A stretch of DNA of 35,621 nucleotides from a virus. A program made the position numbers and the translations under genes. The notes beneath the pieces are model-generated. The model was not told the DNA's origin. It saw only the letters and a list, made by a program, of their open reading frames with translations, and did no database searches. Positions 1 through 35,621 of the stretch are shown in pieces. The stretch lies in the IMG/VR virus record IMGVR_UViG_3300008107_000171, positions 1 to 35,621 of that record, one strand, 5' to 3'. Each line of letters begins with the position of its first letter. Within the stretch, counting starts at the first letter, position 1.

Positions 1-366
1 CTATACAAACAAGGCATGTCAGTAAGTCTTGTAACAGCATTTGCTGAAGCAACACTTGACAACTTAGTAACAGCAATTGCTGCTAAGGACTCTGACTTGA
101 CAACTTCAGGATCAGCCGACACACTAGAACTAAAATCTGGTGACATCGGTGACGTTCCTGTAGAACGTGCCCTTGCTGCAGTAGGTCCAGGAACTGGTGA
201 CCCACAAGTCACTAAGGAACGTGTTTACATTGCAAACCGTGCACTTTCAATCGAAAATGTTACAGTTTCAGCAAAGCGTGACACACCTTCAATGTTCGAA
301 GTAACTTTCCGTTTACTTTCAGCATCTAATGGATCATACGGTAGAATCGTAGATCGCACACTGTAA
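1..366 (+). CDS. Major tail (tube) protein, C-terminal part
   Basis: The frame is open from the first base of the window, so this is the 3' end of a gene that starts upstream; the ATG at 16 is internal and need not be the true start. The visible part is about 121 residues, soluble and Ser/Thr/Ala-rich, ending in RIVDRTL. It lies directly before a terminator, the frameshifted tail chaperones and the tape measure gene, which is the usual place of the tail tube subunit in siphoviruses. Arginine is encoded mostly by CGT here, whereas most neighbours use AGA, and this fits a very highly expressed structural protein. The role is inferred from position and codon use more than from a motif. A different structural protein ending here cannot be excluded. 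Confidence 0.7.
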   Translation, partial: LYKQGMSVSLVTAFAEATLDNLVTAIAAKDSDLTTSGSADTLELKSGDIGDVPVERALAAVGPGTGDPQVTKERVYIANRALSIENVTVSAKRDTPSMFEVTFRLLSASNGSYGRIVDRTL

Positions 367-380
367 AATCATAAACACTG

Positions 381-412
381 AGCCCACTCTTCAATTTCGA
401 AGGGTGGGTTTT
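381..412 (+). terminator. Intrinsic terminator after the major tail gene
   Basis: A 10-bp stem (383–392 paired with 399–408, one G·T pair) closes a 6-nt loop and is followed by TTTT at 409–412. It starts 15 nt after the stop codon of the major tail gene. It would separate abundant tail-tube mRNA from the tail chaperone and tape measure genes, which are needed in far smaller amounts. Confidence 0.8.
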
Positions 413-413
413 G

Positions 414-422
414 TGCTATAAT
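414..422 (+). promoter_or_regulatory. Extended -10 promoter (TGcTATAAT) after the terminator
   Basis: TGCTATAAT at 414–422 is a perfect extended -10 element directly after the terminator. No TTGACA-like -35 is visible at the right distance, and extended -10 promoters can work without one. The predicted start near 429 leaves a leader of about 24 nt carrying AAGGAGG at 438–444 before the ATG at 453. It would re-start transcription for the tail assembly operon. Confidence 0.6.
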
Positions 423-452
423 TTTTAATAGAGTCTTAAGGAGGCTTATTAG

Positions 453-788
453 ATGGCTACAAGTGTTTATGAAATTGTAGAAATTGAATTACAAGACGGA
501 ACAAAAGTAGAGATGAAACCACTTAAAATTAAAGTTTTAAGAGATTTCATGAAAGAGTTTCAAAAAATTTCTGATGAAAAAATAGCAGGAGATAATATCA
601 AATCTATGGATCTTCTACTGGATTGTGCAGTTATCGCAATGAAACAATACAGCCCAGATTTGGCAACAAAAGAAAAATTAGAAGATATTGTAGATTTACC
701 AACTGTTTACAAGATCATAGAGGTTGCTGCAGGTATTAAGTTGAACGACCCAAACCTACTAGCGGCGGCTCTAAATGGGGAGAACTAG
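453..788 (+). CDS. Tail assembly chaperone, short (gpG-like) form
   Basis: This 111-residue acidic protein is the unshifted product of the tail chaperone locus. In siphoviruses the short form and its frameshifted extension bind the tape measure protein and guide tail tube assembly, then leave the virion. The start is well supported by AAGGAGG (438–444) placed 8 nt before the ATG. The frame ends at TAG 786–788, inside a perfect palindrome. The reading frame used downstream is -1 relative to this one and is joined through the slippery site at 749–755. Position before the tape measure gene is diagnostic; the sequence of this part has no catalytic motif. Confidence 0.8.
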   Translation: MATSVYEIVEIELQDGTKVEMKPLKIKVLRDFMKEFQKISDEKIAGDNIKSMDLLLDCAVIAMKQYSPDLATKEKLEDIVDLPTVYKIIEVAAGIKLNDPNLLAAALNGEN

Positions 789-1123
789 ATCTAGTTGAGT
801 TAGAATCCAAAGTCTTTCTTCTTGGTTTTTGGAAGAATTACGAGGAATTGGAGGAGTCAATATCAATGCCAGAGTTAGTTGAAATACTAAAAGCAAAGAG
901 CAAAGAAGATTATGAGAATAAAAAATTCTTTGCAGCAATGCAAGGTGTAGATATAGACAAAGATAGTAAGGATGGCCAGGATGCTTGGGAAAGAATAAAA
1001 GCAAAAGCATTCAGTGGTGGAAATACTTCAAATCCAAACGACATAGTTTCTCTAAGTGGTGCTGCCGCTAAAAGAGCGGGATTTGGAATAGGCGAAGGCC
1101 TAGATTACGAGGTGATTGACTAG
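453..1123 (+). CDS. Tail assembly chaperone, -1 frameshifted long (gpGT-like) form
   Basis: Frame 0 is read from 453 to 755 (101 codons), then the ribosome slips back one base on CCCAAAC and continues in the -1 frame from 755 to the TAG at 1121–1123, giving about 223 residues. The -1 frame is open from 740 and encodes the conserved part: WGELDLVELE, then FLLGFWKNYEELEES, FFAAMQGVDID and GFGIGEGLDYEVID. I recognise this as the T-domain of actinophage tail chaperones. A separate TTG start at 848 with GAGGAA just upstream exists, but starting there would discard the conserved WGELDLVELE to WKNYEELE segment, so frameshifting is the better model. The stop overlaps the tape measure start as TAGTG. 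Confidence 0.8.
749..755 (+). promoter_or_regulatory. Programmed -1 ribosomal frameshift site CCCAAAC
   Basis: The heptamer C CCA AAC fits X XXY YYZ exactly in the frame of the short chaperone. Slipping back gives CCC and AAA, both re-paired in the first two codon positions. It lies inside the only region (740–788) where both frames are open, and shifting here produces the transframe segment PTSGGSKWGELDLV. A perfect palindrome at 783–796 begins 28 nt downstream and could act as, or be part of, a stimulator, though its stem is short. Confidence 0.8.
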
Positions 1124-4100
1124 TGGCCGAGGTCATTAAAACTGTTATAGATGTTGAACTCAACACTGGTCAATTCTCTTCTGAATTAAGAGCACTTCAA
1201 CAACAAATCAATGCATTTAATTTAACTCTTAATAAATCACAAGCAGTTCAAGGTCAGGCTTCCAAGTTATGGGCTGACAATTTAGCACAAGTTATAAATC
1301 GAACTGGATACTTCAAAGCAGAACTGACTAAGATTCAAACATCTGCTGCAGCCTTAGATTCCACACTTAAAAAGGGTCAGGCTACATTAGGTCAATTCTT
1401 TAGTGCAGCATTCAATAAGCGTGGTGCAATGGCCGCAGAGGTCTTTGCATTGGCATCAGAACGTGCAAGAACAATGCAAACCCAGTTTATCGCAACTGGT
1501 AAAGCAGCCAAGGGTATGCAAGAAGTTCTTGCTATAAGACCATTAACTGCCTTTTCATCTGAAATATCTATAGCAAGTCAAAGAATGCAAATTTTAGGTT
1601 CCATGTTTAAACAAGGAACAACTCAACTTATTAATTTTGGTAAGAATGTTCAATGGGCTGGTCGTCAACTTATGGTAGGTTTCACAGTCCCTCTTACAAT
1701 ATTTGGAACAACAGCAGGTAGAGTATTTATGGATCTTGAAAAGCAAGTTGTATCCTTTAAAAAAGTTTACGGAGATCTATTTACAACTCCAGCAGAATTA
1801 AATGCAAACCTAGAGGCAGTAAAAGGTTTAGCAGCAGAATATACTAAATATGGAATAGCGGTTAAAGACACAGTGGCACTTGCTGCTCAGGCCGCTGCAG
1901 CAGGTAGACAAAATGGAGAATTGACTGATGCAGTAAGGGAATCTACAAGACTAGCAACACTTGGCCAGATGGATCAAAATTCAGCACTAGAAACTACAAT
2001 AGCACTTCAAAGTGCATTTAAGTTAAGTGGACAAGATTTGTCAGACACAATTAATTTCTTGAATATGGTTGAAAACCAAACAGTAGTAAGTCTACAAGAT
2101 ATTGCAGCCGCAATTCCTAGAGTTGCACCAGTAGTACAAGGTCTTGGTGGAGACGTAAAAGATTTAACAGTATTTTTAGCAGCAATGCAAGAAGGTGGAG
2201 TTACTGCAGAACAAGGTGCTAACGCATTAAAATCAGGTCTTGCATCTTTAATTAACCCTACCAAATCAGCAACAGAATTCCTAGGAAAGTTTGGGGTAAA
2301 TCTAGACTATATTGTTCAGCAAAATAAAGGTGACCTAATGGGAACCGTTATGGATTTTTCTAGAGCCCTACAAACACTAGATGAATTTTCTAAGCAACAA
2401 GCATTAGAAACAGTATTTGGAAAGTTTCAATATGCAAGAATGGCTCCATTATTTGACAATATAGTAAGACAAGGATCTCAGGCAAGCCAAGTTATGGACA
2501 CAATGGCTTTCTCAGCATCAGAACTAGCATCAACAGCAGATAAAGAGTTAAAAACAATAGAAGACTCTTTTGGGGTTCAATTAACAGCATCTATAGAAAG
2601 ATTTAAACTTGCGATAGCCCCTATCGGTGAACTTTTTGTAAAGATGGCAATTCCAGTAGTTAATATGTTAACCAAGATAGCAGATTGGTTTAATGGTCTT
2701 CCAGACAATGTTAAAAGTTTTGGTGCAATAGCAACAGTCATAACTGGATTAATTGTTCCAGCAGCAACTATGATGTTTGGTTTGTTTATGAACTTAGTTG
2801 GAACATTGGCAAAGATGAGTCAGGGAATAGTAGTATTTGGAGCAACTTGGAAAAGTAGTGGTTTACTAGCAGCATTTCAAACACTAACTCAGTCTTCTAA
2901 ATATTTAAGTCTTTCAGAAATAGATGCAGCAAATGCAGCAAGGCAATTAGGAACTGCAACAGAGATTGCTAATCGTGCAATATTAGAACAGGCTGCAACA
3001 CAGAACTCATCAAGAGTAGCAATTGATGCTTATACAAATGCTCTATTAAGGCAGGCTGCAGCACAAAAAGAAGCAGCACTGTTAAACCCAACAATGTTTG
3101 CAAGAGGTGCTGGTGCAGCAGGACTAGCAAAGAATGTTATTAAAAGATCTACAGGTGGTATAGTTCCAGGATCTGGTAATACCGATACCGTTCCAGCAAT
3201 GCTTACTGGAGGAGAATTTGTAGTTAATAAACAATCAACCAAAGAAAACATGGGACTACTTAAGGCAATCAATAACGGATATAACGCTGGCGGGGTAGTT
3301 AAAAATTCTAGAAATGCATATGGATATCCACCATCAGATGATGAATTAATGAAAGCAATAAAAGCAATAATGGACGATCCAGAAAGATGGTCTACAAATG
3401 CTAGAGGATTTCAAGCAATAGAAGATAGAAAGTCTTATAAGGTATTTAAAGAGGCAATTGATTACATAGATAGAGAAGATCCTAAAAAAGGTAAAAAATT
3501 TGTTGATGAACTATTAGAAAAGGCAAGTAAAAAGAAGAGTGGAAGAATAGGATCAAAAGAAATCTATAGTATTTTTGAATCAAATTTTAAAGATGCTAAA
3601 AAACAAGGTTTTGATATAAGAAAGAAAGGCGGAGTGTTGCATGCATCACATACAACCGCTGCAAGAAAAGGCATACTTGAAGAAGATGTATTTGATGGAA
3701 AAATGGGATTCAAAGCAGGAACTCCAGTAAAATACTTAAAGAATAGAGTTATGGACTTGCCTGATCATATGAATCAAGCACTTAAACCAGGAAACTATGG
3801 CGTAAGAGCATCTGACCTAAGTGATCATATTAAATTAAATGGTAATAAAGTATTTGCTACACAGAGTGCTCAGTTAAGTAGGTTCTTATCTACCCTACAA
3901 CCAGCACAAATTGGTGCAGTATTTGATAAAGAATATGACAATATTGTTGATAAAATTATAAAAAATTTAACTACAGAGTTAGATAAAAATCCAAACTTAA
4001 TGATAACCGATGAAATTTTTGAACCTATTGTTACAAAAGCATATGAACCACTTAGAAACTCATCAATACCTTTACTAAAAGAATTTGATGATTTATTAAA

Positions 4101-7100
4101 TACAGAAAATATTCTTAGATTAGGTGATACAGAGGATATTGCAAAAAGGGTAAAAGCATTAGGAGGAACTCCTGTAACTAGTGCAGTTGGTGGAAAGCAA
4201 CCAAAACTTGCTAACTATGAACAGTTGTTAAAATTAATGGGAGTGCCAGATAATGAAATTTCTAAATATCTACAATATGCAGATGATGGTAATGGCACTA
4301 GGGCAAGAGAAGCACAACTAAAAATATCAAAAAGTGCAAAAGCACAAGCAGTTTTTTATGAAGCAGCAAGAAATTTAAAAAAACGAATAAAACTTAATAA
4401 GGGTGGATTAGCAAGCACAGGTAAAGATACAGTTCCAGCAATGCTTACACCTGGAGAATTTGTAATTAATAAAAAATCAGCACAAGCAAATATGCCTTTG
4501 TTAAATGCTATTAATAATGGACAAAGATTAAATAAGGGTGGAATGGTTAAGGGTGGAGTGTTATATGCAAACGATGGAACACCTGGTGGAGTTCCAAATA
4601 TTAAATTTACTGATTTTGGAATAAAAGTTCCAAGCGGACCATCATCTCCATATACAGGAAGTAGTCAAGCAGCGTTTGCACCTTCACCATCAAAGGGTGG
4701 AATGATAAAAGGTGCATTACCTTCAGTTGCAGGAATGGGTGCTCAGATGGCATTATTCATGCCCTTAATGGATGCAGGAAATAAATTAGCAGGCACAATG
4801 GGTGGACTTGCCGCATCACTTATTGGAACTACAGCCGTTAGCGGATTAGTTCAATATGCAATGAAAAGAATGGTTGGTACACCAGTTAAACTTGCTGAGC
4901 AGTTTAGTATGACATCAAAAGTTTTGTCAAAGATATCACCAGTTATTGCAAGAATAGGACTCGCTGGATTTGGATTTGGCGGACTTGTTGCAGGAGCGGC
5001 TGCTCTTGGAATAGCCTATATGAAACAAAGAAAAGAATTTGAAAATGCTGGTGCAAAATTAACTGACGCAATGTATGGATCAGCCAATACTATAAAAGGC
5101 TTAGCATCCGTATTTGGAACTCAAACAGCAACTGAAAAATTATCACAATCCAGAATAGCAAGAGCAGGCGGGGGTATTTCTCAAGAAGCACAACAATTTG
5201 CTACTCAATATACACAGTCAGATCCTGGAAAAGACTTAATAGAAAAAATAAAGTTAATTCAAAAAACTGGTGGAGACGCCGTAGAAGGATTAAGAAATCA
5301 ATTGGTGTCTGGGGTTGTGTCTGGTGTAATTACCGCTGATCAGGCAAAAGCAATCGCTAGCGATGTTGGCCTTGCCCTTGAAGATCAAAATCTTGCTATA
5401 GAAGCAACGGCAAGTATTGCAAAATTAATAGGTCCAAATGGAGAACTTGTAGATTCTAATATGTTGAGCATTGTTGCTGAAATAACACCTAAATTTAATA
5501 CACAAGACATAATTAAAGAAGCAGAACAACAATTTAAAGATAGTGGATTTTTAAATAGATTATTTTCTGACGAAGATGCTGCAGTAACTACAAATGCTAT
5601 AAACACAGTTCAGAAAAAATTAGAAAATGCTAATTCAATTATTTCAGAAAGCATTGCTTCTGTTACATTTGAATTTGAAAATCAAGAAATAACTTATGAA
5701 GAATATTCAAATAAAATGAAAGAATTAACTGATGGAATGATAGAAAACAATGCCAATGCAGTAAACTCATTTACAGAAATAACTGGAATTGCAAGAGAAG
5801 ACTTAAATGAATTATATAACTTTACTCCTTCAAGAGGAACTGCTGGAACAACAACTGCAAAACAAGCAGAACAGGTAAAAGCCTTTTTTAATAATCAAAG
5901 AAAACTTGCTGAAGGTTCAATGGCTGGTCTTGGGGACAATGTTAAAAATCAGATTTCTGATGCAGTTATGCAGGTAGCAGAAAACGATGTTGTAAAGGCT
6001 GCAGAATATTTTAATCAAATGGCTACTGGATCACTAAGTGATGATTTAATAAATCAAATATATAACTTTATGAACAGCCAAGGATTAGCCGATGCAGCAA
6101 ATGAATTTAAAAATAAATTTAAAATAAGCACTCCTCAATACTCAAGTTACTTTGCAAAACAAGCAAGTGGTGCAAGTGCAAGTGTTACAGTTGGAGATGG
6201 AAATGCTCCCCCAGTTGACTTAGAAGGTAAAGAATCGTCATTTGCAAGAATTAAAAGAGAGGCAGAAGAAACAAAGAAATATTCTTCTGCAGTTCAAGGA
6301 CTACTTTCATCTGGCCTTAAGCCACAAAACATTGCCTTGCTAAATCAAGGAGACTTGCTTGAGATGTCAAATTCTCAAAGAAAAGAAGCAATTAAATTAC
6401 TTAAACAACAACAAGACACTTCCAAAGTTCTTTCTTTTGTTTTAATGAGCACAGAAGAACAAAATATTAAGAATTTAAATGATGCTGTTAAAATTAAAGA
6501 TCGTCAAATTTCATTAATACAAAGAGAGATTGATAAGAAGTTAAAGTTAAATGAAGTAGAAGAAAATAGAATAGACAATCTTTCAAGACAAAATGAACTA
6601 GATGAAAGACAGATTGATTTAAGAGATAGAGCACTTAATGATATTTCTAAAAAAGAAGAAACTGTAAATAGTATTTATCAAGCAAGATTTGATGCCTTAG
6701 ACAAAGTTGCACAAGCAAACGATAGAATTGCTCAACAACAACAAGGAAGAATATCATTAGCAAGTGCTCTGACTGGTGGAGACTTTGGTGCAGCAGCAAG
6801 TGCAGCAGCACAAATGTCTTCAAACTATGCGGCAGCACAACTAGAAGATACAAAATCTGCATTAGAAAATCAAAAAGAAGCAGAATTAGCGTCTCTTACT
6901 GCAGAGGTAAACGGACAGTTATTAACTAGACAACAACTTGAGATTCAAATTGACGAAATTCGTGAACGAATTTATCAAAGAGATCAAGCAATCCTACAAT
7001 TAGAAGATGTAATTTATCAAAGAGAACAAGAAACTCTACCATTTAAACAGCAAATCAATCAATTGGAAACAGATAGACTTGCTCTTACACAACAAATAGA

Positions 7101-7617
7101 AGATGCTGAATATAATAGATGGAAGACAGAACTTGATGGAATTAATAAAGCCATCTTAGGATATAACAATCTATGGATAGCAAAGACTAGAGGTGCTGGT
7201 CAAGTAGTTGGAACAAATTTAAAAGCAAGCCAAAAAAAGCCAAAGGGTAGATCATTTGGTGGATTCATTAGAGCAGCAAATGGAATGGAAGTACCAGGAA
7301 CTGGATTGTCAGACAAGGTTCCAGCACTACTAACCCCTGGAGAGTTCGTTGTTCGTAAATCAGTTGCTCAAGCAAATATGCCATTATTAAAAGCACTTAA
7401 CAGCGATGTATTTCCTCAAATGAGTTCTTTAACTGGAGCAACAGAAGTTCCAATAACTGAAGGTTCAGTGTCTACAGTTAATGCCCCAGTGTATAATAAT
7501 TATAGTGTTAATGTAAATGTTGCTGACACAAATGCATCTCCAGATGACATAGCAACAGCAGTAATGTCTAAGATTAAAATGGTTAATGGCAGATCAATTA
7601 GGGGAAGTAGAGTTTAA
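1123..7617 (+). CDS. Tail tape measure protein (2164 residues)
   Basis: The largest gene of the window, starting at a GTG that overlaps the chaperone stop (TAGTG) with GAGGTGA just upstream. The N-terminal part (about residues 150–520) resembles the TP901/PhageMin tape measure core. A hydrophobic stretch lies at 534–563 and further ones around 1200–1300, as expected for a protein that crosses the host membrane with the DNA. A long coiled-coil-rich region with many charged heptads covers about 1785–2020. The motif around VPAMLTPGEFV followed by NMPLLKAINNG occurs three times (677–719, 1094–1133, 2046–2094), with a 374-residue soluble cassette between the first two. At about 0.15 nm per residue the tail could reach some 300 nm, less if the cassette is not stretched. 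Identity is secure from size, composition and position. Confidence 0.95.
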   Translation: MAEVIKTVIDVELNTGQFSSELRALQQQINAFNLTLNKSQAVQGQASKLWADNLAQVINRTGYFKAELTKIQTSAAALDSTLKKGQATLGQFFSAAFNKRGAMAAEVFALASERARTMQTQFIATGKAAKGMQEVLAIRPLTAFSSEISIASQRMQILGSMFKQGTTQLINFGKNVQWAGRQLMVGFTVPLTIFGTTAGRVFMDLEKQVVSFKKVYGDLFTTPAELNANLEAVKGLAAEYTKYGIAVKDTVALAAQAAAAGRQNGELTDAVRESTRLATLGQMDQNSALETTIALQSAFKLSGQDLSDTINFLNMVENQTVVSLQDIAAAIPRVAPVVQGLGGDVKDLTVFLAAMQEGGVTAEQGANALKSGLASLINPTKSATEFLGKFGVNLDYIVQQNKGDLMGTVMDFSRALQTLDEFSKQQALETVFGKFQYARMAPLFDNIVRQGSQASQVMDTMAFSASELASTADKELKTIEDSFGVQLTASIERFKLAIAPIGELFVKMAIPVVNMLTKIADWFNGLPDNVKSFGAIATVITGLIVPAATMMFGLFMNLVGTLAKMSQGIVVFGATWKSSGLLAAFQTLTQSSKYLSLSEIDAANAARQLGTATEIANRAILEQAATQNSSRVAIDAYTNALLRQAAAQKEAALLNPTMFARGAGAAGLAKNVIKRSTGGIVPGSGNTDTVPAMLTGGEFVVNKQSTKENMGLLKAINNGYNAGGVVKNSRNAYGYPPSDDELMKAIKAIMDDPERWSTNARGFQAIEDRKSYKVFKEAIDYIDREDPKKGKKFVDELLEKASKKKSGRIGSKEIYSIFESNFKDAKKQGFDIRKKGGVLHASHTTAARKGILEEDVFDGKMGFKAGTPVKYLKNRVMDLPDHMNQALKPGNYGVRASDLSDHIKLNGNKVFATQSAQLSRFLSTLQPAQIGAVFDKEYDNIVDKIIKNLTTELDKNPNLMITDEIFEPIVTKAYEPLRNSSIPLLKEFDDLLNTENILRLGDTEDIAKRVKALGGTPVTSAVGGKQPKLANYEQLLKLMGVPDNEISKYLQYADDGNGTRAREAQLKISKSAKAQAVFYEAARNLKKRIKLNKGGLASTGKDTVPAMLTPGEFVINKKSAQANMPLLNAINNGQRLNKGGMVKGGVLYANDGTPGGVPNIKFTDFGIKVPSGPSSPYTGSSQAAFAPSPSKGGMIKGALPSVAGMGAQMALFMPLMDAGNKLAGTMGGLAASLIGTTAVSGLVQYAMKRMVGTPVKLAEQFSMTSKVLSKISPVIARIGLAGFGFGGLVAGAAALGIAYMKQRKEFENAGAKLTDAMYGSANTIKGLASVFGTQTATEKLSQSRIARAGGGISQEAQQFATQYTQSDPGKDLIEKIKLIQKTGGDAVEGLRNQLVSGVVSGVITADQAKAIASDVGLALEDQNLAIEATASIAKLIGPNGELVDSNMLSIVAEITPKFNTQDIIKEAEQQFKDSGFLNRLFSDEDAAVTTNAINTVQKKLENANSIISESIASVTFEFENQEITYEEYSNKMKELTDGMIENNANAVNSFTEITGIAREDLNELYNFTPSRGTAGTTTAKQAEQVKAFFNNQRKLAEGSMAGLGDNVKNQISDAVMQVAENDVVKAAEYFNQMATGSLSDDLINQIYNFMNSQGLADAANEFKNKFKISTPQYSSYFAKQASGASASVTVGDGNAPPVDLEGKESSFARIKREAEETKKYSSAVQGLLSSGLKPQNIALLNQGDLLEMSNSQRKEAIKLLKQQQDTSKVLSFVLMSTEEQNIKNLNDAVKIKDRQISLIQREIDKKLKLNEVEENRIDNLSRQNELDERQIDLRDRALNDISKKEETVNSIYQARFDALDKVAQANDRIAQQQQGRISLASALTGGDFGAAASAAAQMSSNYAAAQLEDTKSALENQKEAELASLTAEVNGQLLTRQQLEIQIDEIRERIYQRDQAILQLEDVIYQREQETLPFKQQINQLETDRLALTQQIEDAEYNRWKTELDGINKAILGYNNLWIAKTRGAGQVVGTNLKASQKKPKGRSFGGFIRAANGMEVPGTGLSDKVPALLTPGEFVVRKSVAQANMPLLKALNSDVFPQMSSLTGATEVPITEGSVSTVNAPVYNNYSVNVNVADTNASPDDIATAVMSKIKMVNGRSIRGSRV

Positions 7618-8201
7618 TGGCAACTAAATCATATATTCAAAACAGATGGAAATATAACAGACCTCAGGCAATCGCATTTGCAAATGATTATGGTGCATTA
7701 GATGATGGACTTCTTGTTCCAAATGGAAATGAGTTTGAAGATTTTATAATTTTGTCAGACGACAATAGAGGAGAAATTAGTGTAACTCCAACAAGAATTG
7801 AAAATAGAAAAAGAATGATTAATGGAACTATGCGTTCATATCATATTGCAGATAAAAATACTTACTCAGTTAATTGGGACATGCTTCCATCTAGATCACA
7901 CAGTGGTGATCCAGACTATAGTGATTTAGGAATTGCTAATTCTACCTTAACCAAATATACTTCTGACGGTGGTGCAGGGGGTGTAGAAATAGTAAAATGG
8001 TATGAAGATCACCCTGGACCATTTTATATGTTTTTATCATATGATAGATATGACAAATTTACCTCTAGTCAATATGACAATCTTAGAAAATACAATGATG
8101 TAGTTCATGTATATTTTTCTTCATTTGATTTCAATGTGATAAAAAGAGGCGGAACTAATTTTGATTTTTGGAATATAAACTTATCTCTTGAGGAAGTATA
8201 A
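7617..8201 (+). CDS. Distal tail (Dit-like) or minor tail protein
   Basis: A 194-residue soluble protein with a beta-strand-rich pattern and many aromatic residues, directly after the tape measure gene and overlapping it as TAATG. In siphoviruses this position is normally taken by the distal tail protein that joins the tube to the tip. Visible features are an N-terminal segment with RWKYNRPQAIAFANDYG, a central region with aromatic-rich NWDMLPSRS, and a C-terminal strand-like region ending FDFWNINLSLEEV, which resembles how tail-tube-fold proteins finish. No enzyme motif is seen. The Dit assignment rests mainly on gene order. Confidence 0.6.
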   Translation: MATKSYIQNRWKYNRPQAIAFANDYGALDDGLLVPNGNEFEDFIILSDDNRGEISVTPTRIENRKRMINGTMRSYHIADKNTYSVNWDMLPSRSHSGDPDYSDLGIANSTLTKYTSDGGAGGVEIVKWYEDHPGPFYMFLSYDRYDKFTSSQYDNLRKYNDVVHVYFSSFDFNVIKRGGTNFDFWNINLSLEEV

Positions 8202-11200
8202 TGTTTGCCGATTTAGATTTAAAAGAACATTTATATAAAAATAATACTATTAAAACAGAAGGCTTTGTAACAGCCGAATGGAATCTTAATGACTACGAGA
8301 CTATAGAGAGATATGGTAATTATAGATATAGAAAGAATGATCAATCATCTCCTTATTCATTATTAACTACAGTTTATGATTCTTTTGATTTAGAAGATTT
8401 TTACACAGATGCCACCAAATCTTATGCACAGTCACAAGCATATATAAACAATCAAAATCAAATACAAACATTTTCTACACCTGAAAAAAATAGAGACTTG
8501 TACTTTGACCTAAAGCAATGCTTTGATCAATTTAGACCAAGATCTGGAATTAATAAAGTTTTGTTTTTACAGTCTGGTAAGTATATTGACAACATTAGAT
8601 CAGCACGTAGACCAAGATACTACATGGCATCTAGAGATGACTCATTTAAATACTGGTGCTCATATAGAAAAGAGGCTGGGGTAGAAAGAGGAATATCTAA
8701 ATCTATAGATTCTACTAACATAGGATATTCAATAGATGATGTATCTCCTTTTATAGTTTATAAAAATACAGTTCCTACAAATAGAATTGTTGTTAAACTA
8801 CAAACAAACTTAGCAGAAACAGCCTTGTCCTCATTTAGAAACGGAGATGGCGGGGTAGTTAATGATTATCTTGGAGATAGAAGCAAGTCTAGTATTCCTA
8901 AAAGATGGTCTATTCAATATCTTAATGAAATAAACAACTGGGTAAACGCAATTAATTTTGATGAAAATTCTACAAAGTCAGATGGTTCTAACATAGTTGG
9001 ATGGGACGGATATGTCGAATTATACTACGGAGTAGTTGTTCCTCAAAAATTTAAAAGTTCTTTTAATTTTGTAGACTATATACAATTAGAAAACATACCT
9101 TCTTCTGGATTAAATGGGGAGGCGTACATTGTCGACTCAGATGAAAACAACCCTGGATTATTAAAAATTTGGGACAGCGAAGATTCAGAATGGGAAACAT
9201 ATAATGTTGACTATAAGTTTCAGTTATTAGAAACTGACGATACAAAGAGGCTTGGAGTAGTGAGATCACTAACTGACCCAGAATACTACACAAATGGAAC
9301 AAGCATTGTTTTTAGAGATCTTGCAATGATAAAAGGACTTAGGGTAGTTGTTGAAACAATGAATGGTCCTAATACAACTTTTGATTTAATTGAATTAAGT
9401 CCTAGATTAAAAGCAGATCTTACTGATTATATTTCAGGATTTAATTTTAATAAGTCAATTAGCAATGACAAGGCACTTCCTGTTGGTGGCCTACTTGCTT
9501 CAAATGGAACTATAGATTTAATGAATCATGACTTTGCTTTTGCAGAACAAAATGTATTTGAGAATAACAAAGGAAGTTTAATTTATAATTTATTAAAACC
9601 AAATGTTAAGTTTGACTTCTATGACATAACTTTAAATGTAAATGGTTATGATAAATTTATACCTATTAAAACATTTTATGGAGAAAACTTTCCATCAATA
9701 ACAAATGAATTTGCAGAACTTAGCATATCCTTAAGAGATGCCTTCTTTAGGCTTGAAACACAAAAGACTCCAAGTATATTTTTACAAAACATAACATTGA
9801 CATATGCAGTAGCAGTTCTTTTAGATAACATAGGATTTAGCAATTATGTTTTTAAAGGTATAACTAATTCAAACGATCCAGTAATACCATACTTCTTTGT
9901 TGAGCCAGATGTTAGTGTTGCAGAAACACTTCAAAGACTAGCAATCGCAACTCAAACAGCAATGTTTTTTGACGAATATAATAATTTTGTTGTAATGTCA
10001 AAAGAATATCTTTTACCAGAAGCAAATACAAGATCAACAGATATAGTTTTGTATGGACAAAATACTAACGAAAACCTATCAAATATTGTAGACATTCAAG
10101 ACGGAGAAACAGTTGTACTAAACTCTGGAACAATTAACTATACAACAAGGTATGTTCAAAGGGCACCATCTTCTTTACAGCAAGCACAATATGTTGATGA
10201 AGATAGGACTTATAGATATCAGCCAGTTCTTTTGTGGGAAGTTGCTGGAGACACTGCAACTAAAACAATCAATGAAAGTGCTAAAAATACATCATATGCA
10301 TTAGGTGCTGCTGGTTTAAACACATCGCTTACAGCCAGTGTTCCATATGTTGTTAATAACTCAATCATAAATAATATTATCGACATAGGAGAAAACGTAT
10401 ATTGGCTACCAAGATTTCAAGGGTATCTATATGCAAATAGTGAAATCATTAAATATGATGCAGTAGAATATGCTATATCTGGATCTACAAAACAATGGAT
10501 ATCAAGTAATCAAGAGTATCAAAAATATTTTGCCAATCTTCCATTCAATGGAAAAATGTATCCTACTGGACTTTTAAGAATATACGCAGAACCATTCTAT
10601 GAAGAGATAACTATAAATACAAATAATACAGAAGTTAGATTTAAGAATGGACCAGTAAAGTCACATGGCCGTGCTCAGTTTGGAACAGAGGCTGTAGAGC
10701 ACGAGGCTGGGCTAAATTCATACTGGTCAGACAACACAAATGTTCGTGGCATTAACATGGACTCTAGTTATTTGTTTACAACCACTCCTACTAAAAATAT
10801 TACTTTACCAACTAAATTAACAGTAGATCCATCTACAAGTGCAAGTGTAAGTATAAACCCAGTAACTGCTTCAGTTGCACAACAATCAACTAGAAACGGT
10901 GTACTAGTAAACTTCAATAGAGAGAGTCTTCCAACAGAAGATATAAGAAGAAAACTTCAAACAACTGTATCTGGAACAGTTCAGTCATCTGCTTTAATAT
11001 TTACTGGTCCAAACCCTATACCAACTGGAATTGATGCTAAGAACTTTGTAAGTTATGTTAAAAAAGAATTAGACTCCGATTACAAACACTTTGGAACAAG
11101 GATGAGAATAATTGGTAAATATGAAACAAGTTCTAGAACTCAAACTCCAACAAACGCAACAGAGTATTATTCAGTTCAATCTCAAAGTTCTGAGCAGGTG

Positions 11201-12535
11201 GCAAGCCTAAGCGGTGGATCTGGAGGTATTGGAGTTATGATTAATAGTAATACTAACTACGGATACTACTTTGAAATATGCTCATTAACATCTGACAACC
11301 TACAAAACTTTAATTTAAAAGATTCAGAAACAGGAGAAGAAAGTTCAGTTCTTCATAATATTTTATTCTACAAGGTAGTTCCAGCAACCAAAGGTGGACA
11401 AACAATAGAACTTCCTCAAAAACTTTGGGGTGGCTTATCAAAGATATTAGTTGATGAAGGAAGATTTGTTGGACAAGATAGACTTATGAGCACAGATAAT
11501 CCAACAGTTTATGATCTATCTATAGAGCATGAAGACATCGGAAACTCTAGAAGATTTTATCTATACTTAAACGGAACTAATATTGCAATAGTAGATGATA
11601 CTGATCCACTACCTAAGTATAACAACACTGCACTTTTTGTAAGAGGTTCTTCAAAATGCATGTTTGAAAACATATATGCTTTAGAAAATTTGATGAGTAA
11701 ACAAAAAAATGTACCTATTGTAAAAGATATTGCAGCAACTTTTTCTGAAAATGAAATTGTTTCTTCAGAAGCATTAAACAAGTATGCACTATCTGGATTT
11801 ATAAAAGGATCTTATCTATCAGGAATTAGTGGTCAAACCTCTCCTAAGTATGATATTTACTACGATGAATTTGGAACTATCATGAGAGAGTGTGCTTACT
11901 TTAATATTAAATATGATAAAGCATTTCCAGCATTTTACGCTATGCTATCTCCAACATTTAATAACGAAAAGACATACACTACGTCTGGATTTTACGCTGG
12001 GTCATACGGAGCAGAATTCTTAGTATTTAACTCTACTGATAAAACAATCGTTCTTGATGAAACATCTGGAACATTTTTAAGAATAGTAGGTCTATCATTT
12101 ACACAAAATACTACACATACTCTTACAGTCGATGACTACTATAAAGAAAGAACAAACTTTGCTGACCCATTAATTATAAATAATGTTATTACAAATCCAG
12201 AAAGACAAGAAAAGATATACGATAGTATACTTGGAAGTAGATCAAAATATGGCAAAAGAGAGTTTACCCTGGAATCAGCATACATTCAAGATCAAGATTT
12301 GGCAAACTCTTTGATGGGTTGGATAACTTCAAAAACAATAAAGCCAAGAAAAAATATTCAACTAGAAGTTTTTGCAATGCCCCATCTACAACTCGGAGAT
12401 ATTGTTACAATAGATTATGAGATGCCAACAGGAGATAAGTTTCTTGACACTACAAAGCAGTTTGTTGTTTCAGAAATGCAGTATGCGAGAAATGAAAACG
12501 GTCCTTCTCAAGTTATTAGGGTGGTGGAAGCATAA
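8201..12535 (+). CDS. Large tail tip / baseplate protein with lectin-like domain
   Basis: A 1444-residue tail protein, overlapping its neighbours as TAATG on both sides. A middle segment, ETLQRLAIATQTAMFFDE and following, and a C-terminal segment, LGDIVTIDYEMPTGDKF, resemble tail tip (Tal/gp37-like) proteins of actinophages. Residues about 955–1165 look like a LamG/concanavalin A-like jelly-roll: strands around FGTRMRIIGKYE, GIGVMINSNTNYGYYFEI, then RFYLYLNGTNIAIVDD and NTALFVRGSS. Such domains bind sugars or support protein contacts, so this is a good candidate receptor-binding or host-wall-binding element. No peptidase motif was recognised. The structural role is well supported; the sugar-binding role is inference. 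Confidence 0.8.
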   Translation: MFADLDLKEHLYKNNTIKTEGFVTAEWNLNDYETIERYGNYRYRKNDQSSPYSLLTTVYDSFDLEDFYTDATKSYAQSQAYINNQNQIQTFSTPEKNRDLYFDLKQCFDQFRPRSGINKVLFLQSGKYIDNIRSARRPRYYMASRDDSFKYWCSYRKEAGVERGISKSIDSTNIGYSIDDVSPFIVYKNTVPTNRIVVKLQTNLAETALSSFRNGDGGVVNDYLGDRSKSSIPKRWSIQYLNEINNWVNAINFDENSTKSDGSNIVGWDGYVELYYGVVVPQKFKSSFNFVDYIQLENIPSSGLNGEAYIVDSDENNPGLLKIWDSEDSEWETYNVDYKFQLLETDDTKRLGVVRSLTDPEYYTNGTSIVFRDLAMIKGLRVVVETMNGPNTTFDLIELSPRLKADLTDYISGFNFNKSISNDKALPVGGLLASNGTIDLMNHDFAFAEQNVFENNKGSLIYNLLKPNVKFDFYDITLNVNGYDKFIPIKTFYGENFPSITNEFAELSISLRDAFFRLETQKTPSIFLQNITLTYAVAVLLDNIGFSNYVFKGITNSNDPVIPYFFVEPDVSVAETLQRLAIATQTAMFFDEYNNFVVMSKEYLLPEANTRSTDIVLYGQNTNENLSNIVDIQDGETVVLNSGTINYTTRYVQRAPSSLQQAQYVDEDRTYRYQPVLLWEVAGDTATKTINESAKNTSYALGAAGLNTSLTASVPYVVNNSIINNIIDIGENVYWLPRFQGYLYANSEIIKYDAVEYAISGSTKQWISSNQEYQKYFANLPFNGKMYPTGLLRIYAEPFYEEITINTNNTEVRFKNGPVKSHGRAQFGTEAVEHEAGLNSYWSDNTNVRGINMDSSYLFTTTPTKNITLPTKLTVDPSTSASVSINPVTASVAQQSTRNGVLVNFNRESLPTEDIRRKLQTTVSGTVQSSALIFTGPNPIPTGIDAKNFVSYVKKELDSDYKHFGTRMRIIGKYETSSRTQTPTNATEYYSVQSQSSEQVASLSGGSGGIGVMINSNTNYGYYFEICSLTSDNLQNFNLKDSETGEESSVLHNILFYKVVPATKGGQTIELPQKLWGGLSKILVDEGRFVGQDRLMSTDNPTVYDLSIEHEDIGNSRRFYLYLNGTNIAIVDDTDPLPKYNNTALFVRGSSKCMFENIYALENLMSKQKNVPIVKDIAATFSENEIVSSEALNKYALSGFIKGSYLSGISGQTSPKYDIYYDEFGTIMRECAYFNIKYDKAFPAFYAMLSPTFNNEKTYTTSGFYAGSYGAEFLVFNSTDKTIVLDETSGTFLRIVGLSFTQNTTHTLTVDDYYKERTNFADPLIINNVITNPERQEKIYDSILGSRSKYGKREFTLESAYIQDQDLANSLMGWITSKTIKPRKNIQLEVFAMPHLQLGDIVTIDYEMPTGDKFLDTTKQFVVSEMQYARNENGPSQVIRVVEA

Positions 12536-13326
12536 TGGCTAAACCAAGATCAAGTGGTGGAGGTTCTAAACCTACAACAAAAACATCACAAACTATTCCT
12601 TCAGGTATTAAGCCATCAACATTACCTGGCAAAAACAAGGGAGTTCAACAATATTCAAGTCCTATTGGGCCAAAAGCATTATCTAATAAAGCACAAATGA
12701 TGCAAAGAGCACAACAAATGAAAAAAGAAAATGAAAAAAATAAAAATAAAGGTAAGGGCAAAGGTAAAGGCAGTGGCAAGGGAGCAGGGGCCAATACTAA
12801 TGAAGCAAAAGTTCCATTAGATGAGTTGATAATTCCAAGCAGTGGTGGAGGAGGAGATTATCAAGGATATAGTCCTACAGTAACATCAGTAAAGATTCCA
12901 GATAGAGATGCAATTATTGCATTACAAAGAGATGGTGCAGATCAAGCATTAATTACTGCAGTATTATTTGAACAAATAGGAGCAACAGAATTAGTTAAGT
13001 TTACAAGAAACGATACTATAGATGGACTTAATGGGGTATACGATGTAATATCCAACATATCTGAATTAAAAACTAAACTAGATCCTTCATACTTGATATC
13101 AAAACAAAGACCAGATGTTACAATTGATAATGGATTTTCTATTAGACTTCAAGACAAATTACCATCTATTGACTATTTGTTTGAAAATGAAATACCAAAC
13201 TATGTTCATTTTGATAGCACAATAGGAGATGGTGGATCCCTAGTTATAGAACTAGACAATATGGATACAGACGAAATCATAGAGGTAGAAATAGACACCT
13301 CTGGTACAATTGAAGAGGTGAGATAA
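12535..13326 (+). CDS. Tail-associated protein with basic low-complexity N-terminus
   Basis: A 263-residue protein in two unlike halves. Residues 1–90 are disordered and strongly basic, with a run of alternating Lys/Gly (KGKGKGKGSGKG). The rest is acidic and ordered-looking, with a helical part near PDRDAIIALQRDGADQALI and a strand-rich C-terminus (YVHFDSTIGDGGSLVIELDN). It sits inside the tail cluster, coupled to both neighbours through TAATG, so a minor tail role is likely. The charge asymmetry could support binding to nucleic acid or wall polymers, or an assembly contact. I do not recognise the family. Confidence 0.55.
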   Translation: MAKPRSSGGGSKPTTKTSQTIPSGIKPSTLPGKNKGVQQYSSPIGPKALSNKAQMMQRAQQMKKENEKNKNKGKGKGKGSGKGAGANTNEAKVPLDELIIPSSGGGGDYQGYSPTVTSVKIPDRDAIIALQRDGADQALITAVLFEQIGATELVKFTRNDTIDGLNGVYDVISNISELKTKLDPSYLISKQRPDVTIDNGFSIRLQDKLPSIDYLFENEIPNYVHFDSTIGDGGSLVIELDNMDTDEIIEVEIDTSGTIEEVR

Positions 13327-14435
13327 TGATTACTAATCAAGGCAGACAAATCGTAGCAAAGTATATATTGGGTCAAGCCCCATCTTTTGCTTCTTATATA
13401 GCAGCAGGTTGCGGACCTGAGCCATTACTTAATTCAGCATCAGCAAGTATATCCCCAACAAAACAATCTTTGGATTTTGAAATGTTCCGTGTGCCAATTA
13501 TATCTAGAGGATTTATTAAAGAAGGAAACGTAGAAAAGTTAGTTTTTAAAGCAGAGATGCCAACAGATCAGAGATACCTAATAACAGAACTTGGGATATT
13601 CCCATCAGAAGGAAATAGTGTTGCTGGCCAATATGATAGCAAACTTATGATAACCTTTACACCTACAGAGCCTTGGGTATACTCAGATGGAGTTAATGCT
13701 TCCGCTGTTCAATATTCAAATGTTCCTATAGACTCATTAAACAATAGTGCAAGCATAGATGCTTCCACACCAGATGCTTTATTTATAAACTCAGACATGA
13801 ACATATTTGCAAACACAGATAGGGCTGATAGATACGAGGCTCCAAGATTTTTAAACAGATCTCTTTTAATACATGGAAATTCAGCAAGTATAAATTCATC
13901 TTTTGCAATAGCCAATAATGCAAAGTTTTTAGAAAATAGCAACCTACTATTTAATTTTGGACAAAACCTTCCAGACGATGAAATCAAGATAGCATTTTCT
14001 GTAATTAGTAAAACCTACAATAATACAACAGATCCAGACGTTAGGATGGTAGTTCAATTTATAAACAACCTAACAGGGTCAAATGTTGAGCCACCAAAGG
14101 CAACTGCTAACATATCTATATCTGGAGCATCTATGGGCGGTAATAGATATCAGTTAGTAAATAAAAAACTATCAGAGTTTAACAAGGATGACAATTTTTC
14201 ATGGGCAAACGTAAATCTTGTTAGAATATACTTGTCAACACTGGTTTCTGATAGTGTCAGTTCAGACTATTATCTTGCTATGGACGGTATAAGATTTGAT
14301 AATTTAACAAGTGCTAACCCCCTTTACTCACTAATTGGATACAATGTTGTAAAAAATACAGATGCAGAGCCAATTGTAAAATTAGAAAATACAAATAATT
14401 ACGCTGAGTATAGATTTGGAATTAGTGTTGTGTAA
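13326..14435 (+). CDS. Minor tail / fibre protein
   Basis: A 369-residue protein starting MITNQGRQIVAKYILGQ. The first 120 residues, with FASYIAAGCGPEPL, LDFEMFRVPIISRGF and RYLITELGIFPSEGN, resemble the attachment domain of tail fibre proteins that lead into a variable distal part. The remainder is beta-rich and rich in Asn and Ser, with a region near residues 150–320 that could fold as a jelly-roll. Start and stop overlap the neighbours as TAATG. The evidence for a tail structural protein is position plus this N-terminal pattern; the receptor is unknown. Confidence 0.65.
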   Translation: MITNQGRQIVAKYILGQAPSFASYIAAGCGPEPLLNSASASISPTKQSLDFEMFRVPIISRGFIKEGNVEKLVFKAEMPTDQRYLITELGIFPSEGNSVAGQYDSKLMITFTPTEPWVYSDGVNASAVQYSNVPIDSLNNSASIDASTPDALFINSDMNIFANTDRADRYEAPRFLNRSLLIHGNSASINSSFAIANNAKFLENSNLLFNFGQNLPDDEIKIAFSVISKTYNNTTDPDVRMVVQFINNLTGSNVEPPKATANISISGASMGGNRYQLVNKKLSEFNKDDNFSWANVNLVRIYLSTLVSDSVSSDYYLAMDGIRFDNLTSANPLYSLIGYNVVKNTDAEPIVKLENTNNYAEYRFGISVV

Positions 14436-14878
14436 TGGCTCAAAAGAATTTATCAAATAAAAAATTCTTTATCCCATTGTCAAAACTTCCATATCCAAAT
14501 ATAGATGGTAAGCATAGGGTAAGATTTAGAATAACTACCCAAGATCGTAATGAGATATCTGAGTGGTCTCCAATATTTGTTATGGATAGTCCAAACCAAC
14601 AATCTTCGGCATCAGTAGTATATCAATATCAAAAAATAGGTCAAACAGCAGCACTCTCATGGCTACCAAACTCTCAATATAAAGAATATGATGTTTTTAT
14701 TTCATATGATGGTGCACCTCTTTCTTATTTTACAAGAACAGTAAATAGTGGTATAAATATAAATATTCCAACTGAAGCAACAACCCTTAGGGTATGGGTA
14801 CAACTTCCTAGTTACCCAACCCCACCAACAACTTCTAATTTATTTAAATTGTTTGATACAGGCACAATAACCTTATAA
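14435..14878 (+). CDS. Small tail protein, fibronectin-III-like
   Basis: A 147-residue beta-rich protein. The pattern of strands, with VRFRITTQDRNEISEWSPIF and later AALSWLPNSQYKEYDVFISY then TTLRVWVQLP, is what one sees in immunoglobulin-like or fibronectin type III domains of phage tails. It follows the fibre gene with a TAATG overlap and ends just before an extended -10 element. Likely a decoration or accessory component of the tail tip. Function beyond that is not visible. Confidence 0.55.
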   Translation: MAQKNLSNKKFFIPLSKLPYPNIDGKHRVRFRITTQDRNEISEWSPIFVMDSPNQQSSASVVYQYQKIGQTAALSWLPNSQYKEYDVFISYDGAPLSYFTRTVNSGININIPTEATTLRVWVQLPSYPTPPTTSNLFKLFDTGTITL

Positions 14879-14879
14879 G

Positions 14880-14888
14880 TGATATAAT
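14880..14888 (+). promoter_or_regulatory. Extended -10 promoter (TGaTATAAT), near-leaderless
   Basis: TGATATAAT ends 9 nt before the ATG at 14898, so a start about 7 nt downstream would leave a leader of roughly 3 nt. The bases GGAGAG (14889–14894) could also serve as a ribosome binding site for mRNA coming from upstream, though they are only 3 nt from the ATG. No -35 element is visible. Confidence 0.5.
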
Positions 14889-14897
14889 GGAGAGATT

Positions 14898-15326
14898 ATG
14901 GGACTAATATCATTACCTGAACGTGGACAGCCACTAGACGTAAACTACATATACGAAATGGCTAATCAAATTTATGAATTACAAAAGGCTACTACCAACA
15001 CAAGCACAAACATATCTAGAATCAACGGAGTAGGCACAACTAACAACAGGGTGATCTTTTACGCTAACTCAGTTTCAATGACTTATCCAAACGTAATTTC
15101 TGGTGAATCTAGAGACTTTGAAGCAACACTACAAGGCTTTACGACCCCGCCACTGGTTACAGCAACAGTTTTAAATCCAGCAGGTGCTACATCGTCAACT
15201 GCAGGAGACAACGTAAGTTTAGTTTTGACATTGGTTTCAAACGACACCGTAAAAGGCAAGATAAGATTTGGAACGCCAGGTCCAATAAGTTTACTTATAA
15301 ATATTATGGCAATCGGAATAGCCTAG
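14898..15326 (+). CDS. Small tail protein (fibre tip or chaperone), unknown family
   Basis: A 142-residue protein starting MGLISLPERGQPLDVNYIYE. The first 45 residues look helical (YIYEMANQIYELQKATT) and could trimerise; the remainder is beta-rich, Thr/Ser/Val-rich and ends in a hydrophobic strand (ISLLINIMAIGIA). This arrangement, a short coiled-coil followed by a small beta domain, is common in fibre tips. It is the last gene of the tail cluster and has its own extended -10 element. The role is inferred from position and composition. Confidence 0.5.
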   Translation: MGLISLPERGQPLDVNYIYEMANQIYELQKATTNTSTNISRINGVGTTNNRVIFYANSVSMTYPNVISGESRDFEATLQGFTTPPLVTATVLNPAGATSSTAGDNVSLVLTLVSNDTVKGKIRFGTPGPISLLINIMAIGIA

Positions 15327-15330
15327 AATC

Positions 15331-15339
15331 TGGTATAAT
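15331..15339 (+). promoter_or_regulatory. Extended -10 promoter (TGgTATAAT), leaderless arrangement
   Basis: TGGTATAAT ends 8 nt before the ATG at 15348, so transcription would begin within about 2 nt of the start codon. No Shine–Dalgarno sequence precedes that ATG. The site lies exactly between the tail cluster and the replication cluster. Confidence 0.6.
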
Positions 15340-15347
15340 TTTTCACT

Positions 15348-15557
15348 ATGAATATAAAAGAAGCATTGACATGCAGCAAGTGTTCTGCTAAGATGTTAGT
15401 AGATAGAGTATTTTTAAATCACGATCATCTTGAACTTTACTGTTTGAGATGTGGCAAAAGAGAGATGTATCATAACCCACAAAAATTTGGTGAAAGAGTA
15501 AGATGGATAATGAGCCTGGAAACGAGAAGAGCGAGAATTCTCGGCAATCCGTTATAA
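15348..15557 (+). CDS. Small zinc-ribbon protein
   Basis: A 69-residue protein with C9-x2-C12 and C32-x2-C35, spaced as in a zinc ribbon (CSKC and CLRC). The C-terminal half is basic (KFGERVRWIMSLETRRAR). Such proteins commonly bind DNA, RNA polymerase or a partner protein. There is no ribosome binding site and a -10 box sits just upstream, so it is probably translated from a leaderless mRNA. It is the first gene of the non-structural region, which would suit a regulator, but no target can be read from the sequence. Confidence 0.65.
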   Translation: MNIKEALTCSKCSAKMLVDRVFLNHDHLELYCLRCGKREMYHNPQKFGERVRWIMSLETRRARILGNPL

Positions 15558-16048
15558 AGCCTAGTACTACTATATTTTTTATAAGCAACGAACCAGTAAG
15601 ATTAATTCATAAAAATAAGGCAAGTAATATTTGTAGTTTATATAATTATATTCACGATAAAGAGCAAACAATGCTTTACTCTGATTTTAAAAAGCATAGA
15701 AAAAAGGCTTATTCTATTTCAACAACTATGAAAATATTTAAAAGATCTAGAAATCAGTTTGGTAGATTAATAAATAGTAAAACAATCCCAGCCCCAGTTG
15801 GATTGTCTAAGGGTGGTGTAAGAGCCTGGCAGGTTATGTCTTACTATTCAGAAGATGATTTATTTAAAATAAGAGAGGCAATGTCTCACATACATATTGG
15901 AAGACCAAGAAGAGATGGTAGGGTCACTCCAAGTAAAAATCTTCTTTCCGAGAAGGACTTGCGTTCTTTGTTGGGAAGTGGTATTATGTTATATACAAAG
16001 ACAGAGGATGGGCGGTTCATCCCTGTATGGCAAGAGGAAACGTGGTGA
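15503..16048 (+). CDS. MerR-like helix-turn-helix DNA-binding protein
   Basis: A 181-residue basic protein. Residues about 70–125 read like a winged helix: a first helix and turn around YSISTTMKIFKRSRNQFGRL, a segment KTIPAPVGLSKGGVRAW and then YYSEDDLFKIREAM, which matches the MerR layout with its (R)xW/Y and helix-after-wing pattern. Beyond this lies a basic segment (IGRPRRDGR). The start at 15503 overlaps the zinc-ribbon gene by 55 nt; a later ATG at 15671 would still keep the DNA-binding part. It could be a transcription regulator or a replication-origin-binding protein, being close to helicase and primase. Confidence 0.6.
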   Translation: MDNEPGNEKSENSRQSVIKPSTTIFFISNEPVRLIHKNKASNICSLYNYIHDKEQTMLYSDFKKHRKKAYSISTTMKIFKRSRNQFGRLINSKTIPAPVGLSKGGVRAWQVMSYYSEDDLFKIREAMSHIHIGRPRRDGRVTPSKNLLSEKDLRSLLGSGIMLYTKTEDGRFIPVWQEETW

Positions 16049-16050
16049 TT

Positions 16051-16251
16051 ATGTCAGATCAAACAAAAGTATCTGTAACATTGGGGTACACATTAAATCT
16101 AGGTAACTTTCAAAGTTTAAGAGTAGATATTGGATGCACAGATTTTATTCGTCAAGAAGAAACTTTGGATTCAGCAATGGATCGTGTATATAAATTTGTT
16201 GAAGAACAAGTTATTGCAAAAGTAGATGAGGCTAAGAAAGAACTAGAGTAG
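16051..16251 (+). CDS. Small conserved phage protein, unknown
   Basis: A 66-residue protein, MSDQTKVSVTLGYTLNLGNF and so on, with two strands and then a helix (DSAMDRVYKFVEEQVIAKV). I place the start at 16051, two bases after the upstream stop, with AGAGGAA at 16033–16039; an in-frame ATG at 16027 would add eight residues that overlap the previous gene. I have seen the pattern GYTLNLGNF-x2-LRVDIG in other actinophage small proteins but know no function. It is followed by a TAGTG overlap with the next gene. Confidence 0.6.
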   Translation: MSDQTKVSVTLGYTLNLGNFQSLRVDIGCTDFIRQEETLDSAMDRVYKFVEEQVIAKVDEAKKELE

Positions 16252-16598
16252 TGCCAAAGCCTAAAAAAGAATTAAAAGATATTTTGTCAGAAAAGCCAGT
16301 ATGGGATATTGATGAGATATTTAAACTATTTGACAAAAGACTAAAAGAAAAAAGTGTATACGATCAAAAGTATAACAAGGGCAAGGCTAAGTTTTTTGTC
16401 AAAGAGTTGTATGAGTCATATGGAGTGGAAGAGTCTAAAGAACTTGTTGAATATTATTTCAAAATATATGATTCTCCAAACTGGGAACATTTTGTAAAGC
16501 GTTCTGATTCATTTTATAAGGCTATGCAAATGAAAAAAGAAGATGATAGAATAAGAGAGTTGCTTAGAAATCAAGCAAAAGATTGGTTAGGAAAATAG
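16251..16598 (+). CDS. Helical protein before the helicase; possible helicase loader
   Basis: A 115-residue, highly charged, all-helical protein starting at a GTG overlapping the previous stop (TAGTG) and ending in another TAGTG overlap with the DnaB-like helicase. No motif is recognised. Phage helicase loaders are often small helical proteins encoded next to the helicase, so that is one possibility, based only on the neighbour and the tight coupling. Confidence 0.5.
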   Translation: MPKPKKELKDILSEKPVWDIDEIFKLFDKRLKEKSVYDQKYNKGKAKFFVKELYESYGVEESKELVEYYFKIYDSPNWEHFVKRSDSFYKAMQMKKEDDRIRELLRNQAKDWLGK

Positions 16599-17824
16599 TG
16601 TCTGCAGAATTAGAAGCCAAGGTACTTGCGGCTGTATTAAAAGATAAGCAGATTCATGTTCTACTGCAAGCCAATCCAGATCAACTATTTAGAACACATA
16701 AAGATGTTTGGAATTTTATAAGAGATTATTCTGAGCAAAATTCTGTTGTTCCAACAATTAGTTTAGTAACTGAAAAATTTAAAGACCTAACTCCAGTCGG
16801 TGAGGTTGGCAATACAAAGTATCATCTTGAAGAATTAAGGACGTCATATTTACACGACAGTCTAAGCAATGTTCTTATGTCTAGTGCCAATCAGTTGCAA
16901 AACAATCAACCAACTGAAGCACTAAACACTTTAATATCAAAAACATCTGAGTTAAAAAAAATAACTGCAAATATTAGAGATATTGATGCAACAGATATTG
17001 AAGACGCACTAGCACATTTTAAACATATTAAGGAGTTAAATGCAAAGGGTAATTATGGTATTAAGACAGGTCTTGCGGGGTTTGATAACTATCTTCCAGC
17101 AGGTATTACTCCTGGCCAGTTTGGCATTCTTCTTGCTTATCCTGCTATTGGTAAGTCTTGGCTCGCACTCTTTATGGCTGCTCAAGCATGGAAGAATGGA
17201 AGAAAGCCGCTAGTTATATCTCTTGAAATGACCGAAACAGAAGTTAGAAATCGTATTTATACAATTATCGGTCAAGGATTCTTTTCACATAGAAAATTAA
17301 GTTCTGGAGAAATAGATGAAGAGTCTTTTAATCTTTGGGGACATCAGCATTTGGATAATATGCCACCTCTGCACATTGTTTCAAATGATGGGGTAGGAGA
17401 ATTATCTACTTCTGTATTAAGAGGAAAGATAGATCAATATGCACCAGACATTGTATTTGTAGATTATATTCAATTAATGCAATCAAACATTCCTAGCGAT
17501 AATGAAGTAGTAAAGATTAAAAGTATTTCAAGAGAATTAAAAGTTTTGGCAATATCAGAACAAGTTCCTATAGTTGCTATTGCTTCTGCAACACCAGATG
17601 ATGCTACAGATATGCAAAGCGTTCCAACACTAGGTCAAGTCGCATGGTCTAAACAATTAGCCTACGATGCTGATTGGGTTCTAGCACTTGGTCGTGCACA
17701 GGGATCAACTATTCTAGAATGTGCGTTTAGAAAAAATAGACATGGTTTTTGTGGAGACTTTATGATAGATGTTGACTTCGACTCTGGAAGATTTTTGTAT
17801 AAAGACTTTGAGGATAAATCATAA
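16598..17824 (+). CDS. dnaB: DnaB-type replicative helicase
   Basis: A 408-residue hexameric-helicase relative that would unwind the phage replication fork. The N-terminal ~120 residues are helical, like the DnaB N-domain (AKVLAAVLKDKQIHVLLQ). The RecA-like motor follows: GIKTGLAGFDNYLPAGITPGQ, Walker A AYPAIGKS at 180–187 (first Gly replaced by Ala, allowed by the [AG]xxxxGK[ST] consensus), LVISLEMTETEVRNRI, and Walker B with IVFVDYIQLM around Asp289. I chose the GTG at 16598, which overlaps the upstream stop as TAGTG, over a TTG at 16583 that adds only five residues. It is the first of a helicase, primase, SSB, polymerase series. Confidence 0.9.
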   Translation: MSAELEAKVLAAVLKDKQIHVLLQANPDQLFRTHKDVWNFIRDYSEQNSVVPTISLVTEKFKDLTPVGEVGNTKYHLEELRTSYLHDSLSNVLMSSANQLQNNQPTEALNTLISKTSELKKITANIRDIDATDIEDALAHFKHIKELNAKGNYGIKTGLAGFDNYLPAGITPGQFGILLAYPAIGKSWLALFMAAQAWKNGRKPLVISLEMTETEVRNRIYTIIGQGFFSHRKLSSGEIDEESFNLWGHQHLDNMPPLHIVSNDGVGELSTSVLRGKIDQYAPDIVFVDYIQLMQSNIPSDNEVVKIKSISRELKVLAISEQVPIVAIASATPDDATDMQSVPTLGQVAWSKQLAYDADWVLALGRAQGSTILECAFRKNRHGFCGDFMIDVDFDSGRFLYKDFEDKS

Positions 17825-17832
17825 TTTAGATA

Positions 17833-17838
17833 TATAAT
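17833..17838 (+). promoter_or_regulatory. TATAAT -10 box in leaderless arrangement
   Basis: TATAAT ends 6 nt before the ATG at 17845, in the 20-nt gap after the helicase stop. A start at the usual distance falls on the A of the ATG. There is no TG extension and no clear -35. The absence of any Shine–Dalgarno sequence before that ATG supports a leaderless mRNA. Confidence 0.45.
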
Positions 17839-17844
17839 TATCGT

Positions 17845-18156
17845 ATGTATAGCCACAAGCCTATTAAAAGGTTTGGTCTAGAAGGCGAAATATACGATGA
17901 TTCACATATCGTAAGACTTAAAGACCAATATGTATTTATGGTTGTGTCCGTGATGAGAAATCATGGATATGTCCCAAGATACGATATTGACCCAGACTTT
18001 ACAGTTGGGTATAATGGTAAGACATTTGAGTTTCAGTTATCAGTATACGGAGTGTATGTTGGAAAAGAGAGAGCAAAGTGGATACTAGGGGTAGACAAAA
18101 ACAAACCAATACAATCACATACTACTCAGAAGAACAAGTCAAGCGAAGTCTCATAG
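17845..18156 (+). CDS. Unknown protein between helicase and primase
   Basis: A 103-residue protein, MYSHKPIKRFGLEGEIYDDSH and so on, with alternating strands and helices in its first 85 residues and a polar tail that overlaps the primase reading frame by 79 nt. I recognise no domain. The ATG has no ribosome binding site but follows a TATAAT box by 6 nt. Its place inside the replisome genes suggests an accessory replication role. The 3' part may be under double constraint because the primase is encoded in the -1 frame there. Confidence 0.55.
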   Translation: MYSHKPIKRFGLEGEIYDDSHIVRLKDQYVFMVVSVMRNHGYVPRYDIDPDFTVGYNGKTFEFQLSVYGVYVGKERAKWILGVDKNKPIQSHTTQKNKSSEVS

Positions 18157-19034
18157 CATCTGGCGTAGATATTCAATACGAGTTAGACAATGATCTAATG
18201 ATCTTTTGTCCATTTCATAATAATTACAGATCTCCAGCAGGCGAAGTATCAAAAGAAACAGGATTATTCTGGTGTTTCTCATGTCAAGAATCTAAAACTT
18301 TAGAAGAAGTAATAATGCAAATATCTAAGAAGTCATACTTTGAAGCAATAAGAGTTATAGATTCTAATAAAGATGATAGAAACTTATTAGAAAGATTGTC
18401 TAGCACATTAGAAAAGAAAAATGAATTAAAACAATTTGACGAAGAGTTAATAGAAAAATTATACAACAATGTATCTGGAAACCTCAGAGCCCTAAAGTAT
18501 TTTGATGATAGAGGTATAACTAGAGATAGTATAGATAAGTATAGATTAGGGTATTCAACGACACAGGACATGGTTACAATACCAGTTCACTCTCCAGACG
18601 GATACTACCTAGGATTTGTGGGTAGATCAATAGAAGGAAAAAGATTTAAGAATTCTACAGATCTACCGAAGAGTAAAACTTTGTTTAATCTTTGGCGTAA
18701 TAAACGAGTAGATAAGATATTTGTAGTAGAATCATCTTTTGATGCAATCATGATAGAGCAAGCAGGTGGGCATGCTGTTGCCACCCTAGGAGCAACTATA
18801 TCAAAAGAACAAAGAAAACTTTTAAAGCAATATTTTAATCAGGTAATTGCTTTAGGAGATAATGATGAGGCTGGCAAGAATATGTCAAACAAATTAATGA
18901 CCGATCTTGGACCAGGAAAATGTATTATTGCAAACCTACCGACAAAGGTTAAGGACGTTTCAGATCTTTCAAAGCAAGATTTGAAAAACTTTATAAAGGG
19001 ATTTGACAATATAGTAGTCACAATGCTACAATAG
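18078..19034 (+). CDS. dnaG: DnaG-type DNA primase
   Basis: A 318-residue primase that makes RNA primers for the phage fork. The zinc-binding CHC2 site is C44-x2-H47-x18-C66-x2-C69 (CPFH and CFSC). The TOPRIM catalytic region has E218 in VVESSFDAI and D261/D263 in LGDNDEAG. It is shorter than cellular DnaG (about 600 residues) and lacks a helicase-interaction domain, as in many phage primases. The start is the GTG at 18078, since no other standard start lies before the conserved region; a purine-rich GGAAAAGAGAGAG precedes it. The 3' end carries the promoter for the next gene. Confidence 0.88.
   Translation: MDTRGRQKQTNTITYYSEEQVKRSLIASGVDIQYELDNDLMIFCPFHNNYRSPAGEVSKETGLFWCFSCQESKTLEEVIMQISKKSYFEAIRVIDSNKDDRNLLERLSSTLEKKNELKQFDEELIEKLYNNVSGNLRALKYFDDRGITRDSIDKYRLGYSTTQDMVTIPVHSPDGYYLGFVGRSIEGKRFKNSTDLPKSKTLFNLWRNKRVDKIFVVESSFDAIMIEQAGGHAVATLGATISKEQRKLLKQYFNQVIALGDNDEAGKNMSNKLMTDLGPGKCIIANLPTKVKDVSDLSKQDLKNFIKGFDNIVVTMLQ
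19003..19032 (+). promoter_or_regulatory. Strong sigma70-type promoter for the ssDNA-binding protein
   Basis: TTGACA (19003–19008), an 18-nt spacer and TACAAT (19027–19032) with TGc directly before it. Both boxes lie in the last codons of the primase gene. The predicted start near 19039 gives a leader of about 36 nt with AAGGAG before the ATG at 19075. Confidence 0.7.
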
Positions 19035-19074
19035 AACAGGCTCATTTACAGAGCAAATATTAAGGAGAAAACAA

Positions 19075-19725
19075 ATGTCAGTAATCAAAGGATTAAAAAA
19101 CATCGAAGCAGTACTTGATAAGGCAAAAGTAGAAAACAGTGGTGCAAAAGTCAACTGGCTCAAACTAGATGACGGAGAAAGTGTACAAATTAGATTCGTA
19201 AGTGAACTAGATGCAGACTCACCAAACTATGATGAAAAGCGTGGAGTTGCAATCGTAATTAGCGAACACACAAACCCAGAAGATTATAAAAGAAAAGCAG
19301 CCTGCACAGCAGATAGTCAAGGCAGATGCTTTGGTTGTGAAATGTTTCGTAAAGAACCAAAGAGTGGATGGAGAGCACGTTTACGCTTCTATTGCAACGT
19401 ATTAGTTGACAATGGAACTGAACAGCCAAAGGTTGCTGTATGGAGCATGGGAGTAAGTAAGACTGCTACATTTAGCACAATTCGTGAATTTGCAGCAGAT
19501 TCCCAAAGTATCAGCAATATGATTTGGAAATTAAAACGTAACGGCAAAGGCACAGAAACAAACTATGTGCTACTTCCAGGCAAGCAAGATTCAGAACCAT
19601 TTAACTGGGGATCAAACGAAGCGTTTAACTTAGAAAAGGTTGTTCGTGACCTTCCTTATGCTGAACAAGAATCATTCTATCTAGGATTCAGCAATCCAAC
19701 CACAACTGCAGCAGCAGAGTGGTAA
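19075..19725 (+). CDS. gp32-like single-stranded DNA-binding protein
   Basis: A 216-residue protein resembling the core of T4 gp32-type ssDNA-binding proteins. An N-terminal segment LDKAKVENSGAKVNWLKLDD leads into strands (SVQIRFVSEL), then a likely zinc site H65, C77, C85, C88 (AACTADSQGRCFGCEMF), then OB-fold strands (RARLRFYCNVLV, KVAVWSMG). It coats ssDNA at the fork and during recombination. It has a strong promoter, AAGGAG as ribosome binding site, and CGT-rich arginine codons, all signs of high expression. It lacks the acidic C-terminal tail expected of gp32. A second, bacterial-type SSB is encoded at 33381. Confidence 0.75.
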   Translation: MSVIKGLKNIEAVLDKAKVENSGAKVNWLKLDDGESVQIRFVSELDADSPNYDEKRGVAIVISEHTNPEDYKRKAACTADSQGRCFGCEMFRKEPKSGWRARLRFYCNVLVDNGTEQPKVAVWSMGVSKTATFSTIREFAADSQSISNMIWKLKRNGKGTETNYVLLPGKQDSEPFNWGSNEAFNLEKVVRDLPYAEQESFYLGFSNPTTTAAAEW

Positions 19726-19752
19726 GAGATAATTAATCAGAAAGGCTATGGC

Positions 19753-22700
19753 TTGAATTACGTTCCATTACACGTTCATACACACTATTCTTTAATGGAT
19801 GGTGTTGCAACTCCAGAAGAGTATTGCAAACGTGCAAAACAAAACGGCATGCCTGCTATAGCCATTACTGATCATGGTGCACTATCTGGACATCGTCCAA
19901 TGTATCGTGCAGCAAAAGCCGAGGGTATAAAACCAATTCTTGGTATAGAAGGTTATATTACTCATGATAGATTTGATAGAAGAGACAAAGCAGAAAGAAA
20001 TGGTCCTTTAGATTTAACATATAATCATATTGTTATTCTTGCAAAAAACCAACAAGGACTAGAAAACTTAAATAGATTAAATGAAATAGCATGGACAGAA
20101 GGTTTTTACAAAAAGCCTAGAATAGATTTTGAAGTATTAGAAAAGTATAAAGATGGACTTATTGTCTTGTCAGCATGTATGTCAGGATTAATTGCCAAAG
20201 CCTTAGAGTTTAAAGAATACGCAGAAGCAAAAAGGCTACTAACTTGGTTTAAAAATACCTTTAATGATGATTTTTATGTAGAGGTAATGCCTCATAATTC
20301 TAAGGAACTTAATAAAGAACTATTAGAGTTTGCAGATTCACTGGACATAAAATCTGTTGTTACTCCAGATTGTCACCACTCTACTGTAGATCAAAAGGTA
20401 GTTCAAGAAATTATGCTACTGCTTAATACCCATGCAAAACTACAAAAGGATTCCTCATACGATAAGTCTGCAAAGATAGATGACATAATGAAACGTCTTG
20501 ACTATTTGTATGGTGCAGATAGATCTATGTCTTTTAGATCTTTTGATATTCACTTGCTTTCATATGAAGAGATGAAGCAGGCTATGAATATGCAGGGTAT
20601 ACAAAGAGAAGATATCTATACTAACTCATTAGAAATAGCAGATAAAGTAGAAGATTATGATATCAAATCTGAACTAGACTTACTTCCTACTAAAGTTGAT
20701 GATCCACAAAAAACATTAGAAGACTTGGTTACTAAAGGATTAATAGACAGAGAACTAAATCATTTGCCTGAATATGTTAATAGAGCATTAGAAGAACTAG
20801 AGATTATTAAGCAAAAGAATTTTGCACCATATTTTTTGATTGTAAGCAATATGCTTAACTGGGCTAAAGAACAAGGAATTCTAGTTGGTCCAGGACGTGG
20901 ATCAGCAGCAGGATCGTTAGTTTGCTATACATTAGGCATTACAGACGTTGATCCAATTGAATATGGACTTTTGTTTTTTAGATTTGTTAACCCAGAAAGA
21001 AACGACTTTCCAGATATCGACTCCGATATTGCAGACTCAAGGCGTGATGAAGTAAAGACGTATTTAGAAAAAGAATATGAAAACGTTGCATCTATTGCTA
21101 CATTCTTAGAGTTTAAAGGAAAAGGAATAGTAAGAGATGTGTCTAGAGCGTTTAACGTTCCACTGGCTGACGTAAATAAAGTATTAAAAAATGTAGATGA
21201 CTGGGATGATTTTACAACAAGTAAGACAGCACAATGGTTTAGATTGAAGTATCCAGAAGTAGTAAAGTATGGAGAACAAATGCGTGGTCGAATCAGAGGA
21301 ACAGGTATTCACGCTGCTGGAGTTGTTACAGCAAAAGAACCTATTTTTAAATATGCTCCAATGGAAACCAGAGTTGCACCAGGAACCAAAGATAGGATTC
21401 CAGTAGTTGCAGTAGACATGGACGAAGCAGCAAACATAGGGCTAATTAAGTTAGACGTTCTTGGACTAAAAACTTTAACTGTAATTGATGAAACAATTAG
21501 AACTATAAAAGAAAGACACAAGATAGATGTAGTTTTAAAAGACATTCCTCTAGATGATAAAAGTGTTTATGAAATGCTTTCAGATGGAAAAACAAAAGGT
21601 GTATTTCAGTGTGAAGCAACTCCTTATACTAACCTACTTGTTAAGATGGGGGTATCTAATCTAAATGAATTGGCTGCTTCCAATGCTCTTGTAAGACCAG
21701 GTGCTATGAACACTATTGGTAAGTCATATCTGTCTAGAAAACATGGTAAGACTATGATTGAATATATTCATCCAATTATGCAAGAATTTACAAAAGATAC
21801 TTATGGATGTATTTTATATCAAGAACAAGTAATGCAAGCCTGCGTTCATCTTGGTGGAATGAGTATGTCAGAGGCAGATAAAGTTAGAAAGATTATTGGT
21901 AAAAAGAAAGATGCAAAAGAATTTGATCAGTTTAAAGACAGATTTATTATAGGTGCTCAAAAACATATTACACCTTTTGCTGCAGAAGGTTTGTGGCAAG
22001 ACTTTGAAGCACATGCAGGGTACTCATTTAATAAGTCTCATGCTGTTGCATACTCGATGCTTTCATACTGGACAGCATGGTTAAAATATTACTATCCTAT
22101 TGAATTTATGTATTGCTTATTAAAGAACGAACAAGACAAAGATGCAAGAACAGAATATTTAATTGAAGCAAAACGTATGGGAATTTCTGTTAAACTTCCA
22201 CACGTTAATGAATCTGACTCAGACTTTTCAATTGAAGGCAAAGGTATACGTGTAGGTCTATCTTCAATTAAATGGATATCAGATGGAGTTTCTTCAAAAA
22301 TTATGGCATATAGACCATACAACTCTTACGCAGAGTTCTCAGCATTAGCCTCTAAAAAGGGCAGTGGGATCAATATTAGAGCCGTTCAAGCACTTAATGC
22401 AGTTGGAGCACTAACATTTCCAGATAACCCTAGAAAAGAAACTGTAGTTAAAGAAAACCTTTATGAATATTTAAATCTACCAGAATTTACCACAAGTGTT
22501 CCGCCTCACTATTATGCATACATTGACAACATAGAAGACTATGATGAACAGGGTGCGTTTATTTTAATGGGTGTTGTAAAAAATATTAAACGTGGAAAAG
22601 GTTGGTCACGTGTTGAAATCATGGATGCAACAGGAATGGTGGGGGCATTTGATGATGAAGAAACTAAAATAGAACAAGGTAAGACATACATATTTTTAAT

Positions 22701-23028
22701 TGGATCAAATAGAATTATGGAAGCGATAATTATAGATGAAATTAAAAACTTTACTACAAATAGTTTGATTAAATTTTTAAACTATAAATCTTTACCATAT
22801 GGCGGAGAAGAGCATTATGTGCTATCATTTAAGCCAAGAGTAACTAAGGCTGGAAAGAAGATGGCAAGCATGGTTGTTGTAGATAGCAATAGAGATATGA
22901 AGCCAGTAATAGTTTTCCCTAGACAATTTTCTGAGGGATATATGAAGTGTGAGCCAGGATCTGCCGTTAAAATAACATTTGGCAAATCAGAAGATGGCTC
23001 TTTAATATTAAATGGGGTAACTAAATAA
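19753..23028 (+). CDS. dnaE: DNA polymerase III alpha subunit (DnaE-type replicase)
   Basis: A 1091-residue family C polymerase. The PHP domain starts at once with HVHTHYSLMDG (H7, H9, D16) and ITDHGAL, and keeps VEVMPH and TPDCHH, so its metal site looks intact and could proofread. The polymerase core has GPGRGSAAGSLVCY, catalytic aspartates D421 and D423 in FPDIDSD, and D568 in LIKLDVLGLKTL. RGTGIHAAGVV, helix-hairpin-helix and a C-terminal OB fold (ILMGVVKNIKRGKGWS) follow. I saw no QxxLF-type clamp-binding motif. The start is TTG at 19753 with AAAGG eight bases before; an ATG five bases earlier stops after two codons. The stop overlaps recA as TAATG. Confidence 0.95.
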   Translation: MNYVPLHVHTHYSLMDGVATPEEYCKRAKQNGMPAIAITDHGALSGHRPMYRAAKAEGIKPILGIEGYITHDRFDRRDKAERNGPLDLTYNHIVILAKNQQGLENLNRLNEIAWTEGFYKKPRIDFEVLEKYKDGLIVLSACMSGLIAKALEFKEYAEAKRLLTWFKNTFNDDFYVEVMPHNSKELNKELLEFADSLDIKSVVTPDCHHSTVDQKVVQEIMLLLNTHAKLQKDSSYDKSAKIDDIMKRLDYLYGADRSMSFRSFDIHLLSYEEMKQAMNMQGIQREDIYTNSLEIADKVEDYDIKSELDLLPTKVDDPQKTLEDLVTKGLIDRELNHLPEYVNRALEELEIIKQKNFAPYFLIVSNMLNWAKEQGILVGPGRGSAAGSLVCYTLGITDVDPIEYGLLFFRFVNPERNDFPDIDSDIADSRRDEVKTYLEKEYENVASIATFLEFKGKGIVRDVSRAFNVPLADVNKVLKNVDDWDDFTTSKTAQWFRLKYPEVVKYGEQMRGRIRGTGIHAAGVVTAKEPIFKYAPMETRVAPGTKDRIPVVAVDMDEAANIGLIKLDVLGLKTLTVIDETIRTIKERHKIDVVLKDIPLDDKSVYEMLSDGKTKGVFQCEATPYTNLLVKMGVSNLNELAASNALVRPGAMNTIGKSYLSRKHGKTMIEYIHPIMQEFTKDTYGCILYQEQVMQACVHLGGMSMSEADKVRKIIGKKKDAKEFDQFKDRFIIGAQKHITPFAAEGLWQDFEAHAGYSFNKSHAVAYSMLSYWTAWLKYYYPIEFMYCLLKNEQDKDARTEYLIEAKRMGISVKLPHVNESDSDFSIEGKGIRVGLSSIKWISDGVSSKIMAYRPYNSYAEFSALASKKGSGINIRAVQALNAVGALTFPDNPRKETVVKENLYEYLNLPEFTTSVPPHYYAYIDNIEDYDEQGAFILMGVVKNIKRGKGWSRVEIMDATGMVGAFDDEETKIEQGKTYIFLIGSNRIMEAIIIDEIKNFTTNSLIKFLNYKSLPYGGEEHYVLSFKPRVTKAGKKMASMVVVDSNRDMKPVIVFPRQFSEGYMKCEPGSAVKITFGKSEDGSLILNGVTK

Positions 23029-24035
23029 TGTCAATACAAATAGAAGAATTTTTATCACAACTAGATCCTAGTTTAAGAAAAAGATTAAGCAATGCAACAG
23101 ATGTAGAAGTACACAAACAAAAAACACCAAGCATTAGCCTTAACAATGCACTTAAAGGTGGGTTTGCATATGGAAGACAAGTAATGATTTGGGGCAATAA
23201 GTCTGCTGGCAAGTCATCATTTTGCCTACAGATGATTGGTGAAGCACAAAAGGAAGGCAAACTATGTGCTTGGATAGATGCAGAACAATCATTTGATCCT
23301 GAGTGGGCTAAAAAACTTGGGGTAGACACAGATAAATTAGTATACTCTGCTGCCAAGACTATTAATGACATGGTAGATGTTGCTACTCAATTAATGAAAG
23401 CAAAAATAGACATCATCATTGTAGACTCTATATCTGCCTTATTACCTGCTATTTATTTTGAAAAAGATTCTGATGAATTAAAGGCTTTAGAAAATACCAA
23501 GCAAATAGGTGCAGAAGCCAAGGATATGACTAACGCAGTAAAGATGCTTAACTATGCAAACAACCAAGATGGTCAAACACTGTTAGTATTGATATCACAA
23601 TTAAGAAATAATATTGGTGCTATGTATGCATCTCATATGCCAACAGGTGGCCTGGCAGTAAAGTTTTTCTCTAGCACTGTCGTTAAACTATGGTCAAGCG
23701 ATTCTGATAACAATGCTTTAAAATCTAAAATTGCAGTAGGAGACAAACTTATTGAGGGTAAGATAGGTAGAAAAGTAAATTGGCATATTGACTTTAATAA
23801 AACTGGTCCAGGATTCCTTGCTGGAGAATACGACTTCTATTTTGATGGAGATACCATTGGGGTAGACAAAGTGGCAGATCTTGTAGACACTGCAGAACTA
23901 CTAGGCACTATTGAAAAGGGTGGTGCTTGGTATACAGTTCTTGGTGAAAGATTACAAGGTAGAGCAAAAGTAATTGAATACCTAAAAGAAAATCCAGAGA
24001 AATTAAAAGAACTTGAATCAACAATCAACGCCTAA
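23028..24035 (+). CDS. recA: RecA-like recombinase
   Basis: A 335-residue strand-exchange ATPase. Walker A is GNKSAGKS (56–63), followed by CAWIDAEQSFDPEWAKKLGVD, the Walker B region DIIIVDSISAL and a RecA-like L2 region (LISQLRNNIGAMY then PTGGLAVKFFSS). The N-terminal extension (IEEFLSQLDPSLRKRLSNA) is unlike bacterial RecA, while the C-terminal domain ends in a helical ERLQGRAKVIEYLKENPEKL. It probably serves recombination-dependent replication and repair. It begins a run of seven genes devoted to recombination nucleases and zinc proteins. Confidence 0.9.
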   Translation: MSIQIEEFLSQLDPSLRKRLSNATDVEVHKQKTPSISLNNALKGGFAYGRQVMIWGNKSAGKSSFCLQMIGEAQKEGKLCAWIDAEQSFDPEWAKKLGVDTDKLVYSAAKTINDMVDVATQLMKAKIDIIIVDSISALLPAIYFEKDSDELKALENTKQIGAEAKDMTNAVKMLNYANNQDGQTLLVLISQLRNNIGAMYASHMPTGGLAVKFFSSTVVKLWSSDSDNNALKSKIAVGDKLIEGKIGRKVNWHIDFNKTGPGFLAGEYDFYFDGDTIGVDKVADLVDTAELLGTIEKGGAWYTVLGERLQGRAKVIEYLKENPEKLKELESTINA

Positions 24036-24183
24036 CTATACTGTATACCCTGGCAAATTTGTTTGTCATACGTGTAAAGAAATAGTTCCAAAAGCAAGAA
24101 TGTATGCAGAAAAAGGAGATCTTACTTGGATGTGTACTAAAAAACATATATCTAAAGTGACATTTCCACAGAAAGGATACTGA
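24013..24183 (+). CDS. Small zinc-finger protein, TTG start
   Basis: A 56-residue gene occupying the 148-nt gap between recA and the next gene and overlapping recA's end by 23 nt. TTG at 24013 is the only standard start after the in-frame stop at 24004. The protein has C18-x2-C21, then C41-x3-H45 in LTWMCTKKH, a treble-clef-like zinc site, with the pattern GKFVCHTCKE-IVPKARMY that I associate with small proteins of related phages. The stop overlaps the next start as TGATG. Function unknown; its place suggests a partner of RecA or of the adjoining nuclease. Confidence 0.75.
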   Translation: MNQQSTPNYTVYPGKFVCHTCKEIVPKARMYAEKGDLTWMCTKKHISKVTFPQKGY

Positions 24184-24473
24184 TGAGCGAACGTGGAGAA
24201 CTAAAGCGTATTGGTGCAAAACAACATCGTAATTCAGGTAGGGGACCAGTCAAGGCTGACGGATCATTGGATGACTTCGTAGTAGATGTCAAAGAATATT
24301 CTAAATCCTATTCCGTCAGTCAAGACTCTTGGGCTAAAATAGTGTCTGACACAATGAAGGTAGATAGAAAAAAGAACCCTGCTTTAATGGTAGTGCTTGG
24401 ATCTGAGCATAAAAAGGTAAGACTTGCTATAATTGAGTGGGAAGTATTTGAACAGTTAAGAGAAAAAGAGTAA
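24183..24473 (+). CDS. Hjc-like PD-(D/E)XK nuclease, putative Holliday junction resolvase
   Basis: A 96-residue basic protein. The segment RNSGRGPVKADGSLDDFVVD followed by VKEY places D26 and D35-x-K37 as the metal-binding core of a minimal PD-(D/E)XK fold, like archaeal Hjc and phage resolvase families. A later SVSQDSWAKIVSDTMK helix and strand PALMVVLG complete the expected order. It would cut branched DNA made by RecA and replication. A RuvC-like enzyme is encoded 1.4 kb downstream, so this may be a resolvase or a nicking nuclease with another job. Confidence 0.6.
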   Translation: MSERGELKRIGAKQHRNSGRGPVKADGSLDDFVVDVKEYSKSYSVSQDSWAKIVSDTMKVDRKKNPALMVVLGSEHKKVRLAIIEWEVFEQLREKE

Positions 24474-24784
24474 TGGAAAATACAGTAGAGTTATTAAATA
24501 AGTTAACATCTTTTAATGAGATGTCTGAATACATGCAAGATGAAGAGTTTACGAAGACTCTTACTATTGTTGCTAAACTGATTGCAAACCCAGATGTGCC
24601 TGCAGCAAAAGCAACACTATTAATAACTCAACTACAAGCACAATCAGCAAAGTTTGCTATGCTAGCAGCATGGTACTCTCATGTTAAAAAAGATGATAGA
24701 TCTAAAAAGAATATGTACTATGCAATAAGAGAAGCAACCGATAAACTAGTCGATGCCCTTAAATACAGCGTGAGGAATTTCTAA
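24473..24784 (+). CDS. Small helical protein in the recombination module
   Basis: A 103-residue all-helical protein, acidic at the N-terminus and basic at the C-terminus (VDALKYSVRNF), coupled to both neighbours through TAATG. It sits between two PD-(D/E)XK nucleases and could be an adaptor or inhibitor for one of them. I do not recognise a family. Confidence 0.55.
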   Translation: MENTVELLNKLTSFNEMSEYMQDEEFTKTLTIVAKLIANPDVPAAKATLLITQLQAQSAKFAMLAAWYSHVKKDDRSKKNMYYAIREATDKLVDALKYSVRNF

Positions 24785-25560
24785 TGGCTAAAACATTATT
24801 ACAAAAAATAATTAAAAAGGTAGACACAGGAACTGTAGATTTAAAAAAGATTACAGATGCAATCAACAATGGATATATGTTAAATGCTCTAGAAAAACCA
24901 TCTTTTCAAAAGAAAAGATCTTTTGCTCCATCTAAATTAGTATGGAACGAAGGAACTTGTCCTAGATATTGGTATTTAGCGTTTGAAGGAAATGAAACTG
25001 AAATTAAAAATGATGGTCCAGGAATAGCAAACATGCTATCTGGAATAGATGGCCACAAAAGAATTGGCTTAGCGTTAGAAAAAACTGGCATTGTAAAGTG
25101 GTTTGAAAATGAAGTAAGTTATAATGATCCACCAATCTTTGGTTACTGCGATGGACTTTTTAGTATAGACGAGCAAGATGTTTTAATAGAAATTAAAACT
25201 ACAAATGAAAGAGCATTTGAGTATAGAAAGCAAACCAACTCTGCAAGCGATAGTAATCGTATGCAGTTATTAATTTATATGAAAATTTTAAATTATTCCA
25301 TTGGTGCATTAGTTTATGAAAACAAAAATACTCATGAGATATTAACAATTCCAGTTGTTCCAACTCAAGAAGATGTTGATGAAGTAAATAAAATGTTTGA
25401 TTGGATGCGTAAAGTTAAAAAAGCATTTGACGATAAACAATTGCCAGAAAGAGTTTCTAGACAAGGAACTAAGATGTGTGCAGCATGTCCTGTGGAAAAG
25501 GTTTGCGACTCTAGAGAAAAGGGTGTAATCAAAATCGAAAAGAGGAAAGATTTTGAATGA
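24784..25560 (+). CDS. Cas4/RecB-like Fe–S exonuclease
   Basis: A 258-residue PD-(D/E)XK exonuclease. The catalytic residues are D123 (GYCDG), E136-x-K138 (IEIKTT) and Q161-x3-Y165 (QLLIY). Four cysteines, C59 near the N-terminus and C232, C235, C241 near the C-terminus, have the arrangement of the [4Fe–4S] cluster of Cas4 and AddB. It probably resects DNA ends to make ssDNA for RecA and the ssDNA-binding protein. No CRISPR array or other cas gene is in the window, so a role in adaptation is not suggested. The stop overlaps the next ATG as ATGA. Confidence 0.8.
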   Translation: MAKTLLQKIIKKVDTGTVDLKKITDAINNGYMLNALEKPSFQKKRSFAPSKLVWNEGTCPRYWYLAFEGNETEIKNDGPGIANMLSGIDGHKRIGLALEKTGIVKWFENEVSYNDPPIFGYCDGLFSIDEQDVLIEIKTTNERAFEYRKQTNSASDSNRMQLLIYMKILNYSIGALVYENKNTHEILTIPVVPTQEDVDEVNKMFDWMRKVKKAFDDKQLPERVSRQGTKMCAACPVEKVCDSREKGVIKIEKRKDFE

Positions 25561-25853
25561 CACTAAAACACTGTCAGTGGTGTGATAACTCTTTTGAAAC
25601 AAAAAGCAAAAACCAAATTTACTGCAGCCCTGAGTGCAGATCTTTAGCAACAAAAGAAAATATTGCTAGAAGATATAAACAAAACAAGGCAAAAGAAAGA
25701 ATTGGAAAAGATAGAAGATGTGCTGGTGATTGTGGACAAATTCTTAGCATATATAATGAAAATGCTTTTTGTGACAACTGCCTTGTTAACAACAAAAAGG
25801 TTGACAAAACCTTGAAAGAGATAAAGGAATTTTTTGATTATGAGCAAAACTAA
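25557..25853 (+). CDS. Double zinc-finger protein
   Basis: A 98-residue protein with two four-cysteine sites. The first is C6-x2-C9 and C23-x3-C27 (HCQWCDNSF then IYCSPEC), a pattern found in small HNH-like or DNA-binding zinc domains; the second is C55-x3-C59 and C72-x2-C75 (RRCAGDCGQ then FCDNC). A basic helix (NIARRYKQNKAKERIGK) lies between them and could bind DNA. No HNH catalytic His is evident. Located between Cas4-like and RuvC-like genes. Confidence 0.65.
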   Translation: MTLKHCQWCDNSFETKSKNQIYCSPECRSLATKENIARRYKQNKAKERIGKDRRCAGDCGQILSIYNENAFCDNCLVNNKKVDKTLKEIKEFFDYEQN

Positions 25854-26451
25854 ATTAAGGTACATAGGTAACCCTACGACAATTCTTGCTATTGATGCAT
25901 CAACTAACTCAATGGCCTTTTCTTTATTTTCAGAAAGAAAATTAATTAAATATGGAAAAGTTAATTTTCACGGAAACCACGTATACGAAAGAACTGGGGA
26001 TGCTACTAAAAAAATATCAGCATTTCTTAAAGACTATAAAATTGATGCAATTGTAATAGAGTCTGCAATATATACTAATTCTCAAAATACAGCAATCACA
26101 CTTTCTCTTGTTCAAGGAGCAATATTGGGGGCAAGTCAAATGTATAATAAAGCACCAATTGTTTCATGTTCACCAGTGTCATGGCAATCATGGATTGGAA
26201 ATGGAAGACTTAAAAAAGAAGAAAAGCAGGCAATCAAAGATCTATACGGAGAAGAAAAATCTTATTCATTTTACAAAACCAAAGAAAGAGAAATGAGAAA
26301 AGCAAGAACTATAAATAAAGTTAATATACAGTTTGATTTAAATGTTGATGATGATGATGTGGCTGACTCTATAGCGATAGGCTGGTATGCTTCAGAAAAT
26401 TGGCATAAACTTGTTGATCAACCACATAATCTTGACAAGGGCAAGGGGTAA
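25840..26451 (+). CDS. ruvC: RuvC-like Holliday junction resolvase
   Basis: A 203-residue RNase H-fold nuclease. D19 in ILAIDASTNS, E74 in AIVIESAIY and the DDDDVADS cluster (D170–D173, D176) make the expected catalytic quartet. The middle has APIVSCSPVSWQSWIGNGR. I chose the ATG at 25840, with AAAGGA upstream, over a TTG two codons earlier; it overlaps the zinc-finger gene by 14 nt. It probably resolves four-way junctions before packaging. The gene's last codons contain a strong promoter. Confidence 0.85.
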   Translation: MSKTKLRYIGNPTTILAIDASTNSMAFSLFSERKLIKYGKVNFHGNHVYERTGDATKKISAFLKDYKIDAIVIESAIYTNSQNTAITLSLVQGAILGASQMYNKAPIVSCSPVSWQSWIGNGRLKKEEKQAIKDLYGEEKSYSFYKTKEREMRKARTINKVNIQFDLNVDDDDVADSIAIGWYASENWHKLVDQPHNLDKGKG

Positions 26452-26460
26452 TGATAAAAT
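26432..26460 (+). promoter_or_regulatory. Sigma70-type promoter overlapping the HTH gene start
   Basis: TTGACA (26432–26437), a 17-nt spacer and TAAAAT (26455–26460) with TGa in front. It is close to consensus in every element. The -10 box runs into the ATG (26459) of the small HTH gene, so transcripts would begin near 26467, inside that gene, and serve the conserved unknown, the DUF1599-like gene and the terminases. Confidence 0.65.
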
Positions 26461-26611
26461 GAAGTTATACACAAATGAGGCATGGCTTAGAAAGAGAGTT
26501 TTAATTGATAAGAAAAGTCCAGAAGACATTGCAAAAGAATGTTCATGCAGTGTCGAAACCATTTATGTTTATATGGCAAAGTTTAAACTTAAAAAGTTAA
26601 AGAGAAAATAA
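26459..26611 (+). CDS. Small helix-turn-helix protein
   Basis: A 50-residue protein with a clear HTH pattern: SPEDIAKECSCSVETIYVYM covers the two helices and the turn, and a basic tail KLKKLKRK follows. AAGGGG ten bases upstream is a plausible ribosome binding site. Its ATG lies in the -10 box of a strong promoter, so it must be translated from upstream readthrough mRNA, and it could bind that promoter. Homeodomain-like small proteins of this type often act as repressors or as terminase-associated factors. The stop overlaps the next ATG as TAATG. Confidence 0.65.
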   Translation: MKLYTNEAWLRKRVLIDKKSPEDIAKECSCSVETIYVYMAKFKLKKLKRK

Positions 26612-27303
26612 TGTTTAAAAAAGACAAATCATTAATAGAAATTTGGACAGCAATAGAAGGACTTGCTGGAATTGAAGAATGCAAGCCTCAACCAGCATCT
26701 AAGTTTATTCCAGAGTGGTGGAAGAACGCTCCTTATGTAAATGATCCAGGGGTTTTAAGAACAGTCAAAGTTTGTCCATCTTTTCCAGATATGTTTTCTC
26801 AAGGATACATCATCCCAGCATGGTGCGATATGATTTTAAATGGTGGAGACAATCCAGGTTTCACACTTCCTTCAGAACAATTTAAATTAAGTTTTCATAC
26901 TCACAAACAATTTTTAGACTATGTTCCAAAGCATTATAGAGATACCGTAGACGTAATAATCAAAGCACATATGCCTTGGAGAATTAAAACTCCTAAAGGA
27001 TATTCTGTATATCAAATGCCATTATTTTTTCATTACAACGAAGACTATTCTATAGTGCCAGGAATAATTAATACAGATAGCCATCATATTGTTAATCCAC
27101 AAATTGTTTTGCATACAAAAAAACCAAAAGTAGTTATTAAAAGGGGAGACCCACTTGTATGGTATATTCCGTTTAAAAGAGAAAAATTTAATTTAGAGGT
27201 TAGAGAAGAAACAGAAGATGATAGATATATTGATGCTGTTCACCACATGAATATATTTTCAAAATTTACAGATGGGTATAAGAAAGGAATGGGAAATGGC
27301 TGA
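26611..27303 (+). CDS. Conserved phage protein, unknown function
   Basis: A 230-residue soluble protein with a distinctive pattern: ASKFIPEWWKNAPY, VKVCPSFPDMFSQGYIIPAWCD, and later IKAHMPWRIKTPKGYSVYQM. I believe this pattern is widespread in marine and freshwater phages (possibly the DUF6065 group), where the fold has been likened to small-molecule or cupin-like proteins, but I am not sure of either. The many His and Trp residues would be compatible with a metal or ligand site. It lies between an HTH gene and the packaging genes. It ends over the start of the next gene by 8 nt. Confidence 0.55.
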   Translation: MFKKDKSLIEIWTAIEGLAGIEECKPQPASKFIPEWWKNAPYVNDPGVLRTVKVCPSFPDMFSQGYIIPAWCDMILNGGDNPGFTLPSEQFKLSFHTHKQFLDYVPKHYRDTVDVIIKAHMPWRIKTPKGYSVYQMPLFFHYNEDYSIVPGIINTDSHHIVNPQIVLHTKKPKVVIKRGDPLVWYIPFKREKFNLEVREETEDDRYIDAVHHMNIFSKFTDGYKKGMGNG

Positions 27304-27631
27304 GTATCCTAGGGTAGATCTCGATAAGATCCTTGAAGATAGAATGAAGTTTATTCGTGATATATCTACTCAAGCACCTGCGGGTAGAAAGATTCTAGAT
27401 GAATGCCTGGATATAGCAGAACTACTGATTAAAAAGAATCAATCTTATGGTAGTTCATATAGTCATCCAATCAACATATTTAGTAAATCTACCCCAAAAG
27501 AACAAATATTTATTCGTATTGATGATAAACTTAATAGAATACATAAAGGTAAAGAGTATGCTTCTGAAGACACCATACTTGACCTTATTGGATACCTTGT
27601 ATTATTAAGGACATTAGATGAGCGACAATGA
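27296..27631 (+). CDS. DUF1599-like (nucleotide-modification-associated) protein
   Basis: A 111-residue helical protein. The segment KKNQSYGSSYSHPINIFSK, then RIDDKLNRIHKGKEYASED and LDLIGYLVLL, resembles the DUF1599 family, which is found near phage nucleotide-metabolism and DNA-modification genes. The catalytic function of that family is not established. I use the ATG at 27296, with AAGGAA at the right distance, over an ATG eight codons upstream. If the family match holds, it hints at modified nucleotides or a MazG-like pyrophosphatase fold. No modifying enzyme was found in the window. Confidence 0.5.
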   Translation: MAEYPRVDLDKILEDRMKFIRDISTQAPAGRKILDECLDIAELLIKKNQSYGSSYSHPINIFSKSTPKEQIFIRIDDKLNRIHKGKEYASEDTILDLIGYLVLLRTLDERQ

Positions 27632-28139
27632 TTTAGTAAAACACCTTGACCTAGTCAACAGTGTTGCCACAGAATATCTTAAAGGCCTAGATGCTTCAGA
27701 GATATCTAGACAATTAGATATCCCAAGACCAAAGGTGATGACTCTTTTAAATGACTGGAGAGCAATGGCTTCTAATAATCAAGCCATACATGCTCGTGCA
27801 AAGGAAGCCCTTGCTGGAGCAGATCAACACTATTCTTCTTTAATTAAGAAAGCATATGAAGTTATTGATGTTGCAGATATAAATACAAATCTTGGTGCAA
27901 AAACACAGGCTATCAAACTGATAGCAGATATTGAAAGCAAAAGACTTGAGATGTTACAGAAAGCAGGATTGTTAGACAATAAAGAAATAGCAGAACAAAT
28001 TATTGAAATGGAAAGAAAGCAAGATGTTTTAATGAAAATATTAAAAGAGGTTGCTTCTAAACATCCAGAAGTTCGTGAAGAAATTATGCGTAGACTTTCT
28101 GAAATTCAAACCGAGGTGGTTGTAATTGACAACGATTGA
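27618..28139 (+). CDS. terS: Terminase small subunit
   Basis: A 173-residue protein: an N-terminal HTH (EYLKGLDASEISRQLDIPRP) that would recognise the packaging site, then long helices for oligomerisation (KKAYEVIDVADINTNLG, QAIKLIADIESKRLEMLQK) and a C-terminal tail. It directly precedes and overlaps the large terminase by 14 nt. The family is variable, so the call rests on the HTH plus helices plus neighbour. It would form the ring that loads the motor onto concatemers. Confidence 0.75.
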   Translation: MSDNDLVKHLDLVNSVATEYLKGLDASEISRQLDIPRPKVMTLLNDWRAMASNNQAIHARAKEALAGADQHYSSLIKKAYEVIDVADINTNLGAKTQAIKLIADIESKRLEMLQKAGLLDNKEIAEQIIEMERKQDVLMKILKEVASKHPEVREEIMRRLSEIQTEVVVIDND

Positions 28140-29919
28140 TTTTAGTGATTTTATTGAAGCACTAGATGAAAGCCCTTTTGAAGAAATGCCAGTCGATGTT
28201 AAAACTTTTGTAACTGGAAAAGATTATTTAAATCAACCAGAGTTATCTGAATATCAATATACACTTGTAGAATGCATGAGTCAGATTTATAAAAAAGAAG
28301 ATGTTGAAAGGTGGTTAGGAAAAGAAGATGGAAATGAACATTACAAAAAGTATACCAAGTCTGAAGTTATTCTTATGTGTGGAAAGGGTAGTGGTAAAGA
28401 CCACACTTCTACCATTGGCTGTGCTTATATTGTCTATAAACTTCTTTGCCTCAAAGATCCATCAAGGTATTTTGGGAAACCATCGAACGATGCGATAGAT
28501 CTTATTAACGTTGCAGTAAACGCACAGCAAGCAAAGAACGTATTCTTTAAAGGTTTTAAATCTAAAATAGAAGGCTCCCCATGGTTTGCTGGTAAATATT
28601 CTGATCCAAAAGTTGATAGTATTGAATTTAGTAAAGCAATCACTGTGTACTCAGGACATTCAGAACGTGAGTCAGCAGAAGGCTTAAACCTGATGCTGGC
28701 AGTTCTTGATGAAATATCTGGATTTGCTATGGAAACTGCTGGAGGAAACGATCAAGGAAAAACAGCAGATAATTTATACAAAGCATTTAGAGGATCTGTA
28801 GATTCTCGTTTTCCAGATTTTGGCAAAGTAATTCTTCTTTCTTTTCCAAGGTACAAAGGAGACTTTATATCACAAAGATATGAAGATGTGGTAGCAGAAA
28901 AAGAAACAGGAATTAGAAGTCATGAGTTTATTATAAATCCAGCATTATCTGAAGAAGATCCAACTAATAAGTTTGTTATTGAATGGGAAGAAGACAATAT
29001 AATTAGTTATAAATACCCTGGAGTATTTGCATTACGTAGACCAACTTGGGAAATGAACCCAACCAGAACTATTGAAGATTTTAAAATTGCATTTTTTACA
29101 GATCAATCAGATGCTCTTATGCGTTTTGCTTGTATGCCAACAGTGTCATCAGATGCATTTTTTAAAGATAGGTCAAAAGTTGAAAAGGCACTATCAAGAC
29201 ACAACCCAATTGATAACAGTAGAAGATTTGACTTAAACTTCAAACCCAAAGAAGACGTAGAATATTTTGTTCATGCTGACTTGGCACAAAAACATGACAA
29301 GTGTGCAGTATCAATTGCACATGTTGAAAAATGGGTAAGTGTTCAGTCCTTTAATAATTATGAGCAAGTAATGCCGTTAGTGGTTGTAGACACTATTGCT
29401 TGGTGGGAACCAAAGCGTGAGGGTCCAGTAGATTTAAGCGAAGTTAAAAATTGGATTATAGATTTAAGAAGATCTGGATTTAACTTAGGCTTAGTTACTT
29501 TTGATAGATGGCAATCTTTTGATATACAAAACGAATTAAAACAAGTAGGAATTAAAACAGAAACCTTGTCAGTTGCTAAAAAACACTATGAAGATTTGGC
29601 TATGTTAATTTATGAAGAAAGGGTTGAGGCACCTCATATAGACATCCTTCTTGAAGAACTTTTAGAATTAAGAATAATGAACAATAATAGAGTTGATCAT
29701 CCTAGAAAAAAGTCTAAAGACTTGGCTGACGCAATGTGTGGATCAGTTTATAACGCAATTAGCAGATCACAAAAAGATAGAGTAAAAGAAGTAGACATAC
29801 ACACTTGGTCTAGGGGTGGGGTAGACTCAGACTCCGTAGAAGACGATGATTTTGGTTTTGAAAAAGAAAAGATTAGAGGAAAGATCGGTGGATGGGACGG
29901 AGGCTTCAGATTAATATGA
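28126..29919 (+). CDS. terL: Terminase large subunit
   Basis: The 597-residue packaging motor and nuclease. The ATPase has GKGSGKD at 86–92 as Walker A, with Asp where Ser/Thr is usual; I believe this variant is typical of one terminase branch. Walker B is LMLAVLDEIS with D195/E196. The RNase H-like nuclease has D385 (HADLAQKHDK), D460 (TFDRWQ) and D535 (DLADAM). The start is a TTG with GAGGTGG six bases before; the codon above it in this frame is a stop, so nothing upstream is possible. It pumps DNA into the prohead through the portal, which is not in this window. Confidence 0.93.
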   Translation: MTTIDFSDFIEALDESPFEEMPVDVKTFVTGKDYLNQPELSEYQYTLVECMSQIYKKEDVERWLGKEDGNEHYKKYTKSEVILMCGKGSGKDHTSTIGCAYIVYKLLCLKDPSRYFGKPSNDAIDLINVAVNAQQAKNVFFKGFKSKIEGSPWFAGKYSDPKVDSIEFSKAITVYSGHSERESAEGLNLMLAVLDEISGFAMETAGGNDQGKTADNLYKAFRGSVDSRFPDFGKVILLSFPRYKGDFISQRYEDVVAEKETGIRSHEFIINPALSEEDPTNKFVIEWEEDNIISYKYPGVFALRRPTWEMNPTRTIEDFKIAFFTDQSDALMRFACMPTVSSDAFFKDRSKVEKALSRHNPIDNSRRFDLNFKPKEDVEYFVHADLAQKHDKCAVSIAHVEKWVSVQSFNNYEQVMPLVVVDTIAWWEPKREGPVDLSEVKNWIIDLRRSGFNLGLVTFDRWQSFDIQNELKQVGIKTETLSVAKKHYEDLAMLIYEERVEAPHIDILLEELLELRIMNNNRVDHPRKKSKDLADAMCGSVYNAISRSQKDRVKEVDIHTWSRGGVDSDSVEDDDFGFEKEKIRGKIGGWDGGFRLI

Positions 29920-30281
29920 GCCCAGACGAATATACGCCAGAAGAAGAAGAAAGAGTAATGGCCTTTATAAACCTAATGGTTGAAATTGGTGCTCTAGAAA
30001 TTGCGGGGTATGATAAAGTAACTGACTCTTTTACATACTGTATAACTCCTAAAATGAAAGAATTAATCCCAGAGTTTTTTGAAGAGCATATGAAATTCAT
30101 AAATCAAATAGCCTTTGATCTGTGGAATCAGGGGTATGTAGAAATAATGTTTGAAGAAGATGGTCCTCTAGTAATGCTAAAAGAAGATATAGACTATCCA
30201 TCTATACTTGATACTTTGAAAGAGGAAGAAAGAATGTTTTTAGAAAATATGATCAATCACCACAATGGTGATATAATTTAG
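29916..30281 (+). CDS. Small acidic protein after the terminase, unknown
   Basis: A 121-residue very acidic protein (MSPDEYTPEEEERVMAFINL) with alternating helices and strands. I place the start at the ATG 29916, which overlaps the terminase stop as ATGA and has GGAGG twelve bases upstream; the ATG at 29892 would add eight residues. The end carries an extended -10 box for the next gene. Winged-helix-like spacing is possible (FTYCITPKMKELIPEF), but no family was recognised. Confidence 0.5.
   Translation: MSPDEYTPEEEERVMAFINLMVEIGALEIAGYDKVTDSFTYCITPKMKELIPEFFEEHMKFINQIAFDLWNQGYVEIMFEEDGPLVMLKEDIDYPSILDTLKEEERMFLENMINHHNGDII
30269..30277 (+). promoter_or_regulatory. Extended -10 promoter (TGaTATAAT), leaderless arrangement
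   Basis: TGATATAAT ends 6 nt before the ATG at 30284, placing the predicted start on the A of that ATG. The box lies in the last codons of the preceding gene. There is no Shine–Dalgarno sequence between it and the ATG. No -35 element is visible. Confidence 0.6.
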
Positions 30282-30283
30282 AC

Positions 30284-31360
30284 ATGCCTTACGATATCAA
30301 AAGAAACTATGGTGGTTGCAAGGGTTATGCAGTAGTCGGCCCAGGAGGCACTAAAGGCTGTCACCCATCACGTAAAAAAGCCGTAGAACAACAAAGAGCG
30401 TTATATGCTGCTGAAGCACAATCTAAAAAATCACATGATGGTGCTATCACAAATGAAGATACTCCAAATAAAAAACCTCATTCAATGGAAGAGTGCACTG
30501 ATCCAAAAAACTGTCCAGACCATATGGAAGATGACATGGATAAAAAATCACCATGTTGGGATGGATACGTTCAACGTGGCATGAAGCCAGGTAAGAATGG
30601 AAGAATGGTTCCTAATTGTGTACCAGTTAAAAAATCAGAAGAATTAGAAGAATGCTGTCCAGATTTAATTAAAGCAGAACACGAAATGCAAGAAGGAATG
30701 TTTGTGATGGGTCCATACTCTAAGGGAATGGCACATGGAAAAATTGAACATGTGATGAGAGATGGAGGTCTTGCAATTGGATCAGAATTTGAAATTATGT
30801 CAACACCAGAAGATCCAGCAATATTAATAAGAATATATGAAGAGTCAAATGGTAGTTGGCAAGGAACTGATTTATTTACAGCATTTAAATCATCAGACGC
30901 AATGCTAATTGGAACTGAAGAAGATATGATGGATCATTCAATGGACAAGGCAGATTTAGAAAAAAGAAGTTTAGAAGATTTAGATTTAAGACCAACAGAA
31001 TCTATGGCATCAAATGCTCGTAGAGGATTAGAGTTAAGAAGAAAGTTTGGTAGAGGTGGAACAGCAGTTGGTGTTGCTCGTGCAAGAGACTTGGCAAATA
31101 GAAAAGAATTAAGTCCTGGAACCGTTTTAAGAATGTACTCCTTCTTTTCACGTCACGAAGTAGATAAGCAAGGAAAAGATTGGAATAACTCAGAAAGACC
31201 ATCAAATGGAAAAATTGCTTGGCTTCTTTGGGGTGGCGACTCTGGATATGCTTGGGCCAAGTCTAAGCGAAACGCAATTATGAACGTAAGATCTAAAAAA
31301 TCAAATGATGCAGTGTGGGAATCATCTGCATTTGCTTTTAAAAAAACCCTTGACAACTAA
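30284..31360 (+). CDS. Mosaic head-related (XkdF-like) protein
   Basis: A 358-residue protein built of short modules joined by polar linkers. Residues 1–45 (YDIKRNYGGCKGYAVV, GCHPSRKKAVEQQRALYAAE) and PCWDGYVQRGMKPGKNGRMV are short Cys-containing modules I associate with phage portal or protease polyproteins. FVMGPYSKGMAHGKIEHVMRD and PEDPAILIRIYEE resemble an XkdF-like module. The C-terminal part with SPGTVLRMYSFFSRHEVDK and GKIAWLLWGGDSGYAW is a module common in phage head-maturation proteins. Linkers carry KKS four times (QSKKSHD, DKKSPC, VKKSEE, RSKKSND). I expect a role in head assembly or DNA ejection, but no catalytic residue set was recognised. Probably expressed from a leaderless mRNA. 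Confidence 0.55.
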   Translation: MPYDIKRNYGGCKGYAVVGPGGTKGCHPSRKKAVEQQRALYAAEAQSKKSHDGAITNEDTPNKKPHSMEECTDPKNCPDHMEDDMDKKSPCWDGYVQRGMKPGKNGRMVPNCVPVKKSEELEECCPDLIKAEHEMQEGMFVMGPYSKGMAHGKIEHVMRDGGLAIGSEFEIMSTPEDPAILIRIYEESNGSWQGTDLFTAFKSSDAMLIGTEEDMMDHSMDKADLEKRSLEDLDLRPTESMASNARRGLELRRKFGRGGTAVGVARARDLANRKELSPGTVLRMYSFFSRHEVDKQGKDWNNSERPSNGKIAWLLWGGDSGYAWAKSKRNAIMNVRSKKSNDAVWESSAFAFKKTLDN

Positions 31361-31378
31361 CCCTAACTAGTGTAAAAT
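31350..31378 (+). promoter_or_regulatory. Sigma70-type promoter for the small-gene cluster
   Basis: TTGACA (31350–31355), a 17-nt spacer and TAAAAT (31373–31378). The -35 box overlaps the last codons of the upstream gene. A start near 31385 gives a short leader with ACGGAG (31391–31396) before the ATGs at 31402 and 31406. Confidence 0.75.
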
Positions 31379-31401
31379 TATTATAAAGAAACGGAGTTGT
31401 A

Positions 31402-31587
31402 ATGAATGAAAATACAATACCTACAGATACTTTACAAGTTATGCTTAATTATTACAGGAATAAGTGCAGTCAACTTGAGTATGAATATTTACTTTATAAG
31501 GCAACTACTGAAAAAAGAATTTCAGAAATTCAGTCAATTGCAGACAGTAGACGAAATGATGAAAATTCCACAAAGTCCAGCAATTAA
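31402..31587 (+). CDS. Small helical protein, unknown
   Basis: A 61-residue protein (MNENTIPTDTLQVMLNYYRN) that is helical and charged, with a Tyr-rich centre (SQLEYEYLLYKATTEKR). ACGGAG lies five bases before the ATG and a consensus promoter lies upstream. Third codon positions are mostly A or T, as in confirmed genes here, which favours this frame over the +1 frame that also opens with an ATG four bases later. The pattern is familiar from other phage small proteins, with no known function. Confidence 0.6.
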   Translation: MNENTIPTDTLQVMLNYYRNKCSQLEYEYLLYKATTEKRISEIQSIADSRRNDENSTKSSN

Positions 31588-31807
31588 TCAATATGATGGA
31601 CAATTACAAGAGTACTTGTCAAAAATAAGAACAAACTTTGCGATAGTAAATGACAAGGCCTATTGGGTAAAAAACAATAATGTTTACGAATCAGTGGTAA
31701 GATCAGATGGAACTATAGATATAAAAAACGCTAAAGCCATTGATGTATTCTCCCTATCAGAAAAAGAGATGAAGTCTCTTTTAAAAATCATAGATAGTTT
31801 AAAATAA
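31556..31807 (+). CDS. Small protein with NKAxWV domain
   Basis: An 83-residue protein whose core FAIVNDKAYWVKNNNVYESV followed by DGTIDIKNAKAIDV is shared with the next gene. I start it at the ATGATG at 31556, giving a 32-nt overlap with the previous gene. The same frame is open up to an ATG at 31406, which would add 50 residues including a hydrophobic stretch (KLCLIITGISAVNLSMNIYF) overprinted on the previous gene. The C-terminal LSEKEMKSLLKIIDSLK is a probable helix. The function is unknown; the related neighbour is membrane-anchored. Confidence 0.6.
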   Translation: MMKIPQSPAINQYDGQLQEYLSKIRTNFAIVNDKAYWVKNNNVYESVVRSDGTIDIKNAKAIDVFSLSEKEMKSLLKIIDSLK

Positions 31808-32026
31808 ATGACATATTTTGAATTGATTTACACGACAGTGTTTTTTGCATGCTCTATATTGTATACAGGATATAAAATAAGCAAACTATCAAAAAAAGAT
31901 CCAGAAATTATTGATATAAAGGTTATTGACAACAAAGCCCAATGGGTGTATGATAATAAGATATATTATGCAGATGTTATTGATGGAAAGATTAATAACA
32001 ATACTATGAAAAGAGTAGAGATATAA
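31808..32026 (+). CDS. Membrane-anchored paralogue with NKAxWV domain
   Basis: A 72-residue protein: a transmembrane helix at about residues 5–24 (ELIYTTVFFACSILYTGYKI), then the domain VIDNKAQWVYDNKIYYADVI and DGKINNNTMKRVEI, alignable with the gene before it (DKAYWVKNNNVYESVV). It ends where the neighbour has a further helix, so it is the shorter copy. It probably faces the cytoplasm or the periphery with the domain. The two adjoining copies suggest duplication. A possible intragenic promoter lies in the domain-coding part. Confidence 0.6.
   Translation: MTYFELIYTTVFFACSILYTGYKISKLSKKDPEIIDIKVIDNKAQWVYDNKIYYADVIDGKINNNTMKRVEI
31926..31954 (+). promoter_or_regulatory. Possible intragenic promoter before the SLOG-like gene
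   Basis: TTGACA (31926–31931), 17-nt spacer and TATGAT (31949–31954). The spacing is ideal, but both boxes fall in codons of the NKAxWV domain, so they may be a by-product of the protein sequence. A start near 31961 would serve the gene at 32027. Confidence 0.35.
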
Positions 32027-32377
32027 ATGATTATTGCAGTTGAGGGAACAAAGGGTTTCTCTGACTATGAAATTTTTATGAGAGCAATGGGGGTTGCTTT
32101 GTCAAATCCCACAGTTGACTCGGAGATACAAGTATGGTCACTTGGTCCACATAAAATTAATAGTTTTACTGCTGCATTTTGTAACTCATCAGAACATTTT
32201 TTAAAGTTAAAAGGATTTAAAATATCTTTTTATAAAGTAACGCATAGTTGGGTTGCTGAAAACTTAGCAAGTGTTAATTACTTTGCTTATTTTAGTTTGC
32301 CAAATGATCCTACTTCAAGAATGTGCAAGGCCGCACAACAAATAGAAGGGGTAGAGGTTGGAATCTTTAGATACTAA
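32027..32377 (+). CDS. Small Rossmann-like (SLOG/YspA-type) protein
   Basis: A 116-residue alpha/beta protein. It begins with a strand and glycine turn (MIIAVEGTKGFSDYEIFMRA), then IQVWSLGPHKINSFTAAFCN, KGFKISFYKV and a C-terminal strand VEVGIFRY. The pattern recalls nucleotide-ligand-binding SLOG/DprA-like domains that occur as small single-domain phage proteins. If so, it may sense or bind a nucleotide-derived molecule. The similarity is judged by eye only. It sits among small membrane and regulatory genes. Confidence 0.5.
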   Translation: MIIAVEGTKGFSDYEIFMRAMGVALSNPTVDSEIQVWSLGPHKINSFTAAFCNSSEHFLKLKGFKISFYKVTHSWVAENLASVNYFAYFSLPNDPTSRMCKAAQQIEGVEVGIFRY

Positions 32378-32630
32378 TATTTGGTCATTAATAATATTTA
32401 TGGTCAATGCACTGTCTTTACTTTCAGTAATTCTTTTATTTTCTAAAACCTTTATAAGAACTATATTATTAACAATATTATTGTGGGTATCTGTGCAAGT
32501 AATATATGTATTGTATGGATACTATACTGATCAACTAGGATTTATATTAATGGGTATTTTTAATATAATAGTTGGTATAGTAGCAATGTTTACACAAGTA
32601 GGACAAGATGGAGAAGATGATGAGGATTAA
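32358..32630 (+). CDS. Three-helix membrane protein, holin candidate
   Basis: A 90-residue protein with three hydrophobic segments at about 9–29, 32–56 and 60–78 and an acidic tail (GQDGEDDED). Start is a TTG overlapping the preceding gene by 20 nt, with GAAGGGG upstream. Size and topology suit a class I holin, and an endolysin is encoded 1.6 kb downstream, but other small membrane proteins would look the same. It is the most holin-like gene of the window. Confidence 0.5.
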   Translation: MESLDTNIWSLIIFMVNALSLLSVILLFSKTFIRTILLTILLWVSVQVIYVLYGYYTDQLGFILMGIFNIIVGIVAMFTQVGQDGEDDED

Positions 32631-32841
32631 CAGTATTCAAGAAATGGAAAAAATTGTAGAGTCTAACCCAAATATGTCTTGGGATAATTGGTCTGTGTTA
32701 GTATTAACTGACGATGATGGATACTATACAAAAAATGGTGTATTTAAAGATAACAAGTGGAAAACTCAATATGTATATAACATGTCTGAGTATGGTGTGT
32801 GGAATATTCCAGATAGGTTCCTAACACATGTACAAGTTTAG
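32608..32841 (+). CDS. Small unknown protein
   Basis: A 77-residue protein (or 74/73 if started at the ATGs at 32617 or 32620), overlapping the membrane protein gene by 23 nt. It contains IQEMEKIVESNPNMSWDNWS and then VLTDDDGYYTKNGVFKD, with several Trp and Tyr residues, suggesting a small alpha/beta fold. I have seen a similar pattern in small proteins of related phages but know no function. Confidence 0.55.
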   Translation: MEKMMRINSIQEMEKIVESNPNMSWDNWSVLVLTDDDGYYTKNGVFKDNKWKTQYVYNMSEYGVWNIPDRFLTHVQV

Positions 32842-33112
32842 TGAAGATCGATCATGTATCAATATGGATACAAACTTATTTTTTGAAAAATATGAAGAAG
32901 ATTCTATAGTGGCAGAGGGTGTAGATACTTTGTGCTCTCAATGTCCAGCACAAAGACAATGCTTAGCATATGCTGTAAGCAATCAAGAATGGGGCGTATG
33001 GGGTGGGGTCTATTTTGAAAATGGAAAAATATCTAAAGAATTTAATAAACACAAAGATAACGATACATGGTTTAAAGTATGGTCTGGAATAACATTGGAT
33101 AAATCTAAATGA
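32828..33112 (+). CDS. whiB: WhiB-family iron–sulfur transcription regulator
   Basis: A 94-residue WhiB-like (Wbl) protein. It has the four cluster-binding cysteines C10, C36, C39 and C45 (SCIN, then LCSQCPAQRQC) and the family's turn motif, here GVWGG. The [4Fe–4S] cluster responds to redox or NO, and Wbl proteins act by binding the main sigma factor. Phage copies can redirect host transcription or cause superinfection exclusion. The C-terminal tail (KFNKHKDNDTW-like, basic/polar) lacks a long DNA-binding Lys/Arg run. The family points strongly to an actinobacterial host. Confidence 0.9.
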   Translation: MYKFSEDRSCINMDTNLFFEKYEEDSIVAEGVDTLCSQCPAQRQCLAYAVSNQEWGVWGGVYFENGKISKEFNKHKDNDTWFKVWSGITLDKSK

Positions 33113-33381
33113 TGTATACAGAGCAAATGCAAAAAGCATTTAAATCTATTCCTGTGCCAAAAGATTTCAGAGCAGCAATAGTTGATTATGATAACTTTAT
33201 TACAATAAGATTTTATGAAAGTCAGTGGAGACATTATTCAGAAGCAGAAAGATTTAAGTGTGTTCAATACATGATGAATGTAAAGAAGGCACTTGAAAGT
33301 CTAGGAGCGGTTGTGGCAATTGACCCAGTACTAGACTTAGAAACACCAGAAGATAGAGCACAGAGAAGAAGGAGAAAATAA
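33109..33381 (+). CDS. Small unknown protein between WhiB and SSB
   Basis: A 90-residue protein overlapping the whiB stop (ATGA) and the ssb start (TAATG). It has strands around IVDYDNFITIRFYE, then a helix (RFKCVQYMMNVKKALESLG) and a basic C-terminal tail (RAQRRRRK). I do not recognise it. Coupling to WhiB and SSB suggests expression at the same time as these. Confidence 0.55.
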   Translation: MMYTEQMQKAFKSIPVPKDFRAAIVDYDNFITIRFYESQWRHYSEAERFKCVQYMMNVKKALESLGAVVAIDPVLDLETPEDRAQRRRRK

Positions 33382-33770
33382 TGCCACAAGTAATAACAGC
33401 AGTTGGAAATCTAGTTAAGGATCCAGAAGTAAAAACTTTTGAAAAGGGTGCCTTAACAAAACTACGTATCGCATGCACAGACAGAATGTCTGATGGCAAT
33501 GGTGGGTGGAAAGACGGAGACACTAATTTTTATGATGTCGCTGTTTGGAAAACACTTGGAGAATATGCTGCATCAACCTTAAAAAAGGGTGACAAGGTTA
33601 TTGTTCAAGGTAAACTAAAATATCGTGAATTTAAGAAAAACGATGGATCAAATGGTCATGCATATGAAATTGATGCAACTGATCTAGGCGTTTATTTAAC
33701 AAAGAAAACTGCCAATCCAACAGGGGCAACAGTATCTGTTCCAGCAGGTGCAGCAACCGTCTGGGGATAA
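33381..33770 (+). CDS. ssb: Bacterial-type single-stranded DNA-binding protein
   Basis: A 129-residue OB-fold SSB: VGNLVKDPEVKTFEKG, LRIACTDRM, NFYDVAVWKTLGEYAA, then KGDKVIVQGKLKYREF, the classic SSB order. The C-terminus is short and ends ATVWG, without the acidic DDIPF tip that recruits host partners. GAAGGAG precedes the start. Since a gp32-like protein is also encoded (19075), the two may act at different stages or on different pathways. Confidence 0.85.
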   Translation: MPQVITAVGNLVKDPEVKTFEKGALTKLRIACTDRMSDGNGGWKDGDTNFYDVAVWKTLGEYAASTLKKGDKVIVQGKLKYREFKKNDGSNGHAYEIDATDLGVYLTKKTANPTGATVSVPAGAATVWG

Positions 33771-33777
33771 AGGCTAG

Positions 33778-33783
33778 TATAAT
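33778..33783 (+). promoter_or_regulatory. TATAAT -10 box after ssb
   Basis: TATAAT lies 8 nt after the ssb stop. The predicted transcription start near 33790 falls in the following hairpin. No TG extension or -35 element is visible, so this call is weak. Confidence 0.35.
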
Positions 33784-33787
33784 AATT

Positions 33788-33820
33788 AGAGGGGTGGAGA
33801 AATCTTCCCCTCTATTTTAT
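33788..33820 (+). terminator. Terminator-like hairpin after ssb
   Basis: A 7-bp stem (AGAGGGG at 33788–33794 with CCCCTCT at 33807–33813), a 12-nt loop and a following ATTTTAT. It could end the regulator–SSB transcript, or, if the -10 box at 33778 is used, form a 5' hairpin on the lysis mRNA. The U-tract is interrupted. AGGAG at 33826–33830 then leads into the next gene. Confidence 0.55.
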
Positions 33821-33837
33821 TTATTAGGAGACAATAA

Positions 33838-34224
33838 ATGGGAATGTATATACAATGGAAAGACGATAAGAATAAGCAATCTTTTAAACCAAAGGTTTGG
33901 ACACCTATGTTATTTGAAAAGAAAGATGCTATAGTTCCAACAGAAGAAGGTAAGTGTTTTTGGGAAGCACAATTACATTTGACCCTGCCTAAAACTGGTA
34001 GACCAACATATGTAAAGATGAATTTCTCAAGAGACTACAAAGGAAAGAATGATACTACTGGAACAAACACTTACGCCGTTCCAACAGGCGTAGAGTCTGT
34101 GCAGTTCACACTCTCATGGTTCTTTAATGCAAATCCAAGCACACCTATTTCGTGTATGGTTTATCATAATGGATCATCAGACATTGTTTCCGAAATAAGA
34201 CAATTCAAAGGAATGATATTATAA
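33838..34224 (+). CDS. Beta-rich protein coupled to the endolysin, unknown
   Basis: A 128-residue Trp- and Thr-rich protein without signal peptide, in beta-strand-like segments (CFWEAQLHLTLPKT, TYVKMNFSRDYKG, SVQFTLSWFFN, ISCMVYHNGS). It has AGGAG upstream and overlaps the endolysin start by 1 nt (TAATG). The look of a small beta-sandwich suits a tail component or a carbohydrate-binding partner. I do not recognise the family. Coupling with the single-domain M23 enzyme is the best clue. Confidence 0.55.
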   Translation: MGMYIQWKDDKNKQSFKPKVWTPMLFEKKDAIVPTEEGKCFWEAQLHLTLPKTGRPTYVKMNFSRDYKGKNDTTGTNTYAVPTGVESVQFTLSWFFNANPSTPISCMVYHNGSSDIVSEIRQFKGMIL

Positions 34225-34613
34225 TGGCATCACCAATTAAAGATGGAAAAATTACAACACCTTATAAAAAACTAGGCAAGATGTGGTCAAAAGGTTATCA
34301 TACTGGTGTCGACTATGCGTGCAAAGTTGGAACAGAGATTATCGCAGTTGCAGATGGAAAAATTGAACCAGCAAACTGGGGAAAATCTTATGGCATTCAG
34401 GCAGTGCAAAAAGTTGAAGGTGGATGGGTAATCTATGCACATCTATCAAAACTAAATGTAAAACCTGGTGATAAGGTTGTTAAAGGACAAGCAATTGGAC
34501 TAAGTGGAAATACAGGAAACTCTTCTGGACCACACTTACATTTTGAAATGCGTGACAACATTCGTTGGTCAGCAGGAAAAGATATAGATCCAACAGCAAT
34601 TCTTAACTCATAA
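34224..34613 (+). CDS. M23-family peptidoglycan endopeptidase (endolysin)
   Basis: A 129-residue LytM-type zinc peptidase consisting of the catalytic domain alone. The zinc ligands are H26-x3-D30 (YHTGVD) and H106 in GPHLHFE, with catalytic H73 (YAHLS) and H104. It would cut peptide cross-bridges of the host wall at the end of infection. No signal peptide and no wall-binding domain are seen, so it should need a holin for release. It could instead be a virion-associated lysin, but it lies outside the tail cluster. Confidence 0.9.
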   Translation: MASPIKDGKITTPYKKLGKMWSKGYHTGVDYACKVGTEIIAVADGKIEPANWGKSYGIQAVQKVEGGWVIYAHLSKLNVKPGDKVVKGQAIGLSGNTGNSSGPHLHFEMRDNIRWSAGKDIDPTAILNS

Positions 34614-34638
34614 TACACTATAACTTTAATTAATAAAG

Positions 34639-34644
34639 TATAAT
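34639..34644 (+). promoter_or_regulatory. TATAAT -10 box before the secreted protein gene
   Basis: TATAAT in the 56-nt gap after the endolysin gene, with no TG extension or -35 at the right distance. A start near 34651 gives a leader of about 19 nt before the GTG at 34670. AT-rich sequence makes chance matches likely. Confidence 0.35.
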
Positions 34645-34669
34645 GTAAGTAGGCATATATTGCCTTGGA

Positions 34670-35621
34670 GTGAGAAAGGTTAACAAAAAACGTCTTAAAA
34701 TTAGAATAATGCTTTTAACACCCTTGTTATTGGCATTATTCTTTTCTTTTATACCTCAAACAAATGCAAACGTAGCACCTTGTGATACTTATCAAGTAAA
34801 CGGTGGCGATCAAGCGTTTTTAATGAATTTAAATACACCTCTTGAATGGGGTGGAACAGTTTATACAAACAATATTTATGTAAGTCCAAAAGGAACAGTA
34901 ACTTTTGGTGCAGGAGATTATACATTTTGGACATATCCTCCAACACCATCTATATCAATTGGTTCTTATGATTACCATGCATTTCCAAATCAAGAAACTA
35001 CTGGAATGTGGAGTCCTGGATGGGGTTATGGAAATGATTTATATGTTAGATATGGATCAACTGCAACATCTATATGTGTTGATTGGAAAGTAATGTTATG
35101 GGGGCAAACAACTGGAGAACCTGTTTATATTAGAATGTTAGCAGAAGTAAATCCAGTTAATTATACTTGGACTCCAACTTATCAAGTAAGTTCTAATGCA
35201 CCAGCAGGTGCAAGATATGGTGCAAGATATGTTCAGAACGGTGAAGTTTTTCCATTAAGTGTTCAAACTATTACAGAGCCACCTGCACCTAGCCCAACAC
35301 CTAGTCCTACAGAAACTCCTACACCTACACCAACCCCTACACCAACACCTACAGAAACACCTTCAGAAACCCCCACACCTACTCCTACGCCTACAGAAAC
35401 AGTAGAGCCTACTCCAGAACCTACTCCGACTCAAACTCAAAATCCTGAGCCAGTTGATCCAGGTCCAGATCCAACACCTGTTGTGACACCAACTGACGAA
35501 CCAGTAGTAGAAGAGCAAGAAGAAGTGCAAGAGGAAGAAGAAATAATTTTAGAACCTTCACAAGAACCAACTCCTATAGAAGAAATTATATCAGGGGAAG
35601 AAGAAACTAATAATGCTATTG
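34670..35621 (+). CDS. Secreted Pro/Thr-repeat protein, N-terminal part
   Basis: The frame is open from a GTG at 34670 to the window end (317 codons), so the 3' end is missing. It starts with a textbook signal peptide: basic [10 protein letters not shown], hydrophobic [15 protein letters not shown], and a cleavage site after TNA (about residue 33). A globular beta-rich domain of about 170 residues follows, with two or more Cys ([15 protein letters not shown]) and motifs such as [14 protein letters not shown]. Then comes a Pro/Thr/Glu-rich repeat (about 35280–35420) and an acidic Glu-rich region. It should be exported, perhaps anchored to the wall by its missing C-terminus. A surface adhesin or receptor-blocking role is inference. 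An ATG at 34709 would cut off the basic part of the signal. Confidence 0.75.
35281..35420 (+). repeat. Pro/Thr-coding low-complexity repeat
   Basis: Tandem degenerate units of about 6–12 nt based on CCTACACCAACA and variants encode PTPTPT runs broken by ETPSET. It would form a stiff, extended, possibly wall-spanning linker in the secreted protein. Confidence 0.8.

Follow-up and report, generated by a model that had tools for sequence, protein, structure and literature searches.

Conserved −10 boxes set 6–9 nt before start codons suggest leaderless gene expression in freshwater actinophages

How are genes expressed when their start codons lie only a few nucleotides behind a bacterial −10 box? 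Four genes of an uncultured phage raise this question. The window, that is, the whole stretch of 35,621 nt analyzed here (IMG/VR record IMGVR_UViG_3300008107_000171), is a linear viral contig of 35.6 kb with 34% GC, and its + strand holds almost all genes. The original prediction was that four boxes end 9, 8, 6, and 6 nt before ATG codons and serve leaderless expression in the actinobacterial style; the boxes and their genes lie on the + strand, and all box coordinates and gaps (here, the nucleotides between the end of the −10 box and the start codon) were confirmed. An extended −10 box (TGATATAAT, 14880..14888) ends 9 nt before the ATG of a 142-aa gene (14898..15326) that follows the tail genes, has no PHROG or Pfam match, and has a predicted leader of ~3 nt. 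Another (TGGTATAAT, 15331..15339) ends 8 nt before a 69-aa gene (15348..15557; phrog_12850, function unknown). A TATAAT preceded by ATA, not TGn (17833..17838), ends 6 nt before a 103-aa gene (17845..18156; phrog_17515, function unknown) between the genes for a DnaB-like helicase (16583-17824, profile matches) and a primase-like protein. Lastly, a second TGATATAAT box (30269..30277), which reaches into the 3' end of the ORF before it, ends 6 nt before a 358-aa gene (30284..31360; phrog_2859, function unknown) located after the terminase large subunit gene (terL, 28126-29919, profile matches). The last three genes are predicted to be leaderless. No Shine-Dalgarno (SD) core was found at 15348, 17845, or 30284, while gene 14898 has a GGAG core (14889-14892) 5 nt ahead of the ATG (3 nt for GGAGAG, as originally described). 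Each of the four ATGs has an in-frame stop 9–15 nt upstream and is the earliest possible start; since no earlier start is possible after that stop, the four start assignments are forced.

Judged by its gene content, the window phage is an actinophage, since its TerL shares 57% identity with the TerL of Stanwilliamsviridae Streptomyces phages and its gene order (tail, DnaB-like helicase, small gene, primase, DnaE, RecA, and further on TerL) is that of Samisti12 and EGole. It is Stanwilliamsviridae-like in this sense of homologous TerL and common gene order. A WhiB-like regulator (32828-33112, Pfam E 6e-12) also points to an actinobacterial host, and we place the host at the level of Actinobacteria. 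A TerL relative was found on a phage contig (SHUQ01000020.1, hereafter L162) of a 'Nanopelagicales' MAG, but the other contigs of this bin have 56–59% GC, and the presence of the phage contig among them may be a binning error, hence a host assignment from this match was rejected. The primase-like gene (18078-19034) shares 79 nt with the small gene 17845-18156; in Samisti12, gp77 and gp78 overlap as well. Unlike gene 17845, gp77 starts within the helicase stop codon and has no −10 box; the GC content of Samisti12 is 49%.

Of the 44 window starts listed, a −10-like box at gap 5–9 is confined to these four, and all four boxes are perfect TATAAT. At this gap, no other window start has a TAnnnT matching 4/6 positions or more, and the set of four is complete. 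Over 43 starts, TATAAT at gap 6–9 was expected 0.12 times and observed four times (Poisson 7e-6), and TGnTATAAT was expected 0.009 times and observed three times (Poisson 1e-7). By contrast, the genome-wide count against a shuffled control that had been proposed as a check gave no significant excess: TGnTATAAT occurs six times in the window versus a shuffle mean of 3.74 (at least six in 17/100 shuffles), and TATAAT 46 times versus 53.8 in shuffles. As positions are enriched but raw counts are not, the signal is positional, and raw counts were left out of the evidence. No classical −35/−10 pair using any of the four boxes was listed, promoter-like sites at 14300-18300 numbered 16 versus 16.7 in shuffles, and no terminator was found on the + strand upstream of the boxes. 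The same type of box in a leadered mode (TGCTATAAT, 414..422, + strand; gap 30, with AGGAGG before ATG 453) provides an internal positive control; its orthologs have a gap of 14–30 nt together with an SD core in 12/12 distinct sequences. Elsewhere in the window, a TTGACA-17-TAAAAT promoter-like site (31350-31378, 11/12 matches) lies at the 3' end of gene 30284 and precedes an SD-led gene at 31402, and a TATAAT at 34639 is followed by an incomplete ORF that runs to the contig end (35621) and encodes a secreted-looking protein with Pro/Thr-rich repeats.

To place the four boxes among relatives, we assembled 160 loci around TerL and helicase orthologs and ~0.75 Mb of larger related contigs, 2.88 Mb altogether; overlap between the two sources was removed by de-duplicating upstream sequences, and L162 and L186, which represent all or part of the MAG phage contig, are included except where excluded. 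A simple caller that ignores upstream sequence yielded 2578 distinct gene starts. Exact TATAAT occurred at gap 6 in 91 of them, at gap 7 in 13, at gap 8 in 6, and at gap 9 in 32; gaps 10–13 together held only 3, and gaps 14–18 held 64. The distribution is thus bimodal, with a main peak at 6, a lesser peak at 9, a near-empty zone at 10–13, and a second hump at 14–18. The gap-6 starts (88 ATG, 3 GTG) span 29 gene families, and counts inside one family are not independent. SD cores accompany 42% of all starts and 78% of those at gap 14–18; at gap 9 the figure is 56%, mostly from the 14898 family, and 23% by family. At gap 6 it is 2%, leaving 98% without, which is partly geometric, as 6 nt give no room for the core. 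The empty 10–13 zone is therefore the stronger evidence: leaders of that length would be too long for leaderless initiation and too short for an SD. SD absence places 15348, 17845, and 30284 with the leaderless set and leaves 14898 ambiguous.

The box is over-represented at this fixed distance of ~6–9 nt. In the related viral contigs, the density of TGnTATAAT is 0.009 per kb inside genes versus 7.8 per kb at gap 6–9, so the outcome named as refuting the original prediction, an element equally frequent within genes and at starts, misses by ~820-fold. Permuted, reversed, and reverse-complement motifs (TAATAT, ATTATA, and TTAATA among those checked) gave no peak. In non-actinophage controls of 29–40% GC (K, SPO1, HTVC008M, and T4), TGnTATAAT fell at gap 6–9 in 2/49 cases, compared with 103/315 in the relatives (Fisher 6e-6). 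Gene starts of one actinobacterial MAG showed a TAnnnT peak at gap 6–7 (51 matches/371 starts; ~2 per position elsewhere). Counts of TGNTATAATN{6,9}ATG and TAnnnTN6ATG in whole actinobacterial genomes were set aside in favour of these MAG gene starts, since the pattern is not gene-tied and the full consensus is rare there.

All four boxes are near-invariant in orthologs down to 31–52% protein identity while their flanks drift, with a per-column conservation of 96–100% in the box versus 62–65% upstream. Orthologs of 17845 have TATAAT at gap 5–7 in 58/58 distinct sequences, none with an SD core; TGn precedes it in 30/58, although not in the window copy. For 30284, a box precedes 24 ortholog starts: in 23 the gap is 6 and an SD core is absent, and in the remaining one the gap is 20 and an SD core is present; a further 13 aligned rows without a box resemble mis-set starts or partial matches. 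Among 34 distinct orthologs of 15348, 23 carry the box at gap 6–9, none of them with an SD core, and seven at gap 25–27, four of these with an SD core.

The 14898 family behaves differently. Its box is present in 52/53 distinct upstream sequences, with TGn in every case, but the gap is 8–9 in 27, 10 in one, and 15–17 in 24. Two forms recur, TATAAT-GGAGATAAT-ATG with gap 9 and TATAAT-TAACTA-GGAGATAAA-ATG with gap 15, which differ by ~6 nt between the box and GGAG. The GGAG is found in 24/24 sequences at gap 15 versus 20/27 at gap 8–9 (Fisher 0.011, kinship ignored). At gap 15, it would sit at the 5' end of a predicted 9-nt leader; at gap 8–9, it would lie upstream of the predicted transcription start. 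As most gap-8–9 orthologs keep it at a usable spacing, gene 14898 may also be read via its SD from read-through RNA. The gene may have a 3-nt leader. Leaderless expression of 14898 is likely, though not exclusive. The family amounts to a natural experiment on the switch between leaderless and SD initiation.

What kind of promoter would these boxes be? A family-weighted logo shows T (57%), G (69%), and A or G before TATAAT, and nothing at −35. This is the arrangement of a sigma-70 extended −10 promoter, in which TGn directly precedes TATAAT and a −35 element is dispensable, even if 17845 itself lacks TGn. The simplest reader, we infer, is the host housekeeping polymerase. A phage-encoded sigma factor was considered as a reader and rejected, as a search of 20 related records, most of them fragments in which a domain could be missed, gave no sigma-70 region 2 domain.

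Gene arrangement sets the box starts apart as well. They lie a median of 20 nt after the preceding stop codon, and 6% abut or overlap it, compared with 67% of starts without a box. Translationally coupled runs are therefore interrupted where a box occurs; in the window, such breaks fall after the tail genes (14898, 15348), after the helicase (17845), and after the terL region (30284). The claim that the boxes mark module boundaries holds in so far as they interrupt chains of overlapping genes, but the label is too strong, because 17845, flanked by helicase and primase, belongs to the replication cluster. Box-start families elsewhere include a head maturation protease, tail-fibre-like proteins, an SNase-like nuclease, and an FtsZ homologue. 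The last (L168:9229-10161, on a related phage contig; Tubulin/FtsZ E 6e-46, FtsZ_C E 1e-29) has a GTG start 6 nt after TATAAT. Another box-start gene (L071:4749-5417) weakly matches a ferrochelatase PHROG (E 6e-10); heme auxotrophy has been reported for freshwater Nanopelagicales (PMC10202952).

Collectively, the observed box positions, their conservation, the spacing rule, the lack of SD cores, and the gene-order context very probably reflect −10-only host-sigma promoters that give leaderless or near-leaderless mRNAs, since the boxes lie so close to the ATGs. The four boxes would act as extended −10 promoters that lack a conserved −35 and are used by the host housekeeping RNA polymerase (sigma-70/SigA type). 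Transcription would begin at the A of the ATG at gap 6 (17845, 30284) and ~2–3 nt upstream of it at gap 8–9 (15348, 14898), and the 5'-terminal AUG would be recognized directly and not through SD pairing. Such promoters would reset expression at points within long series of genes that overlap and are translationally coupled. We hold leaderless expression to be highly probable for 17845 and 30284, and only slightly less so for 15348. As first proposed, leaderless actinobacterial-style expression is the best reading, with WhiB, TerL and gene order, and the MAG TAnnnT peak as its actinobacterial context.

The boxes might instead be promoters mainly for downstream genes, with the first ATG translated from read-through RNA by re-initiation or an SD and no leaderless initiation at all. 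The GGAG that most 14898 orthologs keep at a 5-nt spacing would fit, as would preceding stop codons only ~20 nt away. Yet an SD core is absent from all but one of the four genes, and 94% of box starts stand clear of the preceding gene. Nor would this reading explain the exact 6-nt gap over 29 families or the empty 10–13 zone, and we regard it as unlikely. Alternatively, TATAAT could be an A/U-rich element of a longer mRNA, such as an S1 or standby-site enhancer, rather than a promoter. The phage is AT-rich, and A/U-rich leaders help SD-less starts. However, a TG is conserved one base upstream of the hexamer, which is the signature of a DNA extended −10, the same element also occurs 25–30 nt before SD genes, and neither the rearranged hexamers TAATAT, ATTATA, and TTAATA nor phages of other hosts at the same GC show the effect; an mRNA element is very improbable. 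Total motif counts no higher than in shuffles would suit a mere coincidence in an AT-rich genome, but positional probabilities of 1e-7 to 7e-6 speak against it and conservation across dozens of orthologs refutes it, which makes chance hardly credible. Going beyond the leaderless-promoter reading, the genes could form a dedicated set that is preferentially translated during one phase of infection, for example by 70S initiation when SD initiation is limited, and which genes enter or leave via small box–ATG indels, as the 9-nt and 15-nt forms of the 14898 family suggest; we consider this unlikely.

The arrangement is a known style in Actinobacteria and not a new mechanism, and the window is a new, well-supported instance of it. 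In Actinobacteria, TANNNT ~12 bp before the start marks leaderless genes, which make up >20% of genes (Zheng et al., 2011, PMC3160421). In M. tuberculosis, where many transcripts are leaderless (defined by a 5' end within 5 nt of the start codon), promoters have a TANNNT −10 and no −35 motif, and only 7% of these TANNNT promoters carry TGN (Cortes et al., 2013, PMC3898074). Like those genes, the window genes lack an SD and a conserved −35, the first T of their −10 falls ~12 bp upstream of the start, and their orthologs can be leaderless in one genome and SD-led in another. Unlike them, they are viral, at ~35% GC, and their boxes are unusually strong, being full TATAAT/TATACT and mostly TGn-extended. 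Leaderless SigA-like promoters have been predicted for cluster O mycobacteriophages such as Corndog (PMC4351075), also actinobacterial phages, in which transcription is predicted to begin on the first base of the start codon, at operon heads; that lineage is different, and few promoters were predicted there, whereas here ortholog conservation and a spacing rule extend over many families. A literature search of partial coverage found no earlier description of leaderless promoters for this phage group.

Gene finders applied to metagenomic phages could make use of the spacing rule (6–9 nt without an SD, at least 14 nt with an SD, and almost nothing between). Start codons, promoters, and operon breaks of a large group of freshwater actinophages, so far uncultured, can be read from sequence alone.

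Follow-up and report, generated by a model that had tools for sequence, protein, structure and literature searches.

Why should one phage carry two unlike Holliday junction resolvases in a single run of genes? One branch-cutting enzyme seems to be enough for many phages, and the initial annotation of the DNA discussed here had pointed to two unlike resolvases in one phage, an observation that is borne out below. The DNA is a 35.6-kb virus record with a G+C content of about 35% (IMG/VR record IMGVR_UViG_3300008107_000171; the whole stretch of 35,621 nucleotides is referred to as the window). The source is a large tailed phage whose relatives include Stanwilliamsviridae and the Rhodococcus CB and CE phages. 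A literature search for phages with two resolvases, limited to open-licence papers, found no paper with that phrase, and the genome papers on phage BE1 and on Rhodococcus phages (PMC5764925, PMC13313380) contain nothing on this recombination module.

Layout and conservation of the recombination block

The window runs from tail genes through DnaB helicase, primase, SSB and Pol III alpha to the block of genes from recA to ruvC, and then to terminase, with nearly all genes on the + strand. The block (23028-26451) consists of recA, zn1, hjc, a helical gene, cas4, zn2 and ruvC; a small HTH gene comes next, with the terminase genes downstream. Every gene that had been named there in the initial annotation was found in its place. 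The block is the recombination segment of the phage replication operon, and is a standard type of cluster. The features are as follows.

Starts 16583: DnaB helicase
Starts 18078: primase
Starts 19075: SSB (phrog_9721)
Starts 19753: Pol III alpha
23028-24035, + strand: recA, RecA/UvsX-like recombinase, 335 aa (Pfam RecA 6.4e-41, RecA_C 6.6e-13; phrog_97, UvsX-like, 9.7e-61)
24013-24183, + strand: zn1, Zn protein 1, 56 aa (read from sequence; phrog_10952 9.7e-7)
24183-24473, + strand: hjc, Hjc-like PD-(D/E)XK Holliday junction resolvase, 96 aa (phrog_2002 1e-18)
24473-24784, + strand: helical gene, four-helix protein of unknown function, 103 aa (phrog_9818 5.2e-30)
24784-25560, + strand: cas4, Cas4/AddB-type exonuclease, 258 aa (phrog_1706 8.4e-35; phrog_1990, Cas4-domain exonuclease, 4e-11; PADLOC Cas4 4e-10)
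25557-25853, + strand: zn2, Zn protein 2, 98 aa (phrog_10853 2.7e-12)
25840-26451, + strand: ruvC, RuvC-like resolvase of phage bIL67 type, 203 aa (phrog_159 4e-19)
26459-26611, + strand: small HTH DNA-binding protein, 50 aa (phrog_9759 2.8e-7)
27618-28139, + strand: terminase small-subunit-like gene (by synteny; phrog_9507 6.7e-49, function unknown)
28126-29919, + strand: terminase large subunit (phrog_17415 1.5e-13)

The genes from recA to ruvC form one run on the + strand in which neighbouring frames overlap by 1-23 nt, as would be expected for a co-translated operon. The TTG start of zn1 is assumed, because the ORF listing shows no frame of at least 60 aa there. The counterpart of the terminase small-subunit-like gene in phage Enygma bears the annotation terminase small subunit.

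GenBank was searched by tblastn, one protein at a time, with Hjc, the helical protein, Cas4 and RuvC. Each query matches 127 Streptomyces and 7-9 Rhodococcus phage records, in which the genes are mostly already named as Holliday junction resolvase, Cas4 exonuclease and RuvC-like resolvase. The recombination module is already known, the set being annotated in more than 130 isolates. The Streptomyces phage records examined are Stanwilliamsviridae, and the window matches the gene order of their recombination blocks all the way from recA to terminase (Samisti12 gp181-gp172, Enygma 85-95, Annadreamy 62-74). The counterparts in this family have about 33-49% protein identity to the window proteins, and its Streptomyces members differ from the window in carrying additional insertions in the gap from hjc to the helical gene and 3' of ruvC.

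Viral-contig loci were gathered from three separate seeds, namely Cas4, RuvC and Hjc, giving 176 non-redundant loci, a sample that is biased toward the lineage of this phage because the seeds resemble the window. Conservation of gene order had been proposed as a check on the block, and the order recA-zn1-hjc-helical-cas4-zn2-ruvC-HTH is indeed kept across these loci, for as much of the block as each contig covers, the exceptions being four Rhodococcus phages and one Gordonia phage. The HTH gene lies 3' of ruvC in nearly all loci examined. The four Rhodococcus phages, which are Weasels2 (CB), Trina and NiceHouse (both CE) and Dorin, span at least two genera; both Zn genes are missing from them, but recA-hjc-helical-cas4-ruvC-HTH follow one another as in the window. 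In Gordonia phage Chidiebere the genes for RecA, Hjc, Cas4 and RuvC follow one another in the usual order with small genes between, such that the nucleases are spread over 11 genes. For the six block genes tested, protein distances correlate with one another and with those of TerL (0.75-0.90), and therefore the block has been inherited vertically. A chance grouping of genes, or small genes that had been wrongly called, was also considered, and is ruled out by the kept gene order together with the kept Cys residues described below.

The nucleases and the small proteins

The Hjc-like protein has no match in the PDB by sequence, and its family match (to phrog_2002, as listed above) is annotation-based. 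Its AF2 model has a pLDDT of 87 and contains a PD-(D/E)XK core. The top eight rows of a VIA-align comparison are archaeal Hjc or Hje structures, with Z scores of 7.1-8.1, near the common-arrangement zone and ahead of other PD-(D/E)XK rows; the best match is 1gef (Z 8.1, rmsd 2.2 over 76). Foldseek alone gives a weak result (best E 0.02), and the fold is assigned because Hjc/Hje rows head the VIA-align list, together with the active-site motif. This motif, comprising E6, D26, D35 and K37 (D35xK37), is kept in 147/147 distinct sequences. By its fold and its catalytic E, D and (E/D)xK residues, the protein is best described as a putative archaeal-type Hjc/Hje resolvase, for which junction cutting is predicted. 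It has the fold and the E...D...(D/E)xK active site in common with archaeal Hjc/Hje, its top structural matches, and with Hjc of phage Tth15-6 (PMC8805305), but differs from these in having only 96 aa and in the replacement of the E of the (E/D)xK motif by D35, again in all 147 sequences.

The best match of the RuvC-like protein in a PDB profile search is RuvC of phage bIL67 (4ktw, 6e-7), which is the closest solved structure by this measure, with bacterial RuvC at 0.02 or worse. In Pfam, DUF3882 (0.0011) and RuvC (0.001) score alike, and neither reaches the cut-off. By profile, the window RuvC is assigned to the phage bIL67 type (DUF3882). The catalytic acids D19, E74 and D176 are found in 171/171 distinct sequences, and D173 in 165, the remaining six having N; in those inspected, a D is present one residue earlier, as in the sequence of bIL67 RuvC. 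Basic residues R150, R153 and K154, also in 171/171, align with R121, R124 and K125 of bIL67 RuvC, where the equivalence of the two arginines comes from the HMMER alignment together with published work (PMC3864405). The bIL67 enzyme acts on forks and on X junctions to nearly the same extent; its R121 and R124 lower junction selectivity, which the substitutions R121A and R124A raise, and no residues correspond to these two in the structures of E. coli and Thermus RuvC (PMC3864405).

The position three residues after E74 is I or V in 171/171, and F69 of E. coli RuvC sits there by ungapped alignment; bIL67 RuvC is also without an F69 equivalent. The following position (E74+4) is aromatic in 155/171, including Y78 of the window, and is M, L or K in the Streptomyces and Rhodococcus relatives examined. 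An aromatic residue here could partly substitute for F69, which could make the enzyme more junction-selective than bIL67 RuvC. The window protein differs from bIL67 RuvC in this residue, which most of its relatives share, and in being longer (203 vs 161 aa), with most of the extra length ahead of the last helix. An F69-like wedge at Y78 was also considered: a one-residue gap in the alignment would place Y78 at the wedge, but the ungapped alignment with E. coli and bIL67 RuvC has I/V there and Y/F at the next residue.

The initial annotation had named an incomplete active site in one nuclease as a point that would count against its reading. Both sites are essentially invariant (147 Hjc and 171 RuvC distinct sequences), a broken site in either resolvase is ruled out, and there is no decay in any nuclease of the block. 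This bears on the suggestion that one nuclease has given up junction resolution in favour of a different task, for example host-DNA breakdown or origin nicking. A precedent is provided by bIL67 RuvC, which nicks replication forks and, when overproduced, fragments chromosomes (PMC3864405). However, both resolvases keep full active sites, archaeal resolvases rank ahead of other PD-(D/E)XK families among the matches of the Hjc model, and Pfam and PHROG searches recognised no extra targeting domain in either protein, and we regard such a change of function as highly improbable. Of the other tasks that the initial annotation had offered for one resolvase, debranching is plausible for RuvC, because the bIL67 type, with its kept arginines, cuts both forks and four-way junctions; origin nicking and host-DNA breakdown found no support.

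The Cas4-like protein has four Cys residues, one N-terminal (C59) and three C-terminal (C232, C235, C241) of the nuclease core, and the motif H91-D123-E136xK138-Q161xxxY165; all ten residues are kept in 159/159 sequences. PDB profile matches are to 4ic1/Sso0001 (1.6e-4) and to the Cas4 structure 4r5q (1.4e-3). The four-Cys arrangement and the RecB-type nuclease motif are common to Cas4, AddB and SIRV2 gp19 (PMC3466216). The metal of the putative cluster may be Fe-S or Zn, which four Cys alone cannot tell apart (PMC3466216), and there are no CRISPR genes near cas4 in the phage block. A CRISPR or defence function for this gene was considered and rejected: the only PADLOC models that it matches are Cas4 and a small number of further nucleases (Cas1g, DruK), and the other block genes match no PADLOC defence model.

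Zn protein 1 carries the motif C18xxC21...C41xxxH45, in which the three Cys residues are kept in 135/135 relatives and H45 in 126/135. Zn protein 2 has two four-Cys sites (C6, C9, C23, C27 and C55, C59, C72, C75), with all 8 Cys in 157/157. Its N-terminus shows a weak NinG-like zinc motif (phrog_171, 0.0027), and a PDB profile search gave weak zinc-finger matches only, which were uninformative. The helical protein is modelled by AF2 (pLDDT 82) as four helices, at residues 4-21, 24-38, 44-70 and 76-102; a fold search matched common four-helix bundles only, and gave no indication of function. The small proteins had been proposed as cofactors of a new end-processing complex. This does not agree with the absence of both Zn genes from Weasels2, NiceHouse, Dorin and Trina, from which it follows that they are accessories, not obligatory cofactors; as obligatory partners of the nucleases they are ruled out by these loci. 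The existing annotation of the set in so many isolates also weakens the idea of a new complex. The prospect that Zn genes and nucleases would come apart in relatives is thus realised in part, in that the Zn genes are lost in these four phages while the nucleases, Cas4, helical and HTH genes stay in order.

Insertions and the two units of the block

Insertions of more than 150 nt were counted in seven gaps, with unrelated insert families taken as events. Seven insert families lie in the hjc|helical gap and nine after ruvC, and one each in recA|zn1, zn1|hjc and helical|cas4. No insertions occur in cas4|zn2 (164 loci) or zn2|ruvC (169 loci). The distribution over the seven gaps is uneven (chi-square p ~4e-5, with insert families as events), and suggests two units, recA-zn1-hjc and helical-cas4-zn2-ruvC. 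This two-unit insertion pattern is new here.

One reading of the pattern is a physical complex of Cas4, Zn protein 2, RuvC and the helical protein that would serve end processing or packaging-linked debranching, apart from RecA and Hjc. It would account for a helical-cas4-zn2-ruvC segment that is hardly ever interrupted and whose borders are insertion hot spots. However, the frame overlaps alone could shield cas4-zn2-ruvC from insertions, at least in part; zn2 is absent in the Rhodococcus phages while cas4-ruvC persists; and the Gordonia phage has the same nucleases well separated. We therefore consider a physical complex very doubtful.

Roles of the two resolvases

The gene identities, the intact active sites, the Hjc fold, the RuvC family type and the gene order are directly supported by the results above. 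The biochemical activities, a division of labour and any physical complex are what we infer from them. The account that we favour, and hold as a whole to be rather more likely than not, is a division of labour between Hjc and RuvC. The Cas4-like exonuclease would resect DNA ends to give single strands, which the RecA-like recombinase would use for strand invasion, and the two structure-selective endonucleases would cut joint molecules as well as forks and branched concatemers. The gene of the Hjc-like enzyme keeps company with recA, and the enzyme most likely resolves the recombination junctions made by RecA. The gene of the RuvC-like enzyme stays with cas4 and is nearest to terminase, and this enzyme is most likely a broad debrancher of forks and junctions before packaging. 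Such a role has been put forward for RuvC of bIL67 and for the resolving enzymes of T4 and T7. The direct terminal repeats of related phages are long, about 11 kb in BE1 (PMC5764925) and about 3 kb in CB (PMC13313380), as would suit a life cycle that passes through concatemers. Adjacent genes are no proof of such a division, and the aromatic residue at E74+4 of RuvC and the possible shielding of cas4-zn2-ruvC by frame overlap count against it.

The simplest alternative is that the two enzymes are redundant, each cutting any branched DNA, such that losing one would lower yield slightly, with no distinct substrates. Viral resolvases are generally promiscuous (PMC3864405), and both genes have been inherited vertically with TerL. 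However, pure redundancy predicts losses, and neither gene is lost in any block-spanning Streptomyces, Rhodococcus or viral-contig locus. The active sites are undecayed even though protein distances reach 0.69-0.78, and in jumbo phages resolvase families are described as tending to replace one another (PMC7824862). Redundancy is therefore considered unlikely.

In its strongest form, the division of labour between Hjc and RuvC would mean that a lineage of large actinophages depends on two resolvases, with Hjc acting with RecA on recombination junctions, and RuvC, in a physical unit with Cas4 and the 8-Cys Zn protein, debranching and trimming concatemers before terminase packages genomes that have long terminal repeats; this form we regard as quite unlikely. 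What the block does provide is a case of two unlike resolvases retained together through deep divergence, unlike the replacement described for jumbo phages (PMC7824862). It is a natural case for asking why both are kept, and the Streptomyces and Rhodococcus isolates put single and double deletions in laboratory strains within reach.

Replication proteins and a peptidase-like gene

The window carries genes for two single-strand binding proteins that differ in type, one in the replication operon and the other downstream of the terminase genes:

19075-19725, single-strand binding protein of a phage SSB family distinct from that of the second (phrog_9721), within the replication operon
33381-33770, bacterial-type single-strand binding protein (Pfam SSB, 7e-24), after the terminase genes

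DNA polymerase III alpha is a single gene in the window, whereas in the Rhodococcus phages Weasels2 and Trina (loci L124 and L129) it is split into two adjacent genes. A short metallo-endopeptidase-like gene was also found, which matches endolysin and tape-measure peptidase families as well, and whose product is a stand-alone protein of 129 aa:

34224-34613, metallo-endopeptidase-like gene (phrog_7767, 3e-29)

Insertions between hjc and the helical gene

The gap between the Hjc-like resolvase gene (hjc) and the gene for the four-helix protein is an insertion hot spot, occupied among the relatives by seven unrelated cargo families. One family, present in five loci, encodes an exonuclease of the RNase H/RNase T type (Pfam, 1e-11). 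Insertions occur in L123 and other loci, and at:

L034:2646-3314
L198:5294-5893

Position of the phrog_7084-type gene

The HTH gene is followed by a gene that has a homologue in few relatives:

26611-27303, 230-aa gene, phrog_7084

In locus L017 the homologue (L017:676-1371, with a weak match to DUF6065) lies between the gene for the 56-aa zinc protein and hjc, while in L038, L042 and L044 homologues are located upstream of the polymerase gene. Because these positions differ, the phrog_7084-type gene seems to change place within the operon.
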